Assembly (NCBI RefSeq): GCF_013019105.1
Contig: NZ_BLTE01000010.1
Location: 1 to 64,000 of the forward strand
Length of the DNA: 64,000 nucleotides
DNA from: Fundidesulfovibrio magnetotacticus
GTDB lineage: Bacteria > Desulfobacterota > Desulfovibrionia > Desulfovibrionales > Desulfovibrionaceae
Direction of reading: 5' to 3'
Part shown: piece after piece, positions 1-64,000 of the stretch
Position numbering within the stretch: position 1 is the first letter of the stretch
How the letters are laid out: each line of letters opens with the position of its first letter
Made by a program: the position numbers and the translations under genes
Notes under the pieces: generated by a model
Databases searched by the model: none
What the model saw: only the letters and a program-made list of their open reading frames with translations
Told to the model about the DNA's origin: nothing

Positions 1-1464
1 CTGATCTGGGGCCTCGGCCTGGACGACGAACTGGCAAAGTCCATCGAACTGGCCCTGGGCACGGGATACGCCATCAAGAACTGGCCCGTCTCGGGCCTGC
101 CCTCCAAGAGGGACATGGACAAGGCCAGCCCCTTGACGGTGTGGGTGCCGCTTTCCGTGTGGAACGCCCTGCCTCCGTCCACGCGCCGTCACCTGCGCGA
201 CTGGGAGCTGACCCAGCGCGTGCTCGTGCTCGACAGCGACAAGAAGGGGCCCGACGTGGAGGAAATCCTCGAACTGGGCTTCCTCACGGCGCTCACGCCG
301 CCCGTCACCGACAACAAGGTGCGCGACGCGGTGTTCCGCGCCAAGGAAGTGCGCGGCCTCTACGACGACATCTTCGGCATGACCCGCGAGATCATGCTGG
401 AGCGCGAACTCCTGGCCCGCAAGACGGATCAGATCATCTTTCTGAACACGGTGCTCACCCGCGCCTCCCAGAGCCTGGAGCCCGGGCGCATTCTCTCCGA
501 CGCCCGCGAGGACCTGAGCCTGCTCTTCCCCGTGCACGGCCTCCAGGGCATCTTCTGGCAGCCCGACGACGAGGGCCGCCTGGAGGCCGAGCTGTTCCTG
601 GCCCCCTGCCTGGATCCCCACGGACGCCAGCGCTGGGTGGAACACCTCATGAGCCACGGCACGCGCCTGGCCGGAGGCATGCTGGACGCCTTCACCGTGG
701 AGTATCTGATCCAGAGCTCTCCGGAAGACTGCCTGGCCGACCCCACGCCCCAGAACACGCTGCTCCTGCCCCTCAAGGTGGCCGGAAGCGCCTTCGGATG
801 CCTGGCCATCTCCAAGGACAAGGACCTGCGACTGGGCCGCGACCAGGTGACCTCCCTCAACGCCGCCGCCAACCACCTGGCCCTTGCCCTGCGCAACGCC
901 ATGCTCTTCCGTGACGTGAAGGCCAAGGCCGATCACGACGGCCTGACACGCATCCACAATCGCCAATCCTTTGACGAGCGGCTGGCCGACGAACTCAAGC
1001 GCCACCAGCGCTACCGCCACAACCTGAGCCTGCTGCTCTTCGACCTGGACCACTTCAAGGCCATCAACGACACCTACGGCCATCAGGCCGGCGACATGGT
1101 GCTGCGCGACGTGGGGGCCATTCTGGAGGAATCCTGCCGCGACACGGACTTCGCGGCGCGCTACGGCGGAGAGGAATTCGTGATCATCCTGCCCCAGACC
1201 AGCGAGGAGCAGGCCTGGGTGCTGGCCGAGCGCATCCGCCGCAAGGTGGAGCACAAGGGCTTCCAGTTCTCGGACAAGACCTTCAAGGTGACGGCCTCCA
1301 TCGGCGTGGCCACCCTCACGCCCGGCTCCCTGGACCGGCGCGAGGACCTGATCCACAAGGCGGACCAGGCCCTGTACCTGGCCAAATCCGGCGGCCGCAA
1401 CATGGTGTGCGTGTCGCAGGGGCGCGAACAGATGAAGGCGGCCGCCCTGGCGCGACCTGCTTGA
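1..1464 (+). CDS. GAF-GGDEF diguanylate cyclase, 5' end outside window
   Basis: The frame is open from the first base, so the start lies upstream; an internal ATG at 115 is not needed as start. The visible 487 residues begin with a divergent receiver-like segment, continue through a GAF-like region and end in a GGDEF domain. The active-site GGEEF is at about 1165-1179, and an RxxD product-inhibition site (RDTD) lies five residues before it, so an active cyclase with c-di-GMP feedback is expected. The reaction is two GTP to c-di-GMP in the cytoplasm. The next gene is a tRNA, so it ends its transcription unit. The input signal cannot be told from this fragment. Confidence 0.93.
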   Translation: MIWGLGLDDELAKSIELALGTGYAIKNWPVSGLPSKRDMDKASPLTVWVPLSVWNALPPSTRRHLRDWELTQRVLVLDSDKKGPDVEEILELGFLTALTPPVTDNKVRDAVFRAKEVRGLYDDIFGMTREIMLERELLARKTDQIIFLNTVLTRASQSLEPGRILSDAREDLSLLFPVHGLQGIFWQPDDEGRLEAELFLAPCLDPHGRQRWVEHLMSHGTRLAGGMLDAFTVEYLIQSSPEDCLADPTPQNTLLLPLKVAGSAFGCLAISKDKDLRLGRDQVTSLNAAANHLALALRNAMLFRDVKAKADHDGLTRIHNRQSFDERLADELKRHQRYRHNLSLLLFDLDHFKAINDTYGHQAGDMVLRDVGAILEESCRDTDFAARYGGEEFVIILPQTSEEQAWVLAERIRRKVEHKGFQFSDKTFKVTASIGVATLTPGSLDRREDLIHKADQALYLAKSGGRNMVCVSQGREQMKAAALARPA

Positions 1465-1500
1465 CAACGGACGTGCCCCGGCATACGAAGGCCAACTCGC

Positions 1501-1577
<77 letters not shown>

Positions 1578-1586
1578 AGAATTTCA

Positions 1587-1623
1587 GGTGGTTACGTCAG
1601 AGCATGACGTAGCCACCTTTTTT
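1587..1623 (+). terminator. Rho-independent terminator after tRNA-Arg
   Basis: A 13-bp inverted repeat (1587-1599 with 1605-1617, one G-T wobble) encloses a 5-nt loop and is followed by six T. It starts 10 nt after the tRNA. From 1624 to 1704 I see no gene, only host sequence leading to the prophage junction. Confidence 0.93.
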
Positions 1624-1704
1624 CACGGCTACCCTCGACCCCATTGTCTCAGGCGTCCCCTTTCCATCACACTTCCACTCCCCCGGGCTGAAGGCCACCT
1701 GGCG

Positions 1705-1709
1705 CAATG
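1705..1709. repeat. Candidate target-site duplication, right prophage flank (CAATG)
   Basis: CAATG here is repeated at 42578-42582 on the other side of the Mu-like element. Joining the flanks through a single CAATG restores a near-perfect host inverted repeat: CCACCTGGCG, a 10-nt centre that contains the CAATG, then CGCCAGCGTGG. This supports the junction. If only ATG is the duplication, the element would end in canonical TG...CA. Confidence 0.6.
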
Positions 1710-1720
1710 TGTAAGGCGGC

Positions 1721-1757
1721 GCGCGATTCGGCACTGATTTGCGCCGCATTCGGCACG
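1721..1757. repeat. Right-end transposase binding sites (two)
   Basis: Two copies of a motif close to CGATTCGGCAC occur 22 bp apart (1721-1735 and 1743-1757), just inside the right terminus. Related inverted copies lie near the left terminus. The terminal stretch after 1710 (TGTAAGGCGGCGC) also resembles, from memory, the start of the Mu right end. Binding by the element's own transposase A is inferred. Confidence 0.6.
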
Positions 1758-1772
1758 CCGCCCTGTCTCATC

Positions 1773-2513
1773 TCACGCCTGTTTTAACGCCTCCTCTGCC
1801 TGCCTGATGCGGGCGGTGAGGAGGTCCATGTATTCGGGCGACAACTCCGCCCCTACGAAGCGCCGTTTCGTCTCCAGGCAGGCCAGCGCCGTGGTGCCTC
1901 CGCCCATGAACGGGTCAAGCACCGTCGCCCCTTCGGGCGTCACGGCCAGGAGGTCCTTGACCAGCTCCACCGGCTTGCCGGTGACGTGGACCTTCCTGGC
2001 CGTGTTCACCGCGTGCTTGAACACGCCGGGCAGGCAACGGCGATGGGTTGGGCGGGCCTTGTCCTTCACTGCATAGAGCACGAACTCGGTGTCGTGCTTG
2101 AACTCGCCCAGGTTGGGCCGGGCGCTTGGCTTGTGCCACACCACGATGCCGCGCCACGCCCACCCGGCCCCCTGGAGGGCGTCGGTCATGGCCGGGAGCT
2201 GCCGCCAGTCGCTGAAGACCATGCACGGCGCGCCGGACCTAGACACGCGCCAACATTCACCCAGCCACAGCGTGGCCCACATGGTGAATGACCTTTGGTC
2301 CTTGAGGTCGCCCAGCATGGGCGGGTAGGTGCGTTTCGTGCCCGTCCTTTGGTACTTGTCCGCCGGGTCCGCCTGGCGGGCCGCCATGTGCAGCCCTCCG
2401 CTCGAATAGGGCGGATCGGTGAGCACCGCATCGACGGACGCGCCCGGCATCTCCCGAAGGATGCCGAGCGCGTCGCCGCAAGATACTATTCCGTTTTCAA
2501 AGACCTCGCGCAT
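1773..2513 (-). CDS. DNA methyltransferase in the Mu mom position
   Basis: A beta-class N6-adenine or N4-cytosine DNA methyltransferase of 246 residues. The catalytic motif TDPPYS comes early and the S-adenosylmethionine-binding motif DPFMGGGTT comes near the C-terminus, the beta-class order. The start chosen is the ATG at 2513, behind a strong AGGAGG; this start lies 28 bp inside com. It is the last gene before the phage right end, where Mu carries mom, so it probably protects phage DNA from host restriction late in infection. Target specificity cannot be read from the sequence. Confidence 0.9.
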   Translation of the reverse strand: MREVFENGIVSCGDALGILREMPGASVDAVLTDPPYSSGGLHMAARQADPADKYQRTGTKRTYPPMLGDLKDQRSFTMWATLWLGECWRVSRSGAPCMVFSDWRQLPAMTDALQGAGWAWRGIVVWHKPSARPNLGEFKHDTEFVLYAVKDKARPTHRRCLPGVFKHAVNTARKVHVTGKPVELVKDLLAVTPEGATVLDPFMGGGTTALACLETKRRFVGAELSPEYMDLLTARIRQAEEALKQA

Positions 2514-2668
2514 GGTGCCTCCTGGGCAGAGGCTCCATGGCCTTCGGTGCTGGGGCTCGCGGCCCTCACGTGGTTGAGGGTTTGGCAGCGGGGGCATTTG
2601 ATCTCGATTTCCACCACGCTGCCTTTGGCCAGAAGACGCTTACAGTGGCCGCAACGTATTTCCCTCAT
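2486..2668 (-). CDS. com: Com-like zinc-finger translational regulator
   Basis: A 60-residue protein beginning MREIRCGHCKRLL, with a second pair CPRC, giving the four-cysteine zinc knuckle of Mu Com (Mu: RCKNCNKLL...RCPRCK). In Mu, Com binds mom mRNA and opens its start site. Here the downstream start codon and its Shine-Dalgarno lie inside com, the same overlapping arrangement, so the same control is expected for the methyltransferase. The start has AAAGAAAGGTA just before ATG. The C-terminal 25 residues are low-complexity. Confidence 0.85.
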   Translation of the reverse strand: MREIRCGHCKRLLAKGSVVEIEIKCPRCQTLNHVRAASPSTEGHGASAQEAPCARSLKTE

Positions 2669-2800
2669 TACCTTTCTTTACAGGTAGCGCCGGAAGCGGT
2701 AGCGCTCTAACGCCCGCGCGGGCAGGAGCGCGGCTTCGGCCGTGGCGGGTTGTTTAGGCAACCCGTCGGTGGGGCGGTTGCCGCCGCCCTGCCGCTCCTC
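2669..2800 (-). other. Intergenic region upstream of com
   Basis: No gene is seen. It holds a 7-bp-stem hairpin (2746-2765, CGGGTTG/CAACCCG) whose loop reads CCTAAA on the minus strand. This resembles the hairpins of the three candidate late promoters but lacks their upstream dyad. It is the expected place for a Pmom-type promoter. Confidence 0.4.
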
Positions 2801-3028
2801 TCAGTACCTCGTGACCCGATCCGCCCCTTCGTCCGCTTCGATGGCCTGGCGGCAGTGTCCGGCCCCGAACACCGCGTCCAGGCAGCGCTCCAGCGCCATA
2901 CCCAAAAGGCTCCCGGAGGCGGCCGCCTTGCCCACCCGGCTGCTCACGGTCTCGTCGGGGTCTCCGCCGGTGAGCACGGACAGGAACTGGTCCAGCCCCA
3001 GCAATACGTTCCAGATATAGCGCCGCAT
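2801..3028 (-). CDS. Small conserved phage protein (xxxLDQxxxxxxGGDPDETxSSR)
   Basis: A 75-residue protein whose N-terminal half carries the pattern WNVLLGLDQFLSVLTGGDPD followed by ETVSSR, which I recognise from many tailed phages where it sits among late genes, often near lysis or fibre genes. It contains a C-terminal CRQAIE helix. No function is established. It lies 3 nt after the preceding gene and is part of the same late operon. Confidence 0.7.
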   Translation of the reverse strand: MRRYIWNVLLGLDQFLSVLTGGDPDETVSSRVGKAAASGSLLGMALERCLDAVFGAGHCRQAIEADEGADRVTRY

Positions 3029-3031
3029 GGT

Positions 3032-3550
3032 TCACGCCCCGAGGATTTCGGCCGCCCGTCCGGCGGCGATGAGCCCGGCGGCCTCCATGCGCTGCACCGC
3101 GTTGACGGTCCGTGCATCGTCGGTGCGGATGGCCGTTGCCGCGCGCCACTCTTCCCAGAAGAGCCCCACGTTGGGGTCCGAGAACTCAAGACCTTTGAGC
3201 AGCACCAGCTCGGCCTCGGTGAAGCGGGCTAGGAACTCCAGGCGCGTCATCTCGCGGGAGACGGGCGGAGCGTTTTCTCCCCACGGCGCGTTCATGAAGT
3301 CCAGGCACTGCTGCCATGTCGTGGGACCGTTGAGGACGTGGACAGCCCCGTCCGCCTCGTAGACCAGTACAGGATAGCACCCGAACCCTGGGCACGCGGC
3401 TACGGCCTTGGCGTGGTCGGAGATGAGGCGCACGGGCTGACCAGAAACAACAACGTCGGTGTCGTCTTTGTCAGGCTCCTGGAGTCCAAGCGATGCAAGA
3501 AAATCCCGCGAAACGCCGTCGACCGGATTATGAAGGATGGTGATGCTCAT
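3032..3550 (-). CDS. Tail-fibre-module protein of unknown function
   Basis: A 172-residue soluble protein starting MSITILHNPVDGVSRDFLAS; the ATG at 3550 is preferred because it lies 1 nt after the stop of the glycine-rich fibre gene and an upstream extension would read through that gene. I do not recognise a family. The position, last of the fibre block, suggests a fibre assembly factor or an enzyme acting on the fibre, but this is only inferred from context. Confidence 0.6.
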   Translation of the reverse strand: MSITILHNPVDGVSRDFLASLGLQEPDKDDTDVVVSGQPVRLISDHAKAVAACPGFGCYPVLVYEADGAVHVLNGPTTWQQCLDFMNAPWGENAPPVSREMTRLEFLARFTEAELVLLKGLEFSDPNVGLFWEEWRAATAIRTDDARTVNAVQRMEAAGLIAAGRAAEILGA

Positions 3551-3551
3551 A

Positions 3552-4604
3552 TTAGATGTCCCATGCGATGAAGGTACTGGTGTCGGCCTTGCCCGCGCCT
3601 CCCGGGAGAGTCGAGGTGGCGTTTTGGTTATAGCCAAGACCGCCGTTAGCCTGGACCGTGGGGGAGCCCGTCACGGTACCGCCGGTAAGCAGTTTCGCGC
3701 GGCCCCCGCCTATACCGCCAAAACCCCAGACTCCCGGCAAGGTGGCCCGCTGCGGAGTGTTTGCGGACACTGTAAAACCAGGGCCTACCGTAAGGGTTCC
3801 AGCGACGGCGACAATTACAATCCCCGAAGGACTTCCTTGGCGGGTGTAATCATGAGACCAACTACCTCCCCCTGAGAGATAATGACCAGAAAATCCGCCG
3901 CGCCAGGACCTCGCCTTCTCGCCATCAGCCAGGGCATAGGGGTTGTTTATGGACTGCCAAAAGCTTCCAGTACAGCCTCCGCCGGGTCCATTTGCACCTG
4001 CCCCGGGACCTCCGCCCTGGTAGAAACCAGGGCCACCGCCAGCATATGTTCCCGCTCCGGCCGCCCCAAGCTGCGTTTTGTCCACAATAAGGTTTGTGCC
4101 GGGCGTGATGCTGCCGAACACCGTAGGAGAAAGGTCTTTCCAGAGTTGCGGATCACCAACGAAGTAGTTCTTCTCCCGGACCATGTTCATGATTGCGGCC
4201 TGGGACACCATGTCAGACGACAGTGAAAGCGCCTTGGGAATGCTAATGTCGTAGTTTTCCCAGTCCTTGTTGACGCTCGCCATGCCATCCATGTGAATTT
4301 TGGAGGCGCTTCCGGTGACAGTCACGTTGCCAAGGAAGAGGCAGAACAGGCCACGGCATTTGTTCAGCACCGTAATCGTCGCGCCGTTGAGGGTCACGTC
4401 CTTGTCCCAGACGGCAACGTGCATGGGGCCATCAAGCTCGCTGGGAAGCTGAAGCGTCCCCGTGACGCTCGTTTCGGTGCGCTTGTTATAGAGCGCGGCG
4501 AGCTTCGCCAGACCATCGCCAGCCTGTGACAGGGTGAGCACCTGGGACCAGGGCTGGAGAGCCCCGCCGTCAGCGCCCCCGCCTTTGAATGCGTACAGAC
4601 TCAT
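3552..4604 (-). CDS. Glycine-rich tail tip / receptor-binding protein
   Basis: 350 residues. The first half is mixed alpha/beta; the second half is strongly glycine-rich, with blocks such as GGGPGFYQGGGPGAGANG and GGIGGGRAK separated by short hydrophobic strands. This composition is typical of phage adhesin tips built from polyglycine helices. The central part (about 3800-4600) has visibly lower GC than neighbouring genes, a sign of exchange. It is likely the host-range determinant at the end of the long fibre. The exact partner is unknown. Confidence 0.6.
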   Translation of the reverse strand: MSLYAFKGGGADGGALQPWSQVLTLSQAGDGLAKLAALYNKRTETSVTGTLQLPSELDGPMHVAVWDKDVTLNGATITVLNKCRGLFCLFLGNVTVTGSASKIHMDGMASVNKDWENYDISIPKALSLSSDMVSQAAIMNMVREKNYFVGDPQLWKDLSPTVFGSITPGTNLIVDKTQLGAAGAGTYAGGGPGFYQGGGPGAGANGPGGGCTGSFWQSINNPYALADGEKARSWRGGFSGHYLSGGGSWSHDYTRQGSPSGIVIVAVAGTLTVGPGFTVSANTPQRATLPGVWGFGGIGGGRAKLLTGGTVTGSPTVQANGGLGYNQNATSTLPGGAGKADTSTFIAWDI

Positions 4605-4613
4605 GCCATCCCC

Positions 4614-5018
4614 CTAGAGCGGCGCGACTTCGGCGGTTAGGTCGATGCGCTTGCCTGCGGCCACCGCGACCTTGGCGCGCACGCGCAGGGCCTCGCCCGG
4701 GGCCAGGGTGAGCGCCCGGCCCAGGTTGAGGGGGTCCATGAGGTCCGTCCAGGCGGTCGAACCGTCGGTGCCGGACCCGGCCGGGACCTGGACCTCGCCC
4801 AGCACGTAGTCCGCGCCCGAGAGACGCCGGGCGAACTGGAGGGTGGTTGCAATCGCGCAGTCGCTGGCGGCGCGCAGGCGGCCCAGGAGCACGCCATTGC
4901 CGCCTGATGCCTCGGAGGCGGCTTCGTAGAACGTGACGAACGCCGCGAAGTCGGTGTCCATGAGTGCGTGCGCCGCCGTGGTGGCAGGCAGGCCGGGGAA
5001 GGCAGGGGTAGAGCCCAT
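4614..5018 (-). CDS. Fibre-associated protein, unknown family
   Basis: 134 residues starting MGSTPAFPGLP, with GGAGATCACC before the ATG. The C-terminal half is beta-rich (LTLAPGEALRVRAKVAVAAG), as in small fibre or carbohydrate-recognition modules. It sits between the collagen-like fibre gene and the glycine-rich tip gene, so a role in the distal tail fibre is likely. No catalytic motif is seen. Confidence 0.6.
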   Translation of the reverse strand: MGSTPAFPGLPATTAAHALMDTDFAAFVTFYEAASEASGGNGVLLGRLRAASDCAIATTLQFARRLSGADYVLGEVQVPAGSGTDGSTAWTDLMDPLNLGRALTLAPGEALRVRAKVAVAAGKRIDLTAEVAPL

Positions 5019-5027
5019 GGTGATCTC

Positions 5028-5555
5028 CTAGAAATCTCCGAAATACGTGTAGCGTTCGGCCAGGGTGAGGGCCGAGCCCGCGCCGCCGTTGGAGCTGCCC
5101 TCGCCGGGAGGCCCCTGCGGCCCCTCCGGGCCACGTGCGCCGACCGGCCCTTGCGGACCTTCGGGGCCTTGCTCCCCTTGCGGCCCCTGGGGGCCTTGCG
5201 CGCCCTGGTCGCCCTTGTCCCCCTTCGGCCCGGCGAGGCCCTGCGGCCCGGTGACGGGCGTGGTGACGTGGGGGCCGACGATCACGGTGCAGGGGGCGTC
5301 GGGCACGGCCACGAACCGGACGAACCCGCCCACGGACAGGCTCCAGGAGCTGCCAAGGGAGCCCAGACCGTTGGGGAACAGCGCCAGCACCGCCTCGCCG
5401 TGGGCATCGGTGACGCCCTCCGCCAGTCCCGGGACCTCCATGCCCTGGTAACGCTCCTGGGCCGTCAGGGACGCCTTGACGGCGGCCCCCTGCACGGGCT
5501 GCCCCTGGCCGTCCAGGTAACGGACGGTGACGACCGCCGTGGGGATGGCGCTCAC
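5028..5555 (-). CDS. Collagen-like tail fibre protein
   Basis: 175 residues. It starts at GTG 5555, overlapping the previous stop as GTGA. The N-terminal half (about 1-95) is a beta-sandwich-like module; residues ~97-150 are an uninterrupted run of about 17 Gly-X-Y triplets ([18 protein letters not shown] and so on), the collagen triple-helix signature, followed by a short C-terminal trimerisation segment. Phage collagen repeats form rigid trimeric fibre shafts. It lies in the fibre block with a glycine-rich tip gene downstream. Confidence 0.85.
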
Positions 5556-6274
5556 GCCTGCCCCGGCGCGGGCCAGGTCAGGGAGTCCAGCACGGCCTGG
5601 ACGGCCTCCGGGCTCGCGGCCTCGCGGACCTGCTTCTTGGCGGCCAGGCGGGCAGCCTCGATGGCTGCCCCGATGGAGTGCCACGCCTGGGACATGGCCA
5701 GGATAGTCTCGGCCACCTCGCGCGGCGTCGCGCCGGTGATGCCCACCTCGCCCGCGATGAGCGGATAGTCCGCCGCAACGGGCTCCGAGGCGGCCAGGAA
5801 CGCCCGGGCCTGGGCTTCCTTGGCCATGTAGGTCATGGCGCGCCCGGCGGAGAGACTCATGTAAGGCGAGAGCTGCTGGTCGGCCTGGGCGTCGATGACC
5901 GCCTCGGCATAGGCCGTCACGGCGGCCATGTCCGGCTGCCAGTCCTGGCCGCTCCAGACGTGAAAGCGCGTGGGCGGCGCGGCGAGGGTGCAGCCTTCGG
6001 GCAGCGGCCCCAGCGACTGGACGGCCAGGGGCTGTCGGGTGGCCGTGCCCCAGGCGATCTTGCCCCGGTGGTCCTCCACCACGCGCCAGGCGTTGGCCTG
6101 GGCGTCGAACACTGCGGCCTGGCCGTCGCCGGTCTCGGGCGGGGCTACGGCGGTGCAGTTGGCCGGGAAGAGGTAGTTGGGGCTGCCGTCCTCCTGTTGC
6201 GGGCGCGCGGGCGAGACGGGCGGGGTGTACGCCCTGAGATGCAGGCCTTGATCGTCGTAAAGGTACACTTGCAC
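5552..6274 (-). CDS. Tail fibre assembly-like protein
   Basis: 240 residues. The GTG at 6274 is chosen because GGAGG lies five nt before it; a TTG twelve nt upstream would place that Shine-Dalgarno inside the gene. The N-terminal part ([19 protein letters not shown]) and the W-rich middle look like fibre assembly or chaperone proteins that follow collar fibres in Mu- and P2-type phages; the C-terminus is helical. It overlaps the collagen-like gene by 4 bp. Assignment rests mainly on position. Confidence 0.55.
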
Positions 6275-6276
6275 GG

Positions 6277-7017
6277 CTACCTCCAACGGAAGATGTATTG
6301 CACGGCGATGTTCACCGGGCGCGTCTCGTAGCGGGATATCTGGTTGCGGTGCCAGCCGGAGTTGGCTCCGGTCATGAACATGCCGCCTTCGGTCTGGGAG
6401 AGCAGGCCCGCCGTGCTCTGCACCGTGCCGCTGCCAGCGTAGGCCGTGCCGAATCCGCCGTTTTCAGACCCCACGCCGGTGCCCGGGTTGCCCACGAACA
6501 GACCGTGCACATGGTCCAGCGTGGCGCTGGTCTGCTTGGTGCCCACGCGGTCGCCGGTCACGCCGTCGCCCCGGTTTGTGCGGATGTCGGTGTCCAGGTC
6601 CACGCCTGCGCCGTCGTCCACGCCGCGCAGGAAAATGCCGTTCAGCTTCGGCGTGCCGAAGAGCGCCCCTTCCCCGCCGTAGGTGTAGCCCCACACGTCG
6701 AAGAGCAGGGGGTAGTCCAGCTTGGGCAGCTGGAGCCCCTGGGCCTTGAGCCAGTCGCCGCTTGCGGGCAGCTCGTCGGCGAACCAGGGAATCACCTCGC
6801 CCACCAGGCCGGAGCCGGAGAGGATGGCGAGGGCCTGGCGCAGCTGGTCATAGTCGCCCTTCACCAGCGTGATCCCGGCGGCGAGGATCACGCGGGCGAT
6901 GTTCTCCTGAACGTCGTTCAGCCACTCAGGCGTTACCACCGTGGCCATCTGCGGGACGGTCGGGTCGCCCGCGCTGAAGAGGTTGTTCACGGCTCCCGGG
7001 CCGTCGATTCTGTGCAT
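6277..7017 (-). CDS. Tail collar-type fibre protein
   Basis: 246 residues. The N-terminus contains [18 protein letters not shown], the usual baseplate-attachment segment of short tail fibres. The middle has a collar-domain stretch ([18 protein letters not shown]...[19 protein letters not shown]), and the end [16 protein letters not shown] is the typical receptor-tip closing motif. It starts four nt after the gp48 stop with GGAGGATGACCC before ATG. It likely attaches to gp48 and bears the distal fibre. Confidence 0.82.
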
Positions 7018-7020
7018 GGG

Positions 7021-7641
7021 TCATCCTCCGTAGGCGAAGTGGAATAAGGTGTGCGCCGGGACCGCCGCGCGGATGGCGCACTCCAGCAGCGCGTTGCTCC
7101 AACTGGCCAGGGGCTCCCCGGCGGCCGAGACGCCCGCGCGGAACAGCGCCGTGGGTTCGCCCCCGGCGTGGACCACCCAGACGTACTGCCAGGGCGCGCC
7201 CTGGCGCAGGGGCTCCCCGGCGCGGCTCCCGGCCGTGAAGAAGCCCTCGTAATTGGTGAGCCGGTCCCCGGCGGCGGAGTGCCCGGCCAGGAACTGGCCG
7301 AACTCCTGGATGGTGATGGTGTAGCCCAGCTGGGCGGCCAGCCAGACGTAGTAGTCGCGGTTGATGGCGGAGCGCTCCGCCAGGGCCACGGTCAAGAGCG
7401 CCAGACGCTCCTGGATGAGCAGGCCGGGCTGGCGGCAGTGGCCGGGCAGGCCGTAGCAGCGCTCGTAGTCCTCCAGCCACTCCAGGGATTGCAGGGGCGT
7501 GAGCCCGCGCAAGGGGTCCAGGGAGACGGCCAGGGCGCGGTCCAGGGCAGCGCCCTCGGCAGCCAGCTCCGCCTCGATGGGGCCGGTGAGGGCGTAGCTG
7601 GAGGGCAGCAGCTGGGCGAGCAGCTCGGCATGACCGGCCAT
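7021..7641 (-). CDS. Mu gp48-like baseplate/fibre-connector protein (DUF2313)
   Basis: 206 residues starting MAGHAELLAQLLPSSYA at 7641; ATG overlaps the gp47 stop (TGATG). The family feature LLPxGxA near the N-terminus and the W-L-xDYER..P-D region match the DUF2313 proteins that link the baseplate wedge to tail fibres in Mu-like phages. Placed between gp47 and the collar fibre, as in Mu. Confidence 0.85.
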   Translation of the reverse strand: MAGHAELLAQLLPSSYALTGPIEAELAAEGAALDRALAVSLDPLRGLTPLQSLEWLEDYERCYGLPGHCRQPGLLIQERLALLTVALAERSAINRDYYVWLAAQLGYTITIQEFGQFLAGHSAAGDRLTNYEGFFTAGSRAGEPLRQGAPWQYVWVVHAGGEPTALFRAGVSAAGEPLASWSNALLECAIRAAVPAHTLFHFAYGG

Positions 7642-8705
7642 CAAAGCGCCTCCACCTGCACCAGGCCCAGGCGCGGCCACTCCAGGCGCTCGCGGTCCAC
7701 CACGGCCGCGAAGTTGGCCTGGGGCACGCGCACCACCCGGTCCAGCACGCCCGGCTGCCCGGAGACGACGGCCTCGATGCGTGAGCGGTAGACGGTCTGG
7801 CCGGGCGCGAGGGCCTTGAACTCGGCGGCCAGGGCTTCCTGGAGGCGCGCCGTGAGCAGAGCCAGGGTGGTCACGCTGGCGTCCAGGCGCACGGCCACGG
7901 AGACGAGTACGGCCACGGGCGTGGGGGCCAGCACCCAGGCGTCGCGGCAGGCGGCCGGGCGGGAGGCGTCCACGGCGGCCTGCGCGGCGGCCAGGGCCTC
8001 GGGAGACGGCGCGCCTTCCGGCCCCAGCACGGCCACATCCACGCTGCCCAGACCCCGGCGGTTGGGGAAGGTCCAGGCCCGGGAGATGCCGGGAACGGCC
8101 AGCGCCCAGCGGCGGTAGTCGTGGACGTTGCCGCCGCCGGGCGGGTGCTGGAGGTAGTCCAGGAGCCGGGCCAGCAGCTCGGCGTCCGTCTCGGCGTCCA
8201 CGCCGCCGGAGAGCGTCAGGCTGGCCTGGGGCAGCACGCCCGCCGGGGCCTGGGAGAATAGCACCGGCTCCGCCACGAGCGCGGGCATGACGCCGGGCGC
8301 GGCGGCCAGGGCGGCCACGGTGGCCGTGCCGTCCTGACTGATGATGGCTTGGCCGGACGTTAGAAAGGTGAGCCCCGTGGCCACGTGCTTAACGGCCTCT
8401 CCCGAGGGGATGACCGATCCGGCCGCGCCCTGGATGACCAGCTGACCCGTGGCCGCGATGGCGGGCTTGCGGGTGATGCCGCGCAGGGCCGCGTGGCGAT
8501 CCAGCCATTCGGGATCGGAGGTGTCCGGCAGCACCTGGCGGGCGATCCAGAGCTGATGGTGATAGAGGCCAACCACGGCGGAGGCCAGGGCCGTGGCGCG
8601 GATGTAGTGGTCCGAATCCGGGTCCGTTGCCGCGTCGGGCAGCAGGTTGAGGATGTCTCGCAGGTAGGCCTCGCGCACGGCCTCGAAGGTGGGGACGGTG
8701 TACAT
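7641..8705 (-). CDS. Mu gp47-like baseplate wedge protein (Baseplate J family)
   Basis: 354 residues. It starts MYTVPTFEAVREAYLRDI and contains the family's signature DSDHYIRATALASAVVGLYHH and the proline/glycine-rich GGVDAETDAELLARLLDYLQHPPGGGNVHDYRRW. The family forms the wedge that joins the hub to the fibres in contractile tails. ATG overlaps gp46's stop. Length and order match Mu. Confidence 0.92.
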   Translation of the reverse strand: MYTVPTFEAVREAYLRDILNLLPDAATDPDSDHYIRATALASAVVGLYHHQLWIARQVLPDTSDPEWLDRHAALRGITRKPAIAATGQLVIQGAAGSVIPSGEAVKHVATGLTFLTSGQAIISQDGTATVAALAAAPGVMPALVAEPVLFSQAPAGVLPQASLTLSGGVDAETDAELLARLLDYLQHPPGGGNVHDYRRWALAVPGISRAWTFPNRRGLGSVDVAVLGPEGAPSPEALAAAQAAVDASRPAACRDAWVLAPTPVAVLVSVAVRLDASVTTLALLTARLQEALAAEFKALAPGQTVYRSRIEAVVSGQPGVLDRVVRVPQANFAAVVDRERLEWPRLGLVQVEAL

Positions 8706-9061
8706 CAGGACACCCTCACCGGATGCTGGAAGGTGGCCTCGCGGCCCGTGGCGTCCTCCACGGTGATGAGCAGGAGGCAGCGGCCGTCGTGGGGCTGCTC
8801 CACCTCCACGGCGATGGAGCGGGCGCGACCGTCATCCAAAAGGGGGCGCAGGGCCTGCTCGGCATACTGCCGGGCCAGGACGCCGATGCGCGGGAGGTCC
8901 TTTGAGCGGGCCAGCTCGTGCAGGCGCGAGCCGATGGACGGATCGGCCCACCAGGAGCCCAGCGGCGTGGCAAGACGGATGTAGACGGCGTTGCCCAGAT
9001 GGCTTATTCGGGCGGATAAGTACTCGCCGGTGTACGGATCAATGGCCTGGTCGATGCCCAT
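8705..9061 (-). CDS. Mu gp46-like baseplate protein (GP46/gp25 family)
   Basis: 118 residues from the ATG at 9061 (MGIDQAIDPYTGEYL). An in-frame GTG at 9070 would put the start within a hairpin stem and is less likely. Family features are the IDPxTG start, LATPLGSWWADPSIGSRL and RPLLDDGRA, as in Mu gp46 and T4 gp25, the lysozyme-fold wedge protein that initiates sheath polymerisation. The start codon lies 7 nt downstream of a -10-like hexamer in the hairpin (see promoter entry), so the message may be leaderless. Confidence 0.88.
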   Translation of the reverse strand: MGIDQAIDPYTGEYLSARISHLGNAVYIRLATPLGSWWADPSIGSRLHELARSKDLPRIGVLARQYAEQALRPLLDDGRARSIAVEVEQPHDGRCLLLITVEDATGREATFQHPVRVS

Positions 9062-9114
9062 GGCCGCCACTTTAGTGGCGGGCAGGGGAGGCGGGATAGG
9101 TGAAGGGGTTCAGT
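9062..9114 (-). promoter_or_regulatory. Candidate phage late promoter 1 (upstream of gp46)
   Basis: Reading the minus strand: dyad TGAA-CCCC-TTCA (9101-9112), 26 nt, then TAAAGT (9069-9074) in the loop of a perfect 7-bp hairpin CCGCCAC/GTGGCGG (9064-9081), then 7 nt and the gp46 ATG. The 20 bp at 9095-9114 recur exactly at 22503-22522 and 33555-33574. Activator-dependent (Mor/C-type) control is inferred from dyad-to-hexamer spacing. Confidence 0.55.
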
Positions 9115-9158
9115 GGAGATGAAGGTTTGAGCAATAGTATCGAACAGGAGTCGTCCGT

Positions 9159-10502
9159 ATGCGGTTGCTAATGAATGGAATCAATGGGCACTACCTTCAG
9201 TATATTATCGACAATGACCATGGAAAAACTGAAGAAGTCCTAGCAGCTGTCGCATATGCAACACAATCGTCACTCCTTTTTGACTGGTGCTGGAACAATA
9301 AAATACCGCTGACATTTTACGGAAGACTTGATGATGGCATAGCGGTTTCATCGTCAATACTTGACGGATTCATCAAGAGGCGTTCACAGAGATATATATG
9401 TCGCCTTGTTCAGCATCACCATGCAAAAGTAATATGGTGGAAAGGGTCTGGTCTGTACATCGGGTCGGCAAACCTATCTGGAAGTGCGTGGTATTCGAAT
9501 GTTGAGACCGGCTGTTTTTTTGATGAAAGCGAGATTACCGACGAGATGGCTAATGACATCGACGATTTATTTCAGCTGCTCCAGGACAAATCAACTCCAC
9601 TAACTGATGAGCTATTCAACGCAGTCAAAAAACGGGAACGCGCACTTCATTTATCCAAGCCCAATGCAGATGAATTCTGGGGATGTCCTGCCATTAAGAA
9701 GTGGTCCGGCTTAGTTCAGACTGCTCCTAAAAGTGCAAAGGCAAGGCAGCGCAGTAAATTTTTAGACGAGTGGCACTCTACACTTCAAGAATTGAGGGAT
9801 ATTGGAGATAGAATTAGCAAAGAGGGCAACCGTCCGGCCTGGGTGCATGAATCAACCCCACGAGGTGCTCAGGTTGATCAGTTTTTACACGCTCATTATT
9901 ACAACAACACGTTCGATGGCCGAAATGCAAAATACAATGATTATTACATTAAAAACAAAGACAGAAAAGAGAATGCCCTCGATGAGGCTATCCACTGGTG
10001 GAGTCGGCTGCCTAACGCACCACACGGTGAAGATGTAATGTTGAATGACACTGGTCCTGCACTAATGAGCGCACTTTCAAAAGAAAGCCTCGCGTCGATG
10101 ACAATTGAATCATTTGCAATGATATGTGGTGGCGTGCATGCCATCAAAGACTATGCACGAAGGGTCGACAATCACAAGGTTGGCCTCCCGTCAGGCGGGC
10201 AGTACACGGTTCAAGATAAAGTTGATGCACTTTCTAAAATGATCTGGAGTGACGTATCACTCGGCGGGTATAACGTTTGCCAAGTCATTGATCACGTACT
10301 GTATGGCGGATCACCAGACCATTTGCCAGAGCGAATTTGGGATGCCGTAACTGATCCTAAGTGGAAAATTCGAGGACTTGCCATTAGCTCCTTTGGAGAA
10401 CTAGTAGGCTGGGCATTGCCAGACAGGTTCCCGCCTCGGAACGGTCGTACATCCAAGGCACTAAAATCTCTCGGCTATGACGTCACTATTCATGCCGAGT
10501 AA
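9159..10502 (+). CDS. Phospholipase-D-like nuclease, cargo gene
   Basis: 447 residues. The N-terminal domain has one PLD half-site: HHHAKVIWWKGSGLYIGSAN, with H88 and K90 of the HxK motif and the GSxN serine and asparagine at 103 and 105, so a homodimer would complete the active site. The C-terminal ~300 residues are of unknown fold, tryptophan-rich. AGGAG lies 8 nt before the ATG. The gene is AT-rich and opposite to all phage late genes, typical of a moron expressed in the lysogen. A DNA-degrading defence or exclusion role is plausible but not shown. Confidence 0.75.
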   Translation: MRLLMNGINGHYLQYIIDNDHGKTEEVLAAVAYATQSSLLFDWCWNNKIPLTFYGRLDDGIAVSSSILDGFIKRRSQRYICRLVQHHHAKVIWWKGSGLYIGSANLSGSAWYSNVETGCFFDESEITDEMANDIDDLFQLLQDKSTPLTDELFNAVKKRERALHLSKPNADEFWGCPAIKKWSGLVQTAPKSAKARQRSKFLDEWHSTLQELRDIGDRISKEGNRPAWVHESTPRGAQVDQFLHAHYYNNTFDGRNAKYNDYYIKNKDRKENALDEAIHWWSRLPNAPHGEDVMLNDTGPALMSALSKESLASMTIESFAMICGGVHAIKDYARRVDNHKVGLPSGGQYTVQDKVDALSKMIWSDVSLGGYNVCQVIDHVLYGGSPDHLPERIWDAVTDPKWKIRGLAISSFGELVGWALPDRFPPRNGRTSKALKSLGYDVTIHAE

Positions 10503-10522
10503 CTTAGGGTAGCTAACAGCAG

Positions 10523-10636
10523 GCTCCTCCGTTGTCCTGCCGCCGTCGTTCTCCCGGTGCACGTGGTGCCGCAGGCTCACCTCTCTGCTCACGTGGTCCA
10601 CGTCCGCGATGGAAGTGCTTGTTAAGTGCATGTTGT
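10523..10636 (-). pseudogene. Duplicated 3' fragment of the gp45 spike gene
   Basis: This 114-bp segment aligns with 11418-11531, the end of the intact gp45 gene, at roughly 85% identity without gaps by eye. It encodes a copy of the spike tip (TSIADVDHVSREVSLRHHVH) including the HxH metal motif, but has no start and runs into the PLD gene's 3' end on the opposite strand. It lies between two cargo genes, marking a recombination joint. Confidence 0.9.
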
Positions 10637-10705
10637 CGTAACATAGGCAACTTGGCCTCATGAACGGCTAGAACAATTCCATATTGAATGCGGTGGTAGC
10701 TTTCT

Positions 10706-11368
10706 ATGTCGAGCAATATATCGAAGCACCCTTGCCCACGTTGTTGCAAACTAACAAACTGCGTTACGATTCGCTCACATAAAATCCACTGGGATGACGA
10801 AGACGCACCCATTAGCGGATGGGATGAGTATTCTATACTACAGTGCATGGGATGCGAAACTAACTTTTTCTTGCACGAAGAATGGTTTTCAGAATGGCAA
10901 GACTCTGACCCAGATGATCCTCCAGTAACAACAAAAATATACTTCCCAAAAATTGAGAAAAAGAAAGCAGGCTCATTGTCCTTTGATATTTTCGTTACTG
11001 ATGAATATGCAGTAAAATCTTTGCATGATGAAATTTATAAGGCAATCAACAATGACATGCCACAGCTTGCAGCGGCTGGAATTAGGACGTTGATTGACAG
11101 ATTTGCTGTTTCGATTACTGGGAAGAACCAAAATTTTGAGAAAAATATTGGATATCTCTGCGACAAAGGACACATTTCTATTGACCAGCTTGGCATGTTG
11201 ACGACGATTCTTGATGTTGGACATAGTGTTGTACACCGCTCTAATGTCCCAAGAATGGAAGATGTCGAGACATGCTTAAGGATCATCGAACTATTAATGG
11301 TATTGGTAAATGACGGACCTGAGGTTGCAGCTAGAATCAAATCAAGAATTCCAGAGAGAACAAAATAG
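10706..11368 (+). CDS. DUF4145-type protein with zinc ribbon, cargo gene
   Basis: 220 residues. The N-terminus has CPRC (C10, C13) and CMGC pairs, a zinc-ribbon layout; the C-terminal half (about residues 105-200: AAAGIRTLIDRFAVSITGKN ... GHSVVHR) matches DUF4145, a domain often found fused or next to restriction and other defence nucleases. AT-rich and on the plus strand like its neighbour. It lies between two copies of the gp45 3' end. No catalytic motif is seen; it may need a partner or act as a sensor. Confidence 0.7.
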   Translation: MSSNISKHPCPRCCKLTNCVTIRSHKIHWDDEDAPISGWDEYSILQCMGCETNFFLHEEWFSEWQDSDPDDPPVTTKIYFPKIEKKKAGSLSFDIFVTDEYAVKSLHDEIYKAINNDMPQLAAAGIRTLIDRFAVSITGKNQNFEKNIGYLCDKGHISIDQLGMLTTILDVGHSVVHRSNVPRMEDVETCLRIIELLMVLVNDGPEVAARIKSRIPERTK

Positions 11369-11389
11369 TATTTGTAGAGTTTAAAGTCA

Positions 11390-12046
11390 TCAACCTGCCT
11401 TTTCTCCCCCTCCCTCCGGCTCCTCCGTCGGCCCGCCGCCGTCATTCTCCCGGTGGACGTGGTGCCTTAAGCTCACCTCCCCGCTCACGTGGTCCACGTC
11501 CGCGATGGACGTGCCCGTGAAGTGGACGTTGCCCCTCCACAAGGCCTCGCTGCCGCCGTTCTCTTCCCCGCCCATCTCCCATTCCGGCGCGTACAACCCC
11601 ATGCGCTCGCTGGCGGTGGCTTCGATCTCGCGGGCCTCCATGCGGATGGACTTCTTCGCCGTGATCTTCAGCTCGTCGCAGTCGATTTCGATGATCCTGT
11701 CTTCCTTCAGGACGATCCGCGCGCCGCTCTGGTTGTACACGGCCACCTCGCCGCTTTTCAGCCCGTCTACGCGGTAGGCCCCGGCCTCGGTGGCCACGAT
11801 GACCGAATGCGCCGTCCTGCCGCCCAGGGGTAGCACGATGCACTGCGTGCCCTCGGGCGGGGCAGAGGTGAAGCCGAAGTGCTGGAACAGCTCGCTGGCC
11901 TGGAGCTTCTCGCCGCTCAGGCCGTCCGCCTGCATGAGCTGCACGCCGGGCTTGGTGTCCAGGGCCGTGAGCGCCGCCCGGAAGGCCAGGCGGATTCGCC
12001 CCAGGGCGCGGCCGATGCGGGCGTCCAGGCGGTCCACGTCCTTCAT
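11390..12046 (-). CDS. Mu gp45-like baseplate spike
   Basis: 218 residues; ATG overlaps the P-gene stop as ATGA. The N-terminal OB-fold region is followed by the triple beta-helix segment (VAVYNQSGARIVLKEDRIIEIDCDELKITAKKSI..) and a tip with TSIADVDHVSGEVSLRHHVH; the HxH motif coordinates iron at the spike apex in the P2/Mu family. It pierces the outer membrane on infection. Its last 114 bp are duplicated at 10523-10636. Confidence 0.92.
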   Translation of the reverse strand: MKDVDRLDARIGRALGRIRLAFRAALTALDTKPGVQLMQADGLSGEKLQASELFQHFGFTSAPPEGTQCIVLPLGGRTAHSVIVATEAGAYRVDGLKSGEVAVYNQSGARIVLKEDRIIEIDCDELKITAKKSIRMEAREIEATASERMGLYAPEWEMGGEENGGSEALWRGNVHFTGTSIADVDHVSGEVSLRHHVHRENDGGGPTEEPEGGGEKAG

Positions 12047-13134
12047 GGCAGTTCCACCACCTCCAGGGCCTTCTTGCCCTTCTTCTTGGACTTGAAGCCC
12101 GAGGCCAGCTCCGGCAGCCAGACGCCGTCTTCCTTGAGCACCAGCTCGGTGATCTTCCCACTGTCCCGGCCACCGGTGAAGGTCCGCTTCATGAGGAAGT
12201 ACACGCCGTCCAGGCCGTGGGGCTCGCTCACCACCTGCACGCGTTGGCCCGGCCGCCAGGGCTCGCCGCTCGCGCCGCCCACGCGGTGGCCGCGCACCCG
12301 GGCCGTGATCTCGAAGCCCTCCAGGCGAGAATCCGCCAGCTGCTTCCTGGCCCGTCGCGCGGCCTCCTCCTGGTTGTCGCACTCGCCCTCGGGGATGATG
12401 AGCGGCCGGTAGCCGGGCACGTCCGGGTCCGTCTCCCGGTGCATGATGTCGTGGCGGCCCTCCTTGTCCTCGGTGCCGTGGGTCTGGCCCAGCACCGTGA
12501 CCTCGGAATACCGGCCGGACACGTCTTCGCGCACGGCGAGGCTGAGGGTGTTGTTGCCCTTGCCGTCCAAGCGCACCACCAGCGTGGCCACGGGCGCGGC
12601 CGTGTAGTCCGGCCCGCCCACCACCAGCGTGCCGTCCGGCTCGCACCAGGCCCAGCAGCCGTTGGCCTCGCAGGCCTTGGCCAGCAGGTCCCAGGCGCGC
12701 TCGCCCGGCTCCACGGCGACCTTCTCCTTGCGGCCTTCGGTCTCCACGCGGATTTTCTCCACGCCCAGGGGGCGGGCCACAAGGTCCACCACTTCCTGCA
12801 ACGTGGCCTCGCGCTGGGTGAACACGGGCGCGGAGCAATCCACCAGCACGGCGGCGTTGTCGCGGCCCGAGATGGTCAGGCTCTGGGTGTCCTTGGCCAG
12901 CTCGCGCTCCACGCGGTCGATGCGCCCGGTGAGCAGCACGTCGCCGCCCAGGAGCACCTCCACGGGAGCCCAGGGCCGCACGCCAGGCGGGATGTCCCCG
13001 ACGGGGATGCCCAGGGTCACGCGCCAGGCGTCGGCCGGGGTGAGGAGGTCGGAATCTATCGTGTAGGAGGTCCAGTCCCGATGCTCGCCGCCGCCCACCC
13101 GCAGGGTGAGGCGGTCCTCACCGGGCGTAGCCAC
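12043..13134 (-). CDS. Mu P (gp44)-like baseplate hub
   Basis: 363 residues from GTG 13134 (VATPGEDRLTLRVGGG), preceded by AGGTG and overlapping the N gene by 17 bp. It shows the beta-rich hub architecture of the phage D/gp44 family: GWDxVxVxxxidxls N-terminal barrel, a LysM-like insert (EVVDLVARPLGVEKIRVE), and RVRGHRVGGASGEPWRPGQR near the end. It forms the trimeric hub that carries the gp45 spike. Confidence 0.87.
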   Translation of the reverse strand: MATPGEDRLTLRVGGGEHRDWTSYTIDSDLLTPADAWRVTLGIPVGDIPPGVRPWAPVEVLLGGDVLLTGRIDRVERELAKDTQSLTISGRDNAAVLVDCSAPVFTQREATLQEVVDLVARPLGVEKIRVETEGRKEKVAVEPGERAWDLLAKACEANGCWAWCEPDGTLVVGGPDYTAAPVATLVVRLDGKGNNTLSLAVREDVSGRYSEVTVLGQTHGTEDKEGRHDIMHRETDPDVPGYRPLIIPEGECDNQEEAARRARKQLADSRLEGFEITARVRGHRVGGASGEPWRPGQRVQVVSEPHGLDGVYFLMKRTFTGGRDSGKITELVLKEDGVWLPELASGFKSKKKGKKALEVVELP

Positions 13135-14470
13135 TGAGCACCTGCCGAGGGGCGATGAAGTTCGGGTTGCGCACGCCGGGGTTGAGGCGCGCCAGTTCCT
13201 CGGAGCGGGTGCGGTCGCCGTAGAGCCAGTGGGCCAGGAGGTGCAGGTTGCACAGGGCCGGGGCCGCCACGGCCACCACGGGCGGGTGCAGCTGGATAAC
13301 CTGGGCTCCCAGGTCCTGCACGGCCAGGGCGGCGGAGCGCATGGCCTCCACCATGGGGTAGGCGGTCTGGGCGGGGAAGATGGCCCGGGCCTCGTCAATG
13401 GTGTCCTGGAAGCGCTGGCGGGAGACGCCCACCACGGCCTCCACCTCGGCCGGGGTGAGGGACGGCGCGGCCGTCTCCGCCACCAGCACGCCCGAGGCGG
13501 CCTGGGCCACGGCCATGGCTGAGGCCAGGTTGAGCGTGGCGGCGGCCATGGCCCTGCCCTGCCCGGCCGGGGTGGAGAGGTCCGGGGCGGGCGCGGGGTT
13601 GGTCTGTTCCGCCGGAGGCGTGACCACCACAGGCCGGGGCGCGGCCTCGCTGGTGAGCGGGCCGCTCACGGGCGTTCCGGCGTAGAGCGCCGGGACCATG
13701 GGATAGGCGCGGCGCGCGCCGGACTCGCTCACGGAGAAGTTGGGTAGCAGGCCGGACAGGCTGGCCAGGGGCGCGAAGCGGCCGAACACGTCGGTGGTGG
13801 CCAGGGTGGACACGTTGGAAACGAGCGATTGCGCCGTGCCCAGCAGGCCAAGCCCCTGCCCGAAGACGCCCGGCACGGCGGGAACGGCCACGCCAGCCAG
13901 GGAGGCGGCCTCGGAGAACACGCCCCGGGCCGCGCCCAGCAGGTCGCCCCGGGCCACCTGGGAGAGGACGTTGTTCAGCTTCCCGGCCCAGCCCTGCACG
14001 GCGGAGAGGTTCAGGCTCTTGAGCTTGTCGAGCCAGCCCTGGAGCTTCGAGGCGTTGGCCAGGGCCTTGGCCTTGGCGGAAGCGCCCCCGGCGAAGAAGG
14101 GGGCGTCGGGCTCGGCCTCCACCAGGTCCAGGCTCACCTGGGCGAAGTCCGGGTTGTCCTCGTGGTGCTCCACGGCGTAGGAGAGGAGGCTCGCGTTCAT
14201 GGAGCCGAACACCGGGTGGACCAGCTCCCCGGGGCCGGGCTTGTCCAGGGCGTCCAGGAGCTTGCGGAGTCCCGCCTCGTAGTCCTTGCCCCAGAACACG
14301 GCCTGGAGGCGCACGCTCCGGGCGCGCCTGCCCAGGTCCTCCACTTCCGCGCCGTCGCGGTAGGGGTATTCGTGGCGCACCTGGGCGCGCTCGGCCGTGT
14401 CGGAGGTGCTGCACACCGCGAGCTTGACGCCCTTGAAGCTGGCGTCCTGCAACGTATCCTTCCAGGCCAT
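13118..14470 (-). CDS. Mu N (gp43)-like tail/DNA circularisation protein
   Basis: 450 residues; the ATG at 14470 overlaps the tape-measure stop (TGATG). The N-terminal ~90 residues (WKDTLQDASFKGVKLAV...AERAQVRHEYPYRDGAEVEDLG) match the DNA-circulation N-terminal family of Mu gpN. The C-terminal half is alanine/proline-rich and helical. In Mu this protein is needed for tail assembly at the baseplate. Confidence 0.88.
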   Translation of the reverse strand: MAWKDTLQDASFKGVKLAVCSTSDTAERAQVRHEYPYRDGAEVEDLGRRARSVRLQAVFWGKDYEAGLRKLLDALDKPGPGELVHPVFGSMNASLLSYAVEHHEDNPDFAQVSLDLVEAEPDAPFFAGGASAKAKALANASKLQGWLDKLKSLNLSAVQGWAGKLNNVLSQVARGDLLGAARGVFSEAASLAGVAVPAVPGVFGQGLGLLGTAQSLVSNVSTLATTDVFGRFAPLASLSGLLPNFSVSESGARRAYPMVPALYAGTPVSGPLTSEAAPRPVVVTPPAEQTNPAPAPDLSTPAGQGRAMAAATLNLASAMAVAQAASGVLVAETAAPSLTPAEVEAVVGVSRQRFQDTIDEARAIFPAQTAYPMVEAMRSAALAVQDLGAQVIQLHPPVVAVAAPALCNLHLLAHWLYGDRTRSEELARLNPGVRNPNFIAPRQVLSGYAR

Positions 14471-16539
14471 CAGTCTCTCCGAGCCTCGGAGGCGTTGTGA
14501 TCGTTGACCACGCGGGCCACCTCGCGGCCGTCCAGCTTCAGGACGGACTCCACCTTGATGACGCCGCGATCCTCCACCACGAGCTGCCGGGCGGCTTCGG
14601 TGGTCTCCTGAGACGGCCCCCAGAGCATGTTGCCCACGCCGCGCCCGGCCATGCCGCCGGAGAACCACCCGGCGAGGCCTCCCAGGAGCGCGCCCAGGGC
14701 CGTGCCTACCAGGGGGACGGCCGATCCCACGGCAGCGCCCATGGCCGCGCCAGCCAAGGCCCCGCCCGTCTCGCCGTAGGTTTCGGAATTCTTGACGTTC
14801 TTCTGGGCGCGGGTGAGCGTGGAGTCGTTTTCGGTCTGGTAGATGTCCCACGCGGCCACGCCAGCGGAGAGCCACGGGAGGGAGCGCGACGCCCCCCCCG
14901 CGAGCGAGGAGGCGGAGCGCGCCAGCCACCCGCCGGAAGCGGCAGCCGTCACGCCAGCGCCGCCCGAGAACATGCGCATGGCCCCGAACGCGGCGGCTGC
15001 CGCCGTCATGGCCCCGATGGCCGTTGTGGCCTCCATGGCAACGGTGGCCAGGCCGGGGAACCTCTGGGCCAGGTCGGCCGCGCCGTCCGCCAGAGCCTTG
15101 AGCGGACCGGAGGCGTCCGAGAGCATGTTGGAGCGGGCGATCTCCGCCTCGTTGGCGGCGCGCTCCACCGAGGCGGCCGTGGACCCCTTGTAGGTGGCGA
15201 AGCTGCGCTCGCCCTCGCCGGAGGCGTTGGCCATGTCCCCGAGGATTTGCTTGACGTAGTCCTTCTGGTTGATGGCGGCCAGGAGCGCCAGCAGGGCCTG
15301 CCGGTCCTGCACCACCTGGCCGATGGCCGAAGCGCTGGCCAGGTCGGCCATGTCGCCCAGAATCTGCTGCTTCTCGTCGCCCTGGGCGGAGCCGAGGCGC
15401 TTCTTGAGGGCCTGATAGCGCTTGTCCTTGCCCATGACCTGCTGTTCGATGAGGTCGCCGAAGGCCTCCAGGGGCAGCTTGCCCTTTTCCCGGGCCTTGG
15501 TGAGCGTGCCGGTGAGGTCGATGCCCAGCTTGGCGAAGTCCTTCTGGGTGTCCTGGCTGTTGAGCTTCTGGAGCAGGTTGACCAGGTTGTTGCCCGCGTC
15601 GTCCTTGCTGCCCGCCGTGGTGGCCGCCGCCTGGGAATAGGCGAGCATCTGCTCGAACCCGGCCATGCTCTTCATGCCGGAGCCCAGGGCCAGCATCTTG
15701 GGCAGCCACTTGGCCATGTCCTTCAGCTCGAAGCCGCCGGACTGACCGGCCACCAATGCCTTGTCCAGGGCCAGGGCGGCTTCGTCCTCGCGGAAAAACT
15801 TGTTCTGCACGCCACGGATGACGATGTCCGCGATGTCGCCCGATTGCGTGCCGGAGGCGGTGGCGAACTTCTGGATGGTGGGGAGCAGCCGCTGGGCGGC
15901 GTCGGACTTGATGGCCCCGGAGGCCAGCATCTTGTCCAGGGCCTCGGCCGCCTCGTCGCGGGTGCCCCCGCCCTCGCGCACGGCCGCGTGGACGGCGTCA
16001 ACCAGCTTGCCGCGTCCGGCCAGGCGCTTGGCCGGGTCCTTCTCGTCGGCGTAGGCGGTGTTGGCCATAAGCGTCATGCGTTTCTCGAAGGCGATGGGCT
16101 GGCGCAGGGCCGCCGCCGCGACGCCCGCCCCGGCCGCCGCGCCCGCCCCCACCTGGCCGATGCCGCGCATGGCGTTCATGGCTGCCCGGCCCGCGCCCCC
16201 GGCCTTGGTCAGGGCTCCGGCCAGGCGCTCGCCCGACTTGGAGGCCGCGTCCAGCTCGCGCCGGGCCTCGCGGGACTCCCGCGTGATCCGGGCCGCCTCC
16301 TGGGCCGCGCGCGTCAGGCGGTCGCTCCTGAAGGCCCCGGCGGCGCGCCCGGCGGATTGGAGGCCGCCCGAGGCCTCGCGGGCGTTCTCGCCCACCTGGC
16401 GCAGGGCGCGGGCCGTGACGCCCGCCCCCTGGGCCGTGCCCCGGGCCGCCTGGGTGATGGAGTCCAGGGCCTTGCGGGCCTGGCCGCCCAGCTCGTCGCG
16501 CAGGCGCAGGATGACTTCGAGGACGGTGCCCTTGGCCAT
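14470..16539 (-). CDS. Tail tape measure protein
   Basis: 689 residues. It begins with a coiled-coil region (residues ~5-110), continues with the TP901-type tape measure core (ALRQPIAFEKRMTLMANTAY at ~145-165) and has hydrophobic glycine/alanine-rich stretches near the C-terminus (GGALAGAAMGAAVGSAVPLV). By the usual ~0.15 nm per residue this predicts a tail near 100 nm. It follows the frameshifted chaperone as in all contractile-tail phages. Confidence 0.92.
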   Translation of the reverse strand: MAKGTVLEVILRLRDELGGQARKALDSITQAARGTAQGAGVTARALRQVGENAREASGGLQSAGRAAGAFRSDRLTRAAQEAARITRESREARRELDAASKSGERLAGALTKAGGAGRAAMNAMRGIGQVGAGAAAGAGVAAAALRQPIAFEKRMTLMANTAYADEKDPAKRLAGRGKLVDAVHAAVREGGGTRDEAAEALDKMLASGAIKSDAAQRLLPTIQKFATASGTQSGDIADIVIRGVQNKFFREDEAALALDKALVAGQSGGFELKDMAKWLPKMLALGSGMKSMAGFEQMLAYSQAAATTAGSKDDAGNNLVNLLQKLNSQDTQKDFAKLGIDLTGTLTKAREKGKLPLEAFGDLIEQQVMGKDKRYQALKKRLGSAQGDEKQQILGDMADLASASAIGQVVQDRQALLALLAAINQKDYVKQILGDMANASGEGERSFATYKGSTAASVERAANEAEIARSNMLSDASGPLKALADGAADLAQRFPGLATVAMEATTAIGAMTAAAAAFGAMRMFSGGAGVTAAASGGWLARSASSLAGGASRSLPWLSAGVAAWDIYQTENDSTLTRAQKNVKNSETYGETGGALAGAAMGAAVGSAVPLVGTALGALLGGLAGWFSGGMAGRGVGNMLWGPSQETTEAARQLVVEDRGVIKVESVLKLDGREVARVVNDHNASEARRD

Positions 16540-17018
16540 CTAACGCCTCCGCCTGGGCACGATGTGGCGGCCCCGGCCGGGGGCCGGGGCCTTGCCGGTG
16601 AGGATGGCCACGAAGGATTCGATCTGGGGCATGGTCATGGAACGGATCTCCTGGAGGGTGAAGGACCGGCCCGCGAGCGCTGTTTCCAGGAGCCGAAGCT
16701 CCCTCAGCTGGCGCTCGCGGGCGCGAGCTTTCCCGCCAGCTCCTTCTCGGCGTCGTCCAGGACGGAATACTCGGCGTAGTGCAGCCCCTCCAGCAGCTCC
16801 GGGGTGATCTTTTCCGGCGGCAGGCTCCCCAGGCGCACCAGCGCGCGGGACCAGATGAACCGGGCCAGCTTGGCCGGGCAGGCCCCGTCCGGGGCCTGCT
16901 CCACGGCCCACTCCATGTCGCCCAGGGTGGGCGCGCGCATCTCGAATTCGGCGTGGCGCACGCCCTCGGCGTCCACGTGCCCGTACTTGAGGGTTCCGGT
17001 GACGGTGGTCCCGCTCAT
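16540..17018 (-). CDS. gp41-gp41' frameshift fusion (tail assembly chaperone, long form)
   Basis: A -1 shift on GGGAAAG (16728-16734) joins the gp41 frame to the frame ending at 16540, giving 159 residues instead of 104. The extra tail (ERQLRELRLLETALAGRSFT..) has no start or Shine-Dalgarno of its own and its frame begins inside gp41, so it is made only by frameshifting. Such G/GT-type long forms coat the tape measure during tail assembly. Confidence 0.85.
16704..17018 (-). CDS. gp41 tail assembly chaperone, short form
   Basis: 104 residues starting MSGTTVTGTLKYGHVDAEGV at 17018 and ending APASAS. It lies between the tail tube and tape measure genes, the universal place of the tail chaperone. 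It contains the acidic helical core (PEKITPELLEGLHYAEYSVL). The zero-frame product ends just after the slippery heptamer. Confidence 0.85.
   Translation of the reverse strand: MSGTTVTGTLKYGHVDAEGVRHAEFEMRAPTLGDMEWAVEQAPDGACPAKLARFIWSRALVRLGSLPPEKITPELLEGLHYAEYSVLDDAEKELAGKLAPASAS
16728..16734 (-). promoter_or_regulatory. Programmed -1 ribosomal frameshift site GGGAAAG
   Basis: On the minus strand the codons read GCG GGA AAG CTC, so G-GGA-AAG is in the correct X-XXY-YYZ phase and is the same heptamer used by phage lambda G/GT. Slipping gives AAA GCT and enters the 41' frame that stops at 16540. Confidence 0.88.
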
Positions 17019-17022
17019 GCGG

Positions 17023-17397
17023 CTACTCCTTGGTGTGGCCCAGGGCCAGGAACTTGAGGTCCACGCGCGCCTCGTTCTCCACGCTGTACTTGCGCCCGGC
17101 GGAGATGCACACGCAATCCGAATAGCTCTCTCGCTGGCCGCCGTCGCTGGCCGGGTAGATGGTGAGCTTGGCACCCTCCACGGCCTCCCAGTCCTTGGGA
17201 TCGTCCTTGGGGATGGCCGCCGTGACGGACAGCTCGAAGGTCTCCACGCCCTTGTGGAAGCCCAGGGCGCGCCCGGTCTTGTTCATGGTCTTGACCAGCT
17301 TCTTGCCGGTGTCGTGCTCCACGTTGAGGTCGATGACCTCGTATTCGGCCCCGTCCACTTCCAGGACGATGGCCCCGACGTATTCCTTGAGCGCCAT
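17023..17397 (-). CDS. Tail tube protein (Mu M-like)
   Basis: 124 residues. Typical tube features: EYVGAIVLEVDGAEYEVIDL at the start, a beta-barrel pattern, and GVETFELSVTAAIPKDD in the middle. It directly follows the sheath gene. It polymerises as the inner tube inside the contractile sheath. Confidence 0.88.
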   Translation of the reverse strand: MALKEYVGAIVLEVDGAEYEVIDLNVEHDTGKKLVKTMNKTGRALGFHKGVETFELSVTAAIPKDDPKDWEAVEGAKLTIYPASDGGQRESYSDCVCISAGRKYSVENEARVDLKFLALGHTKE

Positions 17398-17409
17398 GCG
17401 TTGTCTCCT

Positions 17410-18831
17410 TTACAGCAGCAGGTCGATGCGGCCCGCGAAGATGTGCAGCCCGTTGACCACGTCGCAGGGAATCTTGGCGTTGAGCCGGTTGGGGTCCTGG
17501 AGGTCGCGCTCCACGATGAGCCCGGGCAGGTTGGCCTTCACCTCCTCCACGATCTCCAGCTCTTCGAGCTTCAGGAGCACGTCGATGAGTTCCGAGCGGA
17601 CCTTGGGCGCGGTGCGGCTGGAGAGCTTCTCGCGGGGGAAGCGCAGGCTGATGCGCGTGCGGCAGGCCAGGCGCACGTAATCCAGGGTGCGGATGGTGGT
17701 CAGGTCCAGGAGCGCGATGTCCTCCACGCCCTGGGGGTCCAGGGTGTAGGTGGTGATGGCGCGCACGACCTGCACCTTCTCGCCCGGCCCCACCTCCAGG
17801 GGCGTGACGCCGTTGGCCAGGAGCGTCTCCTGTTCCATGCGGCCCAGGCGCTTCTTCACCGGCGGCGCGGCGATGTTCGCAAGCGCCAGGGTGTTGAGCG
17901 GCCGGGCCGGGTCCTCCTCGGAGGCGATCACGGCCGCGAACGCCGCCGCCACCTCCCAGGGCAGGCTCACGGAGCCCGGCAGCAGCGCCCCGGTGATGCG
18001 CCCGGAATTGATGAGCCCGGCAAGGGTGGTGGCCGCCGCCAGGGTCCCGGTGGAGGCGTAGACGCCCACGGCCCCGCGCTGTTCCAGGGCGTGGCCTACG
18101 GCGTCCACGTGCTGGCGTAGGGCGGTGAGGCTGGTCTGGTCGGCGTAGGGCGTGACGATGATGTCGTGCCCGTCCGCGAACACGGCCGCCAGGGCGGGCG
18201 CGATGTCCGGGTCCGTGGCCCCGCCCGCCATGGGCGTGACCACAACGGCCACCCCGTCCACGGTGGAGCTGGCGCTCACGGGGATGAGGTTTCCGGTCGC
18301 GCCCTTGTTGCGCGCGGTCAGGGTGATGACGCCGTTCACGGCCCCGGCCGTCACCGGCAGGGAAGGATGGGCGTTGATCTTGTCGGCCAGGGCCTGGGCG
18401 ATGGCCGCCGCCGTGGTGGCCAGGCTCACGGCGATCTGCACCGTCTGCGTGCCCACGGTCAGGCCCGCCACGCCCAGCCCCGCCGCCTGCCCCGTGACCG
18501 TGGCCGTGCAGCTGGCCGCGATCCCGGCCGCGTCGTCCGCGACGCCGATCACGCTGAGGCGCAGGTAGGCGTTGGCGGTGATGGCCGCGCGCGCCATGAG
18601 ATGCGCCTGGGAGCCCGGCCCGAACAGCTCGGCCGCCTCCGCGTCGGAATAGACGTTCACGGGTGTGAGCGGGGCCTGGGCGCAGCCGGAGTTGCCCTGG
18701 GCCACGATGAGCACGCGCTGCTCGTTGTCGGGCAGGGTGCGCACCGCCAGCTTGGTGTTGAACTCGAAATACTTGCCCGGCTTCCTGATGGACGCCGGGA
18801 GCGTGTCGAAGCTGATGTGCTCACTGGCCAT
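17410..18831 (-). CDS. Contractile tail sheath protein (Mu L-like)
   Basis: 473 residues, beginning SEHISFDTLPASIRKPGKY as in the Mu-type sheath family. The middle contains repeat-like Ig-type insertions (TVTGQAAGLGVAGLTVGTQT). The C-terminus carries the conserved sheath core (VRAITTYTLDPQGVEDIALL, LDYVRLACRTRISLRFPREK). ATG overlaps gp38 by 11 bp. Same order as Mu. Confidence 0.93.
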   Translation of the reverse strand: MASEHISFDTLPASIRKPGKYFEFNTKLAVRTLPDNEQRVLIVAQGNSGCAQAPLTPVNVYSDAEAAELFGPGSQAHLMARAAITANAYLRLSVIGVADDAAGIAASCTATVTGQAAGLGVAGLTVGTQTVQIAVSLATTAAAIAQALADKINAHPSLPVTAGAVNGVITLTARNKGATGNLIPVSASSTVDGVAVVVTPMAGGATDPDIAPALAAVFADGHDIIVTPYADQTSLTALRQHVDAVGHALEQRGAVGVYASTGTLAAATTLAGLINSGRITGALLPGSVSLPWEVAAAFAAVIASEEDPARPLNTLALANIAAPPVKKRLGRMEQETLLANGVTPLEVGPGEKVQVVRAITTYTLDPQGVEDIALLDLTTIRTLDYVRLACRTRISLRFPREKLSSRTAPKVRSELIDVLLKLEELEIVEEVKANLPGLIVERDLQDPNRLNAKIPCDVVNGLHIFAGRIDLLL

Positions 18832-19018
18832 CGGGGGCCTCCTTGGGCAAGGCCTGGGCGGCGTCCGTCACGCGCTCCAGGTCGCCGTCGTCCAGGCGGC
18901 GCAGGTAGTAGGCGCTGGCGGGCACGTCCACGGCCTGGGCGTCGGTGATGTATTCGCGGGGCGCGCCCTCCCTGGGCACTTTCACGCCCGGAGCGGCCTT
19001 CACGCGGATGGTGTTCAC
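18821..19018 (-). CDS. Mu gp38-like small protein (DUF2635)
   Basis: 65 residues from GTG 19018, overlapping the gp37 stop as GTGA. It matches the DUF2635 pattern KAAPGVKVPREGAPREYITD followed by VPASAYYLRRL. Function unknown; always next to the sheath gene in Mu-like phages. Confidence 0.85.
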   Translation of the reverse strand: MNTIRVKAAPGVKVPREGAPREYITDAQAVDVPASAYYLRRLDDGDLERVTDAAQALPKEAPDGQ

Positions 19019-19593
19019 GGGTTGCCTCCTTGCAGAGTGATGAGGTCCTGGGCGTCGGCCTGGCCGTCGTCCGGAACCAGATGGTAGTTCAGGCCCACGC
19101 GCTCCAGCATGAGCGGCTCGGGGCCGCCGGGCTCGCCCAGCACCACGTCGTAGCTGGTGTGCCACTCCATGACGTAGGCGGAGACGCTGTTGCTCTTGAG
19201 CCGGGCGTTGACCAGCGTGCGCGTGCGCCCCGGGGTCAGCTCCTCGATGTCCAGGCCCAGGTCCTGATGGAGCAGCAGCCGGCGCACGTCCTCAAGCATG
19301 GCGTAGGTGCCCACCTTCAGCACGTCGCCCTTGCGGGTGGCGGCTTCGGAGCGCGGATTGCGCGCCGCCACAATGACCGCGAAGGTGGCCGGGAAGCGCC
19401 AGACGCGCTTGGACATGGCCAGGGCCTTGCCCGGCCCGTCGCCCCCGAAGGCCACCCAGATGGCCGGGAAGGAGCGCACCACGCATTCGAGGCCCTCGTC
19501 GAACTCCCCGCCGTAGGTGGCCACGTTGGGCTTGTAGGGCAGCCCGGCCTCCGCGATCCGGGTCTTGATGGCCTCTTCGATGACGGCGATCAT
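19015..19593 (-). CDS. Mu gp37-like protein (DUF1834), tail completion
   Basis: 192 residues starting MIAVIEEAIKTRIAEAGLPY. The family signature includes PAIWVAFGG and RWRFPATFAVIVAARNPRSE-like strands, ending near a DVEEWHTSYDVVL-type strand. In Mu-like phages this gene lies between gp36 and gp38 and is thought to form the tail terminator. ATG overlaps gp36 (ATGA). Confidence 0.85.
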   Translation of the reverse strand: MIAVIEEAIKTRIAEAGLPYKPNVATYGGEFDEGLECVVRSFPAIWVAFGGDGPGKALAMSKRVWRFPATFAVIVAARNPRSEAATRKGDVLKVGTYAMLEDVRRLLLHQDLGLDIEELTPGRTRTLVNARLKSNSVSAYVMEWHTSYDVVLGEPGGPEPLMLERVGLNYHLVPDDGQADAQDLITLQGGNP

Positions 19594-20006
19594 TCATCGC
19601 CCCCGGCCGGGCGCTGCCAGACCCGGCGGCCCGGGGAGAACAGCACGTCCCCCGCCGTGGCCGCCGGGTCCTGGAACCCTGGCAGGTTGATCTCGCCCCG
19701 GGCGATGAGCTTGAGCCAGCTGACGGCCCTGTCGTAGCGTTCCTGCACGGGGTCGGTTTCGTTCACCTCCGCCCCCGTGAGGCGGTAGCGGGCGATTTGG
19801 CACACCGCGTCGGTCAGGACCCGGTCAACCACGAGCACGGGCACGCGGTAGCGGGCGGCGAGGTAGCTGTCCGCCTCGCTGGAGGCCCTGGCAAGGGCCT
19901 CCAGGGCCACGGCTTCGTCCACCTCGCCGATGCGGGCGCGGTCGGTGAGGGCGATCACTTCGTCCTGGCCGAAGGCGTCGAGGAGGTCCTGCACGGTGGC
20001 GTACAC
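19590..20006 (-). CDS. Mu gp36-like head-tail adaptor (DUF1320)
   Basis: 138 residues from GTG 20006. It matches DUF1320: VYATVQDLLDAFGQDEVIAL, then YLAARYRVPV and VCQIARYRLTG, ending ISLPG-type residues. The fold resembles head-tail connector proteins (gp6/gp15 type). It lies between gp35 and gp37. Confidence 0.87.
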   Translation of the reverse strand: MYATVQDLLDAFGQDEVIALTDRARIGEVDEAVALEALARASSEADSYLAARYRVPVLVVDRVLTDAVCQIARYRLTGAEVNETDPVQERYDRAVSWLKLIARGEINLPGFQDPAATAGDVLFSPGRRVWQRPAGGDE

Positions 20007-20012
20007 GGGACG

Positions 20013-20390
20013 TTAGTCCTTCTTTTTGTTGTTCTTGGCGGGTTCAGGAGCGTCCACGGGCTCGGGAGTCTCTTCCACGGGCGCGGGGGCGTTCCCGGGG
20101 CTTTCGGGCTCTCCAGGAACGGTGGCGGCCTGGGAGCCGGAGGGAGCGCCGTCCTCGGGCGTCCCCACCTCGGGCGTCCAGGACGCCGAGGGCTGCACGC
20201 CGGTCTCCCTGGGCGCGGAGGCCTCCAGCACCCGCACGGCAAGGTCCGGATCGGCGCGCAGCTGCTTCAGCTGCTCCGCGCTGAACGTGCCCGAAGGCCA
20301 GGGCTTCTCCTCCGCCCCGTGAGGGACGCCCGCCCGGAAGTGCCCGCCGCGCAGGCTCCGGGTGATGACCACGGTGTCGATTCTGTCCAC
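20013..20390 (-). CDS. Mu gp35-like protein
   Basis: 125 residues from GTG 20390 with AGGAGG before it. An N-terminal conserved part (ITRSLRGGHFRAGVPHGAEE, FSAEQLKQLRADPDLAVRVL) is followed by a long proline/glutamate-rich tail and a lysine end (NNKKKD). Mu gp35 family members show the same order and composition; the role is unknown, possibly capsid decoration. Confidence 0.8.
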   Translation of the reverse strand: MDRIDTVVITRSLRGGHFRAGVPHGAEEKPWPSGTFSAEQLKQLRADPDLAVRVLEASAPRETGVQPSASWTPEVGTPEDGAPSGSQAATVPGEPESPGNAPAPVEETPEPVDAPEPAKNNKKKD

Positions 20391-20400
20391 GGTGGCCCTC

Positions 20401-21306
20401 CTAGTTCAGCCAGGGCGTGACCAGCACGTCCACCAGCCCGGCGTTGGGGTTGTCGGAGCCGTCGGACCGGCGCGCTACCTGCACCACTTCGGCGGCGGCC
20501 GTGCGCAGGTTGGTGGGCACCACCAGCAGGGTGGGCTTGATGCCCAGGGGGCGGCCGCCGTCGGCCTTGAAGGCGCACATGGCGTCATAGGCCGCGTCGA
20601 AGTTGGCATCGGTCAGGGCTTTCTTGGAGCAGAAGCCGGTCTGCCAGAAGCCGAAGCCCGCGTTGCAGCGGTAGCGGATGCCGAAGCGGTAGGTGTCGGT
20701 CATGAACACGGCTTCGTCCTTGCCGTCGGTCATGGCGGACAGCTCGGGCTTGGTGCGCTCCTGGAACAGCACGGGCTTGAGCACGCGGGAGGTGTCCAGG
20801 AGAAACCAGGCCGGGTCCGTGCCCGCGTCGTAGTTGGAGACGGTGGCGGCCACGCCGGTGCCGTCCACCTTGGGGTAGACCGGGTGGTCGGTGTCGAAGA
20901 AGTTCTGCCCGTCGTAGCAGGCCGTGGAGAGCCCCAGCTTCAGCAGGGCGTAGACCAGCTCGTCCGGGAAACTCTTGGCGGCCCGGCCCATCTCGCCGAA
21001 GAGGGGCTTGTAGACGCCCACCTCGTCGTCTTCGATGTCCGTGCGCTTCACGCCCACCGTGGACTCGAAGAGCTTGTTGGTGATGGCATAGCCGTGGGCC
21101 GCCATGTCCTTGAGCACGCGCTCGCCCACCCACTCCACCAGCTGCGGGAACTGGCCCAGCCAGCCGTAGGTGTTGGCCCTGGACGTGGACGGCATGAGGG
21201 TGGCCACTTTGTCCCAATGCGCGGGCGTTTCGCCGAATACGCGCTGGAATTCGGCCTTGAAGCCCGTAAACAGAGCGGTGATGATCGCCGGGGTGATGAG
21301 TGCCAT
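20401..21306 (-). CDS. Major head protein (Mu T-like)
   Basis: 301 residues beginning MALITPAIITALFTGFKAEF; contains ATLMPSTSRANTYGWLGQFP and ITNKLFESTVGVKRTDIEDD, the hallmarks of the Mu gpT capsid family, and ends PNAGLVDVLVTPWLN. It follows the protease/scaffold gene with no gap. It forms the icosahedral shell. Confidence 0.95.
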   Translation of the reverse strand: MALITPAIITALFTGFKAEFQRVFGETPAHWDKVATLMPSTSRANTYGWLGQFPQLVEWVGERVLKDMAAHGYAITNKLFESTVGVKRTDIEDDEVGVYKPLFGEMGRAAKSFPDELVYALLKLGLSTACYDGQNFFDTDHPVYPKVDGTGVAATVSNYDAGTDPAWFLLDTSRVLKPVLFQERTKPELSAMTDGKDEAVFMTDTYRFGIRYRCNAGFGFWQTGFCSKKALTDANFDAAYDAMCAFKADGGRPLGIKPTLLVVPTNLRTAAAEVVQVARRSDGSDNPNAGLVDVLVTPWLN

Positions 21307-22470
21307 CTACTTGGTCTCCTTGCCTTTGGCGTAGTCTTCCTCGGACATGCCAAGGAGCTTGGCGGCTTCCTTCTCCTCCGCCGTGAGGGCGGCCGTGCCG
21401 GAGCCCGGCGCGCCCGGGGCGGGAGCGCCCCCCTGAGCCTGGGTCTGCATGCCGGAAAGCGCGGCGATGGGCGCGGCCTTGTCAAGGTAGGCCTTGGCCT
21501 GCTCGGGGCTCGTCTTGGCCAGGTGGCGCAGCCAGCCCTCCAGGCCCACGTTCACGCGGCCGTCCTTGAGGGCGGCGTCGATCTGGCCGGAGAGTGCGGC
21601 CGTGCCGTTGGCCTGTTCCAGCTCGGCCACGCGGGCCTTGAGGGCGGCGTTTTCCTCAGTCAGGGCCGTGAGGCCCTCCACCGGGGCGAACTTGGCCGGG
21701 TCGGGCTGGCCCGCCTGGGCGGTCAGGGCCGCGATCTGCGCGTCCTTGGCCTGGAGCACGGCCACCAGGTTCACGGACGCGGCGGCCTCGCCGCCCAGCT
21801 GCGCCTTCACTTTGTCCAGCTCGGCGATGATCTCCGCCGCCGTGGCCGTGACCGGCAGGTTGAGCATCCAGCGGAGGCGCTCCGCCAGGTCCTCGCTGAG
21901 GGCCGTCTGGCCCGCCTGTAAGTTCATCAGGTCATCCTCCTTATGGGTTTGCATCGCGGCGGCCACGGCGGCCATGCCGTCCAGGGCCGGGTTGTTGGTG
22001 AGCGCGGCGTTGATGAGGGTGCGGACGGCTCCGGTCTTGAGGTCGAAAGTGAAGAGGGGGGAGAGGAAGCGGTATTCGTCCGCCTGGATGTGCTGGCGTG
22101 CCGCGTTAGTCCATGCTACTTTGGCGAAGAGCCCTTTGGCAGGGACGTAGACCAGGGATTCGATCCACCCGGCGGCCACGGCCTTGTGGCCGCCGTCCTT
22201 GGCGGTGAGGGTGTGGTGCTCGTAGTCGATGAAGAGCGGCGTCTCGCGCGCCTCCACCTGGGCGATGAGCGCGGCCGCGATGTCCGCGTCCATGCGCCAG
22301 GTTTCGGCCTCGCTGCCCTCCATGACGCCAGGGCGGCCATCTCGGGCGGAGAACTCGCCGTCCGGGAAGAGCTGGACGTTGCAGCCTTCGGGCAGGTCCG
22401 AGGAGTCGGGGGTGAGCTGCACGGCCAGGGCGGCCGTAGCGTGCGTGGGGGAGTGTTTCGCGGTGCGCAT
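21307..22470 (-). CDS. Head protease / scaffold (Mu I-like)
   Basis: 387 residues. The N-terminal ~200 residues are the Mu gpI protease (RFIDYEHH-type FIDYEHHTLTAKDGGHKAVA, then NPALDGMAAVAA); the C-terminal part from an internal MNLQAGQTALSED is the coiled scaffold (Z in Mu is made by an internal start). Its ATG is 7 nt from a -10-like TAAAGC in a hairpin, with no leader Shine-Dalgarno, matching the gp46 arrangement. The SIR2 cargo lies immediately upstream on the other strand. Confidence 0.92.
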   Translation of the reverse strand: MRTAKHSPTHATAALAVQLTPDSSDLPEGCNVQLFPDGEFSARDGRPGVMEGSEAETWRMDADIAAALIAQVEARETPLFIDYEHHTLTAKDGGHKAVAAGWIESLVYVPAKGLFAKVAWTNAARQHIQADEYRFLSPLFTFDLKTGAVRTLINAALTNNPALDGMAAVAAAMQTHKEDDLMNLQAGQTALSEDLAERLRWMLNLPVTATAAEIIAELDKVKAQLGGEAAASVNLVAVLQAKDAQIAALTAQAGQPDPAKFAPVEGLTALTEENAALKARVAELEQANGTAALSGQIDAALKDGRVNVGLEGWLRHLAKTSPEQAKAYLDKAAPIAALSGMQTQAQGGAPAPGAPGSGTAALTAEEKEAAKLLGMSEEDYAKGKETK

Positions 22471-22522
22471 GTCCGCCGCTTTAGCGGCGGCGGACTATGT
22501 GCGATAGGTGAAGGGGTTCAGT
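22471..22522 (-). promoter_or_regulatory. Candidate phage late promoter 2 (upstream of protease I)
   Basis: Minus strand: dyad TGAA-CCCC-TTCA (22509-22520), 25 nt, TAAAGC (22478-22483) in the loop of a perfect 7-bp hairpin CCGCCGC/GCGGCGG (22473-22490), 7 nt, then the ATG. The 20-bp block 22503-22522 equals those at 9095 and 33555. Mu has late promoter PI in the same place. Confidence 0.55.
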
Positions 22523-22569
22523 TCGTTATTGGACGTGAAGCTTTCGTGTTATTAAATGGAGATGCTATC

Positions 22570-25500
22570 ATGAAGAAATTCATACTTACAAGCATAGAAA
22601 AAATCCGTAACTCACTAGGTTCTGGAAAGGCCATTGTTTTTGTTGGTTCAGGAGTCTCTTTAAATTCTGGAATGCCAAGTTGGTCTGAGTTGGTCCAAAA
22701 ATTCGCCAACGAACTCGATGTCGATTCTAATAATCTATCGAGCGATGACTATATTAAAATTCCACAATATTACTACAACGAACGAGGCAGCAAAGAATAC
22801 TTTGACCTATTAAGGCAATCAGTTGATTGCAGGCTTAAGCCGAACCCAATACATAATGTTATTGTCAAGTTAAATCCTTGGCACATAATTACAACCAACT
22901 TCGACAGTCTGATTGAATCTAGTGTGGACGAAAGCGACACAAAGTATCACCTAGTGAAGGAAAACAAAGACATTGCCTATGGCGACAGCAACAGAATGAT
23001 AATTAAGATGCATGGAGACATTGACACATGCAATACTGTGCTCAAAGAGGATGACTATCTTTCTTATTCATCAAACTTTCGTTTGATTGAGAACACGGTA
23101 AAAACATTGCTGTCAAGTTATACAACAATATTCGTAGGGTTTTCAACGGATGACCCAAATTTTAAAATATTATACCAGTGGGTTAAGAATGAATTAGGCC
23201 TGCACATGAACGAGGCATATCTCATAGATACATCGCGCACATACAGCAAGCTGTTATTTGACTACTATAAGTCAAGAGGCATAAAGACGCTGTACATTAA
23301 AGACCTTGAAAAAATGGACCAGGATTATTGTCTGTTTTTGTCAAGAATTGCACTGGAAGAAGAGTATAAACAGATCGGCGCGGACAGCGGAAAGAGACTT
23401 TATGCAGTATTGCAATATATACTAAACAAGCCAGCTGTATCTTTCTCAGACCATGTTGCTAAACTGTACAATGCTCTCGAACCCTATGCAAAACTTAATG
23501 CACTGCTCCCGTCCATGATAGTTGAAGCGATAGGTGGTAAGGCTGTGCATAATTACAGGGCACATGGCGACCTGACCATTCTAAACAACAATGAATATTA
23601 TAAGTTTTACGTTGAATTGTTCGATGATGGTAAACGGTGGAGAAATGTATTTAAAGAAAATCGCGTCAAATTGACAACAATACTAAAGACACTGAAAAAG
23701 GCAGGCATTAACACGCTTTGCCTAAGTGATGGTAGCCATAAATTTCGCTTCAATAACTTGAAGGATGATTCGTTGGGTTTTCCAAGTGAAATGTTTGATA
23801 GCATTATTACCTTTGACAATGAAAAGTTAGAACTGTTGCTCAATAAGCTCTTGTCAGGAATGCCTATTGAAGATAGAACTGCTCATGTCTTGTCTGCTGC
23901 TTATTGCCACTACAAACTTGGGAATTATATTGAATCCTATGCAGAGTTGAAAAGGGTTTCCGCAGAGTCACACAAGGCGAAGGACTACATATTAATGGCA
24001 ATTGCTGAGTTCAACATTAAACTGCTGTCATTCTACATAAAGGTCAATCACCCTAAGTCAGACTTTCCAGAGATATGGAGCTATGCAGACAAAATTGATC
24101 TTGATGGAATCTTGTCGAGGCTGGCCCCTTCTCAACGTCATGTCGGGATGGCTTTAAAGAAAGTTTTCGACTTCGATTATGTGAATGAATACTTGGTCCG
24201 TTCTAATTCTAAGTATGAGGCTGTGTTGAACCAAAAGAGTATGATCGAGTCTGGGGGGGCGTCCTTCAATTCTGCACTCGCAGAGCAGCACACCAATGCC
24301 ACAACTTTTTATTTATTTGTAGTCACAAACTTTATTATGATGGACGCATATACTCAATATCGAGGCGTTCTTGTTGATTATGTAAGAACAATATTTGCTA
24401 GTCACAGCATAACTCCAGCCGAGAAGAATCCATTTATCAGTCCTGATGATCACTTTAAGGCGTCTGAAATTGATTATTTTTGCATATTCATAGCTGCTAA
24501 CTGCATGACATTTGACGATGTTTCTGCTATGTTTTCGAACAACAGCATGGATAGAATTGTGCTCTCGAAAGACGCCTGTGACAATATGATTTTAGCAATT
24601 GAAAATTCTAGCAAGCACAAGTTTTCATTTTTCAATCAGCCGAACACCACACACATTCTGATGCTACTCTTGGCACGATCCAACGCTGATCATGTTTTAG
24701 TTCAAAATGCTTTAAATATATATCTTCAGTATATAGTCACTGCCAAGCGTAATTATGAATACGCGAGCATTATACTTGCAAGTCTAAACAAAAATAGTCC
24801 AAGTATACTATCTGGTTTTGACTTTGAACATTTTGTGCAACTGTTGCTCAACATGTGTATTGCTGGGCACTTTGACGTTTTGTTTGATGAATTTTCTAGA
24901 CTACTAAGAAATATATTTTATATCTCAGCAGAATATGGAAAGATTTACGAAAAAAGTGCCATTACAATTGACTCATTCTTGTGTCGTGTTGACGCATTGA
25001 TTTCCTCAGATGATATACATGGATACCGTTTGTTCCAATATATTTGCATCGACATGTGCGCGGTTCTGCCAATTTCTGAGCGCTCTCATATTGAGAGTGT
25101 CATTAGCAATATTGCAATCGACAAGTATGATGGCGTTTATGAATCGATACGTATTGATATTTTGTTAGAAGCATTACGCTCCTCCGTGGCCTGCTCTGAA
25201 GATATTTCAAAGCGTGTTGTGGAATATTTGACTAAAAATATTAACAAGATCGATCAATACGATGCAGACTATAGCGAAATTATATCAAACGCCTCTGCTC
25301 TTCATGTTGCGAAGCTTATTGTTCTGCCGGACTCGATTGTCGACAAAATTTCAACACGAACTGATTTCTCAGGATTTGTGATTAATCCAGCGGGCTTTAA
25401 TTATGCTAAATTTAAAATAGAATGGTTAAGGTATATTCCTGAATCAGTCCTTGGGAAATATCTAAAGAACTCGAATGTTATTACACTGGTCAAGAATGAT

Positions 25501-25578
25501 TTGATGCGCATGATGCCTGCACGATTTAAGTTTTTTTACAGGCGCTTGCTTGATGTCTATTTTCAGGATGGCGACTGA
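22570..25578 (+). CDS. SIR2-domain defence protein (DSR-like NADase), cargo gene
   Basis: 1002 residues. The N-terminal ~280 form a SIR2-like Rossmann domain: VFVGSGVSLNSGMPSW (24-39), TTNFDSL with the conserved Asn at 110, and MHGD with the catalytic His at 148. The long C-terminal ~700 residues are helical without a recognised family. Length and architecture match defence-associated sirtuins (DSR1/DSR2), which deplete NAD+ when a phage protein is sensed. GGAG lies 8 nt before the ATG. It is AT-rich, opposite to the phage late genes, and ends 82 nt before the G gene. NADase activity and trigger are inferred. Confidence 0.85.
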   Translation: MKKFILTSIEKIRNSLGSGKAIVFVGSGVSLNSGMPSWSELVQKFANELDVDSNNLSSDDYIKIPQYYYNERGSKEYFDLLRQSVDCRLKPNPIHNVIVKLNPWHIITTNFDSLIESSVDESDTKYHLVKENKDIAYGDSNRMIIKMHGDIDTCNTVLKEDDYLSYSSNFRLIENTVKTLLSSYTTIFVGFSTDDPNFKILYQWVKNELGLHMNEAYLIDTSRTYSKLLFDYYKSRGIKTLYIKDLEKMDQDYCLFLSRIALEEEYKQIGADSGKRLYAVLQYILNKPAVSFSDHVAKLYNALEPYAKLNALLPSMIVEAIGGKAVHNYRAHGDLTILNNNEYYKFYVELFDDGKRWRNVFKENRVKLTTILKTLKKAGINTLCLSDGSHKFRFNNLKDDSLGFPSEMFDSIITFDNEKLELLLNKLLSGMPIEDRTAHVLSAAYCHYKLGNYIESYAELKRVSAESHKAKDYILMAIAEFNIKLLSFYIKVNHPKSDFPEIWSYADKIDLDGILSRLAPSQRHVGMALKKVFDFDYVNEYLVRSNSKYEAVLNQKSMIESGGASFNSALAEQHTNATTFYLFVVTNFIMMDAYTQYRGVLVDYVRTIFASHSITPAEKNPFISPDDHFKASEIDYFCIFIAANCMTFDDVSAMFSNNSMDRIVLSKDACDNMILAIENSSKHKFSFFNQPNTTHILMLLLARSNADHVLVQNALNIYLQYIVTAKRNYEYASIILASLNKNSPSILSGFDFEHFVQLLLNMCIAGHFDVLFDEFSRLLRNIFYISAEYGKIYEKSAITIDSFLCRVDALISSDDIHGYRLFQYICIDMCAVLPISERSHIESVISNIAIDKYDGVYESIRIDILLEALRSSVACSEDISKRVVEYLTKNINKIDQYDADYSEIISNASALHVAKLIVLPDSIVDKISTRTDFSGFVINPAGFNYAKFKIEWLRYIPESVLGKYLKNSNVITLVKNDLMRMMPARFKFFYRRLLDVYFQDGD

Positions 25579-25660
25579 CAATCCGTCTATTGTGTGGACA
25601 TTATGATGCGTTTATTGCGTTAGCGCCCCGTTAGAATCCATCGCAGGGGCTGTCGGCACA

Positions 25661-26140
25661 TCAGCGCCCGCCAAGGAACCGCTGGAGGGCGCTGGAGGTC
25701 GTCTGTGCGATTTCGGCCTCGTCCTCCGGCCCGACGCCGAAGAACCGTCTGGCCGGGATGTCGCCCCATGGAATCGGCCCCCCGCGTCTGGTCCTTCCGA
25801 ACTGGCCCTTCTTGGCCCCGAACTGATGCGTGGGGGCATAGGGCACGTTCGTGGTCACGCGGGCGAAGTCCGGACCGTGTTCGGCCTGGATGCTGCCCGC
25901 CAGGATGCCGCTCACTTGGAGGATCGGCGTGGAGCTGCCCCGGCGGTTCACCGTCACCGGCTTGAGCGGTGCCCAGGGCGCTCCCGTCACCGGGTCGCGC
26001 TGGCCCGCGAAGGCCCGCTCCGGGATGTCCGCCAGCACGCCCGCCAGGGGCCGGGTGACGGGCGTCATGTTCGCGCCCAGGGCGACGATGCGCATGAGCA
26101 GGGCGTCCACGGGGGAGGTGTTTACAAAGATTTCGATCAT
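25661..26140 (-). CDS. Virion morphogenesis protein (Mu G-like)
   Basis: 159 residues, starting MIEIFVNTSPVDALLMRI. The phage virion morphogenesis family pattern FAGQRDPVTGAPWAPLKPVT, STPILQVSGILAGSI, YAPTHQFGAKKG and PARRFFGVG is complete. The family links head and tail assembly. It follows F after a 131-bp spacer; the SIR2 cargo is inserted after it. Confidence 0.92.
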   Translation of the reverse strand: MIEIFVNTSPVDALLMRIVALGANMTPVTRPLAGVLADIPERAFAGQRDPVTGAPWAPLKPVTVNRRGSSTPILQVSGILAGSIQAEHGPDFARVTTNVPYAPTHQFGAKKGQFGRTRRGGPIPWGDIPARRFFGVGPEDEAEIAQTTSSALQRFLGGR

Positions 26141-26271
26141 GGCTATTTCCTAACTGTCCCTGGTGGATGTGACACGGTAACATTCTCTCGGCCGTAGCAC
26201 GGGCGGAAGCCCGGAGCGCCATGCGAGGTTTCCGCGCAAGCGGGTGAGGGGCCTCGCCATCCGCCAGGCAA
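26141..26271 (-). other. Spacer between F and G genes
   Basis: 131 bp with no gene on either strand. It contains the short inverted repeat GCGGAAGCCCGG / CGCAAGCGGG-like sequences but no T-run. It may hold a promoter for G; none is clear. Confidence 0.3.
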
Positions 26272-27528
26272 TCAGCGCTCGTCCCCTTGGGGGCGGGCGC
26301 TTTTGCGTTTCACCCGACGCACCACCCGGTCACGTTCCGCCTCGTCACGGCTCAGACGCCGCAGGCTCTGCACGTACATCTCGTCCCCCTCCACCGTGGC
26401 CTTCACCACCACGACAACCCCGCCCGGTTCGTCCAGCACGTAGAGCAGGCTGCGCGCCCCGTCCTTGAGCTTCTCCCCCTGGTCAACCGCGTCCTGGGCG
26501 GCCCGGTAGTCCGCCGGGCCAAGCTCCGGGTGGTTCCTGGTCTGCTTCCCGGCCGTGGCCTGGGAGAGCCGCCCCACCTGGCACTTGGCCCCGATGAGCG
26601 CCGCGTCCGCCTCGGGAACCACCACCAGGGGGAAGAAGGCCACCGGCCGTTCCAGCCAGTCGGGGAGCACCCGCTCTCCCATGTCCCGCACGATCTGGCG
26701 CGCGATCTCCGGTGGCGCGGCCTCGATGCGGCGCACCACGTCCTCCAGCTGCTGGCCCAGCCAGTTCGCGCCCGGGTTGGCCGAAAAGCCCACGTCCGTG
26801 AAGATGGTGTAGCCCGTCTCCGGGATCTTGTAGCCCGTGACCTTGCGGCGCGCCTCCTGACCCGTGGCCCGGTCCACCGTGGCCACCTCTTCCGTGACCA
26901 TGTTGCCCACGCCGGATTCGGGCGTGACCTTCTCCGCCTCCATGCGCGAATCCGAGAGCGCCCGGACCCTGCACCGGCAGTTGAAGCCGTTGGGGGGGTA
27001 GTGGCTGGACCAGAACGGATCGTCGTAGCGGAAGGTGCGGCCGTTCAGAATCTTGTGGGCCGGGCGGGTCTTGCCGTCCAGGATGGCCACGTACTGCCAC
27101 CAGGGCCGGGCGTCGGCGTTTTCGAGCATCTGCTTGTAGCGCCCGGCCATGAAGGCGGTCTGCATGTTCTGGCGGTAGATCAGGCGCAGGCGCGCCGGGC
27201 TGCCCAGCTGCACGCGGCGCTCCTCGCCGGTGCGCGGGTCCACCATGGGCTGCTTGCCCCACCAGCCCTTTTCGCAGAGCTTGGGCTCCAGGTGCTTGAG
27301 GAACCACGCCTCCGTCTTGCCCTCATTGAGGGCGGCCCGCGCGGCCTCCCGGATGTCCTGGAGCACGGCGAGCTGGGCCGCCTTGGCCACGGTGAAGCCC
27401 TGGGCGTGGGCGGCCTGGTCCATCTCCTTCCAGTCCCAGGTGATGCGGTGGCCCTTGGACTCGAAGTAGGCCACGGCGTCCTTGGGGGGCAGGCCCATGG
27501 CGAAGGAGAGGTTGACGGGCTGGGGCAT
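26272..27528 (-). CDS. Minor head protein F with C-terminal PBECR-like domain
   Basis: 418 residues. The Mu F / SPP1 gp7 core covers about 1-240, with RLIYRQNMQTAFMAGRYKQM and the signature PWWQYVAILDGKTRPAHKIL followed by WSSHYPPNGFNCRCRVRALS. The last ~110 residues (GPADYRAAQDAVDQGEKLKD...LYVLDEPGGVVVVVKATVEG) resemble the barnase/EndoU/colicin/RelE-type nuclease domain that is often fused to such proteins. The protein sits at the portal and may be injected. The nuclease reading is less sure than the head role. Confidence 0.85.
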   Translation of the reverse strand: MPQPVNLSFAMGLPPKDAVAYFESKGHRITWDWKEMDQAAHAQGFTVAKAAQLAVLQDIREAARAALNEGKTEAWFLKHLEPKLCEKGWWGKQPMVDPRTGEERRVQLGSPARLRLIYRQNMQTAFMAGRYKQMLENADARPWWQYVAILDGKTRPAHKILNGRTFRYDDPFWSSHYPPNGFNCRCRVRALSDSRMEAEKVTPESGVGNMVTEEVATVDRATGQEARRKVTGYKIPETGYTIFTDVGFSANPGANWLGQQLEDVVRRIEAAPPEIARQIVRDMGERVLPDWLERPVAFFPLVVVPEADAALIGAKCQVGRLSQATAGKQTRNHPELGPADYRAAQDAVDQGEKLKDGARSLLYVLDEPGGVVVVVKATVEGDEMYVQSLRRLSRDEAERDRVVRRVKRKSARPQGDER

Positions 27529-29156
27529 CAGGCGTCGCCGGTTTCAGCCTGCGCGCTCAAGCGCCCCCACAGCTCCCCCACGAACAGCACCCGCGCGCAC
27601 AGTTCTTCCAGGCCGCTCGTGTCCATCTTGGGGTACAGCTCCGCCAGCTTGCCCAGCAGGGCCTCCGGGGCCGTCCCGGCTTGGGCCTCCTCCAGGATCG
27701 GGGCCAGGAGGTCCCGGGCCAGGGCCGTGAGCACGGCGTCCGGGATGGTGGCCGCGTCCACGGCGTCCTGATCCGGGAAGAGCCCGGCGTCCACGTCCGC
27801 CTCGCCCTCTTCAGCGGAAAGCGCGGCCGTGGCCTCCGCCTTCCTGGGCTGCGGCGGCGCGGCGGGCTCCCCGGGTGCGGCCGTGGCCTGGCCCTTGCGC
27901 TTCAGCACCGGCTCGCCGTCCTCGGGCATGGGGATGCCCGCGCGCCGGTGCGCCCAGGCGGCCGGGATGTCCATCACGTCGGAGAGCATCGGCAGGGCCT
28001 TGGCCAGCTTCTCCAGGTCCTCGGGGCGGTTGGTGTCGAACTCGAACACCGGCATGAGCGCCCCGTCCGTGACGCCCGCGTTCAGCCAGGCCAGGGGCGC
28101 GCAGAGCTGGCGCGTGAGCGTGCTCGCGATCTGCCGGGCGTCGCTCCGCAGGATGTCCAGGCGCACCTCGTTGTGGATTTCGCCCAGGGCCTGGCTGCCC
28201 ACGCCCTGGGTGTCCGTGGTCAGGGTGCTGCCCAGGATGGCCTTGCTCTGCCCCTTCTCGCAGATGTTGTGCATGGCCTCGAACGGCTTCTCACTGCCGC
28301 GTGCCGCGTCGTGGAATTCGATGAGCATGCCGTCCGGGATGGCCCCGGCCGCGTCGTGGCCGATGGCCTGGAGGGCGGTGAGCAGGGCCTTCTTCTCGTC
28401 GGCGCTGGCGGTGGCGGGATACTTGCCCAGCCTGAGCGGCAGGCCGTGGATTTCCAGGAACTCCGCGAAGTCGCCCCGGGCGTACTGCTTGAGGAGCCAC
28501 GTCCACACGAGCACCCGGAAGAGCCCCTGGCGCGGCGACCAGCCGGACATGGAGGCGTGGCGGTGCACGATCCACCCGGCGGGCCACAGCTCCTGCCCAT
28601 CGGGCGTCATGTCGCGCAGGCGCAGGGTCTGGAAGTCCGGGGCCAGCTGGAACATATTCTGCGGCCGGAAATGCAGGCCCACGGGCAGGCGCGTTGCGCC
28701 GTCCTGGCCCCATTCGATCTCCAGGCAGGCGAAGCCGTGGCCGATGGCGTCGGCCAGGTCCAGGATGGCGTCCTCGAAATCCGGGAGGGCCTCCAGCTGC
28801 TCGCGCACGCTGGCGGCCACCTCCTCCGCGCGCTTGTCGTTCGCGCGGCCGGGCCGGATGCTCCAGGGCACGGAGAGCAGCGCCCGGCGGCGCTTGGACA
28901 GCTCCGCGTGGATGTGCTCGTCGCGCTGTTCGATGGTGGCGAACAGCTCGTGCTGGCCCACGATGTCCCCGTGGTCGGCCGCGCGCAGGATGGTCTCCAG
29001 GCGGCGGGGTGTGACGCCGCCGGTGAGGCTGGCCAGGTACTGGCTGGCCAGCCCCACCACGGAGGCGTTGGGGGAGACCGTGCGCGTCTGCATCTCCTTC
29101 TGGCCCTTCAGGGCGCGGAACCCGGCCGCGAGGCGGTCAATCATCGTCGAGAGCAT
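27528..29156 (-). CDS. Portal protein (Mu gp29, DUF935)
   Basis: 542 residues. DUF935 features: LTPRRLETILRAADHGDIVG-like region, LFATIEQRDEHIHAELSKRR, GHGFACLEIEWGQDG, and QSKAILGSTLTTDTQGVGS. The dodecameric portal feeds DNA into the head. The gene overlaps the end of the terminase gene by 20 bp; an alternative ATG is 12 nt downstream. Confidence 0.93.
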   Translation of the reverse strand: MLSTMIDRLAAGFRALKGQKEMQTRTVSPNASVVGLASQYLASLTGGVTPRRLETILRAADHGDIVGQHELFATIEQRDEHIHAELSKRRRALLSVPWSIRPGRANDKRAEEVAASVREQLEALPDFEDAILDLADAIGHGFACLEIEWGQDGATRLPVGLHFRPQNMFQLAPDFQTLRLRDMTPDGQELWPAGWIVHRHASMSGWSPRQGLFRVLVWTWLLKQYARGDFAEFLEIHGLPLRLGKYPATASADEKKALLTALQAIGHDAAGAIPDGMLIEFHDAARGSEKPFEAMHNICEKGQSKAILGSTLTTDTQGVGSQALGEIHNEVRLDILRSDARQIASTLTRQLCAPLAWLNAGVTDGALMPVFEFDTNRPEDLEKLAKALPMLSDVMDIPAAWAHRRAGIPMPEDGEPVLKRKGQATAAPGEPAAPPQPRKAEATAALSAEEGEADVDAGLFPDQDAVDAATIPDAVLTALARDLLAPILEEAQAGTAPEALLGKLAELYPKMDTSGLEELCARVLFVGELWGRLSAQAETGDA

Positions 29157-30771
29157 CCCAAATCCTCCGGATCAGCCCGCGCCCGCCGCTCTTGGGCACG
29201 GGGGTGAAAGCCATGGTGGTGAAGCCGCCCACGGCGACTTGCCAGAGCATTTCCAGGGCGTCGGGGCCATCGTCGTGGTCCGCTTTGGGGAAGTGCCGTA
29301 GTTGCTCGATCAGCGTGCGCTGGGTGGGGTGCAGGCGGATGCGCCCCTGCGCGAAATAGGGCTGCATGGCTTCGATGCGCAGGGTCTTGTCCGCGTGGGG
29401 CGTCACGGCCCGGGCCGGGATGGGCAGGCCCCGGGCGGCGGCGCGCGCGATCAGCTCCGTGCGCAGGAACTCCTGGAACTGGACGGACTCCACGGCCCAG
29501 AGCAGGCAGCGGAACTGCGCGTGCCAGGAAATCACGTCCTCAATGATGCGGTCCGGCAGGCGCTTGCGGATGTCCGCCACCACCACGTCCAGCACGGCGC
29601 GCTCCCGGGAATAGCCGCCCACGAGGATGGCTGAGGGGTCACGGCCCTGGCCGGACTTGCCCAGGGAGGGGTCCACCGCGCCGAAGAACTGCCAGTCGTT
29701 GGCGCGCTCCACCCAAAAGGTGATGCAGCCCGCGAAGGGCGCGCCTTCCCCGGCCACGGGGTCGTTTTGCTGCTCGGAGTCGAAAGCCGCATGGCCGTCG
29801 CGGGCGCGCTTGAGCATGAGTTTGTAGAGCGGCCGGGCGGACGGCCAGGAGACCACGGCCCCTTCCTCCATGGCGCTGGCGCGCTCCAGGTGGAAGGCGC
29901 GGGCGGCGTCCTCGCCATCCTGGAGGAGGATCTCCTCCCACTTGTCCCACAGGTCCAGGCGGTGGGGCCATTCGATGACGGCCCTAAACTTGCGCGAGCG
30001 CCAAAGCTTGTTGCCCAGCAGGCGAGAGAGCACGGAATCGTAGTGCAGCACCGTGCCGACAAGGATCACGTCCATGGCGTCGTCCGCGCCCGAGAGGTTG
30101 AGCACCGTGCGGGCCAGCCAGCTTTCCAGCTTGTCGCGCTGGTCAGGGCTGCGCACGTTCTCGTCGTTCTCCAGGTCATCGCAGATGACCAGGTCGGGCC
30201 GGTGCGGGCCGTGGCGCAGGCCGCGCATGCGCTTGCCGGAGCCGAACGCCTGGAGCTTCACCTCGCCCGCCGTGATGGCCACGCCAGCGTTCCAGAGCCG
30301 CCCCTGGCCGCAGGCCTCGGGGAAGTCCATGGCGAGGCGGGGGTTGGCCTCCAGCTCGGCCTTGAGGGGCTCCAGGAGCGTGGCGGCGGCCTGCTCGAAG
30401 GCGTCGGCGATGAGCGGGATGAATCGCTTACGCCCGGTGACGACGCACCAGAGCACGAAGATGAGGCTCACCACCGTGGACTTGGCCTCGCCGCGCGGGG
30501 CGGCCACGGCCAGGCGCTGGCCGTCCGGGTGGTCCACCAGGGCCGGAAGGGTTTCGTCCAGCCAGGTGTGCAGCACGGAGTCGCCGTGCCGGACGTAGTG
30601 CGGGAAGTAGGTGCGCCGGAAGAAGGCGAAGTCGCGCCAGGCGCGCTCCCGCCTGGCGGCGGAGGCGGCCGGATCGGGCGAGAAGCCCTCGCACTCTGCT
30701 TCGATGGTCCGGCGCAGCCCCTCGGAGAGGCGCGCCAGCTCAAGGAGGAAGTCCTTGCGCTTGAGCTTCAT
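29137..30771 (-). CDS. Terminase large subunit (Mu gp28)
   Basis: 544 residues. ATPase Walker A AAPRGEAKST at 90-99 and Walker B LVICDD at 194-199; the C-terminal nuclease region has GAVDPSLGKSG, a later acidic pair and a final HDDGPDALEML. It cuts and packages phage DNA by headful, including flanking host DNA as in Mu. It is preceded by the gp27-like small subunit. Confidence 0.93.
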   Translation of the reverse strand: MKLKRKDFLLELARLSEGLRRTIEAECEGFSPDPAASAARRERAWRDFAFFRRTYFPHYVRHGDSVLHTWLDETLPALVDHPDGQRLAVAAPRGEAKSTVVSLIFVLWCVVTGRKRFIPLIADAFEQAAATLLEPLKAELEANPRLAMDFPEACGQGRLWNAGVAITAGEVKLQAFGSGKRMRGLRHGPHRPDLVICDDLENDENVRSPDQRDKLESWLARTVLNLSGADDAMDVILVGTVLHYDSVLSRLLGNKLWRSRKFRAVIEWPHRLDLWDKWEEILLQDGEDAARAFHLERASAMEEGAVVSWPSARPLYKLMLKRARDGHAAFDSEQQNDPVAGEGAPFAGCITFWVERANDWQFFGAVDPSLGKSGQGRDPSAILVGGYSRERAVLDVVVADIRKRLPDRIIEDVISWHAQFRCLLWAVESVQFQEFLRTELIARAAARGLPIPARAVTPHADKTLRIEAMQPYFAQGRIRLHPTQRTLIEQLRHFPKADHDDGPDALEMLWQVAVGGFTTMAFTPVPKSGGRGLIRRIWDALDDD

Positions 30772-30774
30772 GGC

Positions 30775-31275
30775 TTACCCATACGCCCGCGCGATCTCCG
30801 CGCCGAAGGGCTCCAGCACTTCCACGAAGGCCGGGCCGTGCTGGGGGAAGCGGGCGCGGATGAAGTCCGAGAGTTTGTTGAGCACCGCCAGGGCCGTGGC
30901 CAGCTCGCTCGTCTCCGGCAGCACGCGCTTGCTGGCCGCCACGGTCTTGTTGAAGCTGTCCGCCAGGCTGGCAAGCATGGACACCTTGTCCTTGGCTTCG
31001 ATGGTCTGGTCGGTGCTGATGGCGTCCATGATGGCCTTGTGCGCGACCACGTAGTCCGCCAGCATCTGGCGGGCCACGCTCTCCACGCCGTCACCGGCCA
31101 GCAGGCAGGCGGCGCGGAGCTTGTCCCAATCGTCGCCCAGCTCCTTGCAGCGGCGCTTCCAGCGCGCGGCCGTGGAGAGCGGCACACTGGCCTTCAAGGC
31201 GGCGATCTCCAGGGGCAGACGCTCGTGAATGAAGGCGGCGCGCACCGCCTCGCGCTTCTCGCGGGCGTGGGCCAC
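30775..31275 (-). CDS. Mu gp27-like protein (DUF1804), probable small terminase subunit
   Basis: 166 residues. The N-terminus is a helix-turn-helix (REAVRAAFIHERLPLEIAALKASV..STAARWKRRCKELGDDW), followed by a helical region with MLADYVVAHKAIMD, as in the DUF1804 family. It lies directly before the terminase large subunit and probably binds the packaging site. Confidence 0.85.
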   Translation of the reverse strand: MAHAREKREAVRAAFIHERLPLEIAALKASVPLSTAARWKRRCKELGDDWDKLRAACLLAGDGVESVARQMLADYVVAHKAIMDAISTDQTIEAKDKVSMLASLADSFNKTVAASKRVLPETSELATALAVLNKLSDFIRARFPQHGPAFVEVLEPFGAEIARAYG

Positions 31276-31278
31276 GGG

Positions 31279-31488
31279 TTACCACCCCAAGAACTTGGCC
31301 TTGATGTAGAGCACCGCCGTGGTGACAACGCCCCCCACCAGCCCGCCGGAGATGCCACCGGCCACGGCCCCGGCCGTCATGGCCCGGCGCTCCATGCCGT
31401 CCAGGCGCACGTCCAGGGTGTCCAGCTTGTCTTCAATGCGCGCGAGCGCCTGCATTTCCGGCGTGTCCGGTTTGTGTACGTCCTTCAC
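31279..31488 (-). CDS. Small membrane protein before terminase genes
   Basis: 69 residues from GTG 31488, overlapping the previous stop as GTGA. A short coiled segment (ALARIEDKLDTLDVRLDGME) is followed by one glycine-rich transmembrane helix (AGAVAGGISGGLVGGVVTTA). Its predecessor has the reversed order, transmembrane helix then coiled coil, so the two may pair. Function unknown; possibly in lysis. Confidence 0.65.
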   Translation of the reverse strand: MKDVHKPDTPEMQALARIEDKLDTLDVRLDGMERRAMTAGAVAGGISGGLVGGVVTTAVLYIKAKFLGW

Positions 31489-31760
31489 GGCTTCCCCCGT
31501 TCGACCAGCCGGTCGAGCTTGTCTTCGATGCTTTTCAGGCGGTCGAGCACGGCGTCGGTCTGCCGATGGCAGTCCTCGCGGCGCAGGAAGGTGTCCGCCG
31601 CCTTCTGGGCCTGTTCGGCCTGTGCCTTTTCCAGCGCGGCGCAACGGTCCTGGAGCGCGCGCACGGTGTCCACCTGGTGCTTGAGGATGAAGGCCCCGAG
31701 AGTCCCGGCCAGGGACAGCACGGCGGAGAGGATCAGGGCCGCCAGGGCGGCGGTGTCCAT
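31485..31760 (-). CDS. Membrane-anchored coiled-coil protein (DUF2730-like)
   Basis: 91 residues: one N-terminal transmembrane helix (ALAALILSAVLSLAGTLGAF) then a coiled coil (VRALQDRCAALEKAQAEQAQ...VLDRLKSIEDKLDRLVERG). Mu-like phages carry DUF2730 proteins of this design in the same place, between lysis and gp27 genes. Role unknown. Confidence 0.65.
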   Translation of the reverse strand: MDTAALAALILSAVLSLAGTLGAFILKHQVDTVRALQDRCAALEKAQAEQAQKAADTFLRREDCHRQTDAVLDRLKSIEDKLDRLVERGKP

Positions 31761-32333
31761 CTACCGGCCCCCCGCCGCGAACGCGGAGAGCGCCCGGGCC
31801 TGCGCCTGTACGGACCGGGACCAGGCCCCGTAGTCGCGGGCGTGGGCCAGGAGGTCCTCGGGAGATACAGGCGGCGTCACGGCTCTTCCCGGAAGTACCC
31901 CGGGGCCAGGGGCGGGGGCGGCTCCGGGATCGTGGCCAGCTCCGGCGGAAGCGGGGCCTTCGGGCAGAGCACCGCCGCCGTAACCGAGGGCTTCGTTGTA
32001 CAGGCGCACGAAATCAGGGCCAAACAGGCAGCCAGGAGCAGAGCGCGCGGCATCCTTGATCCTCCGGGTGATGACTTTGGTCTGGACGACGATCCGTCCC
32101 TTCTCCTCCTGGAGCCGCACGGCCAGGGCGTTGGCCCGGCCGGTCTCCTCCTCCAGACGCTCGCGGGCCTTTTTCTCGGCTTCGGCGTAGGCGGAGGCGT
32201 ATTCGGCCTTGAGCGCGGCCACCTCGGCCAGGCGCTCGGCGTCGGCCCGGGAATACCCGGCCCAATACCCGCCGCCGAACACGGTCAGCACCAGGAGCAG
32301 GGCCATGAGGGGATTGGCGATGAGGGCGGTCAT
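31761..32333 (-). CDS. Inner-membrane spanin (Rz-like)
   Basis: 190 residues from the ATG at 32333, which overlaps the transglycosylase stop (ATGA). One N-terminal transmembrane helix (NPLMALLLVLTVFGGGYWAG) is followed by a long periplasmic coiled coil (AERLAEVAALKAEYASAYAE...LQEEKGRIVVQTKVITRRIK). That is the i-spanin plan. Its C-terminal half overlaps the o-spanin Rz1 in another frame. It fuses inner and outer membranes in the last lysis step. Confidence 0.82.
   Translation of the reverse strand: MTALIANPLMALLLVLTVFGGGYWAGYSRADAERLAEVAALKAEYASAYAEAEKKARERLEEETGRANALAVRLQEEKGRIVVQTKVITRRIKDAARSAPGCLFGPDFVRLYNEALGYGGGALPEGPASAGAGHDPGAAPAPGPGVLPGRAVTPPVSPEDLLAHARDYGAWSRSVQAQARALSAFAAGGR
31877..32053 (-). 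CDS. Outer-membrane spanin lipoprotein (Rz1-like), embedded in Rz
   Basis: 58 residues in the +1 frame relative to Rz, with its own Shine-Dalgarno GGAGGATCAAGG before ATG. The signal peptide MPRALLLAACLALISCACTT has a lipobox ending LISC, and the mature part is short and proline-rich (PLPPELATIPEPPPPLAPG), exactly as Rz1 proteins. Stop at 31877. The pair with Rz is convincing. Confidence 0.88.
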   Translation of the reverse strand: MPRALLLAACLALISCACTTKPSVTAAVLCPKAPLPPELATIPEPPPPLAPGYFREEP

Positions 32334-33028
32334 GACGCGCCCCCGCAGACGCCGCGCCCCCACCCGGCCCGCTCGTAGAGAGGCTCCAGGGTGAGCAGGA
32401 TGCGGCGGGGATAGCCCCGGTTCTCCTTGAAGGCGGCGGGCGAGCGCCCGGCGTTAAACCGCTCCAGGGACTCGAACCAGGCTAACGGGTCCGCGCCGTT
32501 CGCCCGGGCCACGGCCTTGTCCCGGGCAATCCAGCCCAGGCCGCCGTTGTAGGCGGAGAGGGTCATGGCCATGCGCTCGCAGGGCGCGCGGGCCTCCACC
32601 CGATCCCAGAGCCAGCGGTCGTAGGCGGCCAGCGCCCGGAGCGCCCAGCCGGGGTTGAAGGGCTGGGCCTGCGCCAGCTCCGGGTCCACGTTGCCCATCC
32701 ACCGGGCTGTGGCAGGCATGAACTGCGTGAGCCCGGCCGCGCCCACGGGCGAGACGGCGTCCGCCCGCCAGCGGCTCTCCTGGTGCACCTGGGCGGCCAT
32801 GGTGGCCACCGGAGCCTCCAGGCCCCAATGCACGCGGGCGCACCGGGTGAGGTCCGCCCGGTAGCGCACGGCCTGGGCGGGGATGGTTTCGGCGCGGGCG
32901 AAGGAGGCCAGGAACCAGAGCATCACCAGGACGCCCAGGATGAATCCCGCCCCGGCCATGAAGGACTGCCAGAAGATGTCCCCTGCCCGCTGGAGGTTGC
33001 CCCCCACGGTTCGCAGCCAGGCGCGCAC
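32330..33028 (-). CDS. Lytic transglycosylase endolysin (SLT domain)
   Basis: 232 residues from GTG 33028, 2 nt after the holin stop. An N-terminal transmembrane or signal-anchor helix (SFMAGAGFILGVLVMLWFLA) precedes an SLT domain with catalytic Glu in HQESRWRADAVSPVGAAGLT, then QFMPATARWMG and AYNGGLG. It cleaves peptidoglycan; the anchor suggests a SAR-type or membrane-tethered endolysin. Confidence 0.88.
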   Translation of the reverse strand: MRAWLRTVGGNLQRAGDIFWQSFMAGAGFILGVLVMLWFLASFARAETIPAQAVRYRADLTRCARVHWGLEAPVATMAAQVHQESRWRADAVSPVGAAGLTQFMPATARWMGNVDPELAQAQPFNPGWALRALAAYDRWLWDRVEARAPCERMAMTLSAYNGGLGWIARDKAVARANGADPLAWFESLERFNAGRSPAAFKENRGYPRRILLTLEPLYERAGWGRGVCGGAS

Positions 33029-33030
33029 GG

Positions 33031-33474
33031 CTAGAGCCCCAGCCCCACGGCCAGCATGCAGAAGCCGACGATGAGCGCCCGGCGGACCAGGGCGGCGGCG
33101 AAGACCTGCTCGTAGCCCGGCGCGACGGCGTGGTCCGGCTTCAGGGGCTTGAAGCCCTGCTCCAGCTGCCAGTTGCGCAGCAGGTAGCCGTCCGGCCGCG
33201 CGTAGGGGAAGAGCCACACGTCGAGCCAGTAGCCGAGGTAGCCCGCCAGGAGCACCAGGGCCAGCTTGTAGAGCGCCACGGGCAGCTGCACCGGCGAGAC
33301 GACGGCCACCACGCCCAGGCAGACGACGGCAGCCACGCCGCAGAGCAGCATGCGGAAGGGGCTGGCGCTGTAGCGGTCGCCCCAGGTGTTGATGGCGCTC
33401 CGGTAGCGCCAGACGAGCATGGCCAGGATGGCCGCGACGATCAGGACCAGCAGGAAGGTGATGGGATCGAACAT
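33031..33474 (-). CDS. Putative phage holin
   Basis: 147 residues with about four hydrophobic helices: PITFLLVLIVAAILAMLVW, MLLCGVAAVVCLGVVAVVS, LYKLALVLLAGYLGYWLDVW and a C-terminal ALIVGFCMLAVGLGL. The motif WGDRYSASPFRMLL is shared by a putative holin family in Mu-like phages. TTTGGAGG precedes ATG. First gene of the lysis operon, directly behind candidate late promoter 3. Confidence 0.78.
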   Translation of the reverse strand: MFDPITFLLVLIVAAILAMLVWRYRSAINTWGDRYSASPFRMLLCGVAAVVCLGVVAVVSPVQLPVALYKLALVLLAGYLGYWLDVWLFPYARPDGYLLRNWQLEQGFKPLKPDHAVAPGYEQVFAAALVRRALIVGFCMLAVGLGL

Positions 33475-33511
33475 GCCGCCTCCAAATTGGTGGGTTTGGG
33501 GCGGAAAAGGG

Positions 33512-33574
33512 CCGCCCCCCGTCGCCGCCTGAATAGGCGGCTCCGGGGGGCGGTGATAGGTGAAGGGGTTCAGT
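33512..33574 (-). promoter_or_regulatory. Candidate phage late promoter 3 (upstream of lysis operon)
   Basis: Minus strand: dyad TGAA-CCCC-TTCA (33561-33572), 25 nt, TATTCA (33530-33535) in the loop of a large hairpin (33512-33553: outer 10 bp, inner 7 bp). The 20-bp block 33555-33574 is identical to the other two sites. Mu has Plys here. The hairpin is followed by CCCTTTTCC and could also terminate transcripts from the cargo genes. Confidence 0.55.
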
Positions 33575-33667
33575 GGATGCTTACAAGGTACCCTTCGGAG
33601 AAGACCTGCCCATCAGTTACCTACGGTAAATCCGGCAGGACCTTGGTATAGTTGTTCCCGGCCGTTG

Positions 33668-34066
33668 TTATCGGCTGGTTGGATGCCTTTTTGAATGAAT
33701 GTTGTCTGCTATCTCATCAATTTTTGTGGCAGCAAATTTACTACATAGCAAGCCAGCTAGTGAACCAAGCATTGTCATCCCGGGAAGATTAGGTAGCACT
33801 ATATACGCAAGTAAGCCAACCGCTACAGCCCCACTTAAACTTGTGGCAACTGTGCTAGTCAGTTTGGCAATCAGGCGGTTGTTGTTTGCCTGTTTACTAT
33901 GGATACCTACCTGGTCTGTTATCATGCCAAGAATATTCTTGATATTATCCGGCTCAGAAAGCTCCGGATGTTTATTGGTCAAAACGCTTATTTCCCTCAT
34001 CAATTCATTTTTATATTGATCAACACAAGACGGCATACTTTTTTTGCGGCTGTTCTTTCTACTCAT
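33668..34066 (-). CDS. Cargo membrane protein B, unknown
   Basis: 132 residues from the ATG at 34066 (MSRKNSRKKSMPSCVDQ), with GAGG five nt before and an 8-bp overlap with the upstream gene. A basic N-terminus and helical region precede two close hydrophobic helices (VATSLSGAVAVGLLAYIVLP and MTMLGSLAGLLCSKFAATK). No family recognised. AT-rich, translationally coupled with its partner, so the two likely act together, perhaps in superinfection exclusion. Confidence 0.6.
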   Translation of the reverse strand: MSRKNSRKKSMPSCVDQYKNELMREISVLTNKHPELSEPDNIKNILGMITDQVGIHSKQANNNRLIAKLTSTVATSLSGAVAVGLLAYIVLPNLPGMTMLGSLAGLLCSKFAATKIDEIADNIHSKRHPTSR

Positions 34067-34550
34067 TTGCGCCTCGTGTTGCTGCTGCTGTTGATACTGT
34101 TTCAGGCGCACCTTGCTTTTCACTGGACGCTTGTTTGTGTATATCCACTTCTTTCAACTTAACATTGTATCCTGCATAAAGTATTACAATGACGAGGGTC
34201 ACGGCAAAAACATGAAGAGACGCGGGCGGATTATAAGCTGTATTTGTCCCCTTATATGTCATCGCGGCCAATAGCAACAAGAGACAAGCAACCCCTGCGA
34301 GTATGCACAATGCCGGGAAAAAATAATCATCTTGAGCTGGAAAACTCGCCAGTGCCAACTGTGCAGCAATGATCATAGCACCATAAAGCCAGCCGAGTGG
34401 ATCTAGGGCCACAATCCATTTGTGATTGAATGATGCTTTATTGTCGCTGGCGGCATATCGAAAAACTCCCCAACAAGTGTAAAGAAATCCTGCGCCCATG
34501 AGTGGGACCAGGCCTTGAAACAATAGCCACTTGACGCATGGATCACCCAT
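34059..34550 (-). CDS. Cargo membrane protein A, unknown
   Basis: 163 residues from the ATG at 34550, chosen for GGAGAATTTAATG. Four transmembrane helices are clear: LLFQGLVPLMGAGFLYTCWG, WLYGAMIIAAQLALASF, ALCILAGVACLLLLLAAMTY and VFAVTLVIVILYAGYNV; a soluble tail follows. No family recognised. It follows mor on the same strand, and the island is AT-rich compared with both sides. Confidence 0.6.
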   Translation of the reverse strand: MGDPCVKWLLFQGLVPLMGAGFLYTCWGVFRYAASDNKASFNHKWIVALDPLGWLYGAMIIAAQLALASFPAQDDYFFPALCILAGVACLLLLLAAMTYKGTNTAYNPPASLHVFAVTLVIVILYAGYNVKLKEVDIHKQASSEKQGAPETVSTAAATRGANE

Positions 34551-34653
34551 TAAATTCTCCAGACAGAAATGGCCATGAACCAAAATACTCTGCAGGCACC
34601 AGCGCAAAGACACAGCCTCAAAACACATTAATTCATCATCTAGAAATATTTCC

Positions 34654-35070
34654 TCAAAGTAATCGGCATTGCGCTGCAGGCTGCGTTACGGTTTTAAGAA
34701 TATCCCAGACCCGCCTGTCGGTGAGCTTATACTTCCTTGCTAGCTCGTTGACAACCCCTGTGGTTGACCGTCCTGCCCGGATGGCCCGGGTGGCCTCCTC
34801 GTTGATGGCCGCGTCGCGGGCCGCCTGGATGCGCCGCGCGCCACGGGGGATGTACAGGTCGTTGCCGCCGTAGTGGTAGACCAGGAGGTCCGCCGCCTCC
34901 GTGCCCACCACCTCCACCAACTGGCGATAGCGCAGCTCGCCCTGGGCGCTCTCCCGCTTGGGGACCGGGAACGTGGTCCCGCCCAGGCGGCGCACCAGCA
35001 CGTCCGCGACGGCAGCCCCCAGCAGGGGGATCACGTCCGTGGCGAAGGTGGAGCGGGTGGGGGGGGGCAT
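34654..35070 (-). CDS. mor: Mor/C-family middle or late transcription activator
   Basis: 138 residues. Family pattern: GGTTFPVPKRESAQGEL, VGTEAADLLVYHYGGNDLYIPRGARRIQA, and the C-terminal helix-turn-helix ATRAIRAGRSTTGVVNELAR. In Mu, Mor activates the middle promoter and its relative C activates late promoters; only one member is visible here, so it may serve both. Its last ~120 bp are poorer in GC than the rest, as if replaced together with the adjoining cargo. Confidence 0.88.
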   Translation of the reverse strand: MPPPTRSTFATDVIPLLGAAVADVLVRRLGGTTFPVPKRESAQGELRYRQLVEVVGTEAADLLVYHYGGNDLYIPRGARRIQAARDAAINEEATRAIRAGRSTTGVVNELARKYKLTDRRVWDILKTVTQPAAQCRLL

Positions 35071-35072
35071 GC

Positions 35073-35495
35073 CTACGGCCTCCTTCCGTGCCTTTTCGCG
35101 TCCTTGCTCAGTGCCGTGATGATGCCCTGCAACTCCTTGGGCGCGCAGAAGTCCAGCTTGTCGCGCTTGTACATGCGCCGGGCGATGCCCTCGGCGTACT
35201 CCTCTTTGCGGCCCGCTTCGGTGAGCAGGGCGGTGATCTTGCCCATGAGCGCCGCCTTGCCCTTGGCGGGCTTGGCTTTGCCCTGGGTCGGGCCTGCTGT
35301 CTGGGTGGGGTTCCAGCCCTTGCGGCGGAACTCGGCCACCACGCGCACCAGCTCCGGCAGGGAGCAGTCCCGGGCGCTTTCGTGGCCCGTCACCCGCTTC
35401 AGCACGGCCCGGTAGGTGTCTTCGTCCAGGGCCAAGTCCTTCTTGGCGATGTGCACCTTGGCCAGCAGGCTCCCGCGTGTCTCGTGTTTCCTCAT
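35073..35495 (-). CDS. gemA: GemA-like regulator (Mu gp16, DUF1018)
   Basis: 140 residues from ATG 35495 (overlap ATGA with the upstream gene). The GemA family pattern AKVHIAKKDLALDEDTYRAV, LKRVTGHESARDCSLPEL and EFRRKGWNP is complete, with LCAPKELQGII-like end. In Mu, GemA modulates host gene expression and replication. It directly precedes mor, as in Mu. Confidence 0.9.
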   Translation of the reverse strand: MRKHETRGSLLAKVHIAKKDLALDEDTYRAVLKRVTGHESARDCSLPELVRVVAEFRRKGWNPTQTAGPTQGKAKPAKGKAALMGKITALLTEAGRKEEYAEGIARRMYKRDKLDFCAPKELQGIITALSKDAKRHGRRP

Positions 35496-35662
35496 GGCAA
35501 CTCCTCGATGTCGTCTGCCAGGGTCCTCAAATCCGCCGCGAAGCGCTTGCGCGCACCGGGCTCGGTCCACTCCAGAAACAGCCGGTCGATGGCCGGTTTC
35601 AAATACTCCAGCATCACCTGCACGTAGGCCTCTTCGGGGCTGGCCACGGTGCGGTAGGGCAT
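35492..35662 (-). CDS. Small early protein, unknown
   Basis: 56 residues starting MPYRTVASPEEAYVQVMLEY at 35662, 2 nt after the previous stop. Acidic, helical, no recognised family. It overlaps gemA by 4 bp, so it belongs to the early operon. Confidence 0.6.
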   Translation of the reverse strand: MPYRTVASPEEAYVQVMLEYLKPAIDRLFLEWTEPGARKRFAADLRTLADDIEELP

Positions 35663-35664
35663 GC

Positions 35665-35874
35665 TCACGCGCCGGACCTCGCGGCGTGGGCGGCCTGGAT
35701 GCGCTCGTGTTCGGCGTTGAGGGCCGCGCAAATCAGCTCCTCCACGCGAGCCGGGCCGCCCGGGCGCTCCGGGTCCGGCAGGAGGAGGCAGACGGCGCGG
35801 TCGCGGCGGTGGGTGTCCACCACGGCCCGCGCGCCGCCGTGGGCGCGGCCGGGCTTGAACCTACCTCCGGCCAT
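35665..35874 (-). CDS. Small early protein, unknown
   Basis: About 69 residues from ATG 35874 (MAGGRFKPGRAHGGARAVVD); an ATG at 35889 is also possible. Charged, with VEELICAALNAEHERIQAAH at the end forming a helix. It overlaps the upstream gene slightly. No family recognised. Confidence 0.5.
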   Translation of the reverse strand: MAGGRFKPGRAHGGARAVVDTHRRDRAVCLLLPDPERPGGPARVEELICAALNAEHERIQAAHAARSGA

Positions 35875-36043
35875 GCTCCGGCTCTCCATGCTCCGGCCCC
35901 TGGGCCGTCTTCGTCTCGTGCCGGGCCTCCCAGGCGTCCAGCCGGGCGCAGTGGTCGGCGCAGTAGGGGCCGTGCACCCGGCAGGCGAGACAGGGGAAAG
36001 CGTCCGGCACGATCACGCGCTCGGTGTAGGCAAGGGCGATCAC
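35861..36043 (-). CDS. Small cysteine-containing early protein
   Basis: 60 residues from GTG 36043 (VIALAYTERVIVPDAFPCLACRVHGPYCADHC...). Cysteines in the pattern CLACRVHGPYCADHC could bind a metal. The GTG overlaps the stop of an 11-codon leader (36040-36075), suggesting coupled translation. Function unknown. Confidence 0.55.
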   Translation of the reverse strand: MIALAYTERVIVPDAFPCLACRVHGPYCADHCARLDAWEARHETKTAQGPEHGEPEHGRR

Positions 36044-36075
36044 GGCGCGGGCCTCGGCACGAGATGGGCAGGCAT
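36040..36075 (-). other. Possible 11-codon leader ORF (MPAHLVPRPAP)
   Basis: It has the best Shine-Dalgarno in the neighbourhood (GGAGGAGACATC before ATG) and ends TGA overlapping the GTG of the next gene. This looks like a translation-coupling leader, though a chance start cannot be excluded. Confidence 0.4.
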
Positions 36076-36150
36076 GATGTCTCCTCCTGGCTGCTCGTCA
36101 GGCCGTGGCCACCACGCCACGGCGACCGCCCGCGCGGGGCGGTTTCGCAG

Positions 36151-36759
36151 TCACATCGCCGCCAAATCCAGGGCGATGGCTTCGTATTTGCCGTCCTCGC
36201 GGCGCTCGTAGACGCGCAGGTACGTCTTGGAACCGGCCACGCGCAGGCTGTCCGAGACGGCCTGCATGGCCTCCTTCCAGCGGGGATCGTCGATGTTCAG
36301 GCGGCGCAGGCCCAGGACGCGGCCGGTGTTGATGCGGCCCTCCTTGTCCACCTGGAAGGCGTCGGCGATCAGGGCGCGGATTTCGTCGCGGCTGCCCTCG
36401 CTCCACTCCGTGATGCATTCGTCGATCAGGGACTTGGCGGCCTGGAGGCGTTCGTCGAAGACGAGGTTCTCGCTCACTTGGCGCTGCACCTTGTAGCGGC
36501 CGTCGTAGGAGACGAGCGTCAGGTTGCCCTTGTCGCCTCCCAGCTTGGCCCCGTACTTCTCACCCGAGAGCTGGACGAAGGCGGCCACGTCGCCCATGGC
36601 GTCGTCCCGGAAACGGGCCATGGCCTGGCGCAGCTCCTGGGCCTTGCCCACGATCTCCAGCACCAGCTCGTGGCGGGCCTTGTCCACGTCCTTGACCATG
36701 CCCACGGGCACGAAGCGGCCCTGGGAGTCCTGCATGAAGGCGGCGGGATCGAACGTCAT
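36151..36759 (-). CDS. DUF3164 early protein
   Basis: 202 residues. DUF3164 features: MQDSQGRFVPVGMVKDVDKA, RHELVLEIVGKAQELRQAMA, YGAKLGGDKGNLTLVSYDGR, and LLSLRRLNIDDPRW-like GLRRLNIDDPRWKEAM. Common in the semi-essential early region of Mu-like phages; exact role unknown. ATG overlaps the preceding gene (ATGA). Confidence 0.87.
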   Translation of the reverse strand: MTFDPAAFMQDSQGRFVPVGMVKDVDKARHELVLEIVGKAQELRQAMARFRDDAMGDVAAFVQLSGEKYGAKLGGDKGNLTLVSYDGRYKVQRQVSENLVFDERLQAAKSLIDECITEWSEGSRDEIRALIADAFQVDKEGRINTGRVLGLRRLNIDDPRWKEAMQAVSDSLRVAGSKTYLRVYERREDGKYEAIALDLAAM

Positions 36760-36917
36760 TGGAGAACCTCCTCGGGATTGCGCGCGGCCAGGGCCTTGGC
36801 TTCGTCGTCCAGGCGGTTGAAGCAGGCCTCCAGCTCGCGCCGGTAGGGTTTAGGGGTCGCGGCCATGAGCGCCACCAGCATGAGTTGGATGGCACGGAGC
36901 CTGAGCAGGGTGGTCAT
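36756..36917 (-). CDS. Small early protein, unknown
   Basis: 53 residues starting MTTLLRLRAIQLMLVALMAA; amphipathic or membrane-associated N-terminal helix, then a charged helix. It is joined by 4-bp overlaps to both neighbours, which supports it as a real gene despite its size. Confidence 0.6.
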   Translation of the reverse strand: MTTLLRLRAIQLMLVALMAATPKPYRRELEACFNRLDDEAKALAARNPEEVLQ

Positions 36918-37237
36918 GATGTCGCCTCGCCGGTTCGGGGTTTGTGGGGGCAGCCCTGGCAGGAGCGCCACAGGCGCAGGGCCGCCGGGCTGGACGTGGG
37001 CATCTGACCGGAGGCGTCCGCGCATCGGGCCGGTGTCACGGCGAGCCCCAGGTGCTGGCACTCCACCGTGCCCAGCACCTCCAGGACGCGGGCGGCCAGC
37101 TTGTCCGTGTTTCCGGGGTACTTCCCGGCCAGGGCCAGGCTGACGGACGGGCGGGCGTAGCCGATCCGCCGGGCCGCAGCCGCGATGGAGGTTCGGGCGG
37201 CCTCCTCGGTGAGCAGAGCGAGCCAGTCACGCGGCAT
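36914..37237 (-). CDS. Helix-turn-helix early regulator
   Basis: 107 residues. A helix-turn-helix covers ~12-50 (LTEEAARTSIAAAARRIGYA, RPSVSLALAGKYPGNTDKLA), like LacI-type heads in early regions of Mu-like phages. The C-terminus has CQHLGLAVTPARC and LWRSCQGCPHKP cysteines. Possibly a regulator or a DNA-binding accessory factor. Confidence 0.7.
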   Translation of the reverse strand: MPRDWLALLTEEAARTSIAAAARRIGYARPSVSLALAGKYPGNTDKLAARVLEVLGTVECQHLGLAVTPARCADASGQMPTSSPAALRLWRSCQGCPHKPRTGEATS

Positions 37238-37799
37238 GACGGGCCTCCCGCTTCCTGGGGATGGTGAACGCCTCGCCGGTGTTGTGGTCGCGCAAGACTC
37301 GGGTCGCTTTGTTCCAGGCTGGGGGCTCGACTCCGGCGCGCTCCCGCTTCAAGCGCCAGCGTGGCTTGCCGGTGCGGCCAGACCGCAGGGACGCGAGGTA
37401 TCCGGCCGCTTCCAGTGCATGGACGTAGCTCGTCAGGTTGCGCTCCGCGTCGCCCTCCTCCCCGTCGCAGAGCATGGTCAGGAGGTCATCCACGCCGAAC
37501 CCTTCGAGCATCTGCATGACGCGCCAGGCCTTGGCGCGCAGGTTGTTCCGGGAGCGGGAGGCGGCGCTGCCGCCGCATGGTCCCGAGGTGATCTCACGCC
37601 CGGTGCTCAAGGCCTGTCGGCCCGCAGCCGTCAACTCGTGGACGCCTTCGACGCTGAGGATAAGGCCGCGCCTGCTGAGGCTGCCCAAGCAACCCGTCAC
37701 ATCGCGGGACGCTTTGCCCAGCACGGCGGCGATCTGCCGCGTGAGGAGTGGCCCGTCCGCCAGGGCCTGGAGGATGGTGAGCCCGTTCCAGGCCATCAC
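37227..37799 (-). CDS. Winged-helix early protein
   Basis: 190 residues. The N-terminus is a winged helix (NGLTILQALADGPLLTRQIA, VLGKASRDVTGCLGSLSRRG), followed by a second helical-domain (NLTSYVHALEAAGYLASLRS) that resembles a marR-like wing. ATG overlaps the B gene stop (ATGA). Likely a DNA-binding regulator of the early operon. Confidence 0.7.
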   Translation of the reverse strand: MMAWNGLTILQALADGPLLTRQIAAVLGKASRDVTGCLGSLSRRGLILSVEGVHELTAAGRQALSTGREITSGPCGGSAASRSRNNLRAKAWRVMQMLEGFGVDDLLTMLCDGEEGDAERNLTSYVHALEAAGYLASLRSGRTGKPRWRLKRERAGVEPPAWNKATRVLRDHNTGEAFTIPRKREARHAA

Positions 37800-38539
37800 C
37801 GACCCCGCGTCGCCTTGACGGCCTTGGCCGTCCTAGTCTGCCAGTCATAGGACAGGGCGGCCCCTTCCAGGTCCGACACGTCCAGGGTGCTCTGGCCGTT
37901 GATGGCCGCGATGCGCTCCACGGCGGCGATCACGTTGAGCACCTCGCGCATGCGCCCGCCGGAAATGCGGTGCACCTCGGCGACCAGGGCCGGGGTCATG
38001 CCCACCTCGGCGAGCTGGCGGCAGGCCTGCTCCACGTCGGCAAGAGTGGAGGGCACGAACTCCACCACCTGGGCGATCCGGCTCGAAAGCTGCTTGTGGC
38101 GGGCAATGGACTGCTGGATGCGCTCCATGCCGATGAGCACCACCGTCACCTCGGCCCGGTCGGAGAGGTCGCGGACCTTTTCCAGGGCGGCGGCGTTCTG
38201 ATGCAGGCTGAACTCGGCTTCATCAATCACGATGGGGGTCTGCGTCTCCACCACGCGCTCAAGGAGGCGGGAGAAGAGCTGCTGAGCGGTGCCGGTGGGG
38301 TCCACCCGCAAGGCCCTGGCCAGCTCCACGAGGAAGTATTTCGGGGTCCAGTCCACGTTGGCCCGAAGGAAGACGGCGCTTGCCTCTGCGGCCCAATGTC
38401 CCACGATGTGGCTCTTGCCGAAGCCCGGCGCGCCGTGGACAAGCATCATGCCTGCCTCGGCCGCGCCGCGCTGCTCCACGGCCTGGATGCCTGCCACGAA
38501 ACGGCTGTAATTCTCGGTCTTCACGAACTGCTTGCGCAT
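37796..38539 (-). CDS. Transposition ATPase (Mu B-like)
   Basis: 247 residues. AAA ATPase with Walker A GAPGFGKS at 36-43 and Walker B PIVIDEAEF at about 101-109; VVLIGMERIQQSIARHKQLS is the sensor region. MuB binds target DNA in an ATP-dependent filament and delivers it to the transposase, also giving target immunity. It lies 18 nt after A. Shorter than MuB (312 aa), lacking the N-terminal helix-turn-helix part. Confidence 0.9.
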   Translation of the reverse strand: MRKQFVKTENYSRFVAGIQAVEQRGAAEAGMMLVHGAPGFGKSHIVGHWAAEASAVFLRANVDWTPKYFLVELARALRVDPTGTAQQLFSRLLERVVETQTPIVIDEAEFSLHQNAAALEKVRDLSDRAEVTVVLIGMERIQQSIARHKQLSSRIAQVVEFVPSTLADVEQACRQLAEVGMTPALVAEVHRISGGRMREVLNVIAAVERIAAINGQSTLDVSDLEGAALSYDWQTRTAKAVKATRGR

Positions 38540-38557
38540 TCAATCCCCCTCGGATGT

Positions 38558-40645
38558 CTAGTTCCTGGCCTGTTGCTCGAAGCCGGGCCAGGCGATGCAC
38601 CGGGCCTCGAAATAGGTGTGCAGGTCGGCATACTGGTCGCTGGTCACGTAGCCAGCGACCCACTTGCGGTCGGCGTCGGTCCAGCTGTCCGGGTTGTGCA
38701 TGAGCCATGCGTAACGGTCCTGCATGCTGGTGAAGACCGGCCGCCTAGTCGAAAGCTCCGGCACGGTCGGTTCGGCCTGAAGGTCCAGCACGGGCTTCAC
38801 GGGCAGGGGCTGCGCCTTGACGATGGAGTCGGCCATGATGGTGTGGGTGGACGGCGCGTCCGGCAGCAGCACCGTGGCCCCGGGGGCCACGCGCTGGACC
38901 TTCTCAACTAGGCGCGCGATCCGTCCCGTGGCGCGGCGCTCGCGTGCGGCCTCGATCTGGGCCATGGGGAAGTAATCCATGGCGTTGCCTTCCAGCTCGG
39001 CTGCGCAAATCTTCGCGCCCTCGGTGGTCCAGCAGTACACGCGCGAGGCGTCCCAGATGTCGTAGCGCACCTCCACGTAGTCGCCGTGGAAGTCCGCCAG
39101 GTCCTCCGAGAAGTAGGTGGCGTTGAAGAGCTGCACCATGCCGTTGCGTACCTTTCGCGGGATGCCCGGCATGAACAGCTCGTCGCGGATACCCTCGGGC
39201 ACGGGGAGCGCCGCGAAACCCCGGGGGCCGAAGCTGTGCCAGTATTCGTCCGGCGTAAGATGCCGCCGCCTTCCGGAGGCGTCCACGACACGGGGCAAAG
39301 AACGGTGCGGCGTGGCGTTGTATTCGTCCACGCGGTCCAACAATGCCGTTTTGAACGCCTCGAAGGTGGGGAGCAGCGGCGACTTGCCGTGCTGCTTCAG
39401 ACCCGCCCGGGTGATCTTGAAGACCTTCTTTCCCGCGTCCTGGTCCATGTCGCCGTGGGAGCAGGATGCGAGGCGCTTGGCAGCCGGGACGCAGATGGTC
39501 TGCACAGCGCGCTCCATGAGCCCCTTGCCCTGGGGGCGGCCGGGGATGGAGTTGCGCAGCTCGATGTCCAGCCGTGCAAGCATGCCGCTGGCCTCGCTGG
39601 CCATGAGCGTGTTTTTGTAGCCCGGGCCGTTGTCCGTGTAGAGGATGCAGGGGATGCCGCCCCAGAGACAGGCCACCCTCAGGGCGTCCAGCACGGTGAA
39701 GGCGTTCTCCGCTTCCCCCACGGCCAGGCCTACGCAGCGGCGCGTGGCCACGTCGATGACCAGGGTGATCTCCGGCTTCCAGGGGCTTCCGTGCAGGGGG
39801 TGCTGAATCTCCGCGTCGAATGTGGTGCCGTCGGCCGTGTACACGTCGGTGGGCCACAACTCGTCGGTCCGGCGGCGCTTGTAGGGACGCAGTTTGAGCA
39901 GGGCGTTGCCCGTTGCGCGTCCGGCCTCGCGGTCGGGGGCCGCCACCTTCTCCAGGAAGCGGCGCACCGCGAAGATGGAGGGCAACGTGCCGGTGCATTC
40001 GTCCGCGAACTGGCGGTAGGCGTCGGCGATGGAAGGCTTTTGGGGGCGCTGCCAGATGGCCAGAAAGGCGGGAGCCCACGCAGGGACTGCCATGTCCTTG
40101 CCCTGATGACGGGGCGCGAGGGCCGCATCTCCTCCCGAAGCGAAAAGCGAGCACCATTCGTAGAGACGGCGGCGCGAAAGACCGCGCTTCTCGCCGGAGC
40201 CGAAGCGGTCGTTGGCGACGCTGACCAGTTCCGACAGGCGCGGGGCCAGGGAGCCGTCCGCGAGGGCCTTGAGGAGGTTGCGGATGGCCTTTTCCTTGCC
40301 GATCATGGCGGCGGCGCGTTCGATCTCGCGCACGAAGGCCAGGCGGGCCAGGGCCGTCTCGCGCTGGTGCTGGGTGAGGCGTCCGAGAGATTCGGCCGGG
40401 GCCTGGACGGCCGGGGCCGGGGCAGGATCGGGGACGGCCGGGGCGTCCTGGGCCATGAGCGCGGAGGCGATGGCCTCGCGGGTGGCGGAGGGCATGGAGG
40501 TCACAAGCCACTCGTTGCCGCCGCCGCGTCCCTTGCGCGGACGGGAGCGCCAGGACTCGCGCTTGGCGCGCTCCCGCACGTTTCTGGCGTCAATTCCCAG
40601 AAAAGGGGCCAGCTCGGACGCCGTATATGCCTCTTGAAGCGCCAT
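38558..40645 (-). CDS. DDE transposase (Mu A-like)
   Basis: 695 residues, close to MuA (663). The N-terminus is a MuA-type DNA-binding winged helix (YTASELAPFLGIDARNVRER). The catalytic core has D272 (TADGTTFDAEI), D338 (ILYTDNGPGYKN) and E379 (GRPQGKGLMERAV), positions similar to MuA D269/D336/E392. A mu-transposase beta-barrel region follows. It starts TGATG-coupled to the ner-like gene. It should bind the terminal sites listed at both ends. Confidence 0.95.
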   Translation of the reverse strand: MALQEAYTASELAPFLGIDARNVRERAKRESWRSRPRKGRGGGNEWLVTSMPSATREAIASALMAQDAPAVPDPAPAPAVQAPAESLGRLTQHQRETALARLAFVREIERAAAMIGKEKAIRNLLKALADGSLAPRLSELVSVANDRFGSGEKRGLSRRRLYEWCSLFASGGDAALAPRHQGKDMAVPAWAPAFLAIWQRPQKPSIADAYRQFADECTGTLPSIFAVRRFLEKVAAPDREAGRATGNALLKLRPYKRRRTDELWPTDVYTADGTTFDAEIQHPLHGSPWKPEITLVIDVATRRCVGLAVGEAENAFTVLDALRVACLWGGIPCILYTDNGPGYKNTLMASEASGMLARLDIELRNSIPGRPQGKGLMERAVQTICVPAAKRLASCSHGDMDQDAGKKVFKITRAGLKQHGKSPLLPTFEAFKTALLDRVDEYNATPHRSLPRVVDASGRRRHLTPDEYWHSFGPRGFAALPVPEGIRDELFMPGIPRKVRNGMVQLFNATYFSEDLADFHGDYVEVRYDIWDASRVYCWTTEGAKICAAELEGNAMDYFPMAQIEAARERRATGRIARLVEKVQRVAPGATVLLPDAPSTHTIMADSIVKAQPLPVKPVLDLQAEPTVPELSTRRPVFTSMQDRYAWLMHNPDSWTDADRKWVAGYVTSDQYADLHTYFEARCIAWPGFEQQARN

Positions 40646-40884
40646 CAGGCGGCGTCCTGCGCTTTCAAGTCCTCGGGGAGGTCAAGATAGCTCACGGGGC
40701 ATCCATGATCGACCAGGGCCTTCAAGACTTTCCGGTTGTTCTTCTTGCCCTGCACCGTGAGATAGACGGCGGTTCGTGAAATGCCGAGTTGCTCCGCGAT
40801 GTCCGCCATCAGCATTCGCTTGGAGTCCAAAAACTCCTTGATCCTCCACGGCTTGCGTTCCTTCCCGACTCCAGGGCGTCTCAT
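40645..40884 (-). CDS. Ner-like DNA-binding protein
   Basis: 79 residues from the ATG at 40884, which has GGAGGA six nt upstream and overlaps the previous stop (ATGA); an ATG 6 nt earlier abuts the Shine-Dalgarno. Helix-turn-helix: RMLMADIAEQLGISRTAVYL followed by a lysine-rich wing. Size and place just before A match Ner, which represses early transcription in Mu. Confidence 0.75.
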   Translation of the reverse strand: MRRPGVGKERKPWRIKEFLDSKRMLMADIAEQLGISRTAVYLTVQGKKNNRKVLKALVDHGCPVSYLDLPEDLKAQDAA

Positions 40885-41336
40885 CGCCATTCCTCCAGGA
40901 TCATATCTTCCAATTTTCTTTTGGCCTTGGCCCGCGCCTTGTCCTCGATACAGGCTCGGCCGTAGTCTCGAAGCTTCCGATCCTCGGCCGTCATCACGTC
41001 GCAACCGAAGGCGGCCAGCCAGGCACGCAAGGGGGCGGTGTCCTCCAGGGCAAGGCAGAAGATGTGCAGGGCAAGCAGCGACGGGACGTGCTCCCGCTCC
41101 TCGCTGGAGAGCCACTTGTCCAAGGTGTCCAGGCTGATGACCTTGGAGCGCCCTTTGGTCATGCGCACACCGGCGCTCACGGCCAGGGCGTTCATCCGGT
41201 CAAGAATCTGCTCGCGGCTGAAGGCACTTTTCTTGGCAGCTTGGCCCATCGCGGATTTGATGGCCGGAATGAAACCGCCCGTCCGCATGGCGCTGGGGTT
41301 CGCTTCCCCGAAAAGTGAGAGCCTCTGAGCCTTCAT
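40881..41336 (-). CDS. First early-operon protein, unknown
   Basis: 151 residues starting MKAQRLSLFGEANPSAMRTG. Mostly helical with FSREQILDRMNALAVSAGVR and SLDTLDKWLSSEEREHVPSL. The latter region resembles the DUF-type phage regulatory proteins found before transposase genes; no firm family. It is the first gene read from the early promoter region. Confidence 0.65.
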   Translation of the reverse strand: MKAQRLSLFGEANPSAMRTGGFIPAIKSAMGQAAKKSAFSREQILDRMNALAVSAGVRMTKGRSKVISLDTLDKWLSSEEREHVPSLLALHIFCLALEDTAPLRAWLAAFGCDVMTAEDRKLRDYGRACIEDKARAKAKRKLEDMILEEWR

Positions 41337-41623
41337 TCTGTCGGCTTCTCCTGGCCCCTACCGTCCGAACGAAAACGGGTTGGGGCCATTGACCGGAATC
41401 CTCTGCGCGGTTAGTCCCTTGGGTGGGTTAGCCAGATAACTTGCACAACTTTTCTTTGGCCACTTTTCTTTGTGTGGTCAACAAGAAAATTGCGTCCGAG
41501 TTGACTTTTCTTTGTGCGCTTGCCCCGAGCCAAACTTGTTTAGTTATCACAGATACATGCTGCCTTGGGCGAGTTGTGCGAAGCCCATCCGGCTAAACGT
41601 CCGACTTCGCGAGAGGAACCTGG
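41337..41623. promoter_or_regulatory. Divergent early/repressor operator region
   Basis: 287 bp between the repressor and the early operon. Three direct copies of ACTTTTCTTTG lie at 41448-41458, 41462-41472 and 41504-41514, and a related inverted copy (CAAGAAAAT) at about 41481-41489. A TTGACT at 41502 overlaps the third copy. These are the likely repressor (and transposase enhancer) operators. AT content is higher than around. Confidence 0.7.
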
Positions 41624-42379
41624 ATGCAAACTTTATTTGGTGAGCGCGTTCGCAAGGCCAGGGAGGTTCTGGGGCTTAGCCAGCAGGAGTTTGCAAGTAA
41701 AGTTGGTGTCAGTGTTACAACGATTCAGAACTATGAGGGCGGGAAGCTGCCGAAGGGAGAGCACGCTATTAGTCTTGCCAAATGTCTTGGCTGCTCTATT
41801 GACTGGCTGCTGACTGGAGCGGGAGAGGCCTTTGACCCAAGCAAGATTTCTTTGGATTTGGCCCGTGCGGGCACTCTTCGCGCGGGCGATCCGCTAGCTA
41901 AGGTTGTCGTGGCTTCGGATCAGCAAGAGGACAATCCGGTCATCATCGAGTGCGACACGAGTGAAATCGTCATGGTCCCGATGGTGGAGGCGCGTCTCTC
42001 TGCGGGGTCTGGCTCATTTGAAACAGGCGGCGACCTTGGCCGCCACTATGCGTTCCGCCTGGATTTCCTGCGCCGCAAGGGAATTCCGTCAAAGATGGTG
42101 CTGATGCGCGTTGCAGGCGACAGCATGGACCCTGAAATCAAAGACGGCGACGTGGTTCTCATCGACCAGAACCAGGCAACGCCGATTCCCGGCAAGCTCT
42201 ACGCCGTCGGCGTCGAAGACATGGTGTACATCAAAGAGGTCAACGCGGAGCCCGGCAAGCTGGTTCTCAGCAGCTACAACAAGGCTTACCCCGCGTTAGA
42301 GGTGGACGCCCGGGGTGATCTCAAGGATGGAATCCGCATCATCGGACGTGCCGTCTGGGTGGGGCGGGAACTGAAGTAG
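41624..42379 (+). CDS. Phage repressor, HTH + S24 peptidase
   Basis: 251 residues. XRE-type helix-turn-helix at ~8-60 (LGLSQQEFASKVGVSVTTIQ) and a LexA/S24 C-terminal domain with the nucleophile Ser in MRVAGDSMDPEIKDGDVVLI and a later KLYAVGVEDMVYIKEV lysine. Cleavage hinge candidate MVEARLSAGSGSF. Mu's own c lacks S24, so induction here may follow RecA-dependent self-cleavage. AGGA lies 7-8 nt before the ATG. It is the only lysogeny gene transcribed toward the left end. Confidence 0.92.
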   Translation: MQTLFGERVRKAREVLGLSQQEFASKVGVSVTTIQNYEGGKLPKGEHAISLAKCLGCSIDWLLTGAGEAFDPSKISLDLARAGTLRAGDPLAKVVVASDQQEDNPVIIECDTSEIVMVPMVEARLSAGSGSFETGGDLGRHYAFRLDFLRRKGIPSKMVLMRVAGDSMDPEIKDGDVVLIDQNQATPIPGKLYAVGVEDMVYIKEVNAEPGKLVLSSYNKAYPALEVDARGDLKDGIRIIGRAVWVGRELK

Positions 42380-42467
42380 CCCCGCGATCATTCCGAGGCA
42401 CGAGCCGGACATGCCGTGCCATTTCAAGCGCAACTTCCGCGCATTCTGAAGCCATTTCCTTCCAGTC

Positions 42468-42565
42468 GGTGCCAAATCGTTAGAGCGTTTGGCAGTGCCC
42501 GTCGTTCGTTAACTGGCGCTGCTTCGCGGACCTTTCACAGGCTTTCCGTCCAGTGCCAATCTGGC
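42468..42565. repeat. Left-end transposase binding sites (three)
   Basis: Three copies related to the right-end motif, read on the minus strand as CGATTTGGCAC (42468-42482), CGACGGGCACT (42494-42508) and AGATTGGCACT (42552-42565). Spacing is uneven, as in the Mu left end. From 42380 to 42748 there is otherwise no gene. Confidence 0.6.
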
Positions 42566-42577
42566 CGCCTCCCCGGT

Positions 42578-42582
42578 CAATG
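42578..42582. repeat. Candidate target-site duplication, left prophage flank (CAATG)
   Basis: Matches 1705-1709. The first transposase site ends 26 bp inside the element from both copies, an equal distance that supports this boundary. The element then ends ...CCGGT, not ...CA; a 3-bp ATG duplication would restore CA. Confidence 0.55.
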
Positions 42583-42748
42583 ATCGACGCCAGCGTGGCG
42601 GCGTCTCGGCAAAGCGAGGAATCGAAGCCGTATGTTGTACGCCTAGTCGACGGCCCGGGCGGCGGGGCCTCGGGATGGCGCTCGCCGCACATCCGAAGCC
42701 CCGGCCAGCCCCTGCCGCTCGTGCCGCAAGTCTACCGCGACGAACCGT

Positions 42749-43600
42749 TCAGGCGCGCGCCGCCAGTTGCGCGGCCGCGAAGGCCGCACCGGCCCGCACC
42801 ACCTCCCGGAAGGCCATGGCCGCCGGGGTCTGGCCCTTCACGGCCAGGAAGGTCTCGCCCTGGTCGGCGGCGCGGCCCACGGCGGGTTCGATGGGGATGC
42901 GTCCCAAAAACGGAACGCCGCACTCCTGGGCGAGGCGCTCGCCGCCGCCGCTGCTGAAGATCTGGTGCACGGCCCCGCAGTCCGGGCAGGAGAAGCCCGA
43001 GAGGTTTTCCACGATGCCCAGCACGGGGTTGCCCAGCTCCCGGCAGAAGCCCACGGAGCGGCGCACGTCGTCGATGGCCACGTCCTGGGGCGAGGTGACG
43101 ATGAGCCCGGCGGCCTCGCGCCCCAGCAGCTGCATCACCGAGAGGGGCTCGTCGCCCGTGCCCGGGGGGCAGTCCACCACCAGGCAGTCCAGGTCGCCCC
43201 AGGCCACCTGGGTGAGAAACTGCTGGATCACGCCGCCCTTCATGGCCCCCCGCCAGATCACCGGCGTGCCGGGATCGGGCAGGAAGAAGCCCATGGAGAC
43301 CACCTTGAGGTTCCAGTTCCATTCCACGGGCACGATGACGTCCCCGGCCGTGGTGGTGTTGGCCCCCGCAAGGCCCATGATCCGGGGGATGCTGGGGCCG
43401 TGCACGTCGATGTCCAAAAGGCCGGTCTTGAGGCCCTCCAGGGCCAGGCCCGCGGCCAGATTGGCGGCCACGGTGGACTTGCCCACGCCGCCCTTGCCCG
43501 AGAGCACCACGATCTTCGACTTGATGCGTTCCAGGGGGCCGGGGATTTCGAGAGGCTTAAGCGGCTCCGGGGAGCCTTTGGTCTGAGATGGCTGGTTCAT
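42749..43600 (-). CDS. mrp: Mrp/NBP35-type Fe-S carrier ATPase
   Basis: 283 residues from ATG 43600. Deviant Walker A SGKGGVGKST, IDVHGPSIPRIMGL, Walker B LVVDCPPGTGDEP, and a CPDC metal site in FSCPDCGAVH. Mrp proteins carry [4Fe-4S] clusters; in Desulfovibrio an Mrp belongs to the orange-protein complex. Last gene of the operon, 165 bp from the prophage. The prophage does not interrupt it. Confidence 0.92.
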   Translation of the reverse strand: MNQPSQTKGSPEPLKPLEIPGPLERIKSKIVVLSGKGGVGKSTVAANLAAGLALEGLKTGLLDIDVHGPSIPRIMGLAGANTTTAGDVIVPVEWNWNLKVVSMGFFLPDPGTPVIWRGAMKGGVIQQFLTQVAWGDLDCLVVDCPPGTGDEPLSVMQLLGREAAGLIVTSPQDVAIDDVRRSVGFCRELGNPVLGIVENLSGFSCPDCGAVHQIFSSGGGERLAQECGVPFLGRIPIEPAVGRAADQGETFLAVKGQTPAAMAFREVVRAGAAFAAAQLAARA

Positions 43601-43689
43601 GGTCCTGTCTTGTGCCGCGCCGGGCGCGGGTAGGAGTTCGGTGGGTGGCGGACGCTTGAAGATGATTGCCGGAACGCGGGGGCCGTCCC

Positions 43690-44091
43690 TTACGTTCGCC
43701 GTGCTTGGCCGGTGGTCGGCGCTAACACGGCTTCCAACCGCGCCAGGAGTTCCCGGGCGTGGCGCTCCCCGGGTTGCGGCGGCAGTTGGGCCAGCACGCC
43801 CAGGCCTTCGGCCTTTTCGTGGAAATCCTCCTCTGAGAGGGAGCTGACCACGGCGGCGTTCACCGCCGCGTCGATGCCAAGGATCCTGAGCACCAGTTGC
43901 AGGGGCGTCAGGTCCGGGAGTCCCTCGTCGGCCACCACCAGGACGGGTCGCGCCTGTGTGACGCTCTCCAGGGCGGCCAGACCGGTTCGCGCGTGGCCGA
44001 CCCGAGCGCCGCAATCCACGAGGCCCTGGACGAAGCCCTCCCAGCCCGCCAGGGTGGGCGCGGCCAGGAGCACGGGCAGCGGGCCGGACAC
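43690..44091 (-). CDS. Divergent receiver-domain protein
   Basis: 133 residues from GTG 44091, 2 nt after the upstream stop. The fold pattern LPVLLAAPTLAGWEGFVQGL...ARPVLVVADEGLPDLTPLQL...AAVVSSLSEEDFHEKAEGLG suggests a response-regulator receiver, with an Asp in VVADEGLPD. The final conserved lysine is replaced in AQLPPQP, so it may not be phosphorylated. It may be a scaffold in the Mrp/NifX cluster. Confidence 0.55.
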   Translation of the reverse strand: MSGPLPVLLAAPTLAGWEGFVQGLVDCGARVGHARTGLAALESVTQARPVLVVADEGLPDLTPLQLVLRILGIDAAVNAAVVSSLSEEDFHEKAEGLGVLAQLPPQPGERHARELLARLEAVLAPTTGQARRT

Positions 44092-44093
44092 GG

Positions 44094-44345
44094 CTAGGCC
44101 CCCCTGCCGGAACAGCAGGAGCCCGGTCCCGCGCAGGCGGCCTCGCCGGGGCGCGAGCCGCAGCAGGCGGTGTCCTTGGGGCCGGGGAGCCCCTGGACGG
44201 CCCTGCCGGTCAGGCTGCTCACGGCGCTGGGGAGCCGGTCGGGGTCGGGGCGGCCGCAGGCCGGGCAGGCCGGGAGCTCCTGGGCCGCCAGGGTGATCAC
44301 TTCGCCTTCGAAGCCGCAGGCGCAGCGGATGTCATGGATGGGCAT
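44094..44345 (-). CDS. FmdB-type zinc ribbon protein
   Basis: 83 residues. IRCACGFEGEVITL and LPACPACGRPD give a four-cysteine zinc ribbon like the FmdB regulators; the C-terminus has extra cysteines (DTACCGSRPGEAACAGPGSC C). It lies between the NifX-family and receiver-like genes, in the same operon. Confidence 0.65.
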   Translation of the reverse strand: MPIHDIRCACGFEGEVITLAAQELPACPACGRPDPDRLPSAVSSLTGRAVQGLPGPKDTACCGSRPGEAACAGPGSCCSGRGA

Positions 44346-44365
44346 GTCGTGATTCCTTTCGCTGG

Positions 44366-44399
44366 CGCGCGCGGGCCGGAACCGCCCGGCCCGCGCGCG
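44366..44399 (-). terminator. Strong GC hairpin between NifX and zinc-ribbon genes
   Basis: A perfect 14-bp stem (44366-44379 with 44386-44399) and 6-nt loop, without a T-run. It may attenuate transcription or stabilise the upstream message. Confidence 0.55.
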
Positions 44400-44453
44400 G
44401 CGCGGACTGCGCGCCGGCCGAGGAGCCTGGCGCGGGACAGGGCCAGGCCCGCG

Positions 44454-44831
44454 TCAGGAGCAGCCGCCGCAGGTGAAGTCGGTGGAGAAGCGCGCCAGCT
44501 TGCCTTCGAGCAGTTCCTGCACGGCGTGGCCCACGCTGGGGGCCTTGCCGCCGTGGTAGACGGCGATGCCCTTCTGCTGGAAGCCCATGAGCGGGCGCAT
44601 GCCCATGCCCCCGGCGATGAGGGCGCGCACGCCGTTGCCGGCCAGGTGTTCCACGGGGGCCATGCAGCCGCCGTGCTGGTGGGGGACGTTGGGCAGCGTG
44701 CCCACCGAGAGGACTTGCTCGCCCTTGATTTCCACCAGGGTGTAGAGTTCGCAGTGGCCGAAGTGCTCGCCCACGCGGGCCTCCAGGCCTCCGGGATTCT
44801 CCGAGGGGATGGCGACGATCAGCGATTCCAT
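44454..44831 (-). CDS. NifX/orange-protein family (dinitrogenase Fe-Mo cofactor domain)
   Basis: 125 residues starting MESLIVAIPSENPGGLEARV. Domain motif: GEHFGHCELYTLVEI, HQHGGCMAPVEHLAGNGVRA, LIAGGMGMRPL; the end has CGGCS, an added metal site. Proteins of this family bind Mo-Cu or Fe-S clusters; with Mrp and MinD-ferredoxin partners this looks like an Orp-type cluster assembly system. Confidence 0.85.
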   Translation of the reverse strand: MESLIVAIPSENPGGLEARVGEHFGHCELYTLVEIKGEQVLSVGTLPNVPHQHGGCMAPVEHLAGNGVRALIAGGMGMRPLMGFQQKGIAVYHGGKAPSVGHAVQELLEGKLARFSTDFTCGGCS

Positions 44832-44848
44832 GTGAGTCTCCTTAGGGT

Positions 44849-45745
44849 TCAGGGCCGCCAGGGAGCGGGTCTGCCCAGCTCCGAGAGGGCGGCCAGTCGA
44901 TTCCATGCCTGTTTCAACAGCGTGGCCATGGGGGCGCCGGGCAACTCCGTGACGGCCCGGCCCCTGAGCATGGCCTCGAACACGATGTCGTCGTGGGGCA
45001 GGCGGGCCACCACTTCCACATCGCGCGCGGCGCACAGTTCCTCGATGGCCCGGGCCTCGGCGGCGTTGAGGTCGCACTTGTTGAGCACGCAGCAGGCCCG
45101 CGTGCGCAGCCTGGCGCACAGCTCCAGGAGGCGCTCCAGGTCGTGGCGGCCCGAGGGCGTTGGCTCGGTGACGGCCACCGCCAGGTTGGCCCCGGCCAGG
45201 GAGCTGATCACCGGGCAGCCGATGCCGGGCGAGCCGTCGCAGAGCACCAGTTCCAGCCCGTCGGCCAGGGCGATGGCCCGGGCCTCCTTCTTGAGCAGCG
45301 TGACGAGCCGCCCGGAGTTCTCCGCCCCGGGCGTGAGCCTGGCGTGCACCAGCGTGCCGAAGCGTGTCTGGCCGGTGAACCACTCGCCGCAACGGCGCTC
45401 GGGGAAGTTCACGGCTGCTTCGGGGCACAGGGACACGCAGACTTTGCACCCCTCGCAGCGCGTGGGGTCGATGCGGTAGCCTCCGCCCTCCGGGAGCACG
45501 GCCCCGAAGCGGCACAGGGTCGCGCAGATTCCGCAACCCGTGCAGCGAGCCGGGTCGATGACGGCCTCGTGGCCGGAAAAGAAGTCCTCGCGGCGCTCCA
45601 GGGCGGGGGTGAGCACAAGATGAAGGTCGGCCGCGTCCACGTCCAGGTCGCAGACCACGGCGCGTCCGGCCAGGTCCGCGAAGGCGGCGGTGAGCGAGGT
45701 CTTGCCCGTGCCGCCCTTGCCGCTCACCACGACGATCTCACGCAT
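44849..45745 (-). CDS. MinD-type ATPase with inserted ferredoxin domain, copy 2
   Basis: 298 residues. SGKGGTGKTS at 9-18, then two [4Fe-4S] motifs (CTGCGICATLC and CEGCKVCVSLC) inserted after the first strand pair, then the Walker B LVLCDGSPGIGCP. Such ATPases pair with NifX/Mrp proteins; two neighbours in tandem (with 45738-46604) probably form a heterodimer. Overlaps the first copy by 8 bp. Confidence 0.9.
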   Translation of the reverse strand: MREIVVVSGKGGTGKTSLTAAFADLAGRAVVCDLDVDAADLHLVLTPALERREDFFSGHEAVIDPARCTGCGICATLCRFGAVLPEGGGYRIDPTRCEGCKVCVSLCPEAAVNFPERRCGEWFTGQTRFGTLVHARLTPGAENSGRLVTLLKKEARAIALADGLELVLCDGSPGIGCPVISSLAGANLAVAVTEPTPSGRHDLERLLELCARLRTRACCVLNKCDLNAAEARAIEELCAARDVEVVARLPHDDIVFEAMLRGRAVTELPGAPMATLLKQAWNRLAALSELGRPAPWRP

Positions 45746-46604
45746 GGGCGGCCTCCTTGATCAGGCGCGGCAGGGCGTCGCGCAGGTCGGCGAAGCGCGC
45801 GGCCATGCGCGGGTTCATGGCCGCGAGCACTCCGCCCGAGGCGTATTCGCGCGCGATTTCGCGGTCATAGGGGATCTCCAGGAGCACGGGCACGCCCTTC
45901 TCGGCGCAGAGACGGGTCAGGGTGGAGTCGGCGTGCCCCGCGCGGTTGATCACCACGCCCATGGGTTTTCCCAGGGGCGCGAAGGCCTCCAGGGCCAGGG
46001 TGAAGTCGTGGATGCCGAAGGGCGTGGGCTCCGCCACCAGCAGGATCACGTGGGCGTCGCGCACGGCGTTCACGGCCGGGCAGCTCACGCCCGGGGGGCA
46101 GTCCAGGAGGGCGTCGCCGCCCGTGCGCGAGAGGATGCTTGCGAGGCGCGCCTTGACCGCGCGCTGCAACGGCGGGCTCATGGCCTCGCCCACGCGCAGC
46201 CTTCCCGCAAGGTAGTGGCCGTTGCGGGTCTCCCCGCCCTCCACAGAGCCCAACTCCCGGCTCCCGACGCCGAGCGCCCCCTCTGGGCAAACGGCCAGGC
46301 AGCCGCCGCAGCCGTGGCACATCTCGGGGAAGACCGCCAGACGCTTGCCCAGGACGGCCACGGCCTTGAACTGGCAGAGGTCCGTGCACTTGCGGCACAG
46401 GGTGCAGCGCGCGGGGTCCGCCACGGGCGTCTCCAGGGTGGCCGCCTCACGCCAGCGCACCACGGGGCGCAGGAAGAGGTGGAGGTTGGGCTCCTCCACG
46501 TCCAGGTCCACGGCCACGGCGGGGCGCTCCCACACCGAGGCCAGGGAGGCGCACACGGTGGTCTTGCCCGTGCCCCCCTTGCCGCTGGCCACCGCCACGA
46601 TCAC
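45738..46604 (-). CDS. MinD-type ATPase with inserted ferredoxin domain, copy 1
   Basis: 288 residues from GTG 46604, 7 nt after the upstream stop. SGKGGTGKTT Walker A, CTLCRKCTDLC and CHGCGGCLAVC clusters, and LLDCPPGVSCP. Same architecture as the next gene but clearly diverged, an old duplication. Likely heterodimer partner in cluster delivery. Confidence 0.9.
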   Translation of the reverse strand: MIVAVASGKGGTGKTTVCASLASVWERPAVAVDLDVEEPNLHLFLRPVVRWREAATLETPVADPARCTLCRKCTDLCQFKAVAVLGKRLAVFPEMCHGCGGCLAVCPEGALGVGSRELGSVEGGETRNGHYLAGRLRVGEAMSPPLQRAVKARLASILSRTGGDALLDCPPGVSCPAVNAVRDAHVILLVAEPTPFGIHDFTLALEAFAPLGKPMGVVINRAGHADSTLTRLCAEKGVPVLLEIPYDREIAREYASGGVLAAMNPRMAARFADLRDALPRLIKEAAHA

Positions 46605-46611
46605 GGCGGGC

Positions 46612-47301
46612 CTACTTGTTGGGGCCGTCGGCGAAGGGGACCTCGCCGGCCTTGTAGCGGTTGACGGCCTGGCCCACGGTGAGCCCCTCCAGGTTCTGGC
46701 CCACCTTGACCCCGGCGGCCTCCAGGGCCTGGAAGGCCTTGGGGCCAACGATGCCCGTGAGCAGCACGCCCGCGCCCGCGTCCGCGATGCGCTCGGCGGT
46801 CTGAATGCCCGCGCCGTGGGCCATGGCCTGGGAGGCCCCGTTGTCCAGCCAACTGGTGGCCATGGTGTCCAGGTTCACCACCACGAAGCCGGCGGCGCGT
46901 CCGAAGCGGGCGTCCACGGCGTCGTTCAGGGAAGGTCCTTCGGCGCTTACGGCGACGATGTTCATGTCGGGTGTTCTCCTTGCGGCCGGCGGGGTCTCGT
47001 GCCCGGGGCCGTCCACGGCGTAGTCTCCGCCTTCGATGCGCAGGGCCAGGGCGTTCACCAGGGCGTCGGCCACGGCGCGCCGGGCCTGGCCCAGGATGCG
47101 CCCGAAGGTGTGGCGCGAGACGCCCATGCGCCGGGCGGCCTCGGCGGTGGTCAGGCTCTCCAGGTCGGCCAGCCGGAGGGCTTCCAGCCCCTCCACGGCG
47201 AGGTAGGCCTCGCCCAGCTCGCTCAGGGGGACGCCCCGGGGCTTGAAGTAGCTGGCCTTGGGCGTTGCGGTCACTTTGCGGCAGAGGCGCGGCCTTGGCA
47301 T
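46612..47301 (-). CDS. DUF134 helix-turn-helix fused to NifX domain
   Basis: 229 residues. Residues 1-~100 are DUF134 (YFKPRGVPLSELGEAYLAVE, GLEALRLADLESLTTAEAAR, RMGVSRHTFGRILGQARRAV); residues ~112-229 are a NifX-type domain (MNIVAVSAEGPSLNDAVDAR, FGRAAGFVVVN). The fusion would let cluster state control DNA binding. GGAGTCTCG precedes ATG, and a perfect palindrome sits 17 nt upstream. First gene of the operon ending at mrp. Confidence 0.88.
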   Translation of the reverse strand: MPRPRLCRKVTATPKASYFKPRGVPLSELGEAYLAVEGLEALRLADLESLTTAEAARRMGVSRHTFGRILGQARRAVADALVNALALRIEGGDYAVDGPGHETPPAARRTPDMNIVAVSAEGPSLNDAVDARFGRAAGFVVVNLDTMATSWLDNGASQAMAHGAGIQTAERIADAGAGVLLTGIVGPKAFQALEAAGVKVGQNLEGLTVGQAVNRYKAGEVPFADGPNK

Positions 47302-47543
47302 CGAGACTCCTTTGTTTTGCTCAAGTGAGCATTAAGACTGCTTCGGGGCGCTGTCAACCGCGAGCCGGACAAAAGAAGGGAGGCCTTGCGACCTCCCCTG
47401 ACCCCGACGTTTTCCGGCGCGCCCCCTTCACGGACTTGCGCGGCGTGTGCGCGCCATGCGGGCGCCATGCGCCGGATTGCGCCGACACACGGGCGGCCGG
47501 GCGCCCTGCCGTGGCCCCGGCGCGCCGTGCCGCCGCCTCGCGG
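47302..47543 (-). other. Intergenic region, hairpin
   Basis: No gene seen. It holds the operator-like palindrome at 47318-47331 and, at about 47380-47399, an inverted repeat GGGAGG/CCTCCC that may terminate the upstream GMG-rich gene. Confidence 0.4.
47318..47331. promoter_or_regulatory. Palindrome TGCTCAAGTGAGCA, probable DUF134 operator
   Basis: Perfect 6+2+6 palindrome just upstream of the Shine-Dalgarno of the DUF134-NifX gene. The same relative place upstream of the second DUF134 gene holds another palindrome, so autoregulation is likely. Confidence 0.6.
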
Positions 47544-47909
47544 CTAGCCCTGGTTCCGGCAGAGGCCCGCGCGCATCCCGCGCCTGCAGCGGCCGGGCCG
47601 GGCCAGGGGCTCCTGGCCTTCCGGAGCGATGTATTCCGGCGCGGTGTCGGCGTCCTGCGCCATGCCTTCGTCGGGAAACGCCTCGCGCGCGGGGGCGGCC
47701 GCTCCCGGCTCTGCCTGGAAGCGAGCGGCACGGCCCTGGCCCCGCCCCGCGCCCATTGCGCCCGGGCCCATCCCGCCCGTGCCTGATCCGGCCTGGCCGC
47801 ATCCCGCGCCCCTTCCCTGGCCCATGCCTTGCCCGCCGCACTGTCCCTTCCGGCCCATGCCGCCCTGTCCGCGGCCCATGCCGCCCTGTCCCGATCCTTG
47901 TCCGTTCAT
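47544..47909 (-). CDS. Gly/Met/Gln-rich small protein (DUF5320-like)
   Basis: 121 residues starting MNGQGSGQGGMGRGQGGMGR; long GMGxGQG repeats to ~55, then a moderately charged C-terminus (ending RCRRGMRAGLCRNQG). DUF5320-type proteins of this composition sit beside NifX-family genes in anaerobes. GGAGGAACCCTC precedes ATG; ATG overlaps the DUF134 stop (ATGA). Function unknown; metal or cluster binding is possible. Confidence 0.7.
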   Translation of the reverse strand: MNGQGSGQGGMGRGQGGMGRKGQCGGQGMGQGRGAGCGQAGSGTGGMGPGAMGAGRGQGRAARFQAEPGAAAPAREAFPDEGMAQDADTAPEYIAPEGQEPLARPGRCRRGMRAGLCRNQG

Positions 47910-48277
47910 GAGGGTTCCTCCTCTGGTTGCGGAGCGCCGCGCCTCCGGCCGCACCCGCGCCCACGGCACGGCGGGGCGGGTCTCCCGGCTTCGTCCGGGG
48001 CCTCCTGCTCCACGCGGATGGCCCACCCGGCCGTGATGGCCCGGGCCACCACGGACCGGGCCTCGCCCAGGATGCGGCAAAGCGTGGGGCGCGAGACCTC
48101 CATGCGTGCGGCGGCCTCCTCCTGGCTCAGGCCCAGGGCGTCCACGAGGCGCAGGGCCTCGAAGCCCTCCAGGCTGAGCACCACGCCGCGCAACTGCTCC
48201 AGGGGCACGCCCTGGGGCTTGAAGAACACGGCAGGCGGGGCCTGGCCGATGCGGCGTCGTTTTCTCGGACGGGGCAC
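47906..48277 (-). CDS. DUF134 helix-turn-helix regulator
   Basis: 123 residues from GTG 48277. DUF134 pattern: VFFKPQGVPLEQLRGVVLSL, EGFEALRLVDALGLSQEEAA, RMEVSRPTLCRILGEARSV. Cysteines CRGRGC near the end could sense metal or redox. It is stand-alone, unlike the fused paralogue at 46612-47301. Confidence 0.87.
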   Translation of the reverse strand: MPRPRKRRRIGQAPPAVFFKPQGVPLEQLRGVVLSLEGFEALRLVDALGLSQEEAAARMEVSRPTLCRILGEARSVVARAITAGWAIRVEQEAPDEAGRPAPPCRGRGCGRRRGAPQPEEEPS

Positions 48278-48289
48278 GTACGCTCCTTT

Positions 48290-48311
48290 GTTATGAAACT
48301 ATGTTCATAAC
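48290..48311. promoter_or_regulatory. Palindrome GTTATGAA-N6-TTCATAAC, probable DUF134 operator
   Basis: Perfect 8-bp arms just upstream of the stand-alone DUF134 gene, in an AT-rich gap between GC-rich genes. Likely its autoregulatory operator. Confidence 0.65.
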
Positions 48312-48385
48312 TAGTTCCACGTCAGGGGGGTGTCAAGAGGTCGGACGAATACAGGCGGCCGCAGGCGGGCTCTCCGGATGGAGGG

Positions 48386-49705
48386 CTAGAGCCCGTGCTT
48401 CTTCATTTTGCGCCACAGCGTGGTGCGGCTCACGCCCAGGGCGCGGCAGGTTTCCAGCACGGAATAGCCGTGGTCTGCAAGGGCCTCCTGGAGCATGGCG
48501 CGCTCGCGCTCCTGGATGGTCCTTGCCTGGGGCTCGGCGGCCGGGCGCGGCGGGGCCTCGGGAGCGCCCAGGATGTAGGCGGGAAGGTGGGCGGGCTCGA
48601 TGGTCCTGCCCTGGCAGAGGATCACCGCGTGCTCCACGGCGTGCTTGAGTTCGCGCACGTTGCCCGGCAGGCGGCAGGCCGCCAGGGCGCGCCGCGTGGC
48701 CTTGGAGACGGCGGGCGTGCCGATGCCGTAGCGCGCCGCCGAGATGTGCACGAAGTGGTCCGTGAGCAGGTCGCAGTCGCCGGGGCGCTCGCGCAAGGGG
48801 GGCAGCTCGATCTCCAGCACGCGCAGCCGGTAGTAGAGGTCCGAGCGGAAGGTTCCGGCGGCCACCCGGGCGCGCAGGTCGCGGTTGGTGGCCGAGATCA
48901 CGCGCACGTCGGCCTGCACGGGCTTCACCGAGCCCAGGGGGTGGAAGCGTCCGTCCTCCAGGGCCTGGAGCAGCTTGGCCTGGAGCGCGGCGGGCAGGTC
49001 TCCGATCTCGTCGAGGAAGATGGTCCCGCCCGAGGCGGCCTCGAAGAGGCCCGGCTTGTCCCGGTCGGCCCCGGTGAAGGCGCCCTTGCGGTAGCCGAAG
49101 AGTTCCGATTCCAGAAGGTTCTCGGGAAGGGCGGCGCAGTTCACGTCCACGAAGGGCCCCGCGCGCCGGGTGCTGTTGGCGTGGATGGCCCGGGCGAAGA
49201 GCCCCTTGCCCGTGCCGGTCTCGCCCGTGAGCAGCACCGAGGCGTCCGTGCGAGAGACGGCCCCCAGGGTGGCGTAAAGTCGCTGCATGGGCCGGGAGCG
49301 CCCGATGATCTCGGCGGACGAGGCCTGCGGCGGGACAGGCGCGGCCACCAGCTTGTCGGAGAAGCACTCCACGCCGCCCAGCACCCTGCCCTGGGCGTCG
49401 CGCAGCACCGAGGCCGTGATCTCGAGAGGGATCCTGCGGCCCTCGCGGCTGACGAAGTGCACGCGGCGTTTGGTCTCGCTGCGGCCCTGGCGGATGGCCT
49501 TCTGGAGGTAGCAGCGGTGGTTGCAGCACTCGGTGCAGAACACCTCCCAGCATTTGGCCCCCACGGCCTCCCGGCTGGAGAAGCCCGTGATGCGCTCGGC
49601 CTCGCGGCTGAAGAAGACGATGGTCCACTCCCTGTCCACGGCGAAAACGCCCAGGCCCATGGAATCGAGGATCGAACCTTTGTCCAGCCATTCCTTGAGG
49701 CTCAT
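48386..49705 (-). CDS. Sigma-54-dependent activator with cysteine-rich PAS domain
   Basis: 439 residues from ATG 49705 (AGGGGGAGGAGGGC before it). The PAS domain (~10-120) has cysteines 52, 57, 60, 61 and 65 ([17 protein letters not shown]), suggesting a cluster or redox sensor. The AAA domain has GETGTGKG (161-168), GAFTGA (208-213, the sigma-54 contact loop) and LDEIGDLP. The C-terminal Fis-type helix-turn-helix ends [15 protein letters not shown]. It is divergent from the DUF442-tmc operon, its likely target; the Mrp/NifX operon is the other candidate. Confidence 0.92.
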
Positions 49706-49794
49706 GCCCTCCTCCCCCTGCCTTGAAGCGCCCCGGGTCGCGCCGGGGGGCGTGCTGATCGACTGCGTTTTCCGGTCCATGACGGCCCCGGCCC

Positions 49795-49811
49795 TGCAGC
49801 CATCGGGCCAA
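49795..49811 (-). promoter_or_regulatory. Candidate sigma-54 promoter for the activator gene
   Basis: Minus strand TTGGCCCG-ATGG-CTGCA: GG-N10-GC spacing exact, with one mismatch in each half against TTGGCACG-N4-TTGCA. Start site expected ~80 nt before the activator ATG. Confidence 0.6.
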
Positions 49812-49966
49812 GAGCGCGCGGCGCACGGCAATGCGGACCGTCGGACGCCCCTCGCCGCACGGGGAGCGCGGCCGGTGCGCGGGGCCGCCAGGCCAGGCGC
49901 TTAGGCCCCGGACAGGCGCGCGCCCCAGAAGGCGCGGCATTGCATCGCGCGACGCGGACCAACAGG

Positions 49967-49991
49967 TTCCAGGCCTGGAACATCCGATGTT
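49967..49991. promoter_or_regulatory. Adjacent palindromes, possible activator binding sites
   Basis: TTCCAGGCCTGGAA (49967-49980) and AACATCCGATGTT (49979-49991) are perfect palindromes lying between the two candidate sigma-54 promoters. Position at about 110-140 nt upstream of the plus-strand promoter fits enhancer sites. Confidence 0.5.
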
Positions 49992-50091
49992 TCATATCTG
50001 CAACGCCGTACACCCGCCGCGCAACCCGCGCAACCCATTCCGCACGTCTAAAATGCCGTATTTCGGGGACTTTCCGAACAGCCTCACCGGC

Positions 50092-50107
50092 GGGAACGCC
50101 CCTTGCT
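50092..50107 (+). promoter_or_regulatory. Candidate sigma-54 promoter for DUF442-tmc operon
   Basis: GGGAACG-CCCC-TTGCT: GG (50093-50094) and GC (50105-50106) with the exact N10 spacing, full TTGCW half. Leader of ~95 nt to the ATG at 50214. It overlaps the inverted repeat CCCCTTG-CT-CAAGGGG. Confidence 0.6.
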
Positions 50108-50213
50108 CAAGGGGCGTCGTCGAGACGCGGTCCGCCGCGCCCGCCGGGACACTCCCACCCCCCCGGCGGGCGCGCTTGGCGCATGGGCAACACCTCAACA
50201 GCGAGGGAAGGCT

Positions 50214-50702
50214 ATGGACGGCTTCATCACGTGCGAAGGAGTCCGTGTGGGCGGCGTGCCCGACGGCAAGGCGCTTGAACAGTTGGCCGCGCAAGGCGTC
50301 AGGACGCTGGTGGACGCCCGGGAGGAGGGCGAGGCGTCCGGGGAAGACGTGGCGGCCCTGGCCGCCGGACTGGGAATGACCTGCCTGCGCATGCCGATCT
50401 CCAGGCGGCGCGTGGACGTGGCGCAGATCGAGCGCTTCCGCGACTGCGTGCAGAACCCGGCCAATGCGCCGGTCTACGCCTTTTCCAAGGGTGGCAAGCG
50501 GCCGGCGGGCGTGCTGTGCTTCCTGGCCTGCGCCCGCATGGGGGATTCGGTGATCGAGGTCTTCCGCAGGGCCAAGCAGTACGGTCTGGAACTGGAGCGG
50601 GAACGGGGTCTGAAGCGTTTCATCCTCGACTTCTACTCCAGCCATCGCGGCGACATGCTCAACAATCATTTCCAAAAGCATTTCCAACATCATCCCGCGT
50701 GA
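50214..50702 (+). CDS. DUF442 phosphatase-like protein, catalytic Cys replaced
   Basis: 162 residues from ATG 50214 (GGGAAGG before). The fold matches DUF442 (beta-lactamase hydrolase-like phosphatase): VGGVPDGKALEQLAAQGVRT, LVDAREEGE. The active loop reads YAFSKGGKRPAGV where family members have a Cys-x4-Arg P-loop, so Ser replaces Cys and the protein may be a sensor or binding protein. It is 28 nt before tmcD and probably co-transcribed. Confidence 0.7.
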   Translation: MDGFITCEGVRVGGVPDGKALEQLAAQGVRTLVDAREEGEASGEDVAALAAGLGMTCLRMPISRRRVDVAQIERFRDCVQNPANAPVYAFSKGGKRPAGVLCFLACARMGDSVIEVFRRAKQYGLELERERGLKRFILDFYSSHRGDMLNNHFQKHFQHHPA

Positions 50703-50730
50703 AGCGGCACGACATCAATCCGGAGAAGCG

Positions 50731-51999
50731 ATGCTCAAATCCATGGACTACGACTGGGAGACCGGCACGCGCGTCGTGGCCGATCTCGACCAATGGCGCG
50801 AACGCCACGAGTGGGTGGAGGAGCCCTGCATCGGCGCGGACGGAGCGCAGGCTGCCGCCGTGTGCAAGGTCGAGGGCGAGGACTCCTTCACCGTGGCCAC
50901 CACGGACGGCGACTGGCCCACGCCCTTCGAGAAGATCTGGAACCTGCGGCACGCCCCGGACGGCCGCCTCACGGCCCTGGTTCAGGTGGACGGCCTGTGG
51001 ACCCTGGCCGTGGACGGGGAGCCCTGGGAGGAGAGCTTCGACTTCGCCTGGAATCCGCTCTTCGGGCAGGACGGCGGGCAGATCGGCCTGTGCGTGCAGG
51101 TGGAGGGCGAATACGGCCTGGCCGTGGACGGCACGCCCTGGGAAACTCTCTACCCCAACGCCAACAACCCCGTCATGAGCCCCACGGGCGGGCGCACCGC
51201 CGCCGCCGTGCAGACCGTTCCCCTGGGCCAGGCCGAGATCGACAAGTTCCAGTCCGGCATCTTCTCGGCCTCGGTGGACGGCGAAACCTGGGACGCCACC
51301 TTCATGAACGTCTGGGGCCTGGCCTTCAGCCCCGACGGCGCGCGCACCGCGGCCGAAGTGCGCCTGAACCTCTACGAATACTCCGTGGCCGTGGACGGCA
51401 AGCCCTGGCGCAAGAGCTTCGGCGGCGTCTGGGAACCCGTCTTCAGCCCCGACGGCAGGCGCGTGGCCGCGCCCGTGCGTCTGGCCGGCAAGTGGACGCT
51501 GGCCGTGGACGGCGAGCGCGCCTGGAACACCGACTACTACCAGCTCTGGCATCAGGTCTTCACGCCCGACGGCAAGCGCATCGCCGCCATCGTCAGCCCC
51601 TCGTTCGGCAAGTGGACCGTGGCCGTGGACGACAAACCCTGGGAGATCGCGCACGCCGTGGTGCGAGACCTCACCGTGAGCCCCGACGGCAAGCGCTTCG
51701 CCGCCGTGGCCGGAAGCCCCGGCGCGTGGACCATGCTCGTGGACGGCCAGCCCTGGAACGCCTCCTTCGAGCGCCTCTGGGCCCCGGTGTTCAGCCCGGA
51801 CGGACGGCGCGTGGCCGCCATGGCCGAAACGGACGGCAGGCGTGTGATCGTTCTGGGCGGCGCGGCCCTGGACATGGGCGCGGCGGACAGCCTGGACCCG
51901 GTGTTCTCGCCCGACGGTTCCAGGCTGCTGGTGAAGTGCCTCGACGGACGCAAGGTGATCCGCCACGTCCTCAACCTGGACGCCGTGAAACCGGCCTGA
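50731..51999 (+). CDS. tmcD: TmcD, beta-propeller subunit of Tmc complex
   Basis: 422 residues, no signal peptide, so cytoplasmic. At least seven repeats of the form WxxxVDGxPWxxxFxxVWxPVFSPDG, the TolB/WD40-like beta propeller found in TmcD. The Tmc complex of Desulfovibrio passes electrons from periplasmic hydrogenase/cytochrome c3 across the membrane. GGAGAAGCG precedes ATG. Order here is D-C-B-A. Confidence 0.82.
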   Translation: MLKSMDYDWETGTRVVADLDQWRERHEWVEEPCIGADGAQAAAVCKVEGEDSFTVATTDGDWPTPFEKIWNLRHAPDGRLTALVQVDGLWTLAVDGEPWEESFDFAWNPLFGQDGGQIGLCVQVEGEYGLAVDGTPWETLYPNANNPVMSPTGGRTAAAVQTVPLGQAEIDKFQSGIFSASVDGETWDATFMNVWGLAFSPDGARTAAEVRLNLYEYSVAVDGKPWRKSFGGVWEPVFSPDGRRVAAPVRLAGKWTLAVDGERAWNTDYYQLWHQVFTPDGKRIAAIVSPSFGKWTVAVDDKPWEIAHAVVRDLTVSPDGKRFAAVAGSPGAWTMLVDGQPWNASFERLWAPVFSPDGRRVAAMAETDGRRVIVLGGAALDMGAADSLDPVFSPDGSRLLVKCLDGRKVIRHVLNLDAVKPA

Positions 52000-52009
52000 G
52001 GAGGATTTC

Positions 52010-52669
52010 GTGAACGCGCTCTACAACTTCGTCAGCGGCCCCTTGGTCTGGATCGCCCTGGCGTTATTCGCCGGAGGTTCCGCCTGGAGGCTTTGGTCGC
52101 TGGTGCAGCTCTCGAAGAAAAAGGATATCTACGTCCACGAGTATTTCAGCTGGCCCCACGCCCTGCGCTCCATCCTGCACTGGATCGTGCCCTTCGCCAA
52201 CGAGAGCACCCGCAAGAACCCCGCCCTGACCGTGGTGGCCTTCGTGTTCCACCTGTTCCTGCTGGCGCTGCCGCTCTTCGTGATCGGCCACGTGGCCATG
52301 CTGGACAAGGCCCTGGGCCTCTCCTGGCCCACCCTGCCCGAGGGGCTGGCCGACGCCATGAGCTTCGTGGTGGTGGGCGCGTGCGTCTACTTCCTGGCGC
52401 GTCGCCTCACCGTGCCCGAGGTGAAGTTCGTCACTTCGGCCTCGGACTTCGTGATCCTGGCCCTGGCCGCCGCGCCCTTCGTTACGGGCATCCTGGCCTA
52501 CCACCAGATCGGCGGGGCGCAGTTCATGACCATCCTGCACATGCTCTCGGGCGAGGCCATGCTCGTGGCCATCCCCTTCTCGCGTCTGAGCCACATGCTC
52601 TACGCCCCGTTGACCAGGGCCTACATCGGTTCCGAGTTCGGCGCCGTGCGCCACGCCCGCGACTGGTAA
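52010..52669 (+). CDS. tmcC: TmcC, membrane cytochrome b subunit
   Basis: 219 residues from GTG 52010 with GAGGAGG before it. About five transmembrane helices (e.g. PLVWIALALFAGGSAWRLWS, FVFHLFLLALPLFVIGHVAM, SFVVVGACVYFLARRL, FVILALAAAPFVTGILAYHQ, LHMLSGEAMLVAIPF) with histidines placed for two b hemes, as in NarI/DsrM-type proteins. It links TmcA and TmcB across the membrane. Confidence 0.88.
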   Translation: MNALYNFVSGPLVWIALALFAGGSAWRLWSLVQLSKKKDIYVHEYFSWPHALRSILHWIVPFANESTRKNPALTVVAFVFHLFLLALPLFVIGHVAMLDKALGLSWPTLPEGLADAMSFVVVGACVYFLARRLTVPEVKFVTSASDFVILALAAAPFVTGILAYHQIGGAQFMTILHMLSGEAMLVAIPFSRLSHMLYAPLTRAYIGSEFGAVRHARDW

Positions 52670-52694
52670 CCGCAAGCGTCATAAGGAGAAGCGA

Positions 52695-54014
52695 ATGAGT
52701 TCCCAGCCGTACGAACTGGTGAAGGACAAAGGCCTGGACGAGGGCGTGGCCAGGCTCACCCCGGAGAAGATCGCCAAGGTGGTCGGGGCGGTTCTGGAGT
52801 CCGAGGGCGGGGCGAGGCTCAAGGCCTACGTGGACACCTGCGCCCACTGCGGCCTGTGCGCCGAGGCCTGCCACTTCTTCCATTCCCACGACCGCGACCC
52901 GCGCTACGCCCCCGTGGCCAAGGTGAAGCAGACCCTCTGGGGCATCCTGGACAAGGGCGGGGCCGTAAGCCCGGACTACATCGCCCGGGCCTCCCGCGTG
53001 GCCTATACCGAGTGCAACCTGTGCAAGCGCTGCGCCATGTACTGTCCCTTCGGCATCGACATCGCCTACGTGGTGGGCCTCATGCGCCGCATCTGCCACA
53101 AGCTGGGCGTTACGCCCCAGTACATCCAGGACACCGCCCACAGCCACTCCGCCACCATGAACCAGATGTGGGTCAAGGACGACGAGTGGATCGATTCCCT
53201 CATGTGGCAGGAGGCAGAGGCCCGCGACGAGGTGGCCGATCTGCGCATCCCCCTGGAAAAACACGGGGCGGAGATCATGTACTCGGTCATCGGGCCGGAG
53301 CCCAAGTTCCGCACCCAGCTTATCTACCAGGCCGCCGTGATCATGCACGCCGCCGGAGTGGACTGGACCATGCCCGCCACCCCGGGCTGGGACAACTCCG
53401 ACATGGCCATGTATTCCGGCGACTACGAGATCATGGGCCGCCTCAAGCGCTCCCACTTCGAGTGCGCCCAGCGCCTTGGCGTGAAGCGCATCGTCATGGG
53501 CGAGTGCGGCCACGCCTTCCGCTCCGTGCACGACGTGGGCAACCGCTGGCTGGGCTGGCGCGACGAACCCGTGCCCGTGATCCACGCCGTGCAGTTCTAC
53601 CACGAGCTCATCACCAGCGGTAAAATCATGATCGCCAAGAAGTTCCAGGAGCCCGTCACCTTCCACGACCCCTGCAACATCGCGCGCGGCATGGGCCTGC
53701 ACGAGATGGGGCGCGAGGTGGCGCGCGCGCTCTGCGAAGAGGTGGTGGAGATGACCCCCAACCGCGAGCACAACTACTGCTGCTCGGCCGGAGGCGGGGT
53801 GATCAACTGCGGCCCGCCCTTCCGCAACACCCGCGTGCACGGCAACAAGGTCAAGGCCGAGCAGCTGGCCGCCACGGGCGTGAAGACCGTGATCGCCCCC
53901 TGCCACAACTGCCACGGCGGGCTTGAGGACATCATCCACCACTACAAGCTGGACATGAAGCTCAAGTTCCTGGGCGACCTCATCTACGAATGCATGGAAA
54001 AACCCTGGAACTGA
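52695..54014 (+). CDS. tmcB: TmcB, HdrD-like iron-sulfur subunit
   Basis: 439 residues. Two [4Fe-4S] motifs: C49/C52/C55/C59 (CAHCGLCAEAC) and C107/C110/C113/C117 (CNLCKRCAMYC). The C-terminal CCG region has HDPCNIARGMGLHEMGREVA, NYCCSAGGGVINCG and IAPCHNCHGG, the site for the catalytic cluster in heterodisulfide reductase D-type proteins. Cytoplasmic side of the complex. AAGGAGAAGCG precedes ATG. Confidence 0.93.
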   Translation: MSSQPYELVKDKGLDEGVARLTPEKIAKVVGAVLESEGGARLKAYVDTCAHCGLCAEACHFFHSHDRDPRYAPVAKVKQTLWGILDKGGAVSPDYIARASRVAYTECNLCKRCAMYCPFGIDIAYVVGLMRRICHKLGVTPQYIQDTAHSHSATMNQMWVKDDEWIDSLMWQEAEARDEVADLRIPLEKHGAEIMYSVIGPEPKFRTQLIYQAAVIMHAAGVDWTMPATPGWDNSDMAMYSGDYEIMGRLKRSHFECAQRLGVKRIVMGECGHAFRSVHDVGNRWLGWRDEPVPVIHAVQFYHELITSGKIMIAKKFQEPVTFHDPCNIARGMGLHEMGREVARALCEEVVEMTPNREHNYCCSAGGGVINCGPPFRNTRVHGNKVKAEQLAATGVKTVIAPCHNCHGGLEDIIHHYKLDMKLKFLGDLIYECMEKPWN

Positions 54015-54026
54015 CCGGAGGGCATC

Positions 54027-54422
54027 ATGAACAGGAAAATCCTCACGCTCTGCCTGGCCCTTCTGGCCGTGTCGCTCCTGGCCGGAACGCTCCATTCCCA
54101 GGACGACATGAAGCAACTGGCCGACCCGGCCTTCACCAAGGCGTCCAGGCCTGCCGTGTCCTTCAGGCACGACGAGCACAACCGCAAGGCCAAGCTTGAA
54201 GACTGCAAGGCCTGCCACCACGGCTTGGGCAAAGACGGCAGGATCGACCCCAAGGCCGACTCCTCGGGCACGAAATGCTCCGACTGCCACACCGTGGCCG
54301 GAGGCGGGAAGGGCATGCCGCTCATGCGGGCCTTCCACCGCCAGTGCGGCGAATGCCACGAGGCCAAGGGGGCCGGTCCGGTGGCCTGCGGCGAATGCCA
54401 CCCGAGGAATCCAGGAAAATAG
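54027..54422 (+). CDS. tmcA: TmcA, acidic (type II) tetraheme cytochrome c3
   Basis: 131 residues: signal peptide MNRKILTLCLALLAVSLLAG then four CxxCH heme sites (CKACHH, CSDCHT, CGECHE, CGECHP) and distal histidines (FRHDEHNRK, HTVAGGG, AFHRQCG). Type II c3 cytochromes take electrons from type I c3 in the periplasm and pass them to TmcBC. Last gene of the operon. Confidence 0.93.
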   Translation: MNRKILTLCLALLAVSLLAGTLHSQDDMKQLADPAFTKASRPAVSFRHDEHNRKAKLEDCKACHHGLGKDGRIDPKADSSGTKCSDCHTVAGGGKGMPLMRAFHRQCGECHEAKGAGPVACGECHPRNPGK

Positions 54423-54445
54423 GGCTTTGCGCCCGCAAACGCCGC

Positions 54446-54475
54446 CGCGCGCCCGGAAGAGGTCCCGGGCGCGCG
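54446..54475 (+). terminator. GC-rich hairpin after tmcA
   Basis: Perfect 11-bp stem (54446-54456 with 54465-54475), 8-nt loop, no T-run. The remaining gap to 54726 contains no clear gene. Confidence 0.6.
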
Positions 54476-54726
54476 GACGGCGCGTGAAGAAAACCGGAGA
54501 ACGCGGTCCAGCCTGCGCGCCGGAGCTGCCCCGAAGGCGCGCGCACGGAAACGCGGCGATGGACGGCTCCTGTCGAGGGGGCCGTGGAACGGGCCTGGCC
54601 GTGCGTCCCGGGCGCTCATGGGATTGGCGTCTCCGGCATCCGGGCGCGCGGCCAGGGTTTCGTTTGGCCCAAACAACTCGAAAGCGCAAGGCCCGTCCTG
54701 AACAGCGGGCCCGCGGGGAGCATCCC

Positions 54727-56439
54727 ATGTCCCAGCATGTCGTCGTCATCGGGGCCGTGGCCCTGGGTCCCAAGGCCGCGGCGCGTTTCAAGCGCATGGA
54801 GCCCGGCTCCAGCGTGACCATGATCGACCGCGAGGAGCTCATCTCCTACGGCGGGTGCGGCATCCCCTACTTCGTTTCCGGCGACATCTCCGACTCCCGG
54901 GCGCTGCGCTCCACGAGCTTTCACATGGTGCGCGACGAGGCCTTCTTCCGCGACACCAAAGGCGTGGACGTGCTCACGGGCGTGGAGGCCCTGGAGATCG
55001 ACCGCTCGGCCCGGGTGGTGCACGCGCGCCGCTTGAATGACCAGACGCCCCTCAGGCTGCCCTACGACAAGCTGGTGCTCGCCATGGGCTCCACGCCGCG
55101 CAGGCTGGGCCTGCCCGGCGAGACCCTGGGGGGCGTGCGCCACGTGGCCAACCTGCACGACGCCGAACGCATCCGCGACGCCGTGGCCAAAGGCCGCGTG
55201 AAAAAGGCCGTGGTTGTGGGCGCGGGCTTCATCGGCCTGGAGATGGCCGAGGCCCTCACGGACATGTGGGGCGTGGAGACCTCCGTGGTGGAGATCGCCC
55301 CGCAGATTCTGCCGCGCGTGGTGGGGCCGGTGCTGGCGCGCATGGCGCTCCGGCATTTGCGCTCCAAGGGCGTGCGCTTCCACCTGGGCGAGAGCGTGCG
55401 CGAGTTCACTGGCAACGAGGCCGGGCGCGTGTGCGGAGTGCGCACCGACGCCTCCCGCCTGGAGGCCGACCTGGTGATCGTGGCCGCCGGGGTGATCCCC
55501 AACGCGGGCCTGGCGCGCGCGTCGGGGCTGGACGTGTCGGCGCGCGGGGGCATAGTGGTCAACGCGCGGCTCCAGACCTCTGATGCGCGCATCTATGCCG
55601 GGGGCGACTGCGTGGAACTGCGCCATCTCATCACGGGCGATCCCTTCTACCTGCCCATGGGCTCGCTGGCCAACCGCCAGGGCCGGGTGATCGGCACCAA
55701 CCTGGCGGGCGGGGCCGCGCAGTTCGAGGGGGCGCAGGGCTCCTTCGTGGTGAAGCTTTTCGACAAGACCGTAGCCGGATCCGGCCTTACGCTGGAAACG
55801 GCCCGCACCTGCGGCTTCGACGCACTGAGCGTGCTCATCGTGCAGCCCGACCGCGCGCACTTCTACCCCACCCGCGAGGCCATGACCCTGGAGCTAGTCT
55901 TTGAGCGGGGCACGCGGCGCATCCTGGGCATCTTCGGGTTCGGCTCGGCCGGGGACGCCCTGGTGGGACGTGTGGACGCCGTGGCGGCCATGCTGCGCTA
56001 CCGCCCGGTGATCGACGATCTCTCCAATCTGGAGATGGCCTACTCGCCCCCCTTCGCCTCGGCCATGGACATCGTCAACTCCCTGGGCAACCTGGCCGAC
56101 AACGTGCTGGCCGGGCGCAACGCGGTGCTGGGTCCCGACGAGTTCGAGCGCCTCTGGAACAACGGAAACGGTGAGCGCCCCTACTTCCTGGACTGCCGGG
56201 AGGAGGCCGACGCCAGGCAGCTCGTGGCGTGCGCGGGCGAACGCTGGCACAACATTCCCCAGGGGCGCATCCGCGAGCGCCTGGACGAGATCCCCCGCGA
56301 CAGGCCCGTGGTGGTGGTCTGCAACACGGGGGCGCGCAGCTACGAAGCCCTTGTGACCCTCAAGGAGTCGGGCCTGGAGGACGTGGCGAGCGTTCAGGGA
56401 GGGCTGGCCGCGCTGGGCAGTCTCGGCGCCGCGCCTTAG
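54727..56439 (+). CDS. CoA-disulfide reductase-like flavoprotein with rhodanese domain
   Basis: 570 residues from ATG 54727 (GGGAG before). FAD domain VVVIGAVALGPKAAARFKRM, redox Cys in YGGCGIPYFVSG, NAD domain VVVGAGFIGLEMAEAL, FAD-binding YAGGDCVEL, a dimerisation region, and a C-terminal rhodanese (about 470-570) with the catalytic Cys in VVVVCNTGARSYEAL. Such proteins reduce CoA disulfides or polysulfides with NAD(P)H, fitting a sulfur-metabolising host. Stand-alone gene. Confidence 0.9.
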   Translation: MSQHVVVIGAVALGPKAAARFKRMEPGSSVTMIDREELISYGGCGIPYFVSGDISDSRALRSTSFHMVRDEAFFRDTKGVDVLTGVEALEIDRSARVVHARRLNDQTPLRLPYDKLVLAMGSTPRRLGLPGETLGGVRHVANLHDAERIRDAVAKGRVKKAVVVGAGFIGLEMAEALTDMWGVETSVVEIAPQILPRVVGPVLARMALRHLRSKGVRFHLGESVREFTGNEAGRVCGVRTDASRLEADLVIVAAGVIPNAGLARASGLDVSARGGIVVNARLQTSDARIYAGGDCVELRHLITGDPFYLPMGSLANRQGRVIGTNLAGGAAQFEGAQGSFVVKLFDKTVAGSGLTLETARTCGFDALSVLIVQPDRAHFYPTREAMTLELVFERGTRRILGIFGFGSAGDALVGRVDAVAAMLRYRPVIDDLSNLEMAYSPPFASAMDIVNSLGNLADNVLAGRNAVLGPDEFERLWNNGNGERPYFLDCREEADARQLVACAGERWHNIPQGRIRERLDEIPRDRPVVVVCNTGARSYEALVTLKESGLEDVASVQGGLAALGSLGAAP

Positions 56440-56583
56440 CCGCCGGGGATCGCGCCGGGCGAGGGCCAGACGGGGCAGCCGGGACGTGACCCTTGCGACG
56501 CCGTAAGGTCCGGCGTCGCGCCTCCCGTATCCGTTGTCGGCCCGGGGCAACCACACGCCGCTCCGGGCTGGCCTCCGCCTCCC

Positions 56584-58212
56584 CTACCCCTTCCAAAAAC
56601 CCGGGGCCGCGCCGGGCAGCCGTCTCATCTCCTCCCAGCGGTCCAGCCACTTGAAGTGGAACTTCACGTCGTTGCCCGTGATGTTGCCAAGGGAAGACAT
56701 GCTCAGCACGCTGCGCACCGAAACCCCGGAGGTCTGGCGGTGCACGCAGGTCACGGTGCCGCAGTACATCACCTTCCACCCTGCCAGGCAGAGCTGGAGG
56801 TCGTGGTCGGTGTCGTCCACCTGGGAGGGGCTGTAGCGGATGTCGAAACTTGGGGCATCCTTGAGGGTGGCCACGCGCAGCAGGTGCTGGCAGCCCATGA
56901 CCACGCTCGTCTCCTTGATCACGCCGTAGAGCCCGAAATCGTACTGCTGCGAAGGCGCTCCGGGACTCACGCGGACGCCTTCGGACGTGGCGATGGACAT
57001 ATGGCGGTAGAGGTATTGCAGCATGGGGAACTCGCCGGGGAACACCACCTTGCAGCCCACGTTGCCAATCTTCGGGTCCGATTCGGCCACGGTAAGCATG
57101 TGAGCCAGCCAGTCGGGCTGGAGGTACACGTCGTCGTCGAGGAAGGCCGCGTAGTCGCAGGCCTGCACGCTGGGCAGGCCCAGGAGCCAGTTGCGCGCGG
57201 CCGGAGCGCCGATGTTCACGTGCAGGTCGATGATCTCGTAGTCGCGGTCCGCGAAGAGCGCGCGGGCCTTCTCGGCCACGGCGCGGCTGTGGTCCTTGCA
57301 GCCGTTGAGCAGCACCTTGATGGACGCCGGGCCGATGTCGCAGCCGGCGAGGCTTTGCAGGGTATCCCCCAGCATGTCGGCCTTGTTCCAGGTGTAAAGG
57401 AGGATGCAGACCTTTTTTGCGCGCACCAGGGTGTGATCGGGCTGGAAAGGCGTGCGCAGGGCCTCCATGCGCCTGGCGTAGGGCCGCTGGAGAGGGTCCA
57501 GCTTCACGGCGCGGGCGTAGTGGGCCAGGGCTTCTCCCGTGTCGCCCCGGCGGTGGAACATCTCGGCGGCCTGGCTCAGGCTGATGGGGTCGTCGGCCGC
57601 GACGGAGCGCGCGCGTTTCCAAAGGGGCCAGGCGCGTTCGACATCGCCCATGGAGGCATGGTGGTTGAAGAGTCTCCTGCTCCACAGGGGCTCCAGCACC
57701 TTGGGGCAGCGGAAGCCCTCCAGGACATCGTCGGGTTGCTCGCTCCTGTGGTGGGCCACGGTCAGCAGCATGTCGGCGAAGCGCACGGCCATGGGGTGGC
57801 GCTTGAGCACCTCCCGGCACATCTCCTGGATTTCTTCGGAATGGTACTTGATGTTCGTCTGCCTGGCCTTCTCGAAGACCTCGGGCGCGGCGTGGGTGGC
57901 GTCCAGAACCTTGACCACGGTCTCCGCGCCTGGGGCCAACCCCAGCCCGGCCGCGAGCCTGAGGATGTCCGTGTCGAAGGGGGAGAGGCTCACGGCCGCG
58001 CGCACGGCCTGGGCCAGGAGCGCGCGCGCCTGGGGAGGCAGCGTGCTCGCGCCCGCGCCCAGCATCCGGTTGATGAAGGAGATGCATTGGAGCATATCCA
58101 CCTGGAAACCGTCGATGATGGCTGCGTAGTAGCCGCAGGCGTCCTCGAAGGAGATCGCGTTGAGCTCCTCTTCGGGGTTCATCACCTGCCCGAAGGAAAG
58201 GGGGTTGGCCAT
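56584..58212 (-). CDS. Glycosyltransferase family 2 with TPR-like N-terminus
   Basis: 542 residues from ATG 58212 (GGAGCGACCC before it). The N-terminal ~270 residues are helical with a TPR-like repeat (AEMFHRRGDTGEALAHYARA, VKLDPLQRPYARRMEALRTP). The GT-A domain starts at VCILLYTWNKADMLGDTLQS and has AFLDDDVYLQPDW, with DDTDHDLQLCLAGW late. Probably glycosylates flagellin or surface polysaccharide; target unknown. Gap 56440-56583 has no gene. Confidence 0.85.
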   Translation of the reverse strand: MANPLSFGQVMNPEEELNAISFEDACGYYAAIIDGFQVDMLQCISFINRMLGAGASTLPPQARALLAQAVRAAVSLSPFDTDILRLAAGLGLAPGAETVVKVLDATHAAPEVFEKARQTNIKYHSEEIQEMCREVLKRHPMAVRFADMLLTVAHHRSEQPDDVLEGFRCPKVLEPLWSRRLFNHHASMGDVERAWPLWKRARSVAADDPISLSQAAEMFHRRGDTGEALAHYARAVKLDPLQRPYARRMEALRTPFQPDHTLVRAKKVCILLYTWNKADMLGDTLQSLAGCDIGPASIKVLLNGCKDHSRAVAEKARALFADRDYEIIDLHVNIGAPAARNWLLGLPSVQACDYAAFLDDDVYLQPDWLAHMLTVAESDPKIGNVGCKVVFPGEFPMLQYLYRHMSIATSEGVRVSPGAPSQQYDFGLYGVIKETSVVMGCQHLLRVATLKDAPSFDIRYSPSQVDDTDHDLQLCLAGWKVMYCGTVTCVHRQTSGVSVRSVLSMSSLGNITGNDVKFHFKWLDRWEEMRRLPGAAPGFWKG

Positions 58213-58282
58213 GGGTCGCTCCATGCGTGTTTGATGTTCGTGCCATGCCGCGCCGGGCGCGGGTTGTGTCCGTGTGTTCCGG

Positions 58283-61171
<2,889 letters not shown>

Positions 61172-61177
61172 GTCCTG

Positions 61178-62323
61178 TCAGGGGGCGGGTTTCGCGGCGG
61201 GTTCGGCATCGTGGAGCGTGGCCTCGGCCAGGTATTCCACGGGGATGTGAAACTGGATGCGCCGCGCGGTGTTCAGGTTGATGGCCAGCTTGTGGGGGTC
61301 CTCGAAAATCTGCGGGAGGCTGCGCGGCGCGGCACCGGCGAGGATGCGCGTGAGGGTGCGGCTGTAGAACGCGCCGCACCAGTAGAAGTCGGGCTGGGCC
61401 ATGGAGAGCAGCGCGCCCCGGCGGACTTCGAAGTCCGTGCCCATGGCGAACACGGGGATGCGCCGATCCAGGAGCGGCGCGAGGAGTTCCTGGAGGTTGT
61501 CCTCGGCCACGCCCCGGTGGGTGGTCAGGTAGAAGGCGTCCACTTCGGAGGCGAGGCGGCGGTGGCATTCCAGCACGGCGGCCTTGGAGGCCGCGAGGTC
61601 CACCCCGGAAAAGGGGGCGTGGCACTCCACGATGGCGAAGCCCTGCTGGGCGGCCAGTGGGGCGATCTGGTCCATGCCTGCGTAGGTCCTGCCCTCTGGG
61701 GTGTCCTCGAAGACCACGCCGAGGCGCTTGAAGCCCGCGAGTTTGTGGAAGAGCCTGATCTGGCGCGCGTAACGCGTGGGGTCCACCCGGGCGTGCACGT
61801 GGTCGAAGCCGGAATCCGAAGCGCTCTTGATGATGCCCGCAGACACCGGGTTGCTGGAGGAGGCCACCAGGATGGGCACGTGGTGCTCGTTGTTTGCCAG
61901 GTCCTGCCCGGCCCAGGTTCCCATGGCCAGCACGAGGTCCAGGTCGCTGGTCTTGAGGCGGCCGATGGCCGCGCGGCGCACGCCGGGGCGCACGGTCTTG
62001 TCCCATTCGGAGGACCAGAAGGCGTCCGGCGCGAAGCGCAGCCATGGGCCGGTGTCCGAGGCGGAAAGACAGGCCCATACGTCGCGGTTCGCGCGCGGCG
62101 GGTCGAAGCATTCGCCGCAGTCGGTGGGCATCCAGCCGTCCTCATGCAGGCCCTGGAGGATGGACCGGAGCACCGGGGCATAGTCCTTGTAATCGCCGCC
62201 CTGGTAGTAGCCGATGCGCCAGGGGGCTCCATCCGGTCTTCCGGCGGGTGGGGCGGGGGGGTCAAAGCCCTGGGCTGTCCCGGCTGCCAGGAAGACGAGG
62301 AACAGGAGGGCGGCGAGTTTCAT
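61178..62323 (-). CDS. ABC-type substrate-binding protein, probable sensor partner
   Basis: 381 residues from ATG 62323. Signal peptide MKLAALLFLVFLAAGTAQG. The body matches the 'ABC_sub_bind' family (WRIGYYQGGDYKDYAPVLRS, PILVASSSNPVSAGIIKSAS, FKRLGVVFEDTPEGRTYAGM). No permease or ATPase gene is near; it is coupled to the histidine kinase instead, so a periplasmic ligand sensor is likely. Divergent from the TrmO-like gene over ~200 bp. Confidence 0.85.
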   Translation of the reverse strand: MKLAALLFLVFLAAGTAQGFDPPAPPAGRPDGAPWRIGYYQGGDYKDYAPVLRSILQGLHEDGWMPTDCGECFDPPRANRDVWACLSASDTGPWLRFAPDAFWSSEWDKTVRPGVRRAAIGRLKTSDLDLVLAMGTWAGQDLANNEHHVPILVASSSNPVSAGIIKSASDSGFDHVHARVDPTRYARQIRLFHKLAGFKRLGVVFEDTPEGRTYAGMDQIAPLAAQQGFAIVECHAPFSGVDLAASKAAVLECHRRLASEVDAFYLTTHRGVAEDNLQELLAPLLDRRIPVFAMGTDFEVRRGALLSMAQPDFYWCGAFYSRTLTRILAGAAPRSLPQIFEDPHKLAINLNTARRIQFHIPVEYLAEATLHDAEPAAKPAP

Positions 62324-62521
62324 GATGGACCCTTGGACCGGCCGAAACGCGCCGGGTTGAGGCGGAAGCGTGCCGGAGAACTGATTCGGTTGCCAAGAAA
62401 ACAGATATTCGTCGTAAAGTCCACGACGCATCGCGAGCGACCAGCCGGTTGCCGTGAACGTCCGCCCGGGCTAGAGAAGGGGAAATCTGCGGGTTCCTGC
62501 CTGCTCCGCCGTGAGGTGGCC

Positions 62522-62932
62522 ATGCCCTTCGTCCGCGTTCCCGTCATCGGGGTTCTTCGCACGCCCCACTTCACCCTGGAGGCCATCCCCCGCCAGGCCC
62601 ACCTCGCTCCGCAGGCCGTGGGCCGCGCGGAATTGTATCCCGAGTTCGCCCCGGGGCTGAAGGGCATCGCCCCGGGCGACCGCGTGGTGCTCACCTTCCG
62701 CTTCCACAAGGCGCGGCGCACGGAACTGACCACGACGACCCGGAGCACGGGGCGCGTCTGCGGTGTGTTCGCCTCGCGTTCGCCGCGCAGGCCTTCGCGC
62801 CTGGGCGAGAGCGTGGTGGAGGTGACGGCCGTGGAGCCTTCGGCCCTGGTCTTCCGGGGGGTGGACATGCTCGACGGCACGCCGCTTCTTGACATCAAAC
62901 CCTGGATCGGCCCGGACAGGGACCGGGGCTGA
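62522..62932 (+). CDS. TrmO/TsaA-like protein (UPF0066)
   Basis: 136 residues from ATG 62522 (GAGGTGGCC before). Family motifs: IGVLRTPHFTLEAIPRQ, AELYPEFAPGLKGIAPGDRV, LTFRFHKARR, then GVFASRSPRRPSRLGESVVE and DMLDGTPLLDIKPWI. TrmO methylates N6 of t6A37 in tRNA with S-adenosylmethionine. Single-gene unit. Shorter than E. coli TrmO (235 aa), as in many bacteria. Confidence 0.88.
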   Translation: MPFVRVPVIGVLRTPHFTLEAIPRQAHLAPQAVGRAELYPEFAPGLKGIAPGDRVVLTFRFHKARRTELTTTTRSTGRVCGVFASRSPRRPSRLGESVVEVTAVEPSALVFRGVDMLDGTPLLDIKPWIGPDRDRG

Positions 62933-63056
62933 CCCCGGCGCTCCTGCCCCGGGCCTGCCGGTCCAGCACGCGACGGGAGCGCCCGGCCGGAAGTCCCGGC
63001 GGCGCAAGGGGGCAGCCCCCGCCGGAGGGGCCGGACCGCAAGGCGGCCCGGCGCGC

Positions 63057-64000
63057 TCAGGCGTCTTTGCGATCGTAGGGGGCCAGGGCCTGGACGATGT
63101 AGGGCGGGATGACCACCCCCGCGCGGGCCAGGTTGTCGCGCGCCTCCAGCACTTTGGCGATGTCGATGCCCGCCCCGCTCCAGTAGGCGGCCGGGTCGTC
63201 CAGGAAGGCGCGGATCACGGTCAGGGCCTCGGGGTAGGAGCGCACCAGGTGGCAGCAGTTGACCACCCACATGGGGCCGAGGGGAGGTATCTCGGCCTGG
63301 CCTGTCTTGTGGGCCGAGGAAAGCTCCTGGAACTGCTCGATGGACTTGCGCCAGAGATGCCCGCCCTCGCCGCCCAGGCCCAGGGGGTCCACGAAGACGT
63401 AGGGGGCCGGGAGGCAGTGGCCGATCTTCATGAAGGTGAGGGCCATGTTCACCTCGTAGCTCGTGCCGTAGCCGCCCACGTTGAACACCTTGAAGAGGCT
63501 GCGCCGGTCCAGGATGTCCTGGCGGGTGTTCAGGGCGATGTTCACGAACTGCACCACGGCCTCGGGGGAGAAGTTGGTGCGCTGGCCGATCTTCTCGCCG
63601 TCGATGCCCACGCCGATGCGGTAGATGCCGTGGCGCGCGGCGGCGTCGTCCGCGGCCTTCATGACGCCCGGGCCGGAACCGTGGGCGATGGCCAGGCCCT
63701 CGCCCAGGCGGGGATCGGCGGCCAGGGCGGCGAAGAACTCCTCGAACTGGGGCATGAGGATGGGCTTCAACTCGTCCACCACGGAGCCGAAGAGCGCCGC
63801 CGTGGTGTGCAGGCGGCCCAGGCGCTCCTTGCCCTCGGCGGAGACCCAGAAGCCGCTGTTGAATTCGCGCACGTGGCAGGCCTCGTCCTGGGCGAAGATC
63901 ATGTAGAAGCGCATGCCCTCGCGCCAGAGGCGGTTGATCTCCTCGTAGGAGGACTGGTCCAGGTAGTATTCCGGATTGCCGCCGTTGCGCGATCCGCGCA
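63057..64000 (-). CDS. LOG-family (TIGR00730-like) Rossmann protein, 5' end outside window
   Basis: The frame stays open to 64000, so the start is beyond the window. The visible 314 residues contain GEGLAIAHGSGPGVMKAADD and FKVFNVGGYGTSYEVNMALT, positions of the PGGxGTxxE motif of lysine-decarboxylase-like (LOG) proteins, here as GGYGTSYE. The long N- and C-terminal additions differ from typical 200-residue LOG proteins. A nucleotide-monophosphate-related activity is possible; the glycine motif is altered. Gap 62933-63056 holds only GC-rich inverted repeats. Confidence 0.75.
   Translation of the reverse strand, partial: RGSRNGGNPEYYLDQSSYEEINRLWREGMRFYMIFAQDEACHVREFNSGFWVSAEGKERLGRLHTTAALFGSVVDELKPILMPQFEEFFAALAADPRLGEGLAIAHGSGPGVMKAADDAAARHGIYRIGVGIDGEKIGQRTNFSPEAVVQFVNIALNTRQDILDRRSLFKVFNVGGYGTSYEVNMALTFMKIGHCLPAPYVFVDPLGLGGEGGHLWRKSIEQFQELSSAHKTGQAEIPPLGPMWVVNCCHLVRSYPEALTVIRAFLDDPAAYWSGAGIDIAKVLEARDNLARAGVVIPPYIVQALAPYDRKDA

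Follow-up and report, generated by a model that had tools for sequence, protein, structure and literature searches.

The Mu-like prophage in the 64,000-nucleotide stretch of Fundidesulfovibrio magnetotacticus DNA analysed here (the window) raises the question of why foreign genes collect at three places that share one 20-bp element, and what this element does for the phage.

The element and its surroundings in the window

Exact matches to GATAGGTGAAGGGGTTCAGT occur in the window at three positions (elements A, B and C, Table 1), as an earlier note on this DNA had claimed; a search of the window at up to 3 mismatches returned no match beyond these copies, and 100 dinucleotide shuffles of the window yielded zero matches to the 20-mer. 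Across the organism's own genome (4,463,309 bases in 58 contigs) only the same three copies are found at up to 2 mismatches, with two additional matches elsewhere at 3 mismatches. The core of the element is YTGAACCCCTTC, and the dyad inside the window copies reads TGAA-CCCC-TTCA. The rest of the description in that note also held: each copy has a hairpin at its low-coordinate side (RNA folding z of −2.77, −4.52 and −5.17 for A, B and C, respectively) and an AT-rich gene set at its high-coordinate side, where GC content drops from ~0.7 to 0.37–0.54 to give a low-GC island at each copy; the dyad-to-hexamer spacing is 26, 25 and 25 nt; the hexamers are TAAAGT, TAAAGC and TATTCA; and the downstream genes are gp46 (PF07409), the head protease (phrog_328) and the holin (PF13272). 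The two ORFs of cargo C gave zero Pfam or PADLOC matches.

Table 1. Positions of the elements, hairpins, phage genes and cargo islands in the window
Feature	Positions	Strand	Basis or remarks
gp46 (baseplate) gene	8705..9061	−	ATG at 9061-9059, 7 nt past hexamer, without Shine-Dalgarno
Hairpin A, CCGCCAC-TAAA-GTGGCGG	9064..9081	−	−10-like TAAAGT at 9069-9074
Element A, activator-site-like sequence, minus-strand ACTGAACCCCTTCACCTATC	9095..9114	−	20-mer match
Cargo A	9115..11389	+	PLD-domain gene 9159-10502; DUF4145 gene 10706-11368
Head maturation protease (I) gene	21307..22470	−	ATG 7 nt past hexamer, without Shine-Dalgarno
Hairpin B, palindrome GTCCGCCGC...GCGGCGGAC around TAAA	22471..22495	−	−10-like TAAAGC at 22478-22483
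Element B	22503..22522	−	20-mer match
Cargo B	22523..25660	+	SIR2-domain gene 22570-25578; ThsA/Dsr2-like PADLOC matches
Holin gene (PF13272)	33031..33474	−	GGAGG ahead of ATG
Hairpin C, long GC stem (CCGCCCCCCG/CGGGGGGCGG), inner GCCGCCT-ATTC-AGGCGGC	33512..33553	−	−10-like TATTCA at 33530-33535; then CCCTTTT
Element C	33555..33574	−	20-mer match
Cargo C	33575..34653	−	Two ORFs, 34059-34628 and 33668-34123
Gene for the Mor-family activator (PF08765, phrog_836) presumed to bind the elements	34654..35070	−	Profile matches

Conservation of the unit in related phages

The element is found at the same three seams (gp45/gp46, gpG/protease I and Mor/holin) in 12 related phages, representing 32 seam instances. 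Sequence upstream of it is at chance identity between phages, and conservation starts with a sharp edge at the second base of the element. Protein-based searches, conducted independently of the element, revealed it with at most 2 mismatches ahead of gp46 in 11 of 14 loci and ahead of the protease in 10 of 11; these searches are exempt from the circularity of the larger instance set, which was gathered by the core and in which core conservation is therefore given by construction. At 7 of 86 seams the element is retained with just 5–120 bp upstream, which identifies it as part of the phage and led us to reject the notion of a cargo component. Relatives were also checked for cargo-free seams devoid of the element, and this is not what is seen. 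Thus, the statement of the earlier note that the element marks every cargo island is better replaced by the marking of three late operon starts, since relatives keep it with almost nothing upstream.

The larger set comprised 100 collected instances, 15 of them without a downstream protein match; six of these were reassigned by their hairpin (five to holin, one to protease), a step that presupposes the hairpin in these six, and the other nine were dropped (five with another shared repeat, four single oddities). Single 3-mismatch matches from the family search were set aside irrespective of their genes. The element-to-ATG distance is 50–52 nt in all gp46 and protease instances (62/62), and the hexamer lies 38–39 nt from the core start in the same 62/62. 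The second base of the hexamer is A in 91/91 and its last base is T in only 72/91, both at positions partly selected by the hairpin script, which accepted only TA 6–7 nt before ATG and had two hexamer positions to choose from at the holin. Perfect stems of at least 7 bp are present at the ATG in 59 of the 62 gp46/protease instances by a stricter criterion than that of the script, which also allowed G.U pairs; the same stricter criterion is satisfied by 16 of 1002 control ORF starts, 11 of the 16 being unit sites themselves.

Stem pairs are changed at both sides among instances, i.e., structure rather than sequence is conserved, and the hairpin, which the earlier note had only pointed out, turns out from these comparisons of sequence to belong to the unit as a conserved structure. 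It encloses the −10-like bases, which in the large majority of cases are part of its loop. Scanning for the hairpin alone uncovered a fourth unit, which has an element of its own, and one element in phage G306 is without a hairpin. A role of the hairpin as an operator for a sequence-specific protein is disfavoured, as the three stems of a single phage (G297) differ (CCGCCAC, CCCCCG, CTGCCA) while the core agrees. Distant phages keep only GAA-CCCC-TTC of the dyad; 18 of 46 Mor loci are without a unit (with > 4 kb of downstream sequence in 12 of the 18), and when the sequence behind distant Mor genes was scanned for dyads, all matches were chance-like.

Proposed late promoters and the hairpin at the predicted start

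Several observations support the earlier proposal of Mor/C-type late promoters: the units are positioned at the operons for holin, protease and tail, the dyad-hexamer geometry fits, the phage has a Mor-family gene (PF08765, E 2.2e-16; phrog_836, E 2.1e-28), and the units recur at these seams across many phages. The candidate identity of the units as late promoters is well supported on sequence grounds. The Mor site of Mu is described as centred at −43.5, with no −35 (PMC4390567); the dyad centre here is at −43.5 to −45.5, taking the A of ATG as +1 (the predicted start). The likeness to the Pm (Mor) and Plys, PI, PP and Pmom (C) promoters, as these are described, includes a Mor-family activator and late operons beginning at lysis and protease genes and, with the start of the units as predicted, would extend to a dyad ~44 bp before it and a −10 without a −35 (PMC4390567, PMC4461284). 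Unlike in Mu, the site has another sequence, common to all seams; one Mor gene is seen instead of Mor plus C; and the −10 is enclosed in a hairpin, with ATG at the predicted start. The 16-bp Mor site of Mu, with its 5-bp inverted repeats and 6-bp spacer, also differs in architecture from TGAA-CCCC-TTCA, and the units are therefore filed as a variant and not as the Pm type. The core is absent from the C-lys and G-I gaps of Mu, which were searched for it.

At gp46 and the protease, the ATG is 6–7 nt past the hexamer and a Shine-Dalgarno motif is present at 0/62 starts, a combination that predicts leaderless mRNAs for both genes; the hexamer is in the loop region, and the start is predicted within or after the 3' arm. 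At the holin, a Shine-Dalgarno motif follows the hairpin in 29/29 instances by a looser test than that applied at gp46 and the protease, with the start codon within 10 nt in 26/29. In the DMS3, MP29 and JBD16C records, the annotated protease begins at an internal codon that lies downstream of our predicted start.

The best reading, and one we hold to be probable, is that of Mor-activated late promoters equipped with a lock resembling that of T4 gene e. Each copy would represent a self-contained late-operon promoter, at which the Mor-family activator would bind CTGAACCCCTTC..., ~44 bp before the start, replacing a −35 box and recruiting the host's RNA polymerase at a weak −10 ([TC]AnnnN) enclosed in the GC hairpin. 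RNA would begin within the 3' arm, at or within ~1 nt of the A of ATG for gp46 and the protease (leaderless) and in a leader with a Shine-Dalgarno for the holin. Read-through RNA from the cargo or the preceding operon would carry both hairpin arms; at gp46 and the protease the hairpin would then abut or include a start codon with no Shine-Dalgarno, so that the gene would remain untranslated, while at the holin it may serve as a terminator-like barrier against read-through. Counting against this reading are the failure of hairpin C of the window in a terminator scan, the imperfect last base of the hexamer, the different arms and spacer of the Mor site of Mu, the Mor loci that show no unit and the G306 element that has no hairpin.

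In T4, the long RNA of gene e started upstream is described as folding over the start, and the late RNA as beginning inside the structure and escaping (PMC3014915, PMC2988022). The units appear similar to the locks of T4 gene e, soc and I-TevI in having a stem over or against the start region that is maintained as a structure; the T4 locks differ in relying on T4's own late promoters and on a Shine-Dalgarno being freed, whereas a promoter of the Mor type would be used here, together with an ATG that is predicted to be leaderless at two of the seams. A comparable lock on read-through RNA may operate in these phages, with RNA folding unsupportive at two of the three seams: antisense folds more stably than sense in 23/30 gp46 and 23/26 protease instances, so that a role in RNA is not favoured there, and the same comparison at the holin seam did support one. 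Interior G.U vs. A.C mismatches (3:2, 3:0 and 4:3) did not discriminate.

This outcome at two seams fits an alternative, rather unlikely in our estimate, in which the promoters are of the Mor type and the palindrome acts solely as DNA, extruding or melting under supercoiling to help open a GC-rich promoter that has no −35, without any role in read-through RNA. That the −10-like bases are loop bases in the large majority of cases agrees with it, as does the maintained pairing of the stems, which a cruciform also requires; it leaves unexplained, however, the start codon against or inside the stem and the missing Shine-Dalgarno at gp46 and the protease, as well as the T-rich stretch behind hairpin C. 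That stretch (at least 5 T in the ten bases behind the C-type hairpin in 20/29 holin instances) is what speaks for reading the hairpins mainly as terminators or boundaries of the preceding operon or cargo, the element being a boundary part and not a promoter. We consider this improbable, as the gp46 and protease hairpins run directly into the ATG without a T-tract, the element-to-ATG distance is so constant, and elements are kept in cargo-free seams.

Cargo at the seams

The earlier note had also proposed safe docking points for cargo. The pattern behind this proposal stands, i.e., cargo abuts the site (starting within 1 base of the element in the three islands and in relatives) and turns over; insertion at the site itself, by a recombinase or another site-specific process, is highly improbable in our estimate. 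There is one copy per seam and none at the other cargo edge across 32 seams, elements are present without cargo, and the stacked joint in island A, between the PLD-domain and DUF4145 genes, is a copy of the gp45 tail (10521-10634) with no remnant of the element (best 8 mismatches). In JBD69-type phages, moreover, the variable acr genes are separated from the element by aca1 and the stretch following it. A recombination site is thus disfavoured, the element being neither found at both cargo ends nor missing from nearly empty seams, as an att-like site would be. That the element repeats by chance, or through recent duplication in this prophage, has practically no probability left, given the shuffles, the genome search and the conservation in 12 phages and beyond.

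According to the preferred reading of activated promoters with a lock, defence and anti-defence genes would come and go at the seams, where foreign genes could sit because the element needs nothing upstream and the downstream gene would ignore read-through. Accessory genes of foreign origin that lie among conserved genes of a phage are familiar from morons and from the defence hotspots of P2/P4-type prophages; the present case differs in that a common phage regulatory unit forms one edge of every seam. In Pseudomonas phage JBD69 and in ten related phages, the acr locus is likewise followed by the core YTGAACCCCTTC, here too as part of the unit, with two units found in JBD69 vs. three in the prophage of the window. 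The anti-CRISPR locus of D3112/DMS3/JBD phages, together with the regions of genomic plasticity of Pseudomonas Mu-like phages, is alike in having exchangeable low-GC genes between gpG and the protease, followed by the same core; in contrast, those phages have aca1 and the sequence after it in common. For Pseudomonas Mu-like phages, the flanks of variable regions have been described as having no common sequence and the acquisition mechanism as "mysterious" (Cazares 2014, PMC4378225). Neither the element nor the lock in Mu-like phages is named in titles or abstract openings among the matches listed from the open-licence literature, which is weak evidence of absence.

Somewhat tentatively, we suggest that a hairpin-locked, leaderless, Mor-dependent unit is a common late-operon start, and that its indifference to read-through is why defence and anti-CRISPR cargo gathers and is replaced exactly at the seams; an extension of this suggestion to Mu-like phages from sulfate reducers to the anti-CRISPR phages of Pseudomonas is equally tentative. 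The unit offers a concrete reason for the location of defence and anti-CRISPR genes in Mu-like temperate phages and may explain how cargo is carried without disturbance of phage lytic genes. It also provides a search handle, by which seams can be found from sequence and their cargo listed. For many phages it further yields predictions of late promoters and of start codons, and it leads to the sharply testable expectation of leaderless late mRNAs.

The repeated element in the window and in related phages

The 20-mer described in the earlier note is indeed present in the window as three exact copies, with no other match there at up to three mismatches, none in 100 shuffles and none in the whole genome beyond these copies at up to two mismatches. 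On the minus (phage) strand each copy reads ACTGAACCCCTTCACCTATC; after a gap of 19-20 nt a hexamer (TAAAGT, TAAAGC, TATTCA) occupies the loop region of a GC-rich hairpin, and the next gene is that of gp46, of the head protease and of the holin, respectively. GC content is lower upstream of every copy, and a Mor-family gene adjoins island C.

A survey of 288 family genomes for clusters of three sites (up to three mismatches) yielded the window genome, G004, G005, G259, G261, G266 and G268, as well as G264 with two sites on fragments; addition of G288, G289, G291 and G292 from virus contigs gave 12 phages in all, in which 32 seams were placed (gp45-gp46 11, gpG-protease 10, Mor-holin 11). The upstream gene's stop lies 419-3533 bp from the element in 32/32 seams, and the upstream edge of the element is sharp, with the commonest base averaging 0.97 over element positions 2-20 vs. 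0.39 over 30 upstream positions. The G261 prophage (L058) seems to have lost its terminase-portal region, because its protease and holin elements are only 3 kb apart.

The pattern CTGAACCCCTTC-N(1-2)-CCTRTC occurs in 14 of the 288 family genomes, at three sites in several of them, and in 70 stretches of viral contigs, while its reversed control occurs in 0/288 family genomes. Loci were also gathered by protein searches alone, blind to the element: 46 for Mor, 14 for gp46 and 11 for the protease. The element (up to two mismatches) precedes gp46 in 11/14 and the protease in 10/11, the eleventh protease locus being truncated at its start; in two of the other three gp46 loci it is longer by one base, CTGAACCCCTTCCACCTGTC, and in the third it is diverged. 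The conserved core and a hairpin were found within ~5 kb downstream of Mor in 28/46 loci and not in the other 18, six of which offer less than 1.6 kb to search. Among the other twelve is G306, with the core present at that seam and the hairpin absent; this phage has kept three sites though its Mor is only 36% identical. The unit is widespread (but not universal). Five loci (L191, L199, L220, L223 and L244) have a different element, CTGAACCCCTTCAACCTRTC then taatgccgcaaaacctgaaatactgaacacc, and none of gp46, protease and holin follows it.

Geometry of the probable promoters

We have kept 91 of 100 distinct instances (gp46 33, protease 29, holin 29), 85 on the basis of a protein match and 6 by the hairpin. 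Over 90 instances, pairwise identity rises from chance level just upstream (0.25-0.31) to 0.95-0.99 within the 12-nt core. The -10-like hexamer has A as its second base in 91/91 and T as its last in 72. In 62/62 gp46 and protease instances, 38-39 nt separate the start of the core from that of the hexamer, and the ATG comes 6-7 nt behind the hexamer; these fixed spacings account for the core-to-ATG distance of 50-52 nt. With the A of ATG taken as +1 (predicted start), the dyad centre falls at -43.5 to -45.5; the Mor-bound site of phage Mu is described as centred at -43.5, in place of a -35 element (PMC4390567). The late operons would be switched on by Mor-type activation, the best supported step of the proposed mechanism.

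The unit extends to Pseudomonas anti-CRISPR phages. The JBD69 late activator is 32.5% identical to the window Mor (from related MP38 and JBD69 rows), and this phage has two exact copies of GAACCCCTTC. One (as TTGAACCCCTTC) separates the acrF1 locus from the protease, the other the late activator from the gene that follows it; hairpins accompany both, and the distances to the ATG are 51 and 50 nt. The -10-like bases of JBD69-type phages (CACCAT or CAGGAT) are even weaker.

Cargo at the seams

Coordinates of features in the window and of two cargo genes in relatives
Feature	Coordinates	Content or seam	Database matches
Element A	9095-9114	gp45-gp46
Element B	22503-22522	gpG-protease
Element C	33555-33574	Mor-holin
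Island A cargo		PLD-domain gene and DUF4145 gene	PD-T7-4 (DUF4145 gene), E 1.2e-6
Island B cargo		SIR2-domain gene	ThsA and Dsr2
Island C cargo		two ORFs	none in Pfam and PADLOC
gp45-tail copy	10521-10634	between the two island A cargo genes
gp45-tail copy	11418-11531	other side of DUF4145 gene
TTTTAACGGGGGGTTAACG-like motif	25600-25660	3' of gpG stop
G289 cargo remnant	L093:530-889	Mor-holin
G005 type IIG gene	L052:5145-8591

Among 51 cargo ORFs of at least 60 aa, none at A or B matches another phage's at E 1e-4, and the five matching pairs between phages are all at seam C. When 30 proteins from relatives were put through Pfam (E 0.01), 14 had no match; PADLOC (0.001) gave matches for 6 of the 10 also submitted to it, two of them strong or broad (PD-Lambda-2_C and a type IIG restriction enzyme). 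Further families include an HTH and ImmA-like pair, a GDSL hydrolase, an SDH-type protease, a NACHT/STAND NTPase, a KAP NTPase (PDC-S49), a weak NYN match, an ORC-like ATPase, a ThsB-type TIR with SLATT and a second TIR protein. Defence-like genes are common in the cargo, a large share of which has no assigned identity. At its Mor-holin seam G289 carries 119 aa left over from a type IIG restriction gene of 1148 aa like that of G005, with the beginning and end of the gene joined directly. The same seam of G266, G288 and G291 (L061, L088, L087) holds a recurring 148-aa family (78-87% identical) with a signal-peptide-like start.

The earlier interpretation of the units as Mor/C-type late promoters doubling as cargo docking points is largely right as to the promoters and needs correction as to docking, as the element is kept without cargo. 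The upstream gene was found at 86/91 seams, with gaps of 5 to 3670 bp, and seven gaps are at most 120 bp (5, 7 and 44 at gp45-gp46; 69, 69, 117 and 120 at gpG-protease). The upstream-gene match ends within 6 nt of the stop in six of these seven; that of G306 stops 84 nt ahead of a plausible gp45 tail. Being kept in nearly empty seams, the element is the phage's own. In island A the 3' end of gp45 is duplicated (86% identity), with no element remnant beside the copy between the cargo genes; this looks like stacking via phage-phage recombination, and less like cargo entering at the element. Ten more relatives of JBD69 have the identical core ahead of the protease, and anti-CRISPR genes are annotated at the seam in 7 of these 11 records. 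The gene after them, which we take to be aca1, and the stretch behind it stay put in JBD69-type phages, so that variability ends short of the element.

A conserved TTTTAACGGGGGGTTAACG-like motif lies 3' of the gpG stop in 10/10 gpG-protease seams, with an inverted look-alike in JBD69 between the HTH gene and the element; the annotated gyrase cut site of Mu falls in the same G-I gap, and the motif is a possible central gyrase site.

The hairpin at the start codon

A stem (G.U permitted) abuts or includes the ATG in all 62 gp46/protease instances, and a perfect stem of at least 7 bp is present in 59, vs. 16 among the 1002 ORF starts of these phages; of these 16, 11 belong to the gp46/protease set itself, four are background and one pointed to a fourth unit. 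The latter, in G299 (L168), has CTGAACACCTTC at 39 nt ahead of TATAGT, which lies within a hairpin, and is found behind a 160-aa ORF (~0.46 GC) that is itself 3' of the tail sheath gene. That a scan for the hairpin alone reached an element independently supports their belonging together. Stem sequence varies and pairing is kept: in protease hairpins with a 4-nt loop (n = 7 distinct), the first seven pairs are intact throughout, two of them being of two alternative types, and several pairs of holin hairpins (n = 13) occur as two or three types. Distant phages' protease hairpin is CATGCCCCCG-TATAC-CGGGGGCATG, with the start codon itself in the stem.

No Shine-Dalgarno-like sequence precedes the gp46/protease ATG (0/62), compared with 35/46 other genes of JBD69. 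In DMS3, MP29 and JBD16C (L249, L252, L254), internal codons have been annotated as the protease start, probably due to the predicted leaderless ATG lacking this sequence. At the holin, a Shine-Dalgarno motif lies past the hairpin in 29/29, with the start codon at most 10 nt on in 26; the bases behind the hairpin include at least five T per ten in 20/29 and at least four in all, and the window's own holin hairpin does not pass a terminator scan.

We infer that RNA begun in the loop or 3' arm could not fold the hairpin and would be leaderless at gp46 and protease, while RNA started upstream would fold it, with no translation or, at the holin, a stop. The main rival explanation is that the hairpin acts as DNA, in promoter opening. 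Antisense folds are more stable than sense at gp46 (23/30) and protease (23/26), which counts against the RNA-level reading, with loops and flanks as confounders; at the holin sense is more stable (22/25). The proposed lock would resemble that of T4 gene e, whose start region is described as covered in folded long early RNAs, the late RNAs being without the 5' strand (PMC3014915, PMC2988022), in that late RNA escapes a structure formed by longer, upstream-started RNA. Overall, we rate the units as Mor-type late promoters at cargo seams, with what would be a built-in lock like that of T4 gene e.
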